From positions 1 to 30,709 of the IMG/VR virus record IMGVR_UViG_3300025889_000608: a stretch of 30,709 nucleotides of DNA, one strand, 5' to 3'. The notes beneath the pieces are model-generated. The model saw nothing but the letters and a program-made list of their open reading frames with translations. It was not told the DNA's origin and searched no databases. The position numbers and the translations under genes were made by a program. Origin of the DNA: a virus. This document shows positions 1-30,709 of this stretch, piece by piece. Numbering within the stretch: the stretch's first letter is position 1; each line of letters opens with the position of its first letter.

Positions 1-8
1 AAATCCAC
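1..8. repeat. left copy of 8-base terminal direct repeat
   Basis: The first eight bases, aaatccac, are identical to the last eight of the window. A match of this length at exactly both ends is unlikely by chance (about one in 65,000). It suggests either a circular molecule cut with a short overlap or filled-in 5-prime cohesive ends. The junction lies upstream of the candidate small terminase gene, where a cos site is normally found. Confidence 0.5.
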
Positions 9-33
9 TACCCGCAGGGGCCCTCCGTTTGGC

Positions 34-504
34 TCATGGCTCGTCATGCGGCGTCCATCCCTCGAAATGCGCCAACTCCCCGACCACGTCGTCGAGTCGG
101 TGACCCATCACCGGGCGACGGTCCCCGGTCTGGAGCTGGACGGACGGACCCGAGAGGCTCCCGAGGTCCCAACGTGACCAGACCCACCACGGGCGGCGGT
201 CCCCCCGCGTGAGGAGGAGCGGCTCGCGACTGGCGGCGACGGCTTGCTCGACGGCTTGCGCCCACCACGAGAGCCAACGAGCCGACGGACCCCGGAGGAC
301 CTCGCCGACGGAGAAGTCGCGGTACCGCTTGACCTCGACGGCCCACGTCCACGGCGCTCCGTCAGGACGGAGGACCCTCACGTCGTGCCCCGACTCGCCA
401 GTCCCGAACCGTTCGACGGTCCACCCCTCGGGCAGCTCGCGCCGTAGGAGCGTCGCGACTTCGCGCTCTCCTCGGGCGCCCTTCCCTCTGCTCTGGCCGC
501 CCAC
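34..504 (-). CDS. PDDEXK-family phage nuclease (Holliday junction resolvase-like)
   Basis: 156 residues. The N-terminus has the helix SRGKGARGEREVATLLRR typical of small phage resolvase-like nucleases. The likely metal-binding and catalytic residues are E13 in GERE, D41 in GHDVR, and E57 and K59 in EVKRY, which together form the E...D...ExK core of the PDDEXK fold. The family resolves branched DNA or acts as an endonuclease during recombination and packaging. The start is a GTG whose last base in genome order overlaps the TAG stop of ssb (TAGTG), so the two are translationally coupled. Its place next to ssb fits a job in DNA recombination or repair. The exact substrate is inferred, not seen. 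The C-terminal half (residues 75-156) is tryptophan-rich and not recognised. Confidence 0.75.
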   Translation of the reverse strand: MGGQSRGKGARGEREVATLLRRELPEGWTVERFGTGESGHDVRVLRPDGAPWTWAVEVKRYRDFSVGEVLRGPSARWLSWWAQAVEQAVAASREPLLLTRGDRRPWWVWSRWDLGSLSGPSVQLQTGDRRPVMGHRLDDVVGELAHFEGWTPHDEP

Positions 505-887
505 TAGAACGGCACGTCGTCAGAGGGACGAGACGCCCCTCGTGAGGCGTTCGAGCGGCTCGGGGCGGCATCCCCCCGACCGCCGACGAACTCGACCCGC
601 TCGGCGACGATCTCCGTCGAGTATCGGGTCTCGCCGTCCTTCTCGTAGCTGCTCGTCTGGATGCGGCCCTCGACGAGGACCTGACGCCCCTTGCCGAGGA
701 ACCGAGCGCAGTTCTCCGCCGTCCGCCCGAAGCAGACGACCCGATGCCATTCGGTGTGATCGACCCATTGGTCGCCTTGCTTGCGTCGCTCGCTCGTCGC
801 AACGGAGAGCCGGACCACCTGCCCGCCTCGGGTGTCGCGGCTCTCGGGGTCGCGCCCGAGGTGTCCGCAGAGGATCGCCCTATTCAT
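504..887 (-). CDS. ssb: single-stranded DNA-binding protein
   Basis: 127 residues starting at ATG 887, preceded by the strong ribosome site AGGAGG. The longer reading frame that begins at 998 is not used. The protein opens with MNRAILCGHLGRDPE and contains TEWHRVVCFGRTAENCARF and LVEGRIQTSSYEKDGE, the OB-fold signature of bacterial SSB. A short, low-complexity serine/arginine linker leads to the acidic tip DDVPF, which in this family recruits partner replication and repair proteins. The domain is complete and of normal length. It is followed directly, with a one-base overlap, by the PDDEXK nuclease. It probably serves replication and Erf-type recombination. The sequence is closer in feel to cellular SSBs of high-GC proteobacteria and relatives than to T4- or T7-type phage SSBs, which is an impression rather than a measured result. 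Confidence 0.95.
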   Translation of the reverse strand: MNRAILCGHLGRDPESRDTRGGQVVRLSVATSERRKQGDQWVDHTEWHRVVCFGRTAENCARFLGKGRQVLVEGRIQTSSYEKDGETRYSTEIVAERVEFVGGRGDAAPSRSNASRGASRPSDDVPF

Positions 888-907
888 GCTGCCTCCTGTG
901 TCCGGTG

Positions 908-1123
908 CTAGTGTAGCCCGGAAGCCCTCGCCCCATCCGAAGGGGATCGAGGCCGCGGGTCGTCGACGAGTGCAAGCGTCGGCGGCCCGTGCTCCCACCC
1001 TAGCACGCGACGCCCGAGGCCGTCGAGGTCATCGAGGAGGCCCCCGTCATCGACGAGGACCTCCCCGAACCCAGGACGGAACACAGGCACACGAAACCCC
1101 GAGGGGCGCCCGGAGTGTAGCAC
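908..1123 (-). CDS. possible small protein upstream of ssb, function unknown
   Basis: An open frame of 71 codons ending 20 bases before the ssb start and in the same direction. Codon choice (GTC, CTC, GAC, GGC) matches the phage genes, and the middle (residues about 20-50, rich in L, D, G and V) reads like protein. However, no ribosome site precedes the GTG at 1123, and the first codons overlap a TGCTACACT stretch (1115-1123 on the minus strand) that resembles an extended -10 promoter. If that promoter is real, the likelier start is the GTG at 1090. No family recognised. It could equally be untranslated leader of ssb. Confidence 0.35.
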   Translation of the reverse strand: MLHSGRPSGFRVPVFRPGFGEVLVDDGGLLDDLDGLGRRVLGWEHGPPTLALVDDPRPRSPSDGARASGLH

Positions 1124-1149
1124 GACGCCCGAGGTCGTCGTCGAGCTGC

Positions 1150-1261
1150 GCCCGACTGCCCGGGCGGCCCGCCCGACTCCCGCCCGACTCGCCCGAGGCC
1201 AGTCGGGCGCGATTAGTCGGCCACAGACCTTAGGTATCGCGATCGCGCCCGACTGCCCGAC
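1150..1261. repeat. left iteron-like cluster (six GTCGGGC-type sites)
   Basis: GCCCGAC occurs at 1150-1156, 1171-1177, 1182-1188, 1247-1253 and 1255-1261, and the opposite orientation GTCGGGC at 1202-1208. Degenerate copies (GCCCGAG at 1191, TAGTCGGCC around 1214) lie between them. Most copies point one way, opposite to most copies in the right cluster. Confidence 0.65.
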
Positions 1262-1367
1262 AGTAGCTACACAGGGGATGCGTAAAACGGAAAAGCTTTC
1301 TCTTTCACGTTAGGACGCCCGCTATCGCTTTAAAGGATACCTATCATGGTATATACCCTTCAAAACT
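1262..1367. other. AT-rich island, candidate DNA unwinding element
   Basis: This segment contains runs such as TAAAAC, AAAAGCTTTC, CTTTAAAGG and GGTATATACC within a strongly GC-rich genome. It is bounded on both sides by GTCGGGC-type repeats. GGTATATACC (1348-1357) is a perfect 10-base palindrome. No open frame with a ribosome site is visible. Confidence 0.5.
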
Positions 1368-1469
1368 AGTCGGGCAGTCGGGCGGGGCCTCCATAGCGAC
1401 GGAGCCCCCGGCACTTTTCGCGCCCGACTATGTCGGGCACCTGTCGGGCACGGTCGGGCACCGTCGGGC
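1368..1469. repeat. right iteron-like cluster (seven GTCGGGC-type sites)
   Basis: GTCGGGC occurs at 1369-1375, 1377-1383, 1432-1438, 1443-1449, 1453-1459 and 1463-1469, with one inverted copy GCCCGAC at 1422-1428. The last four are spaced 11, 10 and 10 bases apart, about one helical turn, so a bound protein would line up on one face of the DNA. The array ends five bases before the promoter/operator at 1475. Confidence 0.65.
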
Positions 1470-1474
1470 GGGCT

Positions 1475-1520
1475 AACTTTCTCGCGGAAAGTTGTTGCCT
1501 CTGGTTAGCCTCGCGTTAAG
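1475..1520 (+). promoter_or_regulatory. promoter with overlapping operator, copy 1 of 3
   Basis: An inverted repeat with arms AACTTTC (1475-1481) and GAAAGTT (1487-1493) runs into TTGTTG (1492-1497), followed after exactly 17 bases by GTTAAG (1515-1520). The same arrangement recurs at 9191 and 29872. After the -10-like hexamer comes GTAGCCAC (1523-1530), also conserved, and then the ribosome site GGAGACAG. The palindrome covers the -35-like element, so a bound repressor would block RNA polymerase. The -10 match is weak, and the promoter call rests on the conserved spacing in three unrelated contexts. Confidence 0.65.
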
Positions 1521-1548
1521 GTGTAGCCACAAGCAACGGAGACAGACC

Positions 1549-1812
1549 ATGGCACGCAACCGCAACGACATCATCATCATCGGCCGCGCGGGCTTCTTTA
1601 GCCCTTCACTTCAGCGAGAGTTCGGAAACGGGCCGATCGCGCTCCGCCGCAAGGAGCATCGCAAGTGGGGATGGTGGTGCTCCGCGACGAGTCGCTCGGC
1701 GGCCCGCTTCGCCTCGGAGGTCGAGGCCCGGGCCTGGGTGTACCGGACTTTCAAGTCACCGGCGGATCACACCAACCTCAGCACAATGGATCGGCGACTC
1801 CTGACCCGCTAG
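1549..1812 (+). CDS. small protein of unknown function, first gene of plus-strand cassette
   Basis: 87 residues from ATG 1549, which has GGAGACAG three bases upstream. The in-frame ATG-like start at 1492 lies inside the promoter and is rejected. The protein is basic (many R and K), with a short hydrophobic patch IIII at residues 8-11 and a WGWWC segment near residue 40. I recognise no family. It is the first gene after the operator/promoter at 1475 and sits between the candidate origin and two further small genes. A role as an early accessory (host takeover or anti-defence) protein is a guess from context only. Confidence 0.75.
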   Translation: MARNRNDIIIIGRAGFFSPSLQREFGNGPIALRRKEHRKWGWWCSATSRSAARFASEVEARAWVYRTFKSPADHTNLSTMDRRLLTR

Positions 1813-1832
1813 GCCGCCCGCCTCACCTCGAC

Positions 1833-1866
1833 GCCCGCCTCGGCGGGCTCTCACACTGGAGACAGC
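1833..1866 (+). repeat. hairpin plus ribosome-site block, copy A
   Basis: A 34-base block, identical to 2130-2163, that combines a GC-rich hairpin (GCCCGCC, TC, GGCGGGC at 1833-1848) with a leader containing GGAGACAG. It links the first and second genes of the cassette. The hairpin has no T-run, so it may trim or stabilise mRNA or attenuate transcription rather than end it fully. Confidence 0.7.
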
Positions 1867-2121
1867 ATGAAGTTTGTAGCAACCGAGATCCTCGTCACTC
1901 GCAACGACCGGGGCACGATCTTTGTCGAGATCGACGGTGACCTCGTCGCCGACGCGATCACCTTCCAGCGGCGCCGCGGGTTCTGGAACAAGCGCACCGA
2001 ACGCTGGGCGTCGGCCCGGCAGTTCACTCCGCGCAAGGTCGCCGCATCGCCTGAGCTAGTTCGCCACTACCTTGCCGAGACGGGCCTCGATGTCATCGGG
2101 CCGATCGTGGTCCGGTTCTAG
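1867..2121 (+). CDS. small protein of unknown function
   Basis: 84 residues from ATG 1867, with GGAGACAG one base before it. The sequence alternates hydrophobic and charged residues (FVATEILVTRND, TIFVEIDGDLVADAITF), suggesting a small beta-rich fold, and ends in a hydrophobic strand VIGPIVVRF. Residues 34-55 are basic and aromatic. I recognise no family. Both sides carry the same hairpin-leader block, so the gene looks like an exchangeable unit within the cassette. No membrane segment or signal peptide is visible. Confidence 0.75.
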   Translation: MKFVATEILVTRNDRGTIFVEIDGDLVADAITFQRRRGFWNKRTERWASARQFTPRKVAASPELVRHYLAETGLDVIGPIVVRF

Positions 2122-2129
2122 CCACCGCC

Positions 2130-2163
2130 GCCCGCCTCGGCGGGCTCTCACACTGGAGACAGC
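2130..2163 (+). repeat. hairpin plus ribosome-site block, copy B
   Basis: Exact second copy of the 34-base block at 1833-1866, with the hairpin at 2130-2145 and GGAGACAG at 2155-2162. One extra A separates it from the next ATG. The two copies enclose the 84-residue gene and could support loss or gain of that gene by recombination. Confidence 0.7.
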
Positions 2164-2164
2164 A

Positions 2165-2470
2165 ATGCGATTCAAACTGACCGACAACCGGCGCGAGAAG
2201 CTCGCCGTCATGGAGGCCCTCGGCTTCGAGGCGCTACCCGTCGACCCCTACAATACGCGACACCAGCGGGTCCGGTGCTCCTGCGGTAAGGAACTCCCCT
2301 ACTACCGCGTCGACATCGCCCGGGAGCATCGCGCCGCGTGTCAGCCCGCCGAGGCCGTCGAGGCGCCCCTCGGATGGAACGGCGCCGGGAACATCCCGCG
2401 GCGAGTAGCAGAGCAGATCGCCCACTACTTCGGAGAGATGGCGCGACATCCCGAGGAGACCCGACTCTGA
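2165..2470 (+). CDS. small zinc-finger-like protein, function unknown
   Basis: 101 residues from ATG 2165, chosen over the longer frame from 2072 because GGAGACAG stands three bases upstream and the longer start lies inside the previous gene. Residues C38, C40, H55 and C59 (CSCGKELPYY...REHRAAC) form a plausible CxC...HxxxC zinc site. The C-terminal part (residues 78-101) is helical and amphipathic. The nearest idea is a small nucleic-acid- or protein-binding zinc finger, but I cannot name a family. It is the last gene of the cassette and is followed by a strong hairpin terminator. Confidence 0.75.
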   Translation: MRFKLTDNRREKLAVMEALGFEALPVDPYNTRHQRVRCSCGKELPYYRVDIAREHRAACQPAEAVEAPLGWNGAGNIPRRVAEQIAHYFGEMARHPEETRL

Positions 2471-2495
2471 CAGAGGCCGCCCGCCTCGACTCGAC

Positions 2496-2527
2496 GCCCG
2501 CCCCTCGGCGGGCTTTCGTCGTCTTGG
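2496..2527 (+). terminator. hairpin terminator, shared with 30226-30257
   Basis: Stem GCCCGCC (2496-2502), loop CCTC, stem GGCGGGC (2507-2513), then TTTCGTCGTCTTGG. It ends one base before the TAG of the minus-strand helicase gene, so it separates convergent units. The same 32 bases, with one change (A for T after the stem), follow the plus-strand gene at 29947. Confidence 0.7.
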
Positions 2528-4522
2528 CTAGAACCCCGCGGCGACGGCCTCGGGCGTCAGGACGAGGAGCCGGACGCGCCTCGTCCCGACTTGCCGCTTC
2601 ACGGTCCAGTCTCGACCGCGGCGCTCGACCCATCCCCGCTCGCGCCACCGGGCGCGGATCCCCGCATCGTAGCCCGCCCGGGCGAGCCAGTCGTCGAGGA
2701 CCCGAGGCAGGACCCCGATCTCGTCGCCCTCCCATCGCCCGAGGTAGCCCCCGGGCGGCCCGGAGCTTCGAGACGCTCCGTCGTCGAAGGCGTCCTGATG
2801 CTGGGTCGCCAGTTCGCACACGGCCCGGAGGGCGGCGAGAGGGCGGTCGGCGTCCTCCCCTCCCGCCCTGACGGCCTCGGCGGCCCTCGTGAGGGGCTCG
2901 ACGCCCTCGGGCGGCTCTGGATACCCGACGGCCTCGACGAGGTCCCGGGCGACCTCTAGCAGGGCGAGGAGCGCCCCGAGGCGCTGGGCTACCGCTCCGA
3001 CCTCGGCGAGAGACGCGACCCACGCCTCGACGCTCTGACGGTAGCTCTCCCCGAGGCGTCGCCAGTCCTCCGACGTGTACCCGGCGAGGCGCTCGATCAC
3101 CCGCTCCCCGAGGTGTCCGTAGTGGTCGAGGATCCCGACCGTGAGGTCCCGGGCCTGACGGTCGGAGCGCAGAGGAGGCCCGACGAGACAGAGGCACCGC
3201 GCCCGAGAGCCGGCGTCTTCGGTGAAGCTCACGGCGCTCTGCTCACCCGTGGAGAGCATGATCGAGGACCACGTCGCCGACCGTCGGAGCCCGACGGCCT
3301 GGGAGCCCGCTCCGGGCTTCGCGCGCCCCTTCGCTTGCCCCTGACTGTGCTGGTAGATCAGCCCGGCGACATCCCGAGAGGATCGGGCGTTCTTCGAGTC
3401 GTCGAGAATCAAGGGGAGAGCCGAGAGGAGGTGGGCGACGCCCTCGGCACGGCTCACGGTGAGGCGCCAGCTCTGGAGCATCCGACCGTCAACAGGCTGC
3501 CCCCAGACCGACGCGGCGACCCGGAGGGCGGTCGTCTTGCCCTGCGAGGTCTCGCCGGACCAGTCGACGACCCACCCACGGGCGGTCCCGAGGCGCCCGA
3601 CGAGGACCGACGCGACCGACGCGTAGACGGCGAGGTGAACGTCGGGACAGTCGGCGGCGGTCGCCATCGAGGCGAGCCACCCGGCCCACGTCCCCGAGGT
3701 CGCGACGGCCTCGACGACTTGCTCCTCTCCACCGCCCGGGTCGACCTGGAGAGCGACGGCCCCGGTCCCATACCACCGACGCCCGAGGAGGAACCCCGCG
3801 GCCCTCGATGTCGAGACCCACCCGCAACGGCTCGCGACTAGCTCGACCGGTAGGCGGGCGGCGTTGGTGGCGAGGGCGGCATCGAGGTAGCCGACGAGGA
3901 CCGACGCGTTCCTCGATGTTACCCCGGCCCCTCGATCCCCGAGGGTCGCGACGAGGCTCCGACCGTCGACGGTGACGCTCTGGCGGACCGTGCGCTCGTA
4001 GTGACCCGCCCACCCGGGCCACGAGAGCCGGACGTGATGATCCCCCGTGTCGACATCGAGGAGCCGACCGACGGGAGCGAGCGGGACCGTCGAGAGCTGG
4101 ACGAGGTCGTCGGTCACGGGATCAGGACCCCAGACGCCCGAGGCGTCGACCCTCCACCCCGGAGGAGCCCGCCACCCATCCGGCACGCCCGCGAGAGGGG
4201 CGGCGGCCTTCTCGGCGACGAGACGGAGCCCTCGACCCTCGGCGCGCACGCGTCGCCGTAGCTGATCGACCGCGGACGCGAGGCCCCGAGAGGCCCGGAG
4301 GCGGACGAGGTAGGCGTCCCAGGCGCCCCCGTCCTCCCGGGCGAGTGTCGACAGCCTCGGGAGCCAGCGAGCCCCGAGGAGGCCCGCCACGGCCTCGACG
4401 CGCTCGTCCTTCGTCATCGTCGCCAGGTTCCCGACGAGGTCGTCGAGGTACTGATAGGTCTCCTCGATCTCGACAGGGCCGATCACCCGAAGCCCGAGGT
4501 CGTCGGCGAGGGTCTCGCTCAT
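2528..4522 (-). CDS. DUF927-domain DNA helicase/ATPase
   Basis: 664 residues from ATG 4522, which overlaps the primase stop as ATGA. The 11-codon-longer start is rejected. The middle has a P-loop GETSQGKTTALRVAASVWG (Walker A near residues 323-331) and an acidic Walker B strand LPLILDD (near 369-375), followed by SKNARSSRDVAGLIYQ and SIMLSTGE, the arrangement of the DUF927 family of predicted helicases found in phages, plasmids and mobile elements next to primases. The N-terminal 200 residues are not recognised. The C-terminal about 60 residues are basic (RARWRERGWVERRGRDW) and resemble a winged-helix DNA-binding end. It is the last gene of the minus-strand replication operon and probably unwinds DNA at the phage origin with the upstream primase. 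Helicase activity is inferred from family context. Confidence 0.85.
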   Translation of the reverse strand: MSETLADDLGLRVIGPVEIEETYQYLDDLVGNLATMTKDERVEAVAGLLGARWLPRLSTLAREDGGAWDAYLVRLRASRGLASAVDQLRRRVRAEGRGLRLVAEKAAAPLAGVPDGWRAPPGWRVDASGVWGPDPVTDDLVQLSTVPLAPVGRLLDVDTGDHHVRLSWPGWAGHYERTVRQSVTVDGRSLVATLGDRGAGVTSRNASVLVGYLDAALATNAARLPVELVASRCGWVSTSRAAGFLLGRRWYGTGAVALQVDPGGGEEQVVEAVATSGTWAGWLASMATAADCPDVHLAVYASVASVLVGRLGTARGWVVDWSGETSQGKTTALRVAASVWGQPVDGRMLQSWRLTVSRAEGVAHLLSALPLILDDSKNARSSRDVAGLIYQHSQGQAKGRAKPGAGSQAVGLRRSATWSSIMLSTGEQSAVSFTEDAGSRARCLCLVGPPLRSDRQARDLTVGILDHYGHLGERVIERLAGYTSEDWRRLGESYRQSVEAWVASLAEVGAVAQRLGALLALLEVARDLVEAVGYPEPPEGVEPLTRAAEAVRAGGEDADRPLAALRAVCELATQHQDAFDDGASRSSGPPGGYLGRWEGDEIGVLPRVLDDWLARAGYDAGIRARWRERGWVERRGRDWTVKRQVGTRRVRLLVLTPEAVAAGF

Positions 4523-5379
4523 GTGTTCTCCCAGGTCGTGAGCGGGCCGAACCACCCGCAGCTATTCTGATGCGCACACCACGCCGACGCCTTCCGTCCG
4601 GGCTCGACGTACCAGAGGACCGACGCCCGCCCGCAGCCGGGACAGGTGACGTCCTTCACAATCCGCCCCGAGGGGCGCTCGACGATCCTAGCCCCGAGAC
4701 GGACGGCGAGGGCCTCCCGCGCGTCGGCGTCCTCCCGTAGCCTCCGACCGAGAGCGCGGTCGAGGTCGTCGCGGCTCTGGTAGACCTCACGCGCCCGACG
4801 GGCGGCGAGCTTGCGCGCGGCCTCCTTCGCCGCGGCGGCCTCCTCGATGCGAGCGAGGGCGGCCTCGTGATCGGTGCGCAGATCGAGCCGGTCCCCGGGC
4901 CGGTAGACCGCCCGGTGAGGCCCGCCCGCCCCGATCGCGGGGAGGAAGTAGGCCCTCGACGGGTCGCGACACTGGCGATCCGCGTCGGCGACGATCGCCC
5001 CGTAAAGCTCCGACCACCCGTCGGCGGGGATCGGGGTGCGGAGGGGGAGGACGAGACGACATCGAGGGGCGTCCTCTCGGTGAGACCACGACGTGTGAGC
5101 GACGGCCTCGTAGTCAGCCCACGCCCCGAGGGCCTCGTCGAGGGTCGTCCCGTCGTCGTAGTCGAGGACGAGGAGCGAGACTTCGACGGCGTCGCCGAGG
5201 CTGCGACGACCGCCCTCTCGGAAGCGGCACGGGCTCCACAGTGGGCACGCGTCGAGGCGGTCCTCCTTCGTCCCCTCGATGGGTCGAAAGGTGCGGAGCG
5301 CGACGGCAAGGCGCGGCCAGGAGATCGATCGCTCGACGGGCCTCGGGTCTCGGGCGTGTCGAAAGAATGAGACGATCAC
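4519..5379 (-). CDS. AEP-type primase / primase-polymerase-like protein
   Basis: 286 residues from GTG 5379, overlapping the previous stop as GTGA. The frame remains open upstream, but that part is an arginine-rich shadow of other genes. D73 and D75 in LVLDYDDG, then TSWSH at 96-100, RCRLVLPLRTPI at 106-117 and CRDPSRAYFLPA at 137-148 follow the motif order of archaeo-eukaryotic-type primases (DxD, SxH, late D). Residues 165-240 are a charged helical linker. C246, C249, C268 and C274 form a zinc ribbon near the C-terminus. The protein should make primers, and perhaps extend them, beside the DUF927 helicase, whose start overlaps its stop. The primase call rests on motifs and gene pairing. Confidence 0.8.
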   Translation of the reverse strand: MIVSFFRHARDPRPVERSISWPRLAVALRTFRPIEGTKEDRLDACPLWSPCRFREGGRRSLGDAVEVSLLVLDYDDGTTLDEALGAWADYEAVAHTSWSHREDAPRCRLVLPLRTPIPADGWSELYGAIVADADRQCRDPSRAYFLPAIGAGGPHRAVYRPGDRLDLRTDHEAALARIEEAAAAKEAARKLAARRAREVYQSRDDLDRALGRRLREDADAREALAVRLGARIVERPSGRIVKDVTCPGCGRASVLWYVEPGRKASAWCAHQNSCGWFGPLTTWENT

Positions 5380-5585
5380 CGGAACAGCCCCCGGAGCCAA
5401 CGACGGAGGACCTCGACGTCGGCGTCGGTCCCGTCGACGAGGACGGGGTCGACCAGCTCGACCACGGCGCGCACGCGCCCCCGGACGAGGACCGTCTCGC
5501 CCTCCCAAAGGACCGCCCGGTCGCCGTCGCTCGCGGCCTCGACTTGCCGCCCCGGGGAGAGGATCGTCGACCTCCAGACGCTCAC
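5376..5585 (-). CDS. small protein of unknown function in the replication operon
   Basis: 69 residues from GTG 5585, overlapping the methyltransferase stop as GTGA, with its own stop overlapping the primase GTG. The long upstream extension of the frame is a shadow of the methyltransferase gene. Residues 10-55 alternate hydrophobic and charged (RAVLWEGETVLVRGRVRAVVELVDPVL begins near residue 23), suggesting a small beta-barrel, and residues 55-69 form a short helix. No family recognised. The strict coupling to the primase suggests a replication accessory, which is inference. Confidence 0.75.
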   Translation of the reverse strand: MSVWRSTILSPGRQVEAASDGDRAVLWEGETVLVRGRVRAVVELVDPVLVDGTDADVEVLRRWLRGLFR

Positions 5586-6799
5586 GAGAGCCCCCAGAAT
5601 CCAAGCTGACCCCGCGGCTCTCTCGACATCGTGAGGAACTCGCGCTTTTGCTTGCTGAACGTGCGCTTCTGGCCCTTCCGGTCGCCGGTGATCTCGACGA
5701 CGTGCCAACCCTCGTCGACGAGGTCGGGGATCGGCTCCGCCTCGGAGATACAGACGTGTGCCCCGGCCTCTCTCCAGAGTCGAGCGAGCCTGACGACCTC
5801 CTCCCGGGGTAGGTCGTGCGCGTAGCCCGTCGTGTTCTGGTAGGGCGGATCGATGTAGACCCACGACCCCTCGGGGAGCCTCGGCGGCTCGACGGCCTCG
5901 ACGAGGACGGTCGCCGGTAGCTCGGGGAGCGCGTCGAGGCGTCCCGTCATCCCGTCGAGAGTGATCGAGCCCGTCCAGCCCTCGGGGTGACCCTTGATCG
6001 CGCCTCCTCGATCAGGTCCGCACCAGTAGCCGGTCGAGCCCCACCCCTGGATGGTAGTCCACCGCGCAACCTCCCGAGGATCGACGGCCTCGGCGCCCGG
6101 GGAGACCTTCGCCGGTAGCTCGGGGAGGTCCCACCCCTCGGCGAGACGCTCGACCGGGTCGGCAAACTCGCCCCCGAAGCGGTAGCCGCCGTCTCCGGTG
6201 TTCGTCCAGGTGACCGGGTCAGGGTTGACGAGCCGGTTCGAGGTCAGGATCCGCGCCCACCGTGCCAGCTCCCGCGGGTCGACCTCGGAGGCGTCGGGCA
6301 TCAGGCGCGCGGGTAGCTCGGGGAGGGCGTCGAGGTCGGCGGCATACGCGCCCGCCGACTTCTGACCCTCGCCGGTCGGGCGGGTAAACCAGTCAGGGTC
6401 AACGCCCGGTCGCTTCTGCACGCTGTTACCCGTGACGATTGACCACCGCGCGACCTCCCGCGGCTCGGGAGCCCTGACCGGCCCTTCGGCCTTCAACCGC
6501 TCCCAGAGCGCCCGCGGGTCCTCCTTCGCCCACCCGCGGATCACGTCGGCGGCGGCCCGGGCGAGGGTCGCGTCGGTGTAGGCGAGGAGGAGGAGGCGAA
6601 CCCCCGGATCAGGCTCACACCAGAGGTACGCGTCGGCGGTCTGACCGGGAACCAGTCCCATCCGTTCGAGGATGATGTCGGCATAGCCGGTCTTCGCCCC
6701 CATCCGAGACACGGGCGGGCGGGCGCCCTCCTCGTGCAGTCGGAGGGATAGCGCGGCGGTCCCCGCGCACAGCTCGACGAGGAGCGGGATCGGCCTCAC
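5582..6799 (-). CDS. Dam-like adenine-N6 DNA methyltransferase with internal tandem repeats
   Basis: 405 residues from GTG 6799, with GAGGAGG just upstream. Motif I ELCAGTAALS (9-18) near the N-terminus binds S-adenosylmethionine. The catalytic motif DPPY is at 317-320, followed by VVRLARLWREAGAHVCISEAE. Motif I before a long insert before DPPY is the D12/Dam (alpha) order, so the product is expected to be N6-methyladenine. The insert (residues about 111-296), where the target recognition domain should be, is a three-unit repeat: REVARW or RELARW at 114, 176 and 242, and LPELPA at 159, 225 and 291 (exactly 66 residues apart). No restriction partner is present, so it is an orphan enzyme, plausibly protecting phage DNA or marking replication. 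The target sequence cannot be read from the gene. Confidence 0.88.
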   Translation of the reverse strand: MRPIPLLVELCAGTAALSLRLHEEGARPPVSRMGAKTGYADIILERMGLVPGQTADAYLWCEPDPGVRLLLLAYTDATLARAAADVIRGWAKEDPRALWERLKAEGPVRAPEPREVARWSIVTGNSVQKRPGVDPDWFTRPTGEGQKSAGAYAADLDALPELPARLMPDASEVDPRELARWARILTSNRLVNPDPVTWTNTGDGGYRFGGEFADPVERLAEGWDLPELPAKVSPGAEAVDPREVARWTTIQGWGSTGYWCGPDRGGAIKGHPEGWTGSITLDGMTGRLDALPELPATVLVEAVEPPRLPEGSWVYIDPPYQNTTGYAHDLPREEVVRLARLWREAGAHVCISEAEPIPDLVDEGWHVVEITGDRKGQKRTFSKQKREFLTMSREPRGQLGFWGLS

Positions 6800-7029
6800 G
6801 TCGCCTCCTCAATCGCGAGGAGAAGCTCGTCGAGCCGCTCGATCGCTCGATCACCGGGCGACCGGTCGAAGCTGGCGACCCTGACTAGCTCCCGAAGGTC
6901 GTCGAGGGGCTCGTCCTTGTCGAGGGCGAGAGCCACGTCCCACCACGGGTCGGTCAGGGCGTCGGCCCTTGCGATGTCGACGACGAGAGCGCGGAGGTCG
7001 TCGCGGTGCTGTCTCTCGGCGGGCTTCAC
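6796..7029 (-). CDS. small helical protein of unknown function
   Basis: 77 residues from GTG 7029, overlapping the exonuclease stop (GTGA). Its own TGA overlaps the methyltransferase GTG. The sequence is almost wholly predicted helix, with acidic and leucine-rich segments (DDLRALVVDIARADAL, LDDLRELVRVASF, IERLDELLLAIEEAT) that could pair as a helical bundle. The codons upstream of 7029 in the same frame are arginine-rich and are a shadow of the exonuclease gene. No family recognised. Its position between exonuclease and methyltransferase suggests a DNA-metabolism accessory at most. Confidence 0.75.
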   Translation of the reverse strand: MKPAERQHRDDLRALVVDIARADALTDPWWDVALALDKDEPLDDLRELVRVASFDRSPGDRAIERLDELLLAIEEAT

Positions 7030-7679
7030 AGTTGCACCCCGAGGATCTGGGCGACCCTCCACAGTTCGGCGAGGCGCCTCTCGACGAGGACGTCCTCGAC
7101 GACGTGGTCCTCGATGCGTCCGAGATGACCCCCGGCCCACAGATACGGCACCGTCGACCCCGGAGCCGTCTCGACGGGCACGCCCCAAGCCTCGGCGGCG
7201 GCGGCCTTGCTCACGTACCGGCCCGGTAGGCACTCGGGCGCGAAGCGCATCAGATCGAGGAGCCGCTCGGGGTAGCGGATCCCGTGACCTCCCCAGACCT
7301 GCGGACTGAACACGTCGGCGAGTCGGTAGCGACCGTGCACGAGCGCCCGGGCGCGGAGGACGGGGAAGTCGAACCCCGGGCCATTCCAGGCGAGGAGCGT
7401 CGGAGCGCCCCGCATCGGCGCGACGTAGGCGGCGAGAGCATCGAGGAGCCCGTCCTCATCGGGGCCGATCTGGACGATCGTATCACCCCCAAGGAGCGGG
7501 ATCAGCGCCCACGCGATCACCTGACAGCGGCGAGGGTGCAGGGCTTGCCGCAGATAGAGGCGCTCGGCCTCTCCCGGGTCGTCGAGCCCGGCGAACTTCT
7601 CGGGGATCTCGATTGTCTCGCCGAAGGCGAGCCCCTCGGGAATCGTCTCGATGTCGAGGACGTAGGCGGCGGGCGTCAT
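7026..7679 (-). CDS. DnaQ/PolB-like 3'-5' exonuclease
   Basis: 217 residues from ATG 7679 (ATGA overlap with the previous gene). Exo I is VLDIETIP with D9 and E11. Exo II is LLAWNGPGFDFPVL with D104. The C-terminal helix has DHVVEDV with H192 and D196. This is the DEDD exonuclease order, closest to the stand-alone PolB-type 3'-5' exonucleases that accompany phage replication genes. The usual tyrosine of Exo III (YxxxD) is replaced by histidine, HxxxD. The enzyme would trim 3' ends for proofreading or recombination. No DNA polymerase is visible in the window, so it probably works with host polymerase or with Erf/SSB recombination. Confidence 0.85.
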   Translation of the reverse strand: MTPAAYVLDIETIPEGLAFGETIEIPEKFAGLDDPGEAERLYLRQALHPRRCQVIAWALIPLLGGDTIVQIGPDEDGLLDALAAYVAPMRGAPTLLAWNGPGFDFPVLRARALVHGRYRLADVFSPQVWGGHGIRYPERLLDLMRFAPECLPGRYVSKAAAAEAWGVPVETAPGSTVPYLWAGGHLGRIEDHVVEDVLVERRLAELWRVAQILGVQL

Positions 7680-7876
7680 GCGTCGCCCCGCTCGACGGAG
7701 ATCCCGAACCGCTCAAGACCGGCCCGGATCAGGACCTCGGCGACCTGGGCCATCGAGACCCGGATCCCGGGCGCGGCCTCGGTCTCCAGATACCGCCGGT
7801 AGACCTCCATAGCATCGACGACACCGGGCGCCGGTCGGATCGTGACCCGGGCGCGTTCCTCGCTCTGACTGCTCAT
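7676..7876 (-). CDS. ribbon-helix-helix-like small DNA-binding protein
   Basis: 66 residues from ATG 7876, preceded by AAGGAGG. RVTIRP (10-15) could be the DNA-contacting strand, followed by two helices, GVVDAMEVYRRYLE and VSMAQVAEVLIRAGLERFG. This is the size and pattern of a CopG/Arc-type ribbon-helix-helix protein, although the strand is followed by prolines and the match is not perfect. It is the first gene of the minus-strand replication operon and faces Erf across a 109-base divergent promoter region, the usual place for an autoregulator. It is a candidate regulator of both operons. The family assignment is by pattern only. Confidence 0.7.
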   Translation of the reverse strand: MSSQSEERARVTIRPAPGVVDAMEVYRRYLETEAAPGIRVSMAQVAEVLIRAGLERFGISVERGDA

Positions 7877-7900
7877 GTTGCCTCCTTAGTGGCTCCCGAG

Positions 7901-7961
7901 GGCTACCACGTTGCGCCGGGTAGCGTCAAGGCTTGCCAACTTGCCGCGGTGTGTGCTACGC
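7901..7961. promoter_or_regulatory. candidate divergent promoters between replication and Erf operons
   Basis: Minus strand: TTGACG (7924-7929), 17 bases, GTAGCC (7901-7906). Plus strand: TTGCCA (7933-7938), 17 bases, CTACGC (7956-7961). The -35 elements are good and the -10 elements poor. CTTGCC occurs twice close together (7932-7937, 7940-7945) and may be an operator half-site pair. The ATTTG-type operator found in the three cassette promoters is absent here, so this region is under different control. Confidence 0.45.
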
Positions 7962-7985
7962 CTCGCAACGTCCACAGGAGGACCC

Positions 7986-8660
7986 ATGAGCGACGAGACA
8001 ACCCCGCCCGGTGTGATCACCGTCGGCGGCTTGACGATGACAACCGCACAGGATCAGATCGCCGCCGCCCTCGCGAAGGCGCAAGCCCGGGTCAGGAAGG
8101 CCCGAAAGAACGCGCGAAACCCTCATTTGCGGAACGAATACGCCGATCTTGAGAGCGTGATCGACGCGACCCGAGGAGCCCTCGCCGAGAACGGCCTCGC
8201 GCTTGTCCAGGCACCCCAGGTCGTCGAGGGCGCGGCGGGCGTCCGGTGGACCCTCGTGCACGCCTCGGGACAGTGGATGTCGGGGGAGCTGATGCACGCA
8301 ACGGGCGGCGCGAAGGGCCTCCGACCCGCACAGGCGGACGGGGTCGCCATCAGCTACGCGCGCCGCTACACGCTGTCGGCCCTCCTCGGGGTCGCCACGG
8401 GCGACGACAGCGACGGAGCGGTCGAGGTTGCCGGTCGCGATCGGCGCTCGGGGAGGGTGATCGACCGCCGCGAGACGCATCCGAAGGTCTGGGCCTCCTT
8501 CGTCGAGGACCTCGCCGGGGTGAACCTGACCGTCGAGGAGGTCGATGCCTTCCTCGCAGCTCGGGGCCGCCCTCGATGCCACGAGACGCCCGACGACCGG
8601 TGGGGCGCCCTCGTCGCGTGGGCAACGACGCCCGAGACCGCGGCGAAGGTGCACGCATGA
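7986..8660 (+). CDS. erf: Erf-family single-strand annealing recombinase
   Basis: 224 residues from ATG 7986, with AGGAGG four bases upstream. The 25-codon-longer frame lies in the promoter region and is rejected. The core has the ERF family signature: NPHLRNEYADLESVIDATRGAL, then a strand pair ending in SGQWMSGEL, then GLRPAQADGVAISYARRYTLSALLG and GDDSDGA. Family members bind single-stranded DNA and promote annealing, as P22 Erf does during genome circularisation and recombination. The C-terminal third (residues 155-224) is a separate helical part, often variable in this family. It probably works with the phage SSB and exonuclease. It heads a plus-strand operon opposite the replication operon. 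Confidence 0.92.
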   Translation: MSDETTPPGVITVGGLTMTTAQDQIAAALAKAQARVRKARKNARNPHLRNEYADLESVIDATRGALAENGLALVQAPQVVEGAAGVRWTLVHASGQWMSGELMHATGGAKGLRPAQADGVAISYARRYTLSALLGVATGDDSDGAVEVAGRDRRSGRVIDRRETHPKVWASFVEDLAGVNLTVEEVDAFLAARGRPRCHETPDDRWGALVAWATTPETAAKVHA

Positions 8661-8926
8661 CGCCCCGGGAGGAGAGGCTCGAAGCGTTCCTTCGGGGCCG
8701 CGGTTGGGGGCTCGCATGGCACGGGCCGCCCGCTGATCGGTGGTTCTGCGCTCGGGCGGTCTCGCGCCCGTGGACCGGCCTCGTCGTCTCGGTGCACGTC
8801 ACCCCCGACGCCGACGAGGTTGTCGAGCTGGAGACGCTCGGGTCGCCGACCGTCGAGAGGCTCCTCGGATGGACCCAGGACCTACGCGAGGCCCTCGAAG
8901 TCTACCACCGGCCCGACAGTGACTAG
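8657..8926 (+). CDS. small protein of unknown function
   Basis: 89 residues from ATG 8657, overlapping the Erf stop as ATGA. The protein begins with a charged helix (TPREERLEAFLRGRGWG) followed by strands (WFCARAVSRP, TGLVVSVHV) and an acidic C-terminal helix. It is an alpha/beta protein without a recognisable motif. Translational coupling to Erf suggests a recombination accessory, though this is only context. The longer frame starting at 8246 lies inside erf and is rejected. Confidence 0.75.
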   Translation: MTPREERLEAFLRGRGWGLAWHGPPADRWFCARAVSRPWTGLVVSVHVTPDADEVVELETLGSPTVERLLGWTQDLREALEVYHRPDSD

Positions 8927-9191
8927 GGCCGCCCTTGCCGCGGCGCGTCTCGGCTTGATCCTCTGGACGCCCCCGAAGTCGATCCTCGACGGCCTCGACA
9001 TCCTCGCCGAACTCGGAGGGGAGGCGACGGTCGGCGAGGTGCTCGCGCACGTCGGCGCGTCGAACTGGAGCAACTGGATCCAACGCCTCGACACTCTCGT
9101 CGCCCGCGGCCTCGCCGAGGTGATCGAGGGCCGCCCGAGGCGCTACCGGCTGACGAGGGCGGGCCGATTGTTGCGGACGAAGGCGGCGTAA
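8919..9191 (+). CDS. winged-helix DNA-binding protein
   Basis: 90 residues from GTG 8919, overlapping the previous gene by eight bases. LDGLDILAELGGEATVGEVLAHVG (from residue 23) followed by SNWSNWIQRLDTLVARGLAEVIEG and RPRRYRLTRAGRLL has the helix-helix-recognition-helix-wing pattern of MarR/PadR-like winged helices. Its TAA stop lies on the first base of the operator palindrome at 9191. A regulator encoded directly beside the operator it binds is a common arrangement, so it is a prime candidate for the protein that controls the three repeated operators. This link is inference. Confidence 0.75.
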   Translation: MTRAALAAARLGLILWTPPKSILDGLDILAELGGEATVGEVLAHVGASNWSNWIQRLDTLVARGLAEVIEGRPRRYRLTRAGRLLRTKAA

Positions 9192-9238
9192 CAACTTTCT
9201 CCCGCAAAGTTGTTGCGCCTGTATTGCCTTGCGTTAAG
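9191..9238 (+). promoter_or_regulatory. promoter with overlapping operator, copy 2 of 3
   Basis: Perfect 8-base inverted repeat ACAACTTT (9191-9198) and AAAGTTGT (9206-9213) with a 7-base centre, overlapping TTGTTG (9210-9215). After 17 bases comes GTTAAG (9233-9238), then the conserved GTAGCCAC (9241-9248) and GGAGACAG (9254-9261). Layout and spacing are identical to copies at 1475 and 29872. It drives the plus-strand genes from 9265 onward, giving them control separate from erf. Confidence 0.7.
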
Positions 9239-9264
9239 TGGTAGCCACTGAACGGAGACAGACC

Positions 9265-9558
9265 ATGACTAGCCGCGAAACTTGGACAAACGAGGGCACA
9301 CACGAGGGCGTTACCGCTTGGAGCCTGCACATCGACGGCGCCTACGTCGGGGCCTTGGAGCGTCAGCGCCCGACCCGCTACGCCGCGGGCGCTCGTCGCG
9401 GGTTGGCTCGCGACGCGTCGAAGGCTTGGGAGTACGACGGCGAGGCATTCGACGCCGCCGTCTCTCGGGTCGTGAGTGTCACGATCCCCGAGGGCTCGAC
9501 GCTCCGTCAGGCAAAGGCGATCGTCGAGGCCGCGGCCCGGGCCGAGATCGCCCGCTAG
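9265..9558 (+). CDS. small protein of unknown function, first gene after operator copy 2
   Basis: 97 residues from ATG 9265, three bases after GGAGACAG. The start at 9238 lies in the promoter and is rejected. N-terminal residues 15-55 suggest strands (VTAWSLHIDGAYVGAL) then a basic segment with AAGARRGLARDASKAWEYDG, and the C-terminus is a helix (LRQAKAIVEAAARAEIAR). No family recognised and no similarity that I can see to the genes behind the other two operator copies. It is probably an early accessory protein. Confidence 0.75.
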   Translation: MTSRETWTNEGTHEGVTAWSLHIDGAYVGALERQRPTRYAAGARRGLARDASKAWEYDGEAFDAAVSRVVSVTIPEGSTLRQAKAIVEAAARAEIAR

Positions 9559-9570
9559 GCCCCTCGGGGC
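9559..9570 (+). other. short intercistronic hairpin
   Basis: GCCCC, TC, GGGGC directly after the TAG of the preceding gene, followed by a leader containing GGAGACAG. It is a shorter version of the hairpins at 1833 and 2130 and has no T-run. Confidence 0.4.
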
Positions 9571-9605
9571 GCCACCCTTCACCCTTTGACACTGGAGACA
9601 GCACA

Positions 9606-9956
9606 ATGAACGGAACCATCGGACACCTTCGCAACGTCGCCGACCTCGTCGCGGCTCTGAACATCGAGGCGATCCTCGCCGAGGCGGGCCTCTCGTCTCA
9701 CGAGAGCGCGACCGACCTCGCCCTCGAAGTCGAGGCGGGCGTCGCCGCCCTGCGAGAGGTTGCTCAGCTAATCCTCGATGTCGAGACGACGCCCTCGTTC
9801 ACGACTCGCCAGGTCCACGACCTTGCCGACGAGGCCGCCCGCGCTGGCGACCGCGAGACCGTCGAGGCGTGCGAGGCGTACCTCGACAACCCCGAGGCCG
9901 GATGGGCCGCGGACATCATCGACGAGGCCCTCAGCTACGCCCGGGCGATGCAATGA
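9606..9956 (+). CDS. acidic helical protein of unknown function
   Basis: 116 residues from ATG 9606, with GGAGACAG four bases upstream. It is very acidic and almost entirely helical, with segments such as NVADLVAALNIEAILAEAG, DLALEVEAGVAALREVAQLIL and WAADIIDEALSYARAMQ. No catalytic motif, membrane segment or zinc site is seen. Small acidic phage proteins sometimes mimic DNA or bind host proteins, but nothing here proves it. Its stop overlaps the next start as ATGA. Confidence 0.75.
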   Translation: MNGTIGHLRNVADLVAALNIEAILAEAGLSSHESATDLALEVEAGVAALREVAQLILDVETTPSFTTRQVHDLADEAARAGDRETVEACEAYLDNPEAGWAADIIDEALSYARAMQ

Positions 9957-10111
9957 CCGGCGTGATCGCGGCTTACGCCGCCTTGGGTCTCGCCCTGCTT
10001 CCAATGGCGACCGAGGACGACCTCGACCGCCGGATCCGCCTCGCGTGCGCGGCGGCTCTCTGCCTCGTTTCCGTCCTCGACGGCGCCGCGCGCCTCTGGA
10101 GTCTCTCGTGA
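9953..10111 (+). CDS. small membrane protein with two predicted transmembrane segments
   Basis: 52 residues from ATG 9953 (ATGA overlap). Two hydrophobic stretches, VIAAYAALGLALLP (4-17) and LACAAALCLVSVLDGAA (30-46), are separated by the charged turn EDDLDRRIR, the shape of a helical hairpin in the membrane. It could be a holin-like or superinfection-type membrane protein, but it lies among DNA-binding genes and away from the lysis block, so no function is assigned. Its TGA overlaps the next GTG. Confidence 0.7.
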   Translation: MTGVIAAYAALGLALLPMATEDDLDRRIRLACAAALCLVSVLDGAARLWSLS

Positions 10112-10413
10112 GCTGGACACCTGATCCCGCATTCATTCAACCCGGCGAAGCGTCCGACCGCGAGGTCGCCAACGTGCACGGGGTGCACCGGTTGACGGTG
10201 ACGAAGTACCGCCGCCGTCACGGCATCCCCTCCGGGGGCCGTATGGGGCGCCCTCCGGGCTCGGGCGCCTGGGTCCCGGCCTCGGGTCGTCTCCAGCCCG
10301 GCGAGGCGACAGACGAGGCCGTCGCGGCCTCACAAGGCGTCCCCGTGTCGCGGGTCCTCCGCTACCGTCAGCGCCACGGGATCGCGTCCTTCGGTCGCCG
10401 GGGTGATGCGTGA
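10108..10413 (+). CDS. tandem helix-turn-helix DNA-binding protein
   Basis: 101 residues from GTG 10108, overlapping the previous stop as GTGA. It consists of two copies of one module: QPGEASDREVANVHGVHRLT followed by YRRRHGIPSGG (11-44), and QPGEATDEAVAASQGVPVSR followed by YRQRHGIASFG (63-96), joined by a proline/glycine linker. Each has the D-x-x-VA-x-x-x-GV-x-x-x-x-V-x-x-YRxRHGI pattern of a phage-type HTH. A protein with two covalently linked HTHs could bind a direct repeat or a palindrome as a monomer. It is a candidate transcription regulator. Confidence 0.8.
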   Translation: MSWTPDPAFIQPGEASDREVANVHGVHRLTVTKYRRRHGIPSGGRMGRPPGSGAWVPASGRLQPGEATDEAVAASQGVPVSRVLRYRQRHGIASFGRRGDA

Positions 10414-10709
10414 GCCCCTACACCCCGCAGCGGTTGCCGTTCGTCCGCGGGAGCGAGACGAGCGAGCGAGCCGCAGAGTCGATGGAGGCGCACGCCGACA
10501 CGCTCCGCGGGCGCTGTATGACGTGTATCCGAGACGCGGGCGCCTCGGGCGCAACGTGCGACGAGGTCGAGGAGGCCCTCGGCGGTGTCCATCAGTCGAT
10601 CTCGGCCCGGATCCGGGAGCTTGTTCAACTCCGCTTGATCTACGACACCGGCCTAACGCGGCTCACCCGCTCGGGTCGCGACGCGAGGGTCTACGCCGTC
10701 GTCGACTAG
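10410..10709 (+). CDS. winged-helix DNA-binding protein
   Basis: 99 residues from GTG 10410 (GTGA overlap). ASGATCDEVEEALGG, then HQSISARIRELVQLRLIYDTG and RLTRSGRDARVYAVV form a winged helix of the kind common in small phage regulators, with the wing at the C-terminus. C36 and C39 (CMTC) stand before it. It is the last gene of the plus-strand run. Its TAG stop overlaps by four bases (CTAG, 10706-10709) with the TAG stop of the convergent gene on the minus strand. Confidence 0.75.
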   Translation: MSPYTPQRLPFVRGSETSERAAESMEAHADTLRGRCMTCIRDAGASGATCDEVEEALGGVHQSISARIRELVQLRLIYDTGLTRLTRSGRDARVYAVVD

Positions 10710-10915
10710 CGGACGAGCCAGACGACCGCCCCGATCAGGAGCCCGGCGAGGATGCACGTCGAGACCCTGATCGGGGCCTTGACGTTTTGCGGAGCGGGCT
10801 CGGGCATGGCTTCACGAACCGCTGCGAGGGCCTCACGGGCCGCGGCGACTTGGGCGAGGTCGATCCCCGAGGTGAGAGTCCCGCGCGCCATAGCCGCCCG
10901 ATCTGCCTCGCTCAT
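10706..10915 (-). CDS. tail-anchored small membrane protein, probable lysis-block gene
   Basis: 69 residues from ATG 10915 (ATGA overlap with the previous gene). The longer frame start at 10996 is rejected. It has a helical, alanine-rich N-terminal part and a single hydrophobic C-terminal segment VSTCILAGLLIGAVVWLVR (51-69), so the bulk faces the cytoplasm and the end sits in the membrane. It is the last gene of the late transcript. It could be a holin partner or an antiholin. No lipobox for a spanin is visible. Confidence 0.75.
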   Translation of the reverse strand: MSEADRAAMARGTLTSGIDLAQVAAAREALAAVREAMPEPAPQNVKAPIRVSTCILAGLLIGAVVWLVR

Positions 10916-11259
10916 GGCTCCCCCAGAATGTCCGCGACATCGAGGCCGGTAGCGGCCCCGAGGGCGGCGGCTATACCGAGAATGATACCGATCCACGTTC
11001 GCGCGTCAATCGACCCGAGGACCGCGGCGACCCCGCTCGGGGCCTCGTCGGCGGCGTCGAGGTGAGTCCGGACCCGCTCCAGGGTGCGGACGACCTCGTC
11101 GAGGGCCTCGGCTACCGGGCGGCGGGCCTCGTGGTCCGCCATCGTCGACAGGACATCCGAGAGGACCTTCTCGGCGTGCGTGCGGCGGGCCTCGTCGGGG
11201 ATGCTGTCGAGGATCGTGTCGGCTTCCAGTTCTAGCCGACTGGCAAGGATCGCGCTCAC
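10912..11259 (-). CDS. putative holin-like membrane protein
   Basis: 115 residues from GTG 11259 (GTGA overlap). A long charged helical N-terminal domain (residues 1-75) precedes a hydrophobic segment TWIGIILGIAAALGAATGL (88-106) and a short acidic tail. The IDARTWIGIILGIAAALG style resembles one-segment holins of Gram-negative phages, but this is weak. It lies between two other small membrane proteins and downstream of the peptidase, which supports a part in lysis. It could alternatively be a virion membrane-contact protein. Confidence 0.7.
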   Translation of the reverse strand: MSAILASRLELEADTILDSIPDEARRTHAEKVLSDVLSTMADHEARRPVAEALDEVVRTLERVRTHLDAADEAPSGVAAVLGSIDARTWIGIILGIAAALGAATGLDVADILGEP

Positions 11260-11429
11260 TGTGCGACCCGCTTGTCGAGGACCCCGAGGATCGCCTCGAT
11301 CACTGCGGCGAGGATCTCGTCCCTCTCGGCGGGTGTGATGCGTGCGCCCCCGTCGGAGTCCTTACGGGTCGCGGCGGCGACCGCCGACAGAGCCCCGACG
11401 ATCGCGACGATGATCCGCGTCTGAAGCAT
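11256..11429 (-). CDS. small membrane protein, possible holin
   Basis: 57 residues from ATG 11429, which shares one base with the peptidase stop (TGATG). The six-codon-longer start is rejected. The N-terminus is one hydrophobic segment, TRIIVAIVGALSAVAAATR (4-22), followed by a charged stretch and a helix ITPAERDEILAAVIEAILGVLDK. This is small enough for a class III-type holin or pinholin, but the family is not recognised. Coupling to the peptidase gene supports lysis. Confidence 0.7.
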   Translation of the reverse strand: MLQTRIIVAIVGALSAVAAATRKDSDGGARITPAERDEILAAVIEAILGVLDKRVAQ

Positions 11430-11962
11430 CACGCCCCCCACGTCCACCCGGTGGGCAGGTAGACCACGCCGACCGCGTAACCCGAGAGGCCGGCGTCGCC
11501 CTCCCAGCTCCCCCAGGTGTCGCGGTAGCCCTTCGCCGTCGAGGACTGCACGATCCGGACCCGGCGGTCCTCACCCATCCACGCGAGGTAGGTGTGCCCC
11601 GTCGACTTGCCGGGGACGACGGTGTCGTCCTCGACTCCAGGTTCCCCGCCGTCGCCGAGGTGTCGCCACCGCTGGACAACATGCCAGCGACCCGGCCGCA
11701 GAGGAGGCGCCACGTCGCGCACGAGGAGGATCCGGGCGTCGGTCCCGCCCGTCAGCTCCCGGGCGGCATCGAGGGCGCTCCAGGGCGCGTCAGGGCTCCA
11801 GACGTTCGCGCGGCTCCACCAGTCGAGGCCGCCGACGCGGACCCCGTCGTCGACGCTGTCGATCTCGTTCCCTTCACCTTCGAGGAGGGCGAGGGCGACG
11901 AGGGTGCAGCACGGGAGGCCCTCGGGCGGGCGAGACCGTCGGGCTAGCTCGACGACGCTCAC
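11429..11962 (-). CDS. putative NlpC/P60- or CHAP-like cysteine peptidase (endolysin candidate)
   Basis: 177 residues from GTG 11962 (GTGA overlap). PCCTLVALAL (17-26) puts C18 or C19 at the start of a helix, as in NlpC/P60 enzymes. STGHTYLAW (120-128) gives the expected histidine H123 on a strand, followed by VRIVQSS and GYRDTWGSW. These fit a papain-like cell-wall peptidase that cuts peptide bridges in peptidoglycan. There is no signal peptide, so export would need a holin, and three small membrane genes follow directly. Alternative: a tail-associated hydrolase used at entry, since tail genes lie just upstream. The third catalytic residue is not certain. Confidence 0.6.
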   Translation of the reverse strand: MSVVELARRSRPPEGLPCCTLVALALLEGEGNEIDSVDDGVRVGGLDWWSRANVWSPDAPWSALDAARELTGGTDARILLVRDVAPPLRPGRWHVVQRWRHLGDGGEPGVEDDTVVPGKSTGHTYLAWMGEDRRVRIVQSSTAKGYRDTWGSWEGDAGLSGYAVGVVYLPTGWTWGA

Positions 11963-12225
11963 GGCTGCGCCGCCGGTAGCGTCTCCAGATCGGGCGGGTA
12001 GATCCCGGCCTGGATTGCATCAAGGGCGCCGAGGGTCTGATCGCGCTCCTCGGCGGTCGGGACGCGAGACCCCGACTCCAGCGCCGAGAGGCTCGCCTCG
12101 CTCATCGAGTAGAGGACCGCCCGTTGCGCTCGGGTCGTGCTCCCGAGCATCGCGGCGCGGCTCGACATCGCCGAGAAAAGGCCCTCGATTGAGTCAATGT
12201 TCAGTCGTGCGTAGCTCTGGCTCAT
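11959..12225 (-). CDS. small protein of unknown function, between adhesin and peptidase
   Basis: 88 residues from ATG 12225 (ATGA overlap). Rich in serine and alanine, mostly helical (LFSAMSSRAAMLGSTTRAQR, AVLYSMSEASLSALE). The C-terminal part is proline-rich. No domain or motif is recognised. The position suggests either a fibre chaperone or a virion component. Confidence 0.7.
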   Translation of the reverse strand: MSQSYARLNIDSIEGLFSAMSSRAAMLGSTTRAQRAVLYSMSEASLSALESGSRVPTAEERDQTLGALDAIQAGIYPPDLETLPAAQP

Positions 12226-12974
12226 GCTGTGGCCCTCCGTAGAATCCGCATCCCGTGCACGGTGATGTCGGTCGTCCCTGATGATCGATAGGTCGAGAAG
12301 CCGAGGGCCGCGGTCGCGACGCTCGGATCGACGCTAGAGCGTGCGGCGCTGGCGACGGTGCCGATCGCATCGCGCAACGTGCCGCCCTCGACGGACGGCC
12401 ACGCGCCCGACCACGAGCCCCGATCGAAGACCCGCATCCCTGCGGCGCTGATCAGGACCTCGACGACGGCGTCGGAGGAGTCCGAGACGGCGACGCCTGG
12501 ATCGGTGTACTGGCTCGAATAGACGACCGACCCGAACTCCCAGCGCCCCGGGCTGATTTGGTAGTTCACCCCGGCGTTGACGCTGTTGACCGCGCTCGAC
12601 CCGTAGAGGGTGACGACGAGGCGCGCGAAGTTGCCCGGAGTCGCCCCGGCGCTCCATCGAAGCTGGACGGCGACCTCCTCGCCCGCGGCGACGGTCCCAA
12701 TCGAGGACATCGCGGCGTACACGCGCGGCGAGGTCGCCGACGAGACGACGCCTGTTGAGTTCTGAACAACCCGGAACCCGGTCGACCCGTCCGGCCCGAA
12801 GGTCGAGCACCGAAAGCCGTTAGCCGTGCTCCAAGTGACCCCGCCCGCGTCAACGGTGCCGCCCGAGGTCAGATCCGCCGCGGCGACGGTCGAGAAGTCC
12901 GCCTCGCGTAGCGTCTCCCAAGTCGCGCCCGACGGAGCCCCCGGTCCTTGTGCAATGCATGGGGCGGCCATCAT
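12222..12974 (-). CDS. beta-sandwich (concanavalin-like) virion protein, likely adhesin
   Basis: 250 residues from ATG 12974, overlapping the previous stop as ATGA. After a short N-terminus it alternates serine/threonine/glycine-rich strands throughout (VVSSATSPRVYAAMSS, NFARLVVTLYGSS, VVEVLISAAGMRVFDRG), a pattern seen in LamG or concanavalin A-like jelly rolls. Such domains in phage tail proteins bind surface sugars. It lies downstream of the tail-tip and fibre genes and before the peptidase. Receptor binding is inferred. The specific fold should be tested by structure prediction. Confidence 0.65.
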   Translation of the reverse strand: MMAAPCIAQGPGAPSGATWETLREADFSTVAAADLTSGGTVDAGGVTWSTANGFRCSTFGPDGSTGFRVVQNSTGVVSSATSPRVYAAMSSIGTVAAGEEVAVQLRWSAGATPGNFARLVVTLYGSSAVNSVNAGVNYQISPGRWEFGSVVYSSQYTDPGVAVSDSSDAVVEVLISAAGMRVFDRGSWSGAWPSVEGGTLRDAIGTVASAARSSVDPSVATAALGFSTYRSSGTTDITVHGMRILRRATA

Positions 12975-13285
12975 GCGCCCTCGTACATGGCGGTCAGAGC
13001 GACGGAGCCCGACCCCGAGGAGACCGCGACGTAGATCACAGTATCGCCGTCTTTGCGCCCCTTGCCCGCCATTCCGGGGATAGAACGCATGTAAATCGCT
13101 TTCTGCGGATAAGTCTCGTAGTCCGCCGCGAGGGCGCCGCCGTCGGTCCCGGTCACGGCGAGGACTACGTCGTGAGCGAGGGCCTCGATCCGCAGGTATC
13201 GCGCGTTTCGGGGAATAGTGACAGCCTCGGTCGTGGTGCCGAGGGCGAGCCGCTTAGGGCTCCCGATCGTGAGTGTCGTCGCCAT
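12971..13285 (-). CDS. small beta-rich virion structural protein
   Basis: 104 residues from ATG 13285, with TAGGAG about ten bases upstream. Pattern of short strands and turns (LTIGSPKRLALGTTTEAVTI, LRIEALAHDVVLAVTG, TVIYVAVSSGSGSVALTAMY), no charged helices. It resembles small decoration or fibre-base proteins in siphovirus tail modules, but no family is recognised. Located between the tail hub and the adhesin-like gene. Confidence 0.7.
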   Translation of the reverse strand: MATTLTIGSPKRLALGTTTEAVTIPRNARYLRIEALAHDVVLAVTGTDGGALAADYETYPQKAIYMRSIPGMAGKGRKDGDTVIYVAVSSGSGSVALTAMYEGA

Positions 13286-13297
13286 GGCTCGCGGCTC

Positions 13298-14959
13298 CTA
13301 GCTTGTGGGGACATCGTACAGGAGGAGACCCCGGAGGATCTCAAGTGTGACACGGACCGACGGCCCGCCGACCTCGACCTCCTCGACCGTCGCGAGGAGG
13401 ACCTCGTCGGGGTTGAGATCCGGATCGTCGAGACGGACCACGTCGCCGAGGGCGAGGCCCTCCAGCTCGACCCCGCCCTCGTAGAGCCGGCGGTGTCGGG
13501 GTAGGCTCTGGGCGTCGAGGTAGTCGAGGGCGAGTCGTTGCGCGGTCGCCCGGTCCCAGGTCGTCGGGACCTCGATCACGGCCTCTACCGTCCCGACGTA
13601 GGGCTCGACGATCTCGGCCCAATGCGCCCCGCCCTCGGCGAGGACGCCCGCGCTCGTCGTCTCGGCGGCGTCGCCCGGGGTTACCCCTACGGTGACGCTC
13701 TCCTGATAGGTCGAGAGCGTCCGGTAGGCGTAGGAGACCCGGACCCTCGACGCGAGGGTGACGGCCACCGGCGAGAGGGGCGAGGTCGCCGAGACAAGGA
13801 TCCCCCCGCCCGTCGTCGAGAGGGTCGCGACCGCGTCGGCCTCGGTCGCCCGGAAGGTCCGGCGCCGACAGTACAGGCCGTTCGGCCCCTGGATGATGCG
13901 GACGGGGTAGACCCGGAGGATCTCGCCCTCAATCCAGGCTCCGATCTCGGTCGGTTCGGTGAGGACGGCGTCAATCTGGTACGCGTTCAACTCGGCGGCA
14001 TAGGTCTCCATCCGGCCCGGGTCGACCTTGCGCCCCCCTACCCGCTCGTAGAGGTACCGGAGGACATCGGAGAGGCCCCGGAGGTCGCCGACCCGGTAGG
14101 GATTGCTCCTACCCTCGGCGGGCGACGCCAGGCCCCACCAAAACGACCGGCCCGAGTTCACCCGCTCGTCGGTGAGAGGCGACCACGGGTTGCCGGTGTC
14201 CGCCGCCGCAGAGAAGGTTCGGCCCTGCTCGTCTTGGGTCTGAACGACGCCCTCGACGACCGAGACGGCGAAGTCGGTCACGTCCCAGAGAAGGCAGTTC
14301 GCAGCCCGGACCGTATGACCGCAGAGGAGCCACCCGGGAGACTTGAAATCGGCGATCGTGTCGTCGGTGAGGGTCAGTTCGAGGGCGGGGATCGCCGGTT
14401 GCCCCGTTGGGTAGCCCGGGCGCCCGAAGACCTCGGGCCTCGATGCGCCAAGGCTCGGGCCGTCGGCGGTCGTGTCGCCGTCTACGATGAAGGACAGCCT
14501 CGGGATAGACGCGATCGTGACGGTCAGACTCGGGAGGAGGTCGCCCGTCACGAGATCAAGCGGTCGGAGGACCGCCGAGAGCCGATCGCGGGCGGTCGGG
14601 TCGGCGACGGTCACGTCCCCGAGGTAGCCCTCGACGACGAGGCGGGCGTCTTCGAGGTCGTCGCCAGTGTGCCACCGGTAGAGGCGGGCGGGGATGCGTT
14701 CGAGGAACAGGCCCCGGCGCCACGACGAGAGCCAATCGACCCGATCCGAGTCGACGACGACCCGGACCTCGGGCGACGCCTCGACCCGCCCGAGGGTGAT
14801 CTCCCCGAGGCCGCCCTCGACGAGCACGTCCCCCGCATCGGTCCCGAGGATGAAGCCGACCTCGGAGAAGTAGATCGTCCCGCGCTCGTACCAGTCCACC
14901 GCGAGGACCCACCGGCCCTCGGTCCCGAGGAGGTCGCGCCAGGACGGAGCGAGAGGCAT
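13298..14959 (-). CDS. tail tip / hub-like protein
   Basis: 553 residues from ATG 14959, sharing one base with the preceding stop (TGATG). The long arginine-rich upstream extension is a shadow. The N-terminal region (DWYERGTIYFSEVGFILG, then strands to about residue 200) and the C-terminal segment with GVELEGLALGDVVRLDDPDL and VTLEILRGLLLYDVP resemble beta-rich tail hub proteins, in which a GD-V-V-R/V-L element is common. Position after the tape measure and large fibre genes fits the distal tail tip. The precise role (Dit, Tal or baseplate upper protein) cannot be fixed from sequence alone. Confidence 0.65.
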   Translation of the reverse strand: MPLAPSWRDLLGTEGRWVLAVDWYERGTIYFSEVGFILGTDAGDVLVEGGLGEITLGRVEASPEVRVVVDSDRVDWLSSWRRGLFLERIPARLYRWHTGDDLEDARLVVEGYLGDVTVADPTARDRLSAVLRPLDLVTGDLLPSLTVTIASIPRLSFIVDGDTTADGPSLGASRPEVFGRPGYPTGQPAIPALELTLTDDTIADFKSPGWLLCGHTVRAANCLLWDVTDFAVSVVEGVVQTQDEQGRTFSAAADTGNPWSPLTDERVNSGRSFWWGLASPAEGRSNPYRVGDLRGLSDVLRYLYERVGGRKVDPGRMETYAAELNAYQIDAVLTEPTEIGAWIEGEILRVYPVRIIQGPNGLYCRRRTFRATEADAVATLSTTGGGILVSATSPLSPVAVTLASRVRVSYAYRTLSTYQESVTVGVTPGDAAETTSAGVLAEGGAHWAEIVEPYVGTVEAVIEVPTTWDRATAQRLALDYLDAQSLPRHRRLYEGGVELEGLALGDVVRLDDPDLNPDEVLLATVEEVEVGGPSVRVTLEILRGLLLYDVPTS

Positions 14960-17900
14960 CAGGTCAGCTCCGTCACGGTGAGAGACTCCACCCGGACGTA
15001 TTCGTCGACGCCCTCGTCGCCGACGACCTGGGCGGCTTGGACCGTGCCCTCGATCAGTCCGAAGAGATACAGACTCGGATCGGTGATCGTCTCCGTCTGA
15101 CTCGGGATCTGTGGCACGACGACGACGGGGATCCGGCCCGACTGCGCTCGCTTCTGCAAGGCTTCGAGCTGCCACAGGACATCATCGCGCCCCGCGAGGG
15201 CGGGCGTCGCCGGTCCCGCCGAGAGGTGATCGACCTGACTGGCGTTGCCGCGGAGGCGGTCGATCTTGCTCCCGTGCGCCCACGAGACCGTCAGGCGTCG
15301 CCGAGGCGGCCCTCGCTCCTCGATGCGGCGCGTCCCGCTCTGCGAGTCCGCCGACGAGATCACAGGCTCGACCGCGAAGGTGAAGCCGTCGGCCCACCGC
15401 TTACCCGGAACGACGAGCGCCCCGAGGGCGATCGTCCCCGCCTCGTAGTAGCCCTCGGCGGTCGTCTGACTCGGGATGCGGAAGCGCCAGTATCGGACGG
15501 GCGCGGGCGTGTACCCCGAGAGGACGAGCACCCCGCTATGATGGCTGATCGTCATGCTCCCCGAGGCGCCCACGCTCCCCGGGTCGTCAATCCGGAACAC
15601 GGGCTTCACGGTCGCCGTGTTCGCCAGATACCCCGCGGTATGCGAGAGGATGCGGCGGCGGACCCCGCTCCCGAAGTCGATGTATCCGCCGACTAGCTCG
15701 TCGGCGTGTAGCCATCGAGTAACCGAGGCCGGCGCCCCGGCGACCTCGATCGCGTCGCCGGTCTTCGTGTAGGCGACCGCGGGGAAACGGAGGTCGAGCG
15801 TCCCCTGAGTCGTATACGTCGGAGTCGAGTCGCCCGTCGCGACTTCGAGGCGGTCGAAGTTGGCATTCCTTACGATCACGACGGGGAGGACCTCGTCGAG
15901 GCGTGAGTCGGTCCCGGCCTGAAGCTCGACCACGAGGTCGGTGTCGACGCCGTCGGCGCTCGTTCGCCAGGTCGCGTCAGGCGACGGCGACGAGGTCGGG
16001 AACACCGCCCCGACCGGGTAGTCATAGGCCGGATCGACGTTGAAGTCGGGCGTCCCGCCTCGTTGGTTGTGACCGCCGACGATCCGCATAAATGCCGAGG
16101 CCGTCGAGGAGCCGATCCCCGGGAGCGGGTAGGGGACACCTGCGATCCGCTTGCCGACCTGATCGGTGATGCCTTGCCCGAACGACCGAAGGATCTCGAT
16201 GTCCTCGTGACGGTGCGTGACCCACCACCACCGCGACGACGAGGTCCCGGCGACTGGATGGCCCCACGTCGTGCGGGCCGTCGTCGTCGATCCGCTCGCG
16301 GTTACGATGATCGTCCCGTGCAGCTCCCAGAGGTCCGCGGGCGAGGGCCGCGAGTAGAGGCGCGCGGTCGTGCCCCCCGACAGTTCGAGGAGGTAGTCGC
16401 GGCGGGCCGTCACGTCAACGGAGACGGTGATCGCCGTCGTCCCGTCGGTGAATCGGATCTGATCGGTGTCGGCTAGGTTCACTTGCAGCGCGACGAGCTG
16501 ATTCGAGAGGTTCCGGTGTCGGAGCGTGACCCCGATGTCAGTCGTCGACAGGGCGCCGCCCGAGACAACTTCGCAGGACCACGCGACCGCGGCGTCGGCC
16601 CCGGCGGTTACCCCGCTCTCCTGTGCAAGATAGGCCCGGTTCGTCGTCGCCCCGGTCACTACGGCGAGGTAGCTGTCGTCGCTTGACCCGGCGAGGAGCC
16701 CGGTCCCCGATCCGGTCGCGGTGTAGCCAGTCGCCCCGCTCGTCGGAGTCGTGACGCTCCACCACATCCCACCGCGGCCCGAGACCGCCGAGTAATTCGC
16801 CATCCACCCGTCGCGCCCGGGGTTCGTATGGTTCGGCCCGGTCGTAACGTTGTTCCACCCCGAGAGGCTGAACATCACGGCGCCCGAGGTGAGGTTCTCT
16901 AGCGCCCCGAGGACGTAGATCCGGCCATTACTCGCGACGCTCCGGAGCATTGACCACCGGCCTAGCTCCAGGCTCCCGACCGGGCCGTCGGTGTACTCGG
17001 TCCACGTCACGCCGCCGTCGGTGCTCTCGTAAACGATCAGGTAGAGCGAGGGCGCGTCGTTGACAGAGTCGTCGGTGATCGCGTAGGCGGTCCCGTCGGC
17101 GTCGATCGTGACGGTTAGCGGGACCTCCGCTTGCGTCACGTCGGATCCCGTCGGGAGGTCGACGGAGGGCGCCTCGGAGATCGGGGCGAAGGCGGACCCG
17201 AGACGGACCGCTCGGAGCTTGTCGTCGGGGGTGTCGTGGTAGACGACGAGGATCGTCCCGTCGGGGTAGACATCGACGCCGACGCCTTGACCCGAGACCC
17301 CGGCGACCGTCTCGACGAAGCGCCACGAGGACCCGAGGTCGGCGCTTGCGAGCTGATGGAGGTTGCCCCCCGTGTCGGTGATCAGAGCGATGATCTGGCC
17401 GCGAGCGTAGCGAATCCAGAGGCCGTCAATCGCGCCCGAGATCCACGAGGTACCGCCCGGGAACGGGTCGTCGGATAGCTCGACCCATGCGCCGCCGTAG
17501 ATCGACTGCGAGTAGGAGGTCGGCCCCTGGAGATTCGGCGGCCCGTAGAATTCGAGGATGATCCGCCGCCCGTCAGGAAGCGAGGTGATCGAGGCCGGTC
17601 CCCGCATCGACCCGGCGCCGCCGTCAACCGTCGCCGAGGCCGTCAGGGCTTGCGTCGATTCCGTGAGCGTGCGGGTCGAGAGCGAGGTCGTCGCGCCCTC
17701 GGCGTAGATGATTGTGACTCGCTGATCGTCGCGGTCGGTGCACGCGTCGAGGCTCGTGATCGCGGCGGTCGTCGTGAAGTGCACCGTCGTTGCCCGCTGA
17801 CAGAGCACGGGCGACGCCCACCCCCGATACGCGTCGGGGCTCGTCTCGCTGTCGAGCTTGTAAAGCACCGCCGACCCGCGGCGCTCGATGGACGGATCGC

Positions 17901-18105
17901 CCGACTTCGAGACCTTCACGTCGAGGGCCTCGTCCTGTGCTCCGCTGACGATCGGGCTCGCGTTCTGGACCGCGCTCGTCGCCACCGCCGGCCCGGGTCG
18001 AGGTCCGGCCTCGGTGTAGCTCGACAGAGACGCGTCAAGGGCGCTCTCGGTGTAGCGAGCGTCCACGGGGCCGATCCCTTGGGGTGTCCGGTCTACTCGC
18101 GCCAC
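14959..18105 (-). CDS. large tail fibre/tip protein with sialidase-type Asp-box propeller
   Basis: 1048 residues from GTG 18105, with a GGGGG-type ribosome site. Two Asp boxes, SADLGSSW (254-261) and STDGGVTW (361-368), mark BNR repeats of a sialidase-like beta-propeller across about residues 100-450. A threonine/serine-rich beta-sandwich region follows (about 480-650, with SWNN-like turns and TTTARTTWGHPV). The C-terminal quarter is a mixed beta region with a helical end (VLWQLEALQKRAQSG). Such propellers in phage tails either bind or trim host glycans. No catalytic sialidase triad can be asserted. It is the first gene after the tape measure, eight bases away, and the largest in the window. 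Confidence 0.75.
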   Translation of the reverse strand: MARVDRTPQGIGPVDARYTESALDASLSSYTEAGPRPGPAVATSAVQNASPIVSGAQDEALDVKVSKSGDPSIERRGSAVLYKLDSETSPDAYRGWASPVLCQRATTVHFTTTAAITSLDACTDRDDQRVTIIYAEGATTSLSTRTLTESTQALTASATVDGGAGSMRGPASITSLPDGRRIILEFYGPPNLQGPTSYSQSIYGGAWVELSDDPFPGGTSWISGAIDGLWIRYARGQIIALITDTGGNLHQLASADLGSSWRFVETVAGVSGQGVGVDVYPDGTILVVYHDTPDDKLRAVRLGSAFAPISEAPSVDLPTGSDVTQAEVPLTVTIDADGTAYAITDDSVNDAPSLYLIVYESTDGGVTWTEYTDGPVGSLELGRWSMLRSVASNGRIYVLGALENLTSGAVMFSLSGWNNVTTGPNHTNPGRDGWMANYSAVSGRGGMWWSVTTPTSGATGYTATGSGTGLLAGSSDDSYLAVVTGATTNRAYLAQESGVTAGADAAVAWSCEVVSGGALSTTDIGVTLRHRNLSNQLVALQVNLADTDQIRFTDGTTAITVSVDVTARRDYLLELSGGTTARLYSRPSPADLWELHGTIIVTASGSTTTARTTWGHPVAGTSSSRWWWVTHRHEDIEILRSFGQGITDQVGKRIAGVPYPLPGIGSSTASAFMRIVGGHNQRGGTPDFNVDPAYDYPVGAVFPTSSPSPDATWRTSADGVDTDLVVELQAGTDSRLDEVLPVVIVRNANFDRLEVATGDSTPTYTTQGTLDLRFPAVAYTKTGDAIEVAGAPASVTRWLHADELVGGYIDFGSGVRRRILSHTAGYLANTATVKPVFRIDDPGSVGASGSMTISHHSGVLVLSGYTPAPVRYWRFRIPSQTTAEGYYEAGTIALGALVVPGKRWADGFTFAVEPVISSADSQSGTRRIEERGPPRRRLTVSWAHGSKIDRLRGNASQVDHLSAGPATPALAGRDDVLWQLEALQKRAQSGRIPVVVVPQIPSQTETITDPSLYLFGLIEGTVQAAQVVGDEGVDEYVRVESLTVTELT

Positions 18106-18113
18106 GCGGCCCC

Positions 18114-20324
18114 CTATCGCCCGAGGTAGGGGCTACGCGCCCCGATCGCTGTATGCATACCACCCCGCGGCGCTCGCGTCAGTCGTTGCGAGCGGAGGAG
18201 GTCGTCGCCGAGGTAGATATTCACGGCCCCGAGAGGCTCGTCTCGGTTCAGGGCCTCGATCGTGCGACGCCCGAGGCGCTGGGTCGCCCGCTCGGAGAGA
18301 ACGGCCTCCCCGCGTCGGAGGATCGCGGGCGTCTCGTCGGGCTCAACCATGCCGCCGGCGTGGAACTTTGGCGCTTTCTGCGCTTTGATCTGTGCGACGG
18401 CGAAGGTCGTATCGGCGGCAATCGCGGCGGCGGCGACCCCGCCCGCAATCGGTCCCAGCTCGGCGACCGCCCGGATACCGGCGGCGGCCCCGGCAATGAT
18501 CGTCTCGGAGATCCGCATCGCCTTGACGCTCTTGAAGGTCTCCCGCGCGTTTTTGTTTGCCTTCCTTCGGCGCTTCTCGGCCTTTGTTAGCTCGTCCTCC
18601 TTCGCTGCGATCGTCTCCTCGATCTGGGCGCGCTCCTCCTCGCTCGCGCCCGTCATCGAGTCTCGGAGCTGCTCGATCTCTCCTCGAAGCTTGTCGGCCC
18701 GGGTCCCGGCCTTCGTGGCGGCTTCGCCGAAGCGGTCGATCGCCAGCTCCCCGAAGCCCGCGGCGACCCCGAGGCCGGTCGTCGTCAGATTGACCATCTG
18801 ATCGCGGAGTTCGGCGGCCTTGCGCTTGCTCTCCTCGAACTCGGCCTGAAGCTGGTCAAATGCCGCCTGAATTTGCGGCCCGAGGGCCTCCAACTCGGCG
18901 AGGGGCTCGACGAGCGCCTCCTCTAGTGCCAGCTTAGAGGCCGCTGCGTCGGTCTTGCGGAACTGCTCCTCCATCGCGGCGCCTTTGAGCGCGATCAACT
19001 CCTGAACCTCGGCGGCATTTGCGCCCGCGTCGACGAGGGCGAGTAGCTCTCGCCGCTCCTCGTTGAATGCGACGACGAGGCGCGTTTGTGGGTCGAGGGC
19101 GTCGAGGCGAGCCTTTGCGAGGTCTTTCGAGACGCCCGCGGCGACCCTCTCCGCGTCGGCGGCGGCCTTAGTCGCTGCGGTGTTCTTGCCTTGCTTGGTC
19201 GTGAGGCTGTCGAGGAGCCCCGAGAGGTCGCCGACCTCGACCCCGGCAGTCTCGACAGACCCGATCAGGGCGCGGAACGCGTCAACCTCGGCGAGAAGCT
19301 CGGCGCGGATCTTGTCGCCCTCTTCGTCAACGACCCGGGCGAAGTCCTCCATGCTCGGGATCGCCCCGTCCTCAAGAGAGGACCGGATCAGTTCAAACGT
19401 CGAGGCGAAGACGCGGAAACCGCCGACGCCCGTAATCGCGGCGAGTTTGGCGATCTCGATACCGCCCGCGAGACCTTGGGCGAACGACAGGGCGACCCCG
19501 CCCGCGGACGCCTTGATCCCGTCAAGCACCTGCGACAGGACCGCCATAGCCCGCTGAAACTCGGCGGACTCCTCGGCGCCGCCCTCCATACCGACGCCGA
19601 CCCGCTCGACGGCCCCGGCGAAGAGGTCGAAATCCCCGCCGAGAACCTGGGTCACGTTCACAAGCTGCCCGCCCGACTTGCCGAATAGCTCCATCGCGGC
19701 GGCGGTTCGGGTTGTCTCGTCCTCGACAGAGGCGAGGGCTTGAACGGTCTGGCGGAAGACCTCGTCAGTGCCTCGGAGGCTCCCGTCAGTGTCGCGCAGC
19801 TCGACCCCGAGGCCCGCGAAGACCTGCCCGAGGGTCCCGCCCGCGCGCTCAGCTTGCGCCATTCTCTTCGCGAACTGACCGATCCCGCTCGTGAGGTTGC
19901 CGAGGTCCTTGCCTGCCGCGTTTGCTCCGAACCGGAGGGCGGCGAGGGTGTCGGCGCTGATCCCGGTCTCGACCGAGAGGTCGCTCAGCTCGTTTCGGGC
20001 GTCGGCGACATCCTGCCCGAGGGTGAGGAGCGCACGCCCCGCGATTACCGCGGTGCCAAATCCGGCGGCAACCGCCCCAGCGGCCCCTAGCATGACTGCG
20101 GAGATCGAACCGGCGGTCTCTTTGGCTAGCTTTACCTGCTCCTTCGCGGCCCTCCGACGTAGCCGCTCCTCGTCTCGGATCCGCTTCTGCTCCTGATTGA
20201 CCATACGCTGAGCGGCCTTCGCGGCGGCCTTGTCGGTCATGCCCGGGATTTTCGCCATCTCCGCCTGATACCGTCGGGTATCGGCGATAATCGACATCGA
20301 GATATCGCGCTTAACGGTGCTCAT
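18114..20324 (-). CDS. tape measure protein
   Basis: 736 residues from ATG 20324, overlapping the previous stop as ATGA. The 70 codons upstream are a shadow. Mostly alpha-helical and alanine-rich, with a hydrophobic stretch GSISAVMLGAAGAVAAGFG (72-90), coiled-coil rich regions (KAGTRADKLRGEIEQLRDSM and following), and the typical C-terminal signature FHAGGMVEPDETPAILRRGE (from 654). It sets tail length and is ejected into the host envelope. With about 0.15 nm per residue, the tail would be about 110 nm. It follows the frameshifted chaperone and the gp10-like gene, and precedes the fibre gene. Confidence 0.92.
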   Translation of the reverse strand: MSTVKRDISMSIIADTRRYQAEMAKIPGMTDKAAAKAAQRMVNQEQKRIRDEERLRRRAAKEQVKLAKETAGSISAVMLGAAGAVAAGFGTAVIAGRALLTLGQDVADARNELSDLSVETGISADTLAALRFGANAAGKDLGNLTSGIGQFAKRMAQAERAGGTLGQVFAGLGVELRDTDGSLRGTDEVFRQTVQALASVEDETTRTAAAMELFGKSGGQLVNVTQVLGGDFDLFAGAVERVGVGMEGGAEESAEFQRAMAVLSQVLDGIKASAGGVALSFAQGLAGGIEIAKLAAITGVGGFRVFASTFELIRSSLEDGAIPSMEDFARVVDEEGDKIRAELLAEVDAFRALIGSVETAGVEVGDLSGLLDSLTTKQGKNTAATKAAADAERVAAGVSKDLAKARLDALDPQTRLVVAFNEERRELLALVDAGANAAEVQELIALKGAAMEEQFRKTDAAASKLALEEALVEPLAELEALGPQIQAAFDQLQAEFEESKRKAAELRDQMVNLTTTGLGVAAGFGELAIDRFGEAATKAGTRADKLRGEIEQLRDSMTGASEEERAQIEETIAAKEDELTKAEKRRRKANKNARETFKSVKAMRISETIIAGAAAGIRAVAELGPIAGGVAAAAIAADTTFAVAQIKAQKAPKFHAGGMVEPDETPAILRRGEAVLSERATQRLGRRTIEALNRDEPLGAVNIYLGDDLLRSQRLTRAPRGGMHTAIGARSPYLGR

Positions 20325-21004
20325 AGGCGCCCCATTCCGTCGAGGATGTCGTCGTAGATGCGCCCCGCGGCGACCTTGCCCGGATCGAAGACGAGGGCGT
20401 CGGCGACCCGGCGGCCCTTCCGCGGTGCTTGCCGTCGAGTCTGCGCGAGGTCGATCCGTCGGAGGACCCCGATCGCGTAACCGTAGTTCACGAGATCGAC
20501 CTGTTTCGCCCCGACGGCGATCGCCTGTGCCCACTTCTTACGCGAGATCCCGCGCGGCGGCTTTCCCATCATCGCCAGCTCTTCGGGCTTCAGCTCTCGG
20601 GTGATCTCGCGGCCCTTCTTCTTACCCTTCTGCGCCTCTCGTATAAAGTAGGCGTAGGGCGCATTACAGACAATCGACCCGGCGAGCTTGGTGTCGGTGA
20701 TCTCCCACTCGAACCCGAGGAGCGACAGAGACAGGCCCGTGTCATAGGGCCAGGACTTGAACATCTGATTTGCCACCGGCCCTAGGTGCCGATTGAACGA
20801 GTCCGCAATCATCGGATAGGCCCGCTCGATCAACTGGAAAATCTTCTTATTCAGCAGCGGATCGGGCTGGATTAGGTCGTTTTCTCGCATTCCTCCGGTG
20901 TGCTTCAGGTAATGGTGACCGCGGCGGTGCCACCGGGCCTCCTTGATCTGGCCCTTCCTCGATACGGGGAAGCGTTGACGCTCGAAGAACTCGGAGAGGG
21001 CCAC
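20321..21004 (-). CDS. HK97 gp10-like head-tail/tail-completion protein
   Basis: 227 residues from GTG 21004; the region upstream in this frame is arginine-rich shadow. SWPYDTGLSLSLLGFEWEIT followed by SIVCNAPYAYFIREAQKG resembles the HK97 gp10 pattern (W-dTG...g.i.N-a-Y-A), and the C-terminus is basic and helical. The family completes tails or joins head and tail. Its place, between the tail chaperone and the tape measure, is unusual, since gp10-like genes normally precede the tail tube gene. An alternative is a different minor tail protein that shares the fold. Confidence 0.55.
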   Translation of the reverse strand: MALSEFFERQRFPVSRKGQIKEARWHRRGHHYLKHTGGMRENDLIQPDPLLNKKIFQLIERAYPMIADSFNRHLGPVANQMFKSWPYDTGLSLSLLGFEWEITDTKLAGSIVCNAPYAYFIREAQKGKKKGREITRELKPEELAMMGKPPRGISRKKWAQAIAVGAKQVDLVNYGYAIGVLRRIDLAQTRRQAPRKGRRVADALVFDPGKVAAGRIYDDILDGMGRL

Positions 21005-21006
21005 GG

Positions 21007-21581
21007 CTACACCTGAAACGCGTCGAGGGCGTCGAGGCGCCCCTCGGCGTTGCGGATCGGGGCGCTCTGCCTCGGGCGCTGGCGAGACCGGTGCAGCTCC
21101 CACCCGAGGAGGGCGACGAGGGCGTCCCGGTCTGTCTCGGCGAGTCGATAGAGCGCCATCGGATCCCCGTAGTGAGTCAGCCCGAGACGGAGGTAGAGGC
21201 CGTGGAGGTCTCCGCCCGGGCCTCGGAGTTTCCCGCGGCCTCCTCGATCTCGTCGTCTTTCGGCATCTGCTGGAGAACGTCGAGGAGCACGCGCGACCCG
21301 TGCTCGATGATCTCGGGCACCCTGACGCCCCGACCGAGGAGGGCGTCGACGACCCTCTCGCCGTAGTCGACCACGTCGGCGCGTAGGGCGCGCCTCTGGG
21401 CGCTCGGGCTCTCCCCGAGGGCGTCGGGTAGGGCCTGACCGAGGACGGCCCCACAGACGGCGACGAGGTCGTCTGACGAGCCCTCGGCGTCGACGTAGGC
21501 GCTCCGGAGTCGGAGGCGGATCGGGATCAGGATCACGGCGGGCCGGTAGTCGGTCCCCCCGAGGGTGATCGGGTCGCTCAT
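21007..21581 (-). CDS. tail assembly chaperone, -1 frameshift product (gpGT-like)
   Basis: The chaperone reading frame shifts back one base at the slippery heptamer at 21228-21234 and continues to the TAG at 21007-21009. The product would have 118 residues of the short form plus 73 new ones beginning LRGPGGDLHGLYLRLG and including DPMALYRLAETDRDALVALLGWELHRSR, 191 in all. The second frame has no ribosome site or suitable start of its own, overlaps the first by 48 or more bases, and is in the -1 frame, exactly as in lambda G/T. Long form binds tape measure and tube subunits in the known system. It is followed by the gp10-like gene and the tape measure. Confidence 0.85.
21177..21581 (-). CDS. 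tail assembly chaperone, short form (gpG-like)
   Basis: 134 residues from ATG 21581, preceded by GAGGAGACAG. Sequence is acidic and helical after residue 30 (SSDDLVAVCGAVLGQALPDALGE, RVVDALLGRGVRVPEIIEHG), similar in size and place to lambda gpG (140 residues). The last 16 codons (SEARAETSTASTSVSG) follow the slippery site and are low-complexity, as in other unshifted tails. The protein keeps tape measure protein soluble and guides tube assembly. It is not present in finished virions in known systems. Confidence 0.85.
   Translation of the reverse strand: MSDPITLGGTDYRPAVILIPIRLRLRSAYVDAEGSSDDLVAVCGAVLGQALPDALGESPSAQRRALRADVVDYGERVVDALLGRGVRVPEIIEHGSRVLLDVLQQMPKDDEIEEAAGNSEARAETSTASTSVSG
21228..21234 (-). 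other. programmed -1 ribosomal frameshift site G-GGA-AAC
   Basis: Reading the minus strand, GCG GGA AAC TCC in the first frame becomes GGG AAA after slipping one base back. GGGAAAC has the X-XXY-YYZ form and is one base from the lambda site GGGAAAG. It sits 16 codons before the end of the short form. Confidence 0.85.
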
Positions 21582-21599
21582 GCTGTCTCCTCGGGACGG

Positions 21600-21644
21600 C
21601 TACTTGCCGCCCTTCTTTTTGGTCTTCTTCTTGTGGTAGGGCAC
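21600..21644 (-). CDS. possible 14-residue lysine-rich micro-ORF
   Basis: GTG 21644 opens a 15-codon frame encoding MPYHKKKTKKKGGK, ending in TAG at 21600. It fills the 65-base gap between the tube protein stop and the chaperone start. Seven of 14 residues are lysine, and the codons (AAG, AAA) stand out from the GC-rich surroundings. No clear ribosome site, but the tube protein TGA lies three bases upstream of the GTG, allowing re-initiation. It may be translated, or it may be a spacer or regulatory leader. Confidence 0.25.
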   Translation of the reverse strand: MPYHKKKTKKKGGK

Positions 21645-21646
21645 GA

Positions 21647-22120
21647 TCAGGTGACCGCAACGGTGCCGTTGTTCGTGCCGGAGAAGGACATCGTCGAGCC
21701 CTCCTTCGCCTCGCTGAAGTCGACCCCGCCCTGAACCACGGGGAGGGTGATCGTCGCCGTGTTCGTGCCGTCGGTCATCGTGACCTCGACGATAAAGGCC
21801 CAGATCGTCGAGTCTACCGAGGTCGCGCTCGCAAACGCCCCGGTCTTCATGACGAAGTCGCGGACCCGCTCGGCGACCCCGTCGGTGAGGCTCTGGTTCT
21901 CGATCTCGATCGTGATCGACACGTCCTGCTCTAGGTCGTCGCCGACGACAAATCCGTCGTATGTGCCGCGGTCGAGAACCCGGATCCGCTCGGCGTTGTC
22001 GGCGTTGGTCTCGCCGATCGAGAGGTCGCCCGGACCCGGGCCGACGACCACGTCAAGAGGGGTCGGTGACGTAGCGTCGATGAACTTTACCGAGGTGAGA
22101 CGCGAGGTAAAACGGGCCAT
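21647..22120 (-). CDS. major tail tube protein
   Basis: 157 residues from ATG 22120, preceded by AAGGAGG. It is entirely beta-rich with strands such as SITIEIENQS, FIVEVTMTDGTNTATITLPVVQGG and TMSFSGTNNGTVAVT at the C-terminus, typical of siphovirus tube proteins. The position, after the tail terminator-like gene and before the chaperone and tape measure, is the normal one. Strong ribosome site fits a highly made subunit. No Ig-like C-terminal domain is attached. Name given by context and fold pattern, not by close homologue. Confidence 0.8.
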   Translation of the reverse strand: MARFTSRLTSVKFIDATSPTPLDVVVGPGPGDLSIGETNADNAERIRVLDRGTYDGFVVGDDLEQDVSITIEIENQSLTDGVAERVRDFVMKTGAFASATSVDSTIWAFIVEVTMTDGTNTATITLPVVQGGVDFSEAKEGSTMSFSGTNNGTVAVT

Positions 22121-22132
22121 TTCGGGGCCTCC

Positions 22133-22609
22133 TTAGATCGTGGAATCGAAGCGGACGCGGTAACGCTGCTCAACCTGAACGGCCTCGCCGTCCTCGGTCA
22201 TGGTAGGCGAGAAAATCAAGTCAGGAAGGATGTTATACCTCACGTCCTCGGCGGCGAGGGTGAGGATTGACCGGGCGACGGCCTCGGCGGCATCGGCGGC
22301 GCGATCGAGGTCGGCTTGACGTGAGGCCCGGACCCGGAAGGTGAACAACACGGCGACGGTGGCCTCGATCTGAAACGGCGACGCCGACGACGACCCGTCC
22401 CCGGCATCGGTAACGCTGGCGTCGGCGATCTGACACGAGAACGCCAGGTGAGCCCGGGCCTTCGGCTCGTCGAGGAGAGCGAACGGCGACCGCTCCTCCT
22501 TCCACGTCGGCGAGGTGATCGTCCCTTGCCCGAGGCCGGTCGTCGAGGAGGCAGCGATCCGCGCCGCCATGGTCTGACGTAGCTCCGAGATCGTCCCGGT
22601 CGTCGGCAT
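22133..22609 (-). CDS. tail terminator-like protein
   Basis: 158 residues from ATG 22609. N-terminal helix SELRQTMAARIAASSTTG is followed by strands (HLAFSCQIADASVTDAG, FQIEATVAVLFTFRVRAS), then a long helix ADLDRAADAAEAVARSILTLA and strands at the C-terminus. This alpha/beta order and its place directly before the tube gene match gpU-like terminators that cap the tail. Weak sequence match, so the call is by order and secondary structure. It starts four bases from the previous stop. Confidence 0.65.
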   Translation of the reverse strand: MPTTGTISELRQTMAARIAASSTTGLGQGTITSPTWKEERSPFALLDEPKARAHLAFSCQIADASVTDAGDGSSSASPFQIEATVAVLFTFRVRASRQADLDRAADAAEAVARSILTLAAEDVRYNILPDLIFSPTMTEDGEAVQVEQRYRVRFDSTI

Positions 22610-22613
22610 CGGC

Positions 22614-23378
22614 TCACCACCACGGAGCGCGGCGGCGGTAGCGCGCCCGGGCGCCCCCGCGGTGAATCGTGCGGCTCATGCTCTCGCGGCTCTCGGAGTC
22701 GGGGAGGCCGTCGTCGTCGCGGTCCATGCGGGCGCGTAGGTCTTTCATGACCTTCTGGTATTCGGCCCGGTGAAGCTCCATAAGGCGCTCGCTCCTCTCG
22801 GAGTCATTCGTCGAGAACAGGAACCGGAAGACCTTCACGTAGGTCGACTGACGGATCGGCTCGAAGAGGTCGCTCGGGCCAGTGATCAGGTCGGGCCACT
22901 GCCCCTTCTGCTCTAGCTCTCGGAGGACGTCGCGCTTCGCGGCCTCGATGAACGTCTGAAGATTTGTGCCGTAATCTCCTAGCTGATCGACGAGGTCGGG
23001 GTATTCACCCGCGGTCAGGTCGGCGTCGGTGACGGGGAGAATCATGGGGAACCGGGCGACGGTGCACGCCCGCGAGACCGTCCGGGCGAGGCCGTCGAGG
23101 GTCAGGGTCCACCGGAGTTGGTAGAGCTGACCGGTCGGCTCGGTAGCCGGTAGGTCGACGGCTCCGATCGTGTAGGTCGCGACCGAGGACACGATCGACG
23201 CGGCGGCGTCCTCGACCACGTAGGTCCCCGCCGGTCGGACGAGCGAGACCGTCGCCGCGGTCGGGGCGACCTTCGCCCCGTCGCGCCAGACCTCCAGGGT
23301 AACGGTATTCGCCCGCGCCCTCTGGAGGACGTCGGGGCCGCTCTGGCGGTAGGTGTAGACGGTCTCGCCGCTAGACAT
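22614..23378 (-). CDS. head-tail connector protein with beta N-domain
   Basis: 254 residues from ATG 23378. Residues 1-110 are beta-rich (TVTLEVWRDGAKVAPTAATV, VSRACTVARFPMIL), like an Ig-like or adaptor barrel. Residues 120-254 are helical and charged (TNLQTFIEAAKRDVLRELEQ, RLMELHRAEYQKVMKDLRAR), as in head-completion adaptors, and the end is arginine-rich. The order capsid-connector-terminator-tube supports the name. It is separate from the preceding beta-rich gene by four bases. Exact adaptor or stopper role is undecided. Confidence 0.65.
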   Translation of the reverse strand: MSSGETVYTYRQSGPDVLQRARANTVTLEVWRDGAKVAPTAATVSLVRPAGTYVVEDAAASIVSSVATYTIGAVDLPATEPTGQLYQLRWTLTLDGLARTVSRACTVARFPMILPVTDADLTAGEYPDLVDQLGDYGTNLQTFIEAAKRDVLRELEQKGQWPDLITGPSDLFEPIRQSTYVKVFRFLFSTNDSERSERLMELHRAEYQKVMKDLRARMDRDDDGLPDSESRESMSRTIHRGGARARYRRRAPWW

Positions 23379-23382
23379 CAGA

Positions 23383-23754
23383 TCAGCTCAGCGCAATCGC
23401 GACGACGGCGATCAGGCTCCAGGCGGTACCGTCGCAGTAGACGACCGCGCTCTCGTTCTGGTTGATCGTGGCGATCGTCGTGACCCCGCTGTCATCCTTG
23501 ACGGCGAGGTTTTCTCCGCCAACGTCGGCGGCGTTGACGATCCAGCGCACGCGGCCCGGGCATCCGGCCTCGGCTTCGAGGGTCACGTCGCGGGAGGCGC
23601 CGCCCGGGTCGAGCTTGAGGATCATCGGGTGCTTGACCGTGACGGTCAGGTTGCCCGAGAGGGTCGCGGAGTAGGCGGCCCCGACGAGGTCGAAGGTCCC
23701 GACCCCGATGGCGTCGGCGGCTGCGATGTCTTGGAGAGCGGAGATCAGCGGCAT
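23383..23754 (-). CDS. beta-rich virion protein, possible head decoration
   Basis: 123 residues from ATG 23754. It starts with a short helix (ISALQDIAAADAIG), then strands and the segment ENLAVKDDSGVTTIATINQN followed by YCDGTAW, a motif combination found repeatedly in phage virion proteins of this region. Suggests a trimeric decoration or fibre base. Near the capsid gene, so decoration is the first guess; tail connection is possible. No charged helices, no signal sequence. Confidence 0.6.
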   Translation of the reverse strand: MPLISALQDIAAADAIGVGTFDLVGAAYSATLSGNLTVTVKHPMILKLDPGGASRDVTLEAEAGCPGRVRWIVNAADVGGENLAVKDDSGVTTIATINQNESAVVYCDGTAWSLIAVVAIALS

Positions 23755-23763
23755 AGGAGGCCC

Positions 23764-23922
23764 CTAGCGGTTGTTGTTGGCGCGTTCGCGGTCGCCTCGG
23801 CGAACCGCATTCCGGACCCGGGCCTCGGCCTGGGTCTGTGTGAGCTTGCCGCGGCTTGCCTCTCGGAGGTTCTGCGCGGCCCTCTGGATGCTCTCTCGGC
23901 GCGTGCGCTCGTCTGCACTCAT
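23764..23922 (-). CDS. very small basic protein of unknown function
   Basis: 52 residues from ATG 23922 (ATGA overlap). Highly charged helix (MSADERTRRESIQRAAQNL at the N-terminus) and a basic, asparagine-rich C-terminus. It is one of the shortest coupled genes of the head module. No motif. It could bind DNA or act as an assembly helper, but nothing shows this. Confidence 0.65.
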   Translation of the reverse strand: MSADERTRRESIQRAAQNLREASRGKLTQTQAEARVRNAVRRGDRERANNNR

Positions 23923-24662
23923 GCCGGCACCCCCGCAGAGGTAGCGGCGGCGAGACGGGCCTCCAGGCGCGCGACCTTGGCGGCCTTGACATCGGGAGCA
24001 ATCCCGGCGTTCCTCGTGCGCCCGAGGTGACGCTCGATCGTCTGGCGGACGGCTCGGGTCGCCTGCGGTACAGGTCCGGCGATCGCCCCCGAGGCGACGA
24101 GCGAGGCCCGCCACCGGTCCCAGCTCTCGGCGTGCCGCTGGAAGGTGAGCGGCTGACCCGGGAGCCCCGGCTCGGGCACGTCCCACGCGGAGACCCACGC
24201 CTCGACATCGACGCGCGTGATCGGGTGCTGCCCTCGGATGCGGCGGCGGTAGCGGCCCGCGGGCACGCCCGGCGGGAGCAGCTCGTCGGGGATCGAGGTC
24301 GAGAGCGGCAGGTAGACCCACCCGCGGCGCCTCGCTTCGAGGACGGCGTCGGCGTAGGCGTTGCTCTCGGGCTCGTGAGGTCCCGGGGTACGGATCCCCG
24401 CGGCGCCTCTGACGAGGAGGTGAGGCTCGACCATAGGGAGCCAGGTCGGCGACCCCTCGACTTCTCCGACCTCCCAATTCATAGGCCAGTGACGGAAAAG
24501 GAACGCGGGACGCGGGTGAATCTTCGGGAGCCCAGAGGATCGGCCCGTGTCGATCGGGTCCTCTAGGAGGGCGGCGAGGCCCGGGTCGACCGTCTCGGGA
24601 ACATCGCCCACGAGGAGCGCGTCGGCGGCGGTCGAGGTCTTTCTCTTCGCTCGGATTGGCAT
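23919..24662 (-). CDS. head-module protein of unknown function
   Basis: 247 residues from ATG 24662, with AGAGACAG upstream. The earlier in-frame codons overlap the capsid gene and are rejected. N-terminal basic and disordered (MPIRAKRKTSTAADALLVGD), a central region with many prolines, tryptophans and glycines (RHWPMNWEVGEVEGSPTWLP; YLPLSTSIPDELLPPGVP), and a helical alanine-rich C-terminus (AAKVARLEARLAAATSAG). Lies just after the capsid gene, where connector or head-vertex proteins are found. I recognise no family. Confidence 0.7.
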   Translation of the reverse strand: MPIRAKRKTSTAADALLVGDVPETVDPGLAALLEDPIDTGRSSGLPKIHPRPAFLFRHWPMNWEVGEVEGSPTWLPMVEPHLLVRGAAGIRTPGPHEPESNAYADAVLEARRRGWVYLPLSTSIPDELLPPGVPAGRYRRRIRGQHPITRVDVEAWVSAWDVPEPGLPGQPLTFQRHAESWDRWRASLVASGAIAGPVPQATRAVRQTIERHLGRTRNAGIAPDVKAAKVARLEARLAAATSAGVPA

Positions 24663-24738
24663 AGCTGTCTCTATCCCTCGGCGAGGTACGGACGCGCCCA
24701 GGCCGCCGAGGAGGAGCCCGGGCGCGCGTCGAGGGCGA

Positions 24739-25698
24739 TCAGGTCGCCGAGAGGATCTTCCGCTGCACGAAGACATCGGAGCTACCCGCGGCCACACCCA
24801 AGAACGAGCGGGCCTCGGCGGTTTCCTTGCCGTTCGTCGAGGAGCTGGACGGGAACGTCACGATCGTTCCGAACTCGGGGATCCGGATGGCGTCGATACC
24901 CCGGGCGCGAACGCCCGCGGTAGAGCCGACCGCGTAGCCGATACCGCCCGCGGAGTAGCCGCCGCCGACGTGGTCGGGGCCGCTCGTCGTGACCGACGTG
25001 CTCATGTTGATGTCGATCCCGAGGCCCGCGAAGTTGCGGATCGTCTGCGCGCCGCCCTGGAGACCCTGCACACCACCGAACTCCGAAACGGAGAGGGAGA
25101 GGGTCGTCTCGGAGCGGATCGAGTCGACGAGGTCCGAGACCTGCTTCGGGTGGAGCATGACCACCGGCTGACCCGCGCCCGGGTTCTCACGGAACGCGGC
25201 GAGGAGGTCGAGAAGGTGATCCATTTCGAGCGCGGCGCCCGAGGAGCCGACCGACGTACTGAAGCCCGCGATCGTGGTCGCGGTCAGGTCGCGCAACGTG
25301 CGAAGGAAGCTCTCGGGCATCGTCTGGACGAGCGCGTCGAGCATCGCGGCGGGCTCACGCCCGAGGATCTGGGCCTTGTACGACTCCTCGAACGCGAGGC
25401 CGTAGTCGGCGATCGTGACCGTCGAGTAGCCCAAATCGAAGGGGCTCGGGGTGATCGCGGCGGTCTCGCTCGCGAGAGCCGACATCGCCAGGTTGTACCC
25501 GACCCCGCCGATGTTGGTCACGCGGATCACGTCGGAGCCAGAGCCGGCGGCGTCGCCGACGAGGCGGACGAGGCCCGCGGCCTGCACGTTCAAAGCGTCT
25601 TCAAGACGGCGCTGAATCGCGATCTGTGCGAAGGTGTAGGCGAATCCAACTTCGTTGTTGACCGCGGAAGCGAGCGCGGGAGGGCTGATCGAGGCCAT
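24739..25698 (-). CDS. major capsid protein (HK97 fold)
   Basis: 319 residues from ATG 25698, preceded by TAGGAG. Shows typical capsid-protein features: an extended N-arm, strands IRVTNIGGVGYNLAMSALA and YSTVTIADYGLAFEESYKAQ, the spine-helix-like LVQTMPESFLRTLRDLTATT, and an A-domain-like end with VRARGIDAIRIPEFGTIVTF. The length fits a small HK97-type subunit with separate scaffold. Follows the scaffold gene after a 96-base gap containing a stem-loop. No protease gene is seen, so the subunit is probably not cut at a long delta domain. Confidence 0.85.
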   Translation of the reverse strand: MASISPPALASAVNNEVGFAYTFAQIAIQRRLEDALNVQAAGLVRLVGDAAGSGSDVIRVTNIGGVGYNLAMSALASETAAITPSPFDLGYSTVTIADYGLAFEESYKAQILGREPAAMLDALVQTMPESFLRTLRDLTATTIAGFSTSVGSSGAALEMDHLLDLLAAFRENPGAGQPVVMLHPKQVSDLVDSIRSETTLSLSVSEFGGVQGLQGGAQTIRNFAGLGIDINMSTSVTTSGPDHVGGGYSAGGIGYAVGSTAGVRARGIDAIRIPEFGTIVTFPSSSSTNGKETAEARSFLGVAAGSSDVFVQRKILSAT

Positions 25699-25718
25699 AG
25701 CGGCGACTCCTAGCTAGT

Positions 25719-25745
25719 GGGAAAGGGAACTGTCACGCCCTTCCC
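25719..25745 (-). other. imperfect stem-loop upstream of the capsid gene
   Basis: On the minus strand GGGAAGGG and CCCTTTCCC can pair with one bulge around the loop CGTGACAGTT. It lies in the only sizeable gap of the head operon, about 20 bases before the capsid start. It may stabilise capsid mRNA or reduce read-through from scaffold. No T-run follows. Confidence 0.35.
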
Positions 25746-25794
25746 CTGTTGCCGCCGGGTTCGCGTAGTGGGCCAATGATCGGATCTTGCCCCG

Positions 25795-26424
25795 TCAGGC
25801 GCGCGGCGTCAACCACCGCGACCCATAGGACGTGCCGCTCTGCTGCTCGACGGCCCGGAGGGCTTCGTCTTGTTGCTCGCGTGTCATCGATCGGAACTCG
25901 GGCGAGGTGAGGAACGCGGCGGCGTCCTCGCGACTCATGCCCGAGGACCTCGGAGCCGAGGCGGGCGCCCCCCGAGAGAGATCCGGGAGCGAGGCCGGAC
26001 TCGGTACCGAGACAGCGGTGGTACCGTCCCCCGAGGGAGCGCCCGCGGAGAAGTAGCCCGCGAGGAGAGGGACCTCGCGACCGGGTCCGCCCTCGGCCAA
26101 AAAGTCGGCGAAGGTCGGCGCCTCGTCGAGGCCCGCGGTCCGGGACTGGTAGATCGCCTCGATGTCGCCGAGGGCGTCGGCAGGGATCCCGAGGGTCCCG
26201 AGGAGCTGTGTCCGGGTCGCGCGCTCGATCTGTCCTCGCAGCTCTCCGACCTGACTCTCGAACGGCTCCAGGGCGGCGACCCGCTCGCGTAGCTTGACGA
26301 TCTCCGCCCCGGCGAGCTTCGCCTCGGCGCGGACGGCTGCGAGCTGCTCGGCGTGCTTCGTCTTCGCACGGTCTAGGCGCTCTTTCACGATCTGATCGAC
26401 TTGCTCCTGACTGAACTCGCTCAT
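25795..26424 (-). CDS. capsid scaffolding protein
   Basis: 209 residues from ATG 26424, with GGAGACAG just upstream; the ORF's earlier start is inside the previous gene. Residues 1-60 form a coiled coil (FSQEQVDQIVKERLDRAKTK, then EAKLAGAEIVKLRERVAALE). The middle is alpha-helical (GTLGIPADALGDIEAIYQSR), a linker is rich in S, A and P, and the C-terminal end is helical and charged. This shape and its place directly before the capsid gene match phage scaffolds. It should leave the prohead before packaging. Confidence 0.85.
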   Translation of the reverse strand: MSEFSQEQVDQIVKERLDRAKTKHAEQLAAVRAEAKLAGAEIVKLRERVAALEPFESQVGELRGQIERATRTQLLGTLGIPADALGDIEAIYQSRTAGLDEAPTFADFLAEGGPGREVPLLAGYFSAGAPSGDGTTAVSVPSPASLPDLSRGAPASAPRSSGMSREDAAAFLTSPEFRSMTREQQDEALRAVEQQSGTSYGSRWLTPRA

Positions 26425-26789
26425 CCTGTCTCCCTTCGCCTCGCGAGGCGTTCGAGGTACCATTCCCGATCGTATTCGCGGAGGATGCGACGCGACCACG
26501 CGCGGCCCGCATCCCCGCCCCATCCGGACCACGCTTGACGTCCCTTCGAGGGATACCCCGGCTCTCCAGGGCGGAACCCTTCGGCGTCCTTGTCGACCTC
26601 GTGGCGCTGGAAATACGACCACATCCGACGGACGGTGTCGAGGCTGACCGGCTGACCCTCGGCAAGCTGGACGGCCCGACGGACCCCGACCGGCGTCATC
26701 GCTCGACGGCTAGGCGGAAGATCCGCGCGCCAGTCTAGAGCGCGGCGGGCCTCCTTGCGTACCTCGGCGGGCGCCCTCCATGGAGGCAC
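26421..26789 (-). CDS. conserved phage protein with SYFxRHEVDK motif, function unknown
   Basis: 122 residues from GTG 26789, one base after the portal stop. It contains TVRRMWSYFQRHEVDKDAEG and EPGYPSKGRQAW then WGGDAGRAWS, a motif set that recurs in phage proteins near portals and proteases, often fused to those. Here it stands alone. Its basic N-terminal helix may touch DNA or portal. Stop overlaps scaffold ATG as ATGA. The exact function of the family is unknown to me. Confidence 0.75.
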   Translation of the reverse strand: MPPWRAPAEVRKEARRALDWRADLPPSRRAMTPVGVRRAVQLAEGQPVSLDTVRRMWSYFQRHEVDKDAEGFRPGEPGYPSKGRQAWSGWGGDAGRAWSRRILREYDREWYLERLARRRETG

Positions 26790-26790
26790 G

Positions 26791-28425
26791 TCAGGACCCC
26801 GTCAGGGCGGCGAGAGCGGCCTCGACGGAGGCGAGGGCGTCGGTCGACTCGTCGTGCTCCATCGGCATCGCCCGGAGAGCTGACGCGGCGGCCTCCAGCT
26901 CTTCGAGGGCGGCGTCGCGGTCGTCGTCAATCGCGCCCGAGGCGACGAGGGCCTCGTCCCGTCGGATGCGTCGGAGGTCCTCGACGGCGTCGGAGGTCGA
27001 GAGGCCCGGGTAGCGTGACCGGTAGACATCCACCCGGGAGCGATAGCCGTGCTCGACGAGCCAGGCGTCGCGCTCTCGGGCGTCCTTCTCCTCGCCCGGG
27101 CTCCTCGGCGGTCGGTGGTAGACGATCGAGTAGCCGCTCTCGGGGTAGTCCGTCCCCGTCGCCCGGTTCAGGACCGCCGCGGCCTTCGAGAGCAGTTCGA
27201 GGTCAGAGGCCCGGAACAGGGGCTCGATCCGCTCCTGATACTCGCGCCTCTGACGGTCGGAGATATGGAGGGCCGCCCCAGATGCGGGGTTGGCGCTTAC
27301 CTTCTCGACCGACGCCTGACCGAGGCCCCGGTTCAACATCAGATCGTGAATGTATCCCCGGGTGAATGCGTGAAGGGGCGCCAGATTGATCCCCGGCCCG
27401 ACGACGCTCACGCCCGGTTGAACTCCAGGCTCGACGACCTGACAGGCGGAGATCGCGCCCGGGGTGATCGGGACCTGCTCAATCGGAGCCCCGCCCGGGG
27501 TGTAGCCGACGCCGTCGTCGTAGGGGCGCCCCGAGGCGAGGCGCACGTCGGCGCCCGGTAGTTGGAGGTTCCACGTCAGAACGTGCGACCCGGTCGCATC
27601 GAGGGCCGCGCGGCCCGTGTACGTCGCATACGTGCAGACGTGAAGCGTGCCCCGGTGGAGCCCTCGCAGTTCGGACCAGTGCCAGATCTTGCCGGTGTCA
27701 GAGCTTCGATACTGAACCCACGGCAGGAAGGCCCGCCCGTCCTCGTAGCGGTAGGGGTAGGCGTCGCCGACGAGGGCGCCGCCGTCGAGGTAGGCGTCGG
27801 AGAGGTCGCGGTATCCGTCCTCATCCTTCTCCGTCGCGCTCACGACCCGGAGCGAGGGCGGGCGGCCCGCCTCGGGGTCGCCGAGGTCGTAGATCGTGAA
27901 CGTCCACCGGTAGGCGCCCCGAACCGCGTCCCATCGAAGCCGCAGATGCCAGAGGGCGCGAGCCCGATCGGGGCGTCGCGGATCGGCTTCGAGGTAGATG
28001 TCGCACGGCTCGACGAGCTGGAGGACGAGCGAGCCCTCGAAGACATCGAGCCCGACGAGGTAGTCCCCGAGGCCGATCGTCCTCCGCTCGTAGGTCTGGG
28101 CCTTCGTGACCCACCCGGCGGCATCGAGGGCGCCGCCCGGGTCGAGGAGCCCCGCGGCGGCCTCGCTCGGGTGATGCACGATCGGACGCTGACTGTATCG
28201 GCCCGGGGTCGTGAGCTGCGAGACGTAGGAGACGAGCGGGTTGTTCGAGGTGTCGGGCTGACCCCAGGTTTCGAGGACCTCGGGCGCGACGTAGTCCCGA
28301 AGCCAGAGGTCGAGGACCTGATCGAAATCCTCGTCGAGGATCGAGGCCCGCGCCCGCTGGTGCTCGGCGCGGTCCTGATCGGGCATCATGGGCCGCGGCG
28401 GGTAGATGATCGGCTGATACGGCAT
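26791..28425 (-). CDS. portal protein
   Basis: 544 residues from ATG 28425; the longer frame from 28503 lies in the terminase gene. Contains the ordered features of a siphovirus portal: N-terminal helical QPIIYPP and ALLDEDFDQVLDLWL-like region, a beta domain including VLQLVEPCDIYLEAD, a long stem-like middle and C-terminal acidic coiled region (AALEELEAAASALRAMPMEH). Located four bases downstream of the large terminase. It forms the ring through which DNA enters. The N-terminal motif DxxxQVLDLWL and its gene order make the call firm, although no one motif is unique. Confidence 0.85.
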   Translation of the reverse strand: MPYQPIIYPPRPMMPDQDRAEHQRARASILDEDFDQVLDLWLRDYVAPEVLETWGQPDTSNNPLVSYVSQLTTPGRYSQRPIVHHPSEAAAGLLDPGGALDAAGWVTKAQTYERRTIGLGDYLVGLDVFEGSLVLQLVEPCDIYLEADPRRPDRARALWHLRLRWDAVRGAYRWTFTIYDLGDPEAGRPPSLRVVSATEKDEDGYRDLSDAYLDGGALVGDAYPYRYEDGRAFLPWVQYRSSDTGKIWHWSELRGLHRGTLHVCTYATYTGRAALDATGSHVLTWNLQLPGADVRLASGRPYDDGVGYTPGGAPIEQVPITPGAISACQVVEPGVQPGVSVVGPGINLAPLHAFTRGYIHDLMLNRGLGQASVEKVSANPASGAALHISDRQRREYQERIEPLFRASDLELLSKAAAVLNRATGTDYPESGYSIVYHRPPRSPGEEKDARERDAWLVEHGYRSRVDVYRSRYPGLSTSDAVEDLRRIRRDEALVASGAIDDDRDAALEELEAAASALRAMPMEHDESTDALASVEAALAALTGS

Positions 28426-28429
28426 AGGG

Positions 28430-29845
28430 TCACCCGTAGCGCAATGAGAGAGCCACCGCCCGCTGAGAACCAACGAGCCTCTCGACAGGGTACCTCGCCG
28501 CATCCAAAATATCCTTACTCGGATCCTGCTTGTGTCCCTGAAAGACCATGAAGGCCCTAGCTAATTCGGGACACCGCGGCGAGACGAGGAGGTGAGGCGT
28601 CCCCCTCGTGTCGGTCGCCGAGAGGCTATTCAACATCGTCAACCCGGCGACGACGCTCCCGTCGAACTTGCGCGGAGTCGTGATCCGCGGGAAGCGATTG
28701 TAGGCGATCCCCGCGAGGGCGGCGAGGTGTCGCCGAAGGATGCTGTTGCTCTTTCGGACGAGGCCCCGGGCGTCCGCTGGACGGTCGCCGACCCAGAGGT
28801 CGACGTCCTCGACTTCGAGGCCCGCCCGGTGAAGCATCGAGACGATAGCCCGGGCGTCCTCCTCCTGACTCGTCTGTGCGTGCCCGACGTGCTCGGCGAG
28901 GTACCAGACCCGAGGCCGTAGGGAGTCAGCTCCGACGACGGCCCCGACCACGGCGGCCTGTTTGCCTCCGACGATCCCGTGGTCGATCCCGACGAAGACG
29001 ACGGCCCCGGCGGGCGGCTCGTCGCCCCGAACGTGGGTCTCGGTGCTGAATGCCGAGATCCACCGCTCGTCGACGAGGGGATCCCACGCGCCCTCGATCC
29101 TCATGCGCTGGACGGGTAGCGGTAGCGAGGCCCGGAAGGAGTCGAGCATCGTCCGCGAGTAGTAGGGGAACGGCGCCCCGTCGGGGAGGCAGTTCTCGGG
29201 CTTCAACCCGTGATTGTGCTCGACGATTACGCCCCGGTCGATCAGGTCGCGTAGCCATTGCATATCGGGCATGTTTGGAACGGGCGTGAAGTTGATCCGC
29301 ATCGTCCCGCCATACTTGAGAAGCCGCGGTCGAAGCTCCTCATACGTGCCCGCCGGCATCGGCTCATCCGAGAGGACGTGGTGAATGGTCGAGCCCGCGT
29401 AGCGCGTCGGGTCCTGTTTGAACGTCCCGAAGAAGATCACCGACCCCGCGCCCGGGCCGCTTCGGAACACGAGCCGCGGAGGCTTGCCGGTGATCCCCCG
29501 CCCCGGCTCAAAGCCGGTCTTCGGGTCGAGTTCCTCGGTCGGGATCAGGTTGTATAGCTTCTCCATAATCCCGCCCGGTTGCCCCATCTGCTCCAGGCTG
29601 ACGCCCACGACGACGGCATACACAGGCGGGCGCCTCACGGCCTGCCAAGGGTGCGTCCCTCGGCATCGATGGACGAGGTCGACGAGGGAGCCCGTCGTCT
29701 TGCCCAACTGATTGCCATCACGCCAGAGGGCGATCGGGGCGGCCTCCTCCAGCCATTGCCGCTGAGGCGCGGTCGGCCTGAAGCTGAACAGCGAGCACGA
29801 GAGCGAGTCGAGGAGGACGTCGCGCGTCGCCTCTGCCCAGCTCAC
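28430..29845 (-). CDS. terL: terminase large subunit
   Basis: 471 residues from GTG 29845. Walker A GNQLGKTT at 44-51, Walker B VLSDE at 157-161, and the nuclease domain opens with VVFVGIDHG, D288 being the first metal ligand. Coupling motif region follows Walker B (RINFTPVP). The protein packages and cuts phage DNA at the portal. The nuclease end contains the usual later acid patches (VDLWVGDRPADARG). Length is normal. The candidate small subunit lies just upstream but is separated by the plus-strand cassette at 29872-30257. The start has no strong ribosome site, so an internal start is possible. Confidence 0.92.
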   Translation of the reverse strand: MSWAEATRDVLLDSLSCSLFSFRPTAPQRQWLEEAAPIALWRDGNQLGKTTGSLVDLVHRCRGTHPWQAVRRPPVYAVVVGVSLEQMGQPGGIMEKLYNLIPTEELDPKTGFEPGRGITGKPPRLVFRSGPGAGSVIFFGTFKQDPTRYAGSTIHHVLSDEPMPAGTYEELRPRLLKYGGTMRINFTPVPNMPDMQWLRDLIDRGVIVEHNHGLKPENCLPDGAPFPYYSRTMLDSFRASLPLPVQRMRIEGAWDPLVDERWISAFSTETHVRGDEPPAGAVVFVGIDHGIVGGKQAAVVGAVVGADSLRPRVWYLAEHVGHAQTSQEEDARAIVSMLHRAGLEVEDVDLWVGDRPADARGLVRKSNSILRRHLAALAGIAYNRFPRITTPRKFDGSVVAGLTMLNSLSATDTRGTPHLLVSPRCPELARAFMVFQGHKQDPSKDILDAARYPVERLVGSQRAVALSLRYG

Positions 29846-29871
29846 GCGAGAACCCCGGGCGGCCCTGCGGT

Positions 29872-29920
29872 TACAACTTTATCGCAGAAAGTTGTAGCCA
29901 GGATGCGACGGCGCGTTATG
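29872..29920 (+). promoter_or_regulatory. promoter with overlapping operator, copy 3 of 3
   Basis: Nine-base inverted repeat TACAACTTT (29872-29880) and AAAGTTGTA (29888-29896) with 7-base centre, overlapping TTGTAG (29892-29897); 17 bases on, GTTATG (29915-29920), then GTAGTCAC (29923-29930) and the ribosome site GGAGACAG (29938-29945). It is the most perfect of the three operators. It drives a plus-strand gene between the two terminase genes. Confidence 0.7.
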
Positions 29921-29946
29921 TTGTAGTCACCAAACAGGGAGACAGT

Positions 29947-30204
29947 ATGAACCTCACCGACCGCATCGCTCGCCAGTTCCAGACCGTGTTCGCCAACGAG
30001 GGCGCGACCGTTACCGTCAAGCTTGAGCGCAACGCCCTCCGCGGCGCGTTCCTCTCGGTCGAGGGCCTCGACGCCGACTGCGCCACGGTGCGCGACCTGC
30101 TCTCCAAGACTGGACAGGCGACCTGGACGGATCGTCTCGACTTCCGCCAGTTCGACGAGCAGACCGAGACGGTCGAGGTCGTCGACTACTACTCGATCGC
30201 CTAG
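29947..30204 (+). CDS. small protein of unknown function in a self-contained reverse cassette
   Basis: 85 residues from ATG 29947, with GGAGACAG one base upstream. Begins with an amphipathic helix (MNLTDRIARQFQTVFANEGA) then strands (TVTVKLERNALRGAFLSVEG) and an acidic C-terminus ending VVDYYSIA. No family recognised and not similar by eye to the proteins behind operator copies 1 and 2. It has its own promoter and terminator and runs against the late transcript, so it is probably expressed early or independently. Candidate accessory (moron-like) gene. Confidence 0.75.
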   Translation: MNLTDRIARQFQTVFANEGATVTVKLERNALRGAFLSVEGLDADCATVRDLLSKTGQATWTDRLDFRQFDEQTETVEVVDYYSIA

Positions 30205-30225
30205 CCCGCCCCCGAGGCGACCACG

Positions 30226-30257
30226 GCCCGCCCCTCGGCGGGCATTCGTCGTCTTGG
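30226..30257 (+). terminator. hairpin terminator, shared with 2496-2527
   Basis: Stem GCCCGCC (30226-30232), loop CCTC, stem GGCGGGC (30237-30243), then ATTCGTCGTCTTGG. It matches the terminator after cassette 1549-2470 at 31 of 32 bases. It ends three bases before the stop of the convergent candidate small terminase gene. Confidence 0.65.
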
Positions 30258-30260
30258 AGG

Positions 30261-30614
30261 TCACGACGTGGAGGCCCACGCACCCTCGACGCGGGCGACC
30301 CGGTCGCCGTCTCGCGAGAGGTAGATCGTCGCCCCGTGTCGGCGGGCGTATTCGTCGAGGGCGCTCTCTAGGAGCGTGTCGGGGATGTCGGGGAGCGCCT
30401 CGCGCCAGACCCTCTCACGATCGGCCCTCGACAGCTCGACGGGCGCCGCGGCTTGCAGTTCGGCGGCCTCGGCATCGAGGGCGACTAGCATCGCGTGAGC
30501 CTTGAGGACCGCCGTGAAGGACCGGGCCTGTCGGGCGGCGACCTGATCGAGGGCGATCTCCTCTTGACGCGCGCGGATCTCTTTCAATCGGGCGCGCCGT
30601 TGCTTCGGTGTCAA
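30261..30614 (-). CDS. candidate terminase small subunit
   Basis: 117 residues from TTG 30614, which has TGGAGG four bases upstream; no ATG or GTG option with a better site is visible. Residues 1-60 are a long helical, basic/acidic stretch (MTPKQRRARLKEIRARQEEI, then RSFTAVLKAHAMLVALDAEA), a possible coiled coil. The rest (SRADRERVWREALPDIPDTLL) is also helical. The call rests on position: first late gene, between the probable packaging end and terL. No HTH is clearly visible, so an unrelated head-module protein is possible. Confidence 0.45.
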   Translation of the reverse strand: MTPKQRRARLKEIRARQEEIALDQVAARQARSFTAVLKAHAMLVALDAEAAELQAAAPVELSRADRERVWREALPDIPDTLLESALDEYARRHGATIYLSRDGDRVARVEGAWASTS

Positions 30615-30663
30615 ACGACCTCCAGAGGCGCCAACGATAGGACGCCGACTTTCATGGAATGAG

Positions 30664-30683
30664 GCCCCTTTCCGGAAAGGGGC
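30664..30683. other. perfect 20-base palindrome near the genome end
   Basis: GCCCCTTTCCGGAAAGGGGC reads identically on both strands with no loop. It is followed by alternating GCGCGCGCGCG and lies 19 bases from the right end of the contig, in the gene-free stretch upstream of the candidate small terminase. The sequence suits a terminase binding or cleavage site (part of a cos), or a bidirectional terminator. The gene-free region across the joined ends (30615 to 33) is about 128 bases and holds no other gene. Confidence 0.6.
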
Positions 30684-30701
30684 GCGCGCGCGTGCGGGGT
30701 G

Positions 30702-30709
30702 AAATCCAC
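30702..30709. repeat. right copy of 8-base terminal direct repeat
   Basis: aaatccac, identical to bases 1-8. See the left copy; filled-in 5-prime cohesive ends of eight bases would leave exactly this pattern. Confidence 0.5.

Follow-up and report, generated by a model that had tools for sequence, protein, structure and literature searches.

Three dispersed sites in the complete 30,709-base virus record IMGVR_UViG_3300025889_000608 (the window; G+C content 69%) are probably copies of a single regulated promoter, each with an exchangeable accessory transcription unit, i.e., a cargo slot, behind it. As read from the sequences, this promoter module is conserved and oriented, and the module and the 3' flank stay in place among relatives while the coding sequence changes; slot 3 can even be empty. 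The best reading is one of moron-like cargo units under one regulated promoter, resembling ESAS elements and acr-aca promoters. Among the genes identified, replication and virion genes lie on the minus strand, and the plus strand carries the gene for an Erf-like single-strand annealing protein (7986..8660; profile match) with several small genes, as well as all slot genes.

An earlier note on this DNA had described three dispersed copies of one layout, and the layout was indeed recovered. The palindrome AACTTT-N7-AAAGTT was found exactly at positions 1475-1493, 9193-9211 and 29875-29893, with no further match at up to 2 mismatches in the 30.7 kb (mean of 0.03 matches and maximum of 1 expected by chance in 100 dinucleotide shuffles). 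The arms of the three inverted repeats are 6-9 bases long, the repeat at site 3 extending to TACAACTTT-7-AAAGTTGTA, and the distance from palindrome centre to plus-strand start codon is 65, 63 and 63 bases for sites 1, 2 and 3, respectively. The hexamers and 17-base spacing that the same note had proposed are also present at all three sites, i.e., TTGTTG (1492-1497), TTGTTG (9210-9215) and TTGTAG (29892-29897), and GTTAAG (1515-1520), GTTAAG (9233-9238) and GTTATG (29915-29920), with GTAGCCAC, GTAGCCAC and GTAGTCAC, respectively, on the 3' side of the second hexamers. The putative promoter/operators 1, 2 and 3 (1475..1530, 9193..9248 and 29875..29930, all on the plus strand) coincide with a 56-base repeat family found in the same three places (82% and 70% identity to the first copy), and promoter/operator 2 begins where the upstream winged-helix gene ends, at its stop codon. 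The three sites scored 57.2-57.8 bits with a 41-base core profile, values that are high by construction as the profile was built from seven sites including these three; the next best row in the window (4.9 bits) overlaps site 3 on the opposite strand, and the best of 20 mononucleotide shuffles reached 4.2 bits.

One element of the proposed layout had to be given up. We rejected GGAGACAG as a module component, as GGAGACA occurs eight times in the window, at six plus-strand genes, three of which have no promoter, and at two minus-strand genes; its presence at promoter-less and minus-strand genes indicates a Shine-Dalgarno sequence, i.e., a general ribosome-binding site outside the module.

The hexamers named above agree with the sigma-70 consensus in 5 or 6 of 12 positions across the seven distinct sites found in the window and its relatives. 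Alternative hexamers located 2-3 bases downstream (TTGCCT, TTGCCG or TAGCCA, a 16-base spacer, and TATGTT at five of the seven sites or TAAGGT) agree with it in 7 or 8 of 12 positions and are better at six of the seven sites; in the window, these are TTGCCT (1495-1500) and TAAGGT (1517-1522) at site 1, and TAGCCA (29895-29900) and TATGTT (29917-29922) at site 3. At site 2, the shifted hexamers (TTGCGC, 9213-9218; TAAGTG, 9235-9240) are the poorer ones, with 5 matches versus 6. Both readings leave the core with a weak match to sigma-70 (5-8 of 12 positions, with 16 or 17 bases between hexamers), and the right palindrome arm either ends next to the -35-like element or extends two bases into it, depending on site and reading. 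A strict consensus scan did not recognise any of the three window sites as a promoter, and we therefore infer promoter function from conservation, spacing and orientation, with two candidate readings of the hexamers.

Relatives (G001 to G006, G009 and G010) were obtained from IMG/VR by terminase and capsid searches. G001, which is 99.99% identical to the window (G000) over 12,277 bases, repeats site 3 and was not counted as independent. In the window, G002, G003 and G004, the core was kept at all seven distinct sites and the palindrome was intact at five of them, which is the conservation among relatives on which the earlier note had made its proposal depend; these sites represent four records (five with G001) from one clade. 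Invariant letters over the seven sites were GTTGT-N-GC and GCGTTA-N-G-NN-GTA-NN-CA; the palindrome arms were unchanged at five sites, and the bases between core elements varied widely. The two damaged palindromes are those of slot 3 in G004 (right arm changed, 3 of 6 pairs kept) and slot 2 in G002 (left arm changed, 1 of 6 pairs kept). As the core is nevertheless kept at these two sites, palindrome and core are separable. Promoter variants were not tied to slot; site 1 has its nearer counterpart in slot 3 of G002 (78%), not in site 3 of the window itself (63%), and slot 2 of G002 and slot 3 of G004 match at 92% in the core. By eye, another palindrome, ATGTT-GTA-AACAT, was seen near the start region exclusively at the two sites with a damaged upstream palindrome. 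No palindrome match at up to 1 mismatch was found in G007, G008 or G009, and G010 showed one chance-like match, with a mismatch. A wide pattern scan of IMG/VR yielded at least 117 stretches, 80 of them listed, of which at least two (L028 and L107) lie within relatives found later, and the core pattern alone matched 5 stretches. One core-pattern match (L150) was rejected as chance since, by eye, neither a start codon nor a ribosome site is suitably positioned there. Stretches can escape these scans, as shown by the G003 contig, which holds the core and yet was not listed.

Slot 3 provides the clearest comparison between promoter and cargo. In the window it holds s3 (29947..30204, plus strand; 85 aa, pI 4.5), is closed by a terminator-like hairpin (30226..30243, plus strand), and lies between the terminase and its upstream neighbour gene. 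The slot-3 genes of the window, G002, G003 and G004 have 85, 154, 162 and 56 codons, respectively, in genomes with terminases that are 92-99% identical. Compared to the window, identical columns in G002, G003 and G004 numbered 86 of 107, 91 of 105 and 79 of 106 in the 5' flank (75-87%) and 57, 59 and 59 of 63 in the 63-base 3' flank (90-94%), and 216 of 470, 209 of 496 and 132 of 263 in the coding sequence (42-50% in a gapped global alignment without chance control). The G002 and G003 slot-3 proteins have a common C-terminal half (63% over 103 aa) and the others gave no usable match; s3 itself had no protein match below E 0.9 among the relatives' slot-3 proteins. The slot-3 cassette separates the terminase from its upstream neighbour in G000 to G004; in the more distant contigs G005 and G006, which are alike here, there is no insert and the stop codon of the upstream gene overlaps the terminase start. 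Slot 3 is thus an insertion between genes that are adjacent in a relative.

In slot 2 the window carries s2 (9265..9558, plus strand; 97 aa, no profile match), which has no GCCCGCC..GGCGGGC hairpin behind it. In G002, identity to the window ends at the stop codon of the winged-helix gene, after which follow an extra 61-codon ORF (third-position GC of 76%), the promoter core and a different 137-aa gene. Overall, that the gene behind the promoter differs between relatives and that slot 3 can be empty strengthen the case for the accessory nature proposed for these genes.

The proposal that the promoter/operator drives small plus-strand genes held in that all sites precede such genes; the picture of one gene per site did not extend to site 1, which heads three, i.e., s1a (1549..1812; 87 aa, pI 11.6, GC of 56/57/82% by codon position), s1b (1867..2121; 84 aa) and s1c (2165..2470; 101 aa), all on the plus strand. 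A hairpin, GCCCGCCTCGGCGGGC, follows s1a (1833..1848, plus strand), with the ribosome-binding linker of s1b coming next, and a second copy of the hairpin linker (2130..2145, plus strand) follows s1b; these linkers share 97% identity over 39 bases. Slot 1 ends with a terminator-like hairpin stretch (2495..2527, plus strand), which is repeated in G003 and G004, sharing 33 and 32 identical bases with their slot-3 ends. The position of slot 1 falls outside the contigs of the near relatives, so that the evidence for variability comes from slots 2 and 3. In the window, s1a, s1b, s1c and s3 are the only genes followed by the hairpin GCCCGCC..GGCGGGC; in contigs G002, G003 and G004, the slot-3 gene is the only one. 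These hairpins have no long T run behind them, and none was called in a terminator scan. With regard to the own promoter and terminator expected of a moron, the slots thus offer a conserved promoter-like core and hairpins, neither of which is called by consensus scans.

Nine slot genes look coding, with third-position GC of 81-92%. Comparison of the five window slot proteins gave a single match below E 1, covering 17 residues (E 0.45), in keeping with the earlier statement that the downstream proteins share no visible similarity. Profile searches gave no usable family match for s1a, s1b, s1c, s2 or s3 (no profile match at all for s1a and s1c), nor for the relatives' slot genes, the best of which reached E 0.0042 with a PHROG of unknown function. 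For s1b, only sub-cutoff matches to NAD-dependent DNA ligase (E 0.035-0.12) were seen; its structure model (pLDDT 90) had no fold match at E ≤ 0.001 in PDB or BFVD. An s1b homologue is encoded in the distant contig G010 (54.5% over 66 aa), among consecutive small genes that have repeated hairpin-plus-ribosome-binding linkers of their own, and a viral scan with s1b confirmed 0 relatives even though G010 carries one. A tblastn search of phages with s1b and the G003 slot-3 protein returned nothing, and Pfam, PHROGs, NCBIfam and PADLOC yielded no anti-CRISPR or Aca name among the proteins scanned.

A parallel system was found in G006 (terminase 83% identical), where the place of slot 2 holds approx. 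4 kb of small plus-strand genes. Here, TGCAGA-N22/23-TCTGC precedes four small plus-strand genes (at 3348, 4855, 5254 and 6125) and occurs at no other place in G006, a single minus-strand row being the fourth site read backwards; 200 dinucleotide shuffles gave a mean of 0.03 and a maximum of 2, and the pattern was absent from the window and six other relatives. Three of the four sites enclose TCGACA or TAGACA, a 17-base spacer and TATATC/T, and the fourth is a poorer match. A looser pattern gave nine rows, i.e., the four sites, the reverse of the fourth, and 882+, 21816-, 11824- and 6128-, which we take as chance or overlap. The fourth site heads a 105-aa protein that scores above the Pfam cutoffs for winged-helix and MarR domains, an arrangement that would suit a repressor acting on its own gene. 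Downstream of the first site, past an 84-aa gene and possibly one more ORF, is a gene for a DNA methyltransferase.

Under the regulated-promoter reading, a host sigma-70-type RNA polymerase would start approx. 7 bases after the second hexamer, with the palindrome centre near -45 and its right arm against or two bases into the -35 element, and a phage helix-turn-helix protein would bind the palindrome and limit transcription as Aca proteins do. This regulator would most likely be made downstream of promoter 2 (from 10108-10413 or 10410-10709), creating a feedback loop. The cargo genes would possibly act on the host or its defences, and the shared flanks could permit cargo exchange by homologous recombination, perhaps via the phage Erf-like protein.

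The tandem helix-turn-helix candidate regulator (10108..10413, plus strand) has two HTH units on one chain in its model (pLDDT 81, pTM 0.42; no fold match at E ≤ 0.001 in PDB) and is encoded downstream of promoter 2. It is 92% identical in G002 and just 52% identical in G006, where the palindrome differs, and in each of G000, G002 and G006 one of the sites described here precedes it. These observations are suggestive only of a role as palindrome regulator. The adjacent candidate (10410..10709, plus strand) has a weak sub-cutoff match to Pfam HTH_20 and a protein that is 100% identical in G002. Alternative candidates are the winged-helix-like gene directly upstream of promoter 2 (8913..9191, plus strand; sub-cutoff Pfam matches) and a small putative DNA-binding protein (7676..7876, minus strand; Pfam HTH_53 below cutoff). 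PDB sequence searches with 10410-10706 and 8913-9188 gave nothing useful. The partial contig G004, with its damaged palindrome, showed no match to 10108-10413 or 10410-10709. Against this regulator model stands that the G002 site upstream of the 10108-10413 homologue is the one with the changed left arm, i.e., the palindrome is broken at the very promoter proposed to make the regulator, and that the operator is placed differently relative to the core in G000 and G006. We are slightly more cautious about the best explanation because of the damaged G002 palindrome and because the shifted hexamers misfit site 2.

The weak hexamers would also fit an activator site, where RNA polymerase is brought to an intentionally weak core by a phage or host protein bound near -45, so that expression is timed rather than immediate. 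Class II activators bind sites centred near -45, as the palindrome would be. We consider this explanation unlikely, as two of the seven sites keep the core without an intact palindrome and as the G006 palindrome spans the core, a repressor-like position, versus the upstream edge of the core in G000. Conservation of the module could instead reflect recent exchange, with the module serving mainly as shared homology for cassettes and regulation being incidental; promoter variants that are not tied to slots, the 32-33 identical 3'-flank bases common to slot 1 and the relatives' slot 3, and the presence of an Erf-like protein are all consistent with this, but the constant arms at five sites next to variable bases between core elements, as expected of a binding site, and the regular spacing of palindrome and start codon across the three window sites make it improbable. 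That the palindrome binds a host regulator, with cargo genes following host state and not a phage protein, we regard as very improbable; the link of any phage protein to the site is itself inferred, which leaves room for a host protein, but the 50-base module pattern had 0 exact matches in the species-genome collection (a result that says little about looser sites), and another palindrome in the same role in G006 is more easily explained by a fast-evolving phage regulator.

Returning to regulated cargo promoters, palindromic promoters shared by small genes are already known from ESAS, acr-aca and archaeal virus early genes. In the published descriptions consulted, the ESAS of cluster K mycobacteriophages are dispersed inverted repeats with putative SigA-like -35 and -10 elements, spaced 17-18 bp, ahead of small genes; they are linked to a conserved start-proximal sequence (SAS), and their repeat consensus differs between subclusters (PMC3203893, PMC11373665). 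The window resembles them in layout, as distinct from letters, with three dispersed inverted repeats upstream of small genes and a repeat that differs between lineages (G000 versus G006). Unlike ESAS, which in these descriptions follow gene families, the promoter here stays constant while the gene changes, closing hairpins and an empty slot are found, GGAGACAG is less specific than SAS, occurring also at two minus-strand genes, and the window phage showed no core-gene relation to cluster K or other named phages (terminase, capsid and portal; 50,697 phage records).

As far as the source describes them, acr-aca promoters carry an inverted repeat in the core promoter and an HTH regulator gene in the operon (PMC9410906). 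A likeness would lie in an inverted repeat positioned within or next to a putative core promoter, ahead of small variable genes, and in a presumably co-transcribed HTH gene behind such a promoter (site 4 of G006 and promoter 2 of G000); the difference lies in separate units versus one operon, with no acr or Aca identified here among the proteins scanned. In archaeal viruses, according to the source, small unrelated anti-defence genes share an early regulatory sequence that is more conserved than the genes, as small unrelated genes share a regulatory sequence here; theirs is a TATA/BRE promoter with early expression shown, whereas ours is read from sequence (PMC11065993).

Promoter/stem-loop (PeSL) cassettes of T4-type phages have reportedly been described by Arbiol (2010) and Comeau (2014). 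They combine a hairpin and a promoter (terminator-promoter) in one composite element; the window is a 30.7-kb phage with the hairpin behind the gene. Such repeated regulatory sequences are said, in a citing passage, to mediate gene shuffling (PMC4503421).

The new part is the replacement of coding sequence between constant promoter and terminator flanks, together with a slot that can be empty and a palindrome that switches from one lineage to another. We tentatively propose, as a possibility, that small phages of this clade maintain cargo sockets of standard design under central control, in which promoter/operator and terminator are fixed and the coding part alone is exchanged from start to stop, each lineage having its own operator and a matching phage regulator (one palindrome in G000 to G003, another in G006). 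If so, socket sequences could be used to fish for unknown genes of host takeover or anti-defence in uncultured phages, with a short sequence marking orphan genes that the phage treats as swappable; the search of named phage records returned no close relative of this group. By the account in the source, promoters have already guided the discovery of anti-defence genes in archaeal viruses (PMC11065993). The present phages would then add a bacterial case in which the slots are defined, an empty site is available for comparison, and a regulator can be tested together with its operator in two lineages.

Morons are accessory genes with their own promoter and terminator, inserted between genes that are adjacent in a relative. 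The slot 3 gene, with putative signals of its own between such genes, is moron-like; the difference is that several units stand under one palindromic promoter here and that no integrase was found in a PHROGs scan of 31 of the 43 listed proteins. A prophage reading was rejected on this last result; 10108-10410 gave one weak excisionase match (E 0.07).

The host was not found in the species-genome collection, where a terminase profile gave 72 stretches that matched its patterns and 0 confirmed relatives, and terminase, capsid and portal had 0 matches at E ≤ 1e-5 among 50,697 phage records. Among the same records, the primase/helicase matched 16 (23-38% identical), the SSB matched 1,939 (all below 60% identity), and the 122-aa protein encoded at 26424-26789 matched 33, with Roseobacter phages on top (47-55% identity). 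The window and three of these 33 phage records have a general genome layout in common.

The sequence AAATCCAC is present at both ends of the window (positions 1-8 and 30702-30709), and the contigs of six IMG/VR relatives (G001-G006; ends of L121-L126) terminate at the base homologous to the window end. As the AAATCCAC ends are likely filled-in cohesive ends, the record probably represents a complete linear genome.

Near the primase block (window 1130-1475), CCCGAC/GTCGGGC words are situated together with an AT-rich stretch (approx. 1285-1365), which the recurring words, as judged by eye, flank on each side. At the matching place in L134, GGGACAAGT repeats were also seen by eye to occur in tandem. 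We regard window 1130-1475 as a candidate replication origin.

Among four structural proteins searched against named phages, only the product of window 26424-26789 gave matches; in Roseobacter phages CRP-406, CRP-831 and CRP-811, the match falls within a gene annotated as major capsid protein. Approximately 400 extra bases separate two structural genes in G002 (20808-21216) and G006 (22913-23318), while the same two genes abut in the window; this interval is another variable place. The proteins of slot 3, the place behind a putative promoter between the terminase and its upstream neighbour, share their C-terminal half (63%) and not their N-terminal half between G002 and G003, as if parts had been exchanged within the slot.

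Profile searches of s1b, the second of three slot-1 genes (window 1867-2121, plus strand), against two libraries gave weak, below-cutoff matches to NAD-dependent DNA ligase (E 0.035-0.12), involving three models of one family, all covering the same part. In the relative G010, the s1b homologue sits within an array of small genes (L162 9796-10713) spaced by repeated CCCCCTCGGGGG/CCCCCTTGGGGG hairpins and GGGAGGACAACATG linkers. G006 carries four sites with a palindrome different from that of the window's slots (TGCAGA-N22/23-TCTGC; L141 3348, 4855, 5254 and 6125), one of which precedes a MarR-type gene.

Follow-up and report, generated by a model that had tools for sequence, protein, structure and literature searches.

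Gene content and ends of the phage genome

The stretch of DNA analysed here (the window) is a single virus record of 30,709 bases with genes of the siphovirus type, among them those for the large terminase subunit (TerL), a tail tape measure protein, an ERF annealase, SSB, a primase/helicase and a RusA-like resolvase (Table 1). Upstream of terL, an earlier note on this DNA had placed a candidate small terminase gene. The position, size and conservation of this gene beside TerL at the genome end agree with that assignment, but no family model from the Pfam and PHROG profiles matches it convincingly, and it is referred to here as candidate terS.

Table 1. Features of the terminase junction and of related plus-strand units in the window
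Feature	Position	Strand	Evidence or remark
Site-1 promoter-like block and leader	1475-1548	+	Copy of the block at 29872
Site-1 cassette, three small genes (1549-1812, 1867-2121, 2165-2470)	1549-2470	+	Hairpin and leader repeats between genes
Site-1 hairpin	2496-2527	+	31/32 bases shared with 30226-30257
ERF-family single-strand annealing protein	7911-8660	+	Pfam ERF 2e-23, PHROG 155 6e-33
Site-2 promoter-like block and leader	9193-9264	+	Copy of the block
Site-2 cargo, 97 aa	9265-9558	+	Break in window/G002 homology
terL, large terminase subunit, 471 aa	28430-29845	-	PHROG 2 terminase large subunit, 2e-11
Promoter-like block and leader	29872-29946	+	Three copies in the window; core retained in three relatives that carry other cargo
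Cargo gene, 85 aa, acidic (pI 4.5)	29947-30204	+	G+C by codon position
Compound hairpin, putative terminator (7-bp inner and ~10-bp outer stem)	30205-30259	+	Fold, conservation
Candidate terS, 117 aa, adjoins the genome end	30261-30614	-	Position; conserved and upstream of TerL in relatives as well

The first and last 8 bases of the record are identical (AAATCCAC, window 1-8 and 30702-30709), and all six related contigs share the position of their terS-proximal end. Together, these observations suggest that the genome is complete and linear, its 8-base 5' cohesive end having been filled in during library making. Within ~40 bases of the end (in 30678-30709), an alternating CG run recurs in the distant relatives L038 and L052 (within positions 1-40 in each), whose contigs have an end there too; the run may be a conserved piece of the cos site.

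A search for cultured relatives in 50,697 phage records gave no match to TerL. Contigs binned with two genomes (G009 and G111) carry TerL relatives that are 45-50% identical; the first of these genomes is a "Deltaproteobacteria bacterium" assembly, a name that the taxonomy used assigns to Myxococcota. This hints at a Myxococcota host, but only as a lead, since bins may be contaminated by free phage. The other genome, an assembly of the same phylum, carries an unusual load of related phages: three different phage contigs (C56, C98 and C124; L050-L052) encode TerL proteins 46-49% identical to that of the window.

A plus-strand gene with shared flanking signals

Between the minus-strand terL and the positional terS lies a plus-strand gene of 85 codons. 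The earlier note had reported such a gene running against the terminase genes, and it is real: its G+C by codon position (0.64/0.41/0.92) follows the pattern of the phage's other genes. An antisense frame of 145 aa (29842-30279, minus strand) was rejected as a real gene because its codon-position pattern is wrong. The composition of the cassette is not foreign, with 65.5% G+C compared to 66.4% for terL and 69% for the genome.

The 85-aa cargo has no match in Pfam, PHROGs, PADLOC, PDB, phage records, viral contigs or 284 same-phylum genomes, its only homologue in the databases searched being that of a near-identical relative of the window phage; among viral contigs, no cargo relatives were found outside this phage group. 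AlphaFold models were poor for this protein (single-sequence model, pLDDT 61) and for the G003/G002 cargo (pLDDT 52), so that any function assigned to the cargo is a guess. The best structural match in the PDB (E 0.04), to part of an unrelated phosphatase, was discarded. Accessory genes of other phages make a host-directed or counter-defence function plausible by analogy, and we would give this guess roughly even chances.

Upstream of the cargo, a palindrome (AACTTT-N7-AAAGTT, 29875-29893) runs into a core of GTTGTAGCC-N13-GCGTTATG (29891-29920), and an SD-like GGGAGACAG stands immediately 5' of the ATG. This block has three copies in the window (1475, 9193 and 29875), all on the plus strand, directly before an ATG with a GGAGACAG leader and within ~75 bases 5' of it. 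With the copy at 1475, the one at 9193 shares 82% identity and the one at 29875 shares 70%; the core pattern across copies is GTTGTWGC-spacer-GCGTTAWG. G004 has a broken palindrome and site 2 of G002 a rearranged one, with the core retained in both. One reading of this pattern is that the core is the promoter and the palindrome a putative, dispensable regulatory site.

On the other side of the cargo, the sequence GCCCGCCCCTCGGCGGGC[T/A]TTCGTCGTCTTGG is found at 2496-2527 and at 30226-30257 with 31 of 32 bases identical, a match expected 0 times in shuffled sequence. This bears out the earlier observation that the element resembles the one after the 1549-2470 cassette. The region folds strongly (-37.8 kcal/mol, z -4.8), and the hairpin is kept at 2496 and in all four filled relatives, its copies differing at few positions when checked for covariation.

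It had also been proposed that the gene has its own operator/promoter and a terminator. Three block copies before plus-strand ATGs and a strong, conserved hairpin would fit these designations, but a consensus scan of the region revealed no sigma-70 promoter and a terminator scan no U-tract; hence, the labels promoter and terminator are putative, drawn from position, conservation and folding.

Related units elsewhere in the window

Both ends of the cassette have copies elsewhere in the genome, as previously stated: the block at 1475 and 9193, and the hairpin at 2496. At site 1, the tandem genes are set apart by 39-nt units of hairpin and leader, 97% identical to each other (1829-1867 and 2126-2164), which the earlier note did not describe. 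Such units could let single site-1 genes be gained or lost through recombination. At site 2, G002 carries a different gene (137 aa) behind its own version of the block; homology between the window and G002 ends at ~9188, the edge of the block, and resumes at ~9588, in the leader of the next gene.

A winged-helix-like protein encoded at 8919-9191 ends 2 bases before the site-2 palindrome. It shows weak matches to CARF/Csa3 and TrmB-type regulators and is a candidate regulator of the palindrome.

Turnover of the junction among relatives

Searching with TerL identified six viral contigs, one of them (G001) nearly identical to the window. G007 and G008, found through the helicase, are different phages and were left out of the junction comparison. 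In G002, G003 and G004, TerL is 92-99% identical and the same block and hairpin occupy the junction, with other genes inside: the cargo, 85 aa long in the window, has 154 aa in G002, 162 in G003 and 56 in G004. Those of G002 and G003 are related (51% identical) with diverged N-terminal halves and thus constitute a mosaic inside the cargo. When the flanks are aligned, the hairpin side is conserved from terS across the hairpin as far as the cargo's final GCC-TAG, where frame homology starts, and the other side from terL across the block into the leader. Among the filled junctions, homology is lost at the start codon and the last codon, and mainly the interior differs.

The next relatives have no cassette. 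In L006/L007, with 83% TerL identity, the junction is empty and the terS stop and terL start overlap by GTGA. Empty junctions, with terS and terL overlapping or adjacent, were also found in eight more distant relatives (L037, L052, L053, L054, L055, L058, L059 and L017), which brings the TerL lineages with an empty junction to nine. GTGA borders both junctions, but as it is also the terS stop and the terL start, it does not prove a target-site duplication. In the TerL tree, the four filled phages stand on one side of a branch with support 96/93, which corresponds to one change. Since the filled phages share one supported branch and both the nearest and the distant relatives are empty, we conclude from these sequence comparisons, which cover four independent filled sites, that a single gain of the cassette was followed by replacement of its cargo. 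The earlier note had named fixation of the gene in all relatives as what would refute its reading; instead, the next relatives lack the gene and close ones carry others in its place. The gene also runs antisense to the late genes.

These comparisons also bear on the idea that the cargo regulates packaging or a late switch and was placed at the terminase genes for that function. Its antisense position between terS and terL near the genome end would fit, as would the acidity of all four cargoes (pI 4.5-5.1). However, the cargoes are unrelated, no cargo is present in relatives whose genomes end in the same way, and acidic proteins are common in this proteome, the pI of the 85-aa protein being the seventh-lowest of 42. 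We regard this role as highly improbable; the cargo is accessory and lies outside core packaging.

In G002, two extra genes lie between the genome end and terS (L003 96-1261), one for QueC (Pfam 7e-31) and one for a 199-aa protein without a family. They are possibly an insertion for 7-deazaguanine DNA modification and a second variable slot beside the packaging genes.

Probable shuffling of signals and limits of mobility

Some of the signals do not track their site. The terS-terL block of G004 agrees with the site-2 block of G002 at 38 of 41 positions, as against only 26-33 for the other terS-terL blocks, and this match extends over 68 bases to 8 bases beyond the start codon. Similarly, the spacer of the G002 terS-terL promoter matches the site-1 and site-2 spacers of the window at 8-9 of 13 positions and the terS-terL spacers of the window and G003 at only 2-3. 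As the sequences are short, this supports, but does not prove, a shuffling of promoter variants between sites. The site-1 hairpin is identical to the terS-terL hairpins of G003 and G004 over 32-33 bases.

Could the whole unit of promoter, gene and terminator then have moved together by illegitimate or homologous recombination, as in a classical moron? Promoter variants common to different sites, the near-identical hairpins at 2496 and 30226 together with the exact matches of the site-1 copy in G003 and G004, and the polymorphism in presence are all in its favour, and it is a possible reading. We nevertheless consider it rather unlikely, because the outer frame aligns with the flanks in four of four phages, which means that mainly the interior was turned over, because the frame was not found in other phages and because the composition is not foreign.

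The suggestion that the cassette is a mobile moron-like unit thus holds for its variable presence, copied ends and shuffled promoter variants, but not for self-mobility. Scanning of the genes revealed no transposase, integrase or other mobilising enzyme among those covered, and block and hairpin were not found in other viral contigs, both of which led us to reject a self-mobile element. The remaining matches to the block and hairpin patterns were chance hits or coding sequence in unrelated phages, with the surrounding structure missing. Since relatives of frame and cargo were found only inside this phage group, and the composition is not foreign, exchange is seen only within the group. In terms of its sequence, the cassette is moron-like with a frame mostly inherited with terS and terL, and its turnover concerns mainly the reading frame within a conserved slot.

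A probable accessory-gene slot at the terminase junction

Taken together, the terS-terL junction is probably a slot for accessory genes, gained once, in which the interior was then replaced inside an inherited frame. One ancestral event would have put block, reading frame and hairpin, in reversed orientation, at the junction of terS stop and terL start, and the outer frame would then have been inherited with the terminase genes. The open reading frame from its start codon to its last codon, at times with part of the promoter, would have been replaced at least twice, yielding three unrelated cargo families. If the block acts as an early promoter and the hairpin as a terminator, the cargo would be expressed early in infection and apart from the late genes: the block would drive it, the hairpin would halt transcription before terS, and late transcription in the opposite sense would cross the region afterwards. 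The cargo may act on the host or its defences.

The breakpoints suggest how such replacement might occur. Co-infecting relatives would recombine at the shared leader/block and stop-codon/hairpin sequences, swapping the reading frame, and the phage's own ERF annealase would be the simplest agent of homologous recombination through so short a frame. Phage Rad52-like recombinases, including Erf of phage D3, recombine diverged sequences efficiently and far exceed the RecA pathway on such sequences in a lambda assay (PMC3945230). ERF-driven exchange through the shared frame is the most likely route, with ERF implicated by association.

A different account explains the repeated signals by one regulator and without mobility: all plus-strand units would carry the same early promoter and similar hairpins, the copies would reflect function, and the terS-terL gene would be a fast-evolving early unit. 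The single orientation of all block copies directly before plus-strand genes, the retained core beside a variable palindrome, a frame mostly inherited with its site and the winged-helix-like gene abutting the site-2 block speak for it. It leaves unexplained the empty sites, the unrelated cargo despite 92-99% identical TerL, and the resemblance of the G002 terS-terL spacer to those of sites 1 and 2 rather than to those of the window and G003. A common regulon without mobility appears improbable to us as the complete account; a shared regulon and an exchange slot are compatible and can be true together.

A bolder extension of the slot reading, which we consider doubtful, is that block and hairpin are a standard docking frame of short fixed sequences, repeated around the genome, that lets the annealase insert any small frame. 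If it were true, the phage would shuffle exchangeable early genes at several sites, including the interior of the late operon, without a dedicated integrase.

In the slot as observed, one site is filled, differently filled and empty among close relatives, and the breakpoints fall where the reading frame starts and ends. Candidate recombining sequences flank it on both sides, which makes a model of homology-driven exchange directly testable. The slot is also a place to seek new small phage proteins acting on the host, possibly in Myxococcota.

Comparison with known systems

Morons have been defined in lambdoid and other phages (PMC4378225) and are known from SPP1 (PMC6316719). Like them, the slot holds one gene, flanked by promoter- and terminator-like signals of its own, between genes that are adjacent in relatives, interrupts the late region and is variable in presence. 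In contrast to them, its signals are not canonical, and different genes take turns within one constant frame. A base composition differing from that of the neighbours is usual for morons but not required (PMC4378225); this trait is missing here (65.5% G+C in the slot, 66.4% in terL). Some morons are expressed from a repressed prophage; here, the genes scanned included no integrase. Moron acquisition has been described as mysterious, and the variable regions concerned were reported to have no recognisable common flanking sequences (PMC4378225), unlike the slot.

Two further kinds of element were considered and set aside. An integron gene cassette, which is a promoterless gene with an attC recombination site and depends on an IntI integrase, is at odds with the promoter-like block before the cargo at every site and with the lack of an integrase among the genes scanned, the attC motif being judged by eye only. 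A homing endonuclease (HNH, LAGLIDADG or GIY-YIG) was rejected, as the 85-aa cargo has no Pfam or PHROG match.

The SAS and ESAS elements of Cluster K mycobacteriophages consist of a 13-bp GGGATAGGAGCCC at start codons and, for ESAS, 17-bp imperfect inverted repeats (PMC3203893). As here, they are start-adjacent, SD-like repeats, some with imperfect inverted repeats, before non-structural genes of different families. The sequences are unrelated (GGGATAGGAGCCC there, GGAGACAG here), the arms measure 6-9 bp here instead of the 17-bp repeats there, and one copy here lies in reverse orientation within the late operon, opposite a hairpin that is shared. In part, the cargo units thus seem to work like SAS/ESAS-headed genes, but they fall outside the sequence definition.

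Mosaic exchange by Rad52-like recombinases (PMC3945230) likewise swaps short, gene-sized segments between related phages at flanking homology; it was tested in lambda and E. coli, whereas here it is a candidate process to which the ERF gene and the breakpoints point. Relative to these systems, the distinctive point of the terminase junction is a fixed frame with a replaceable interior.
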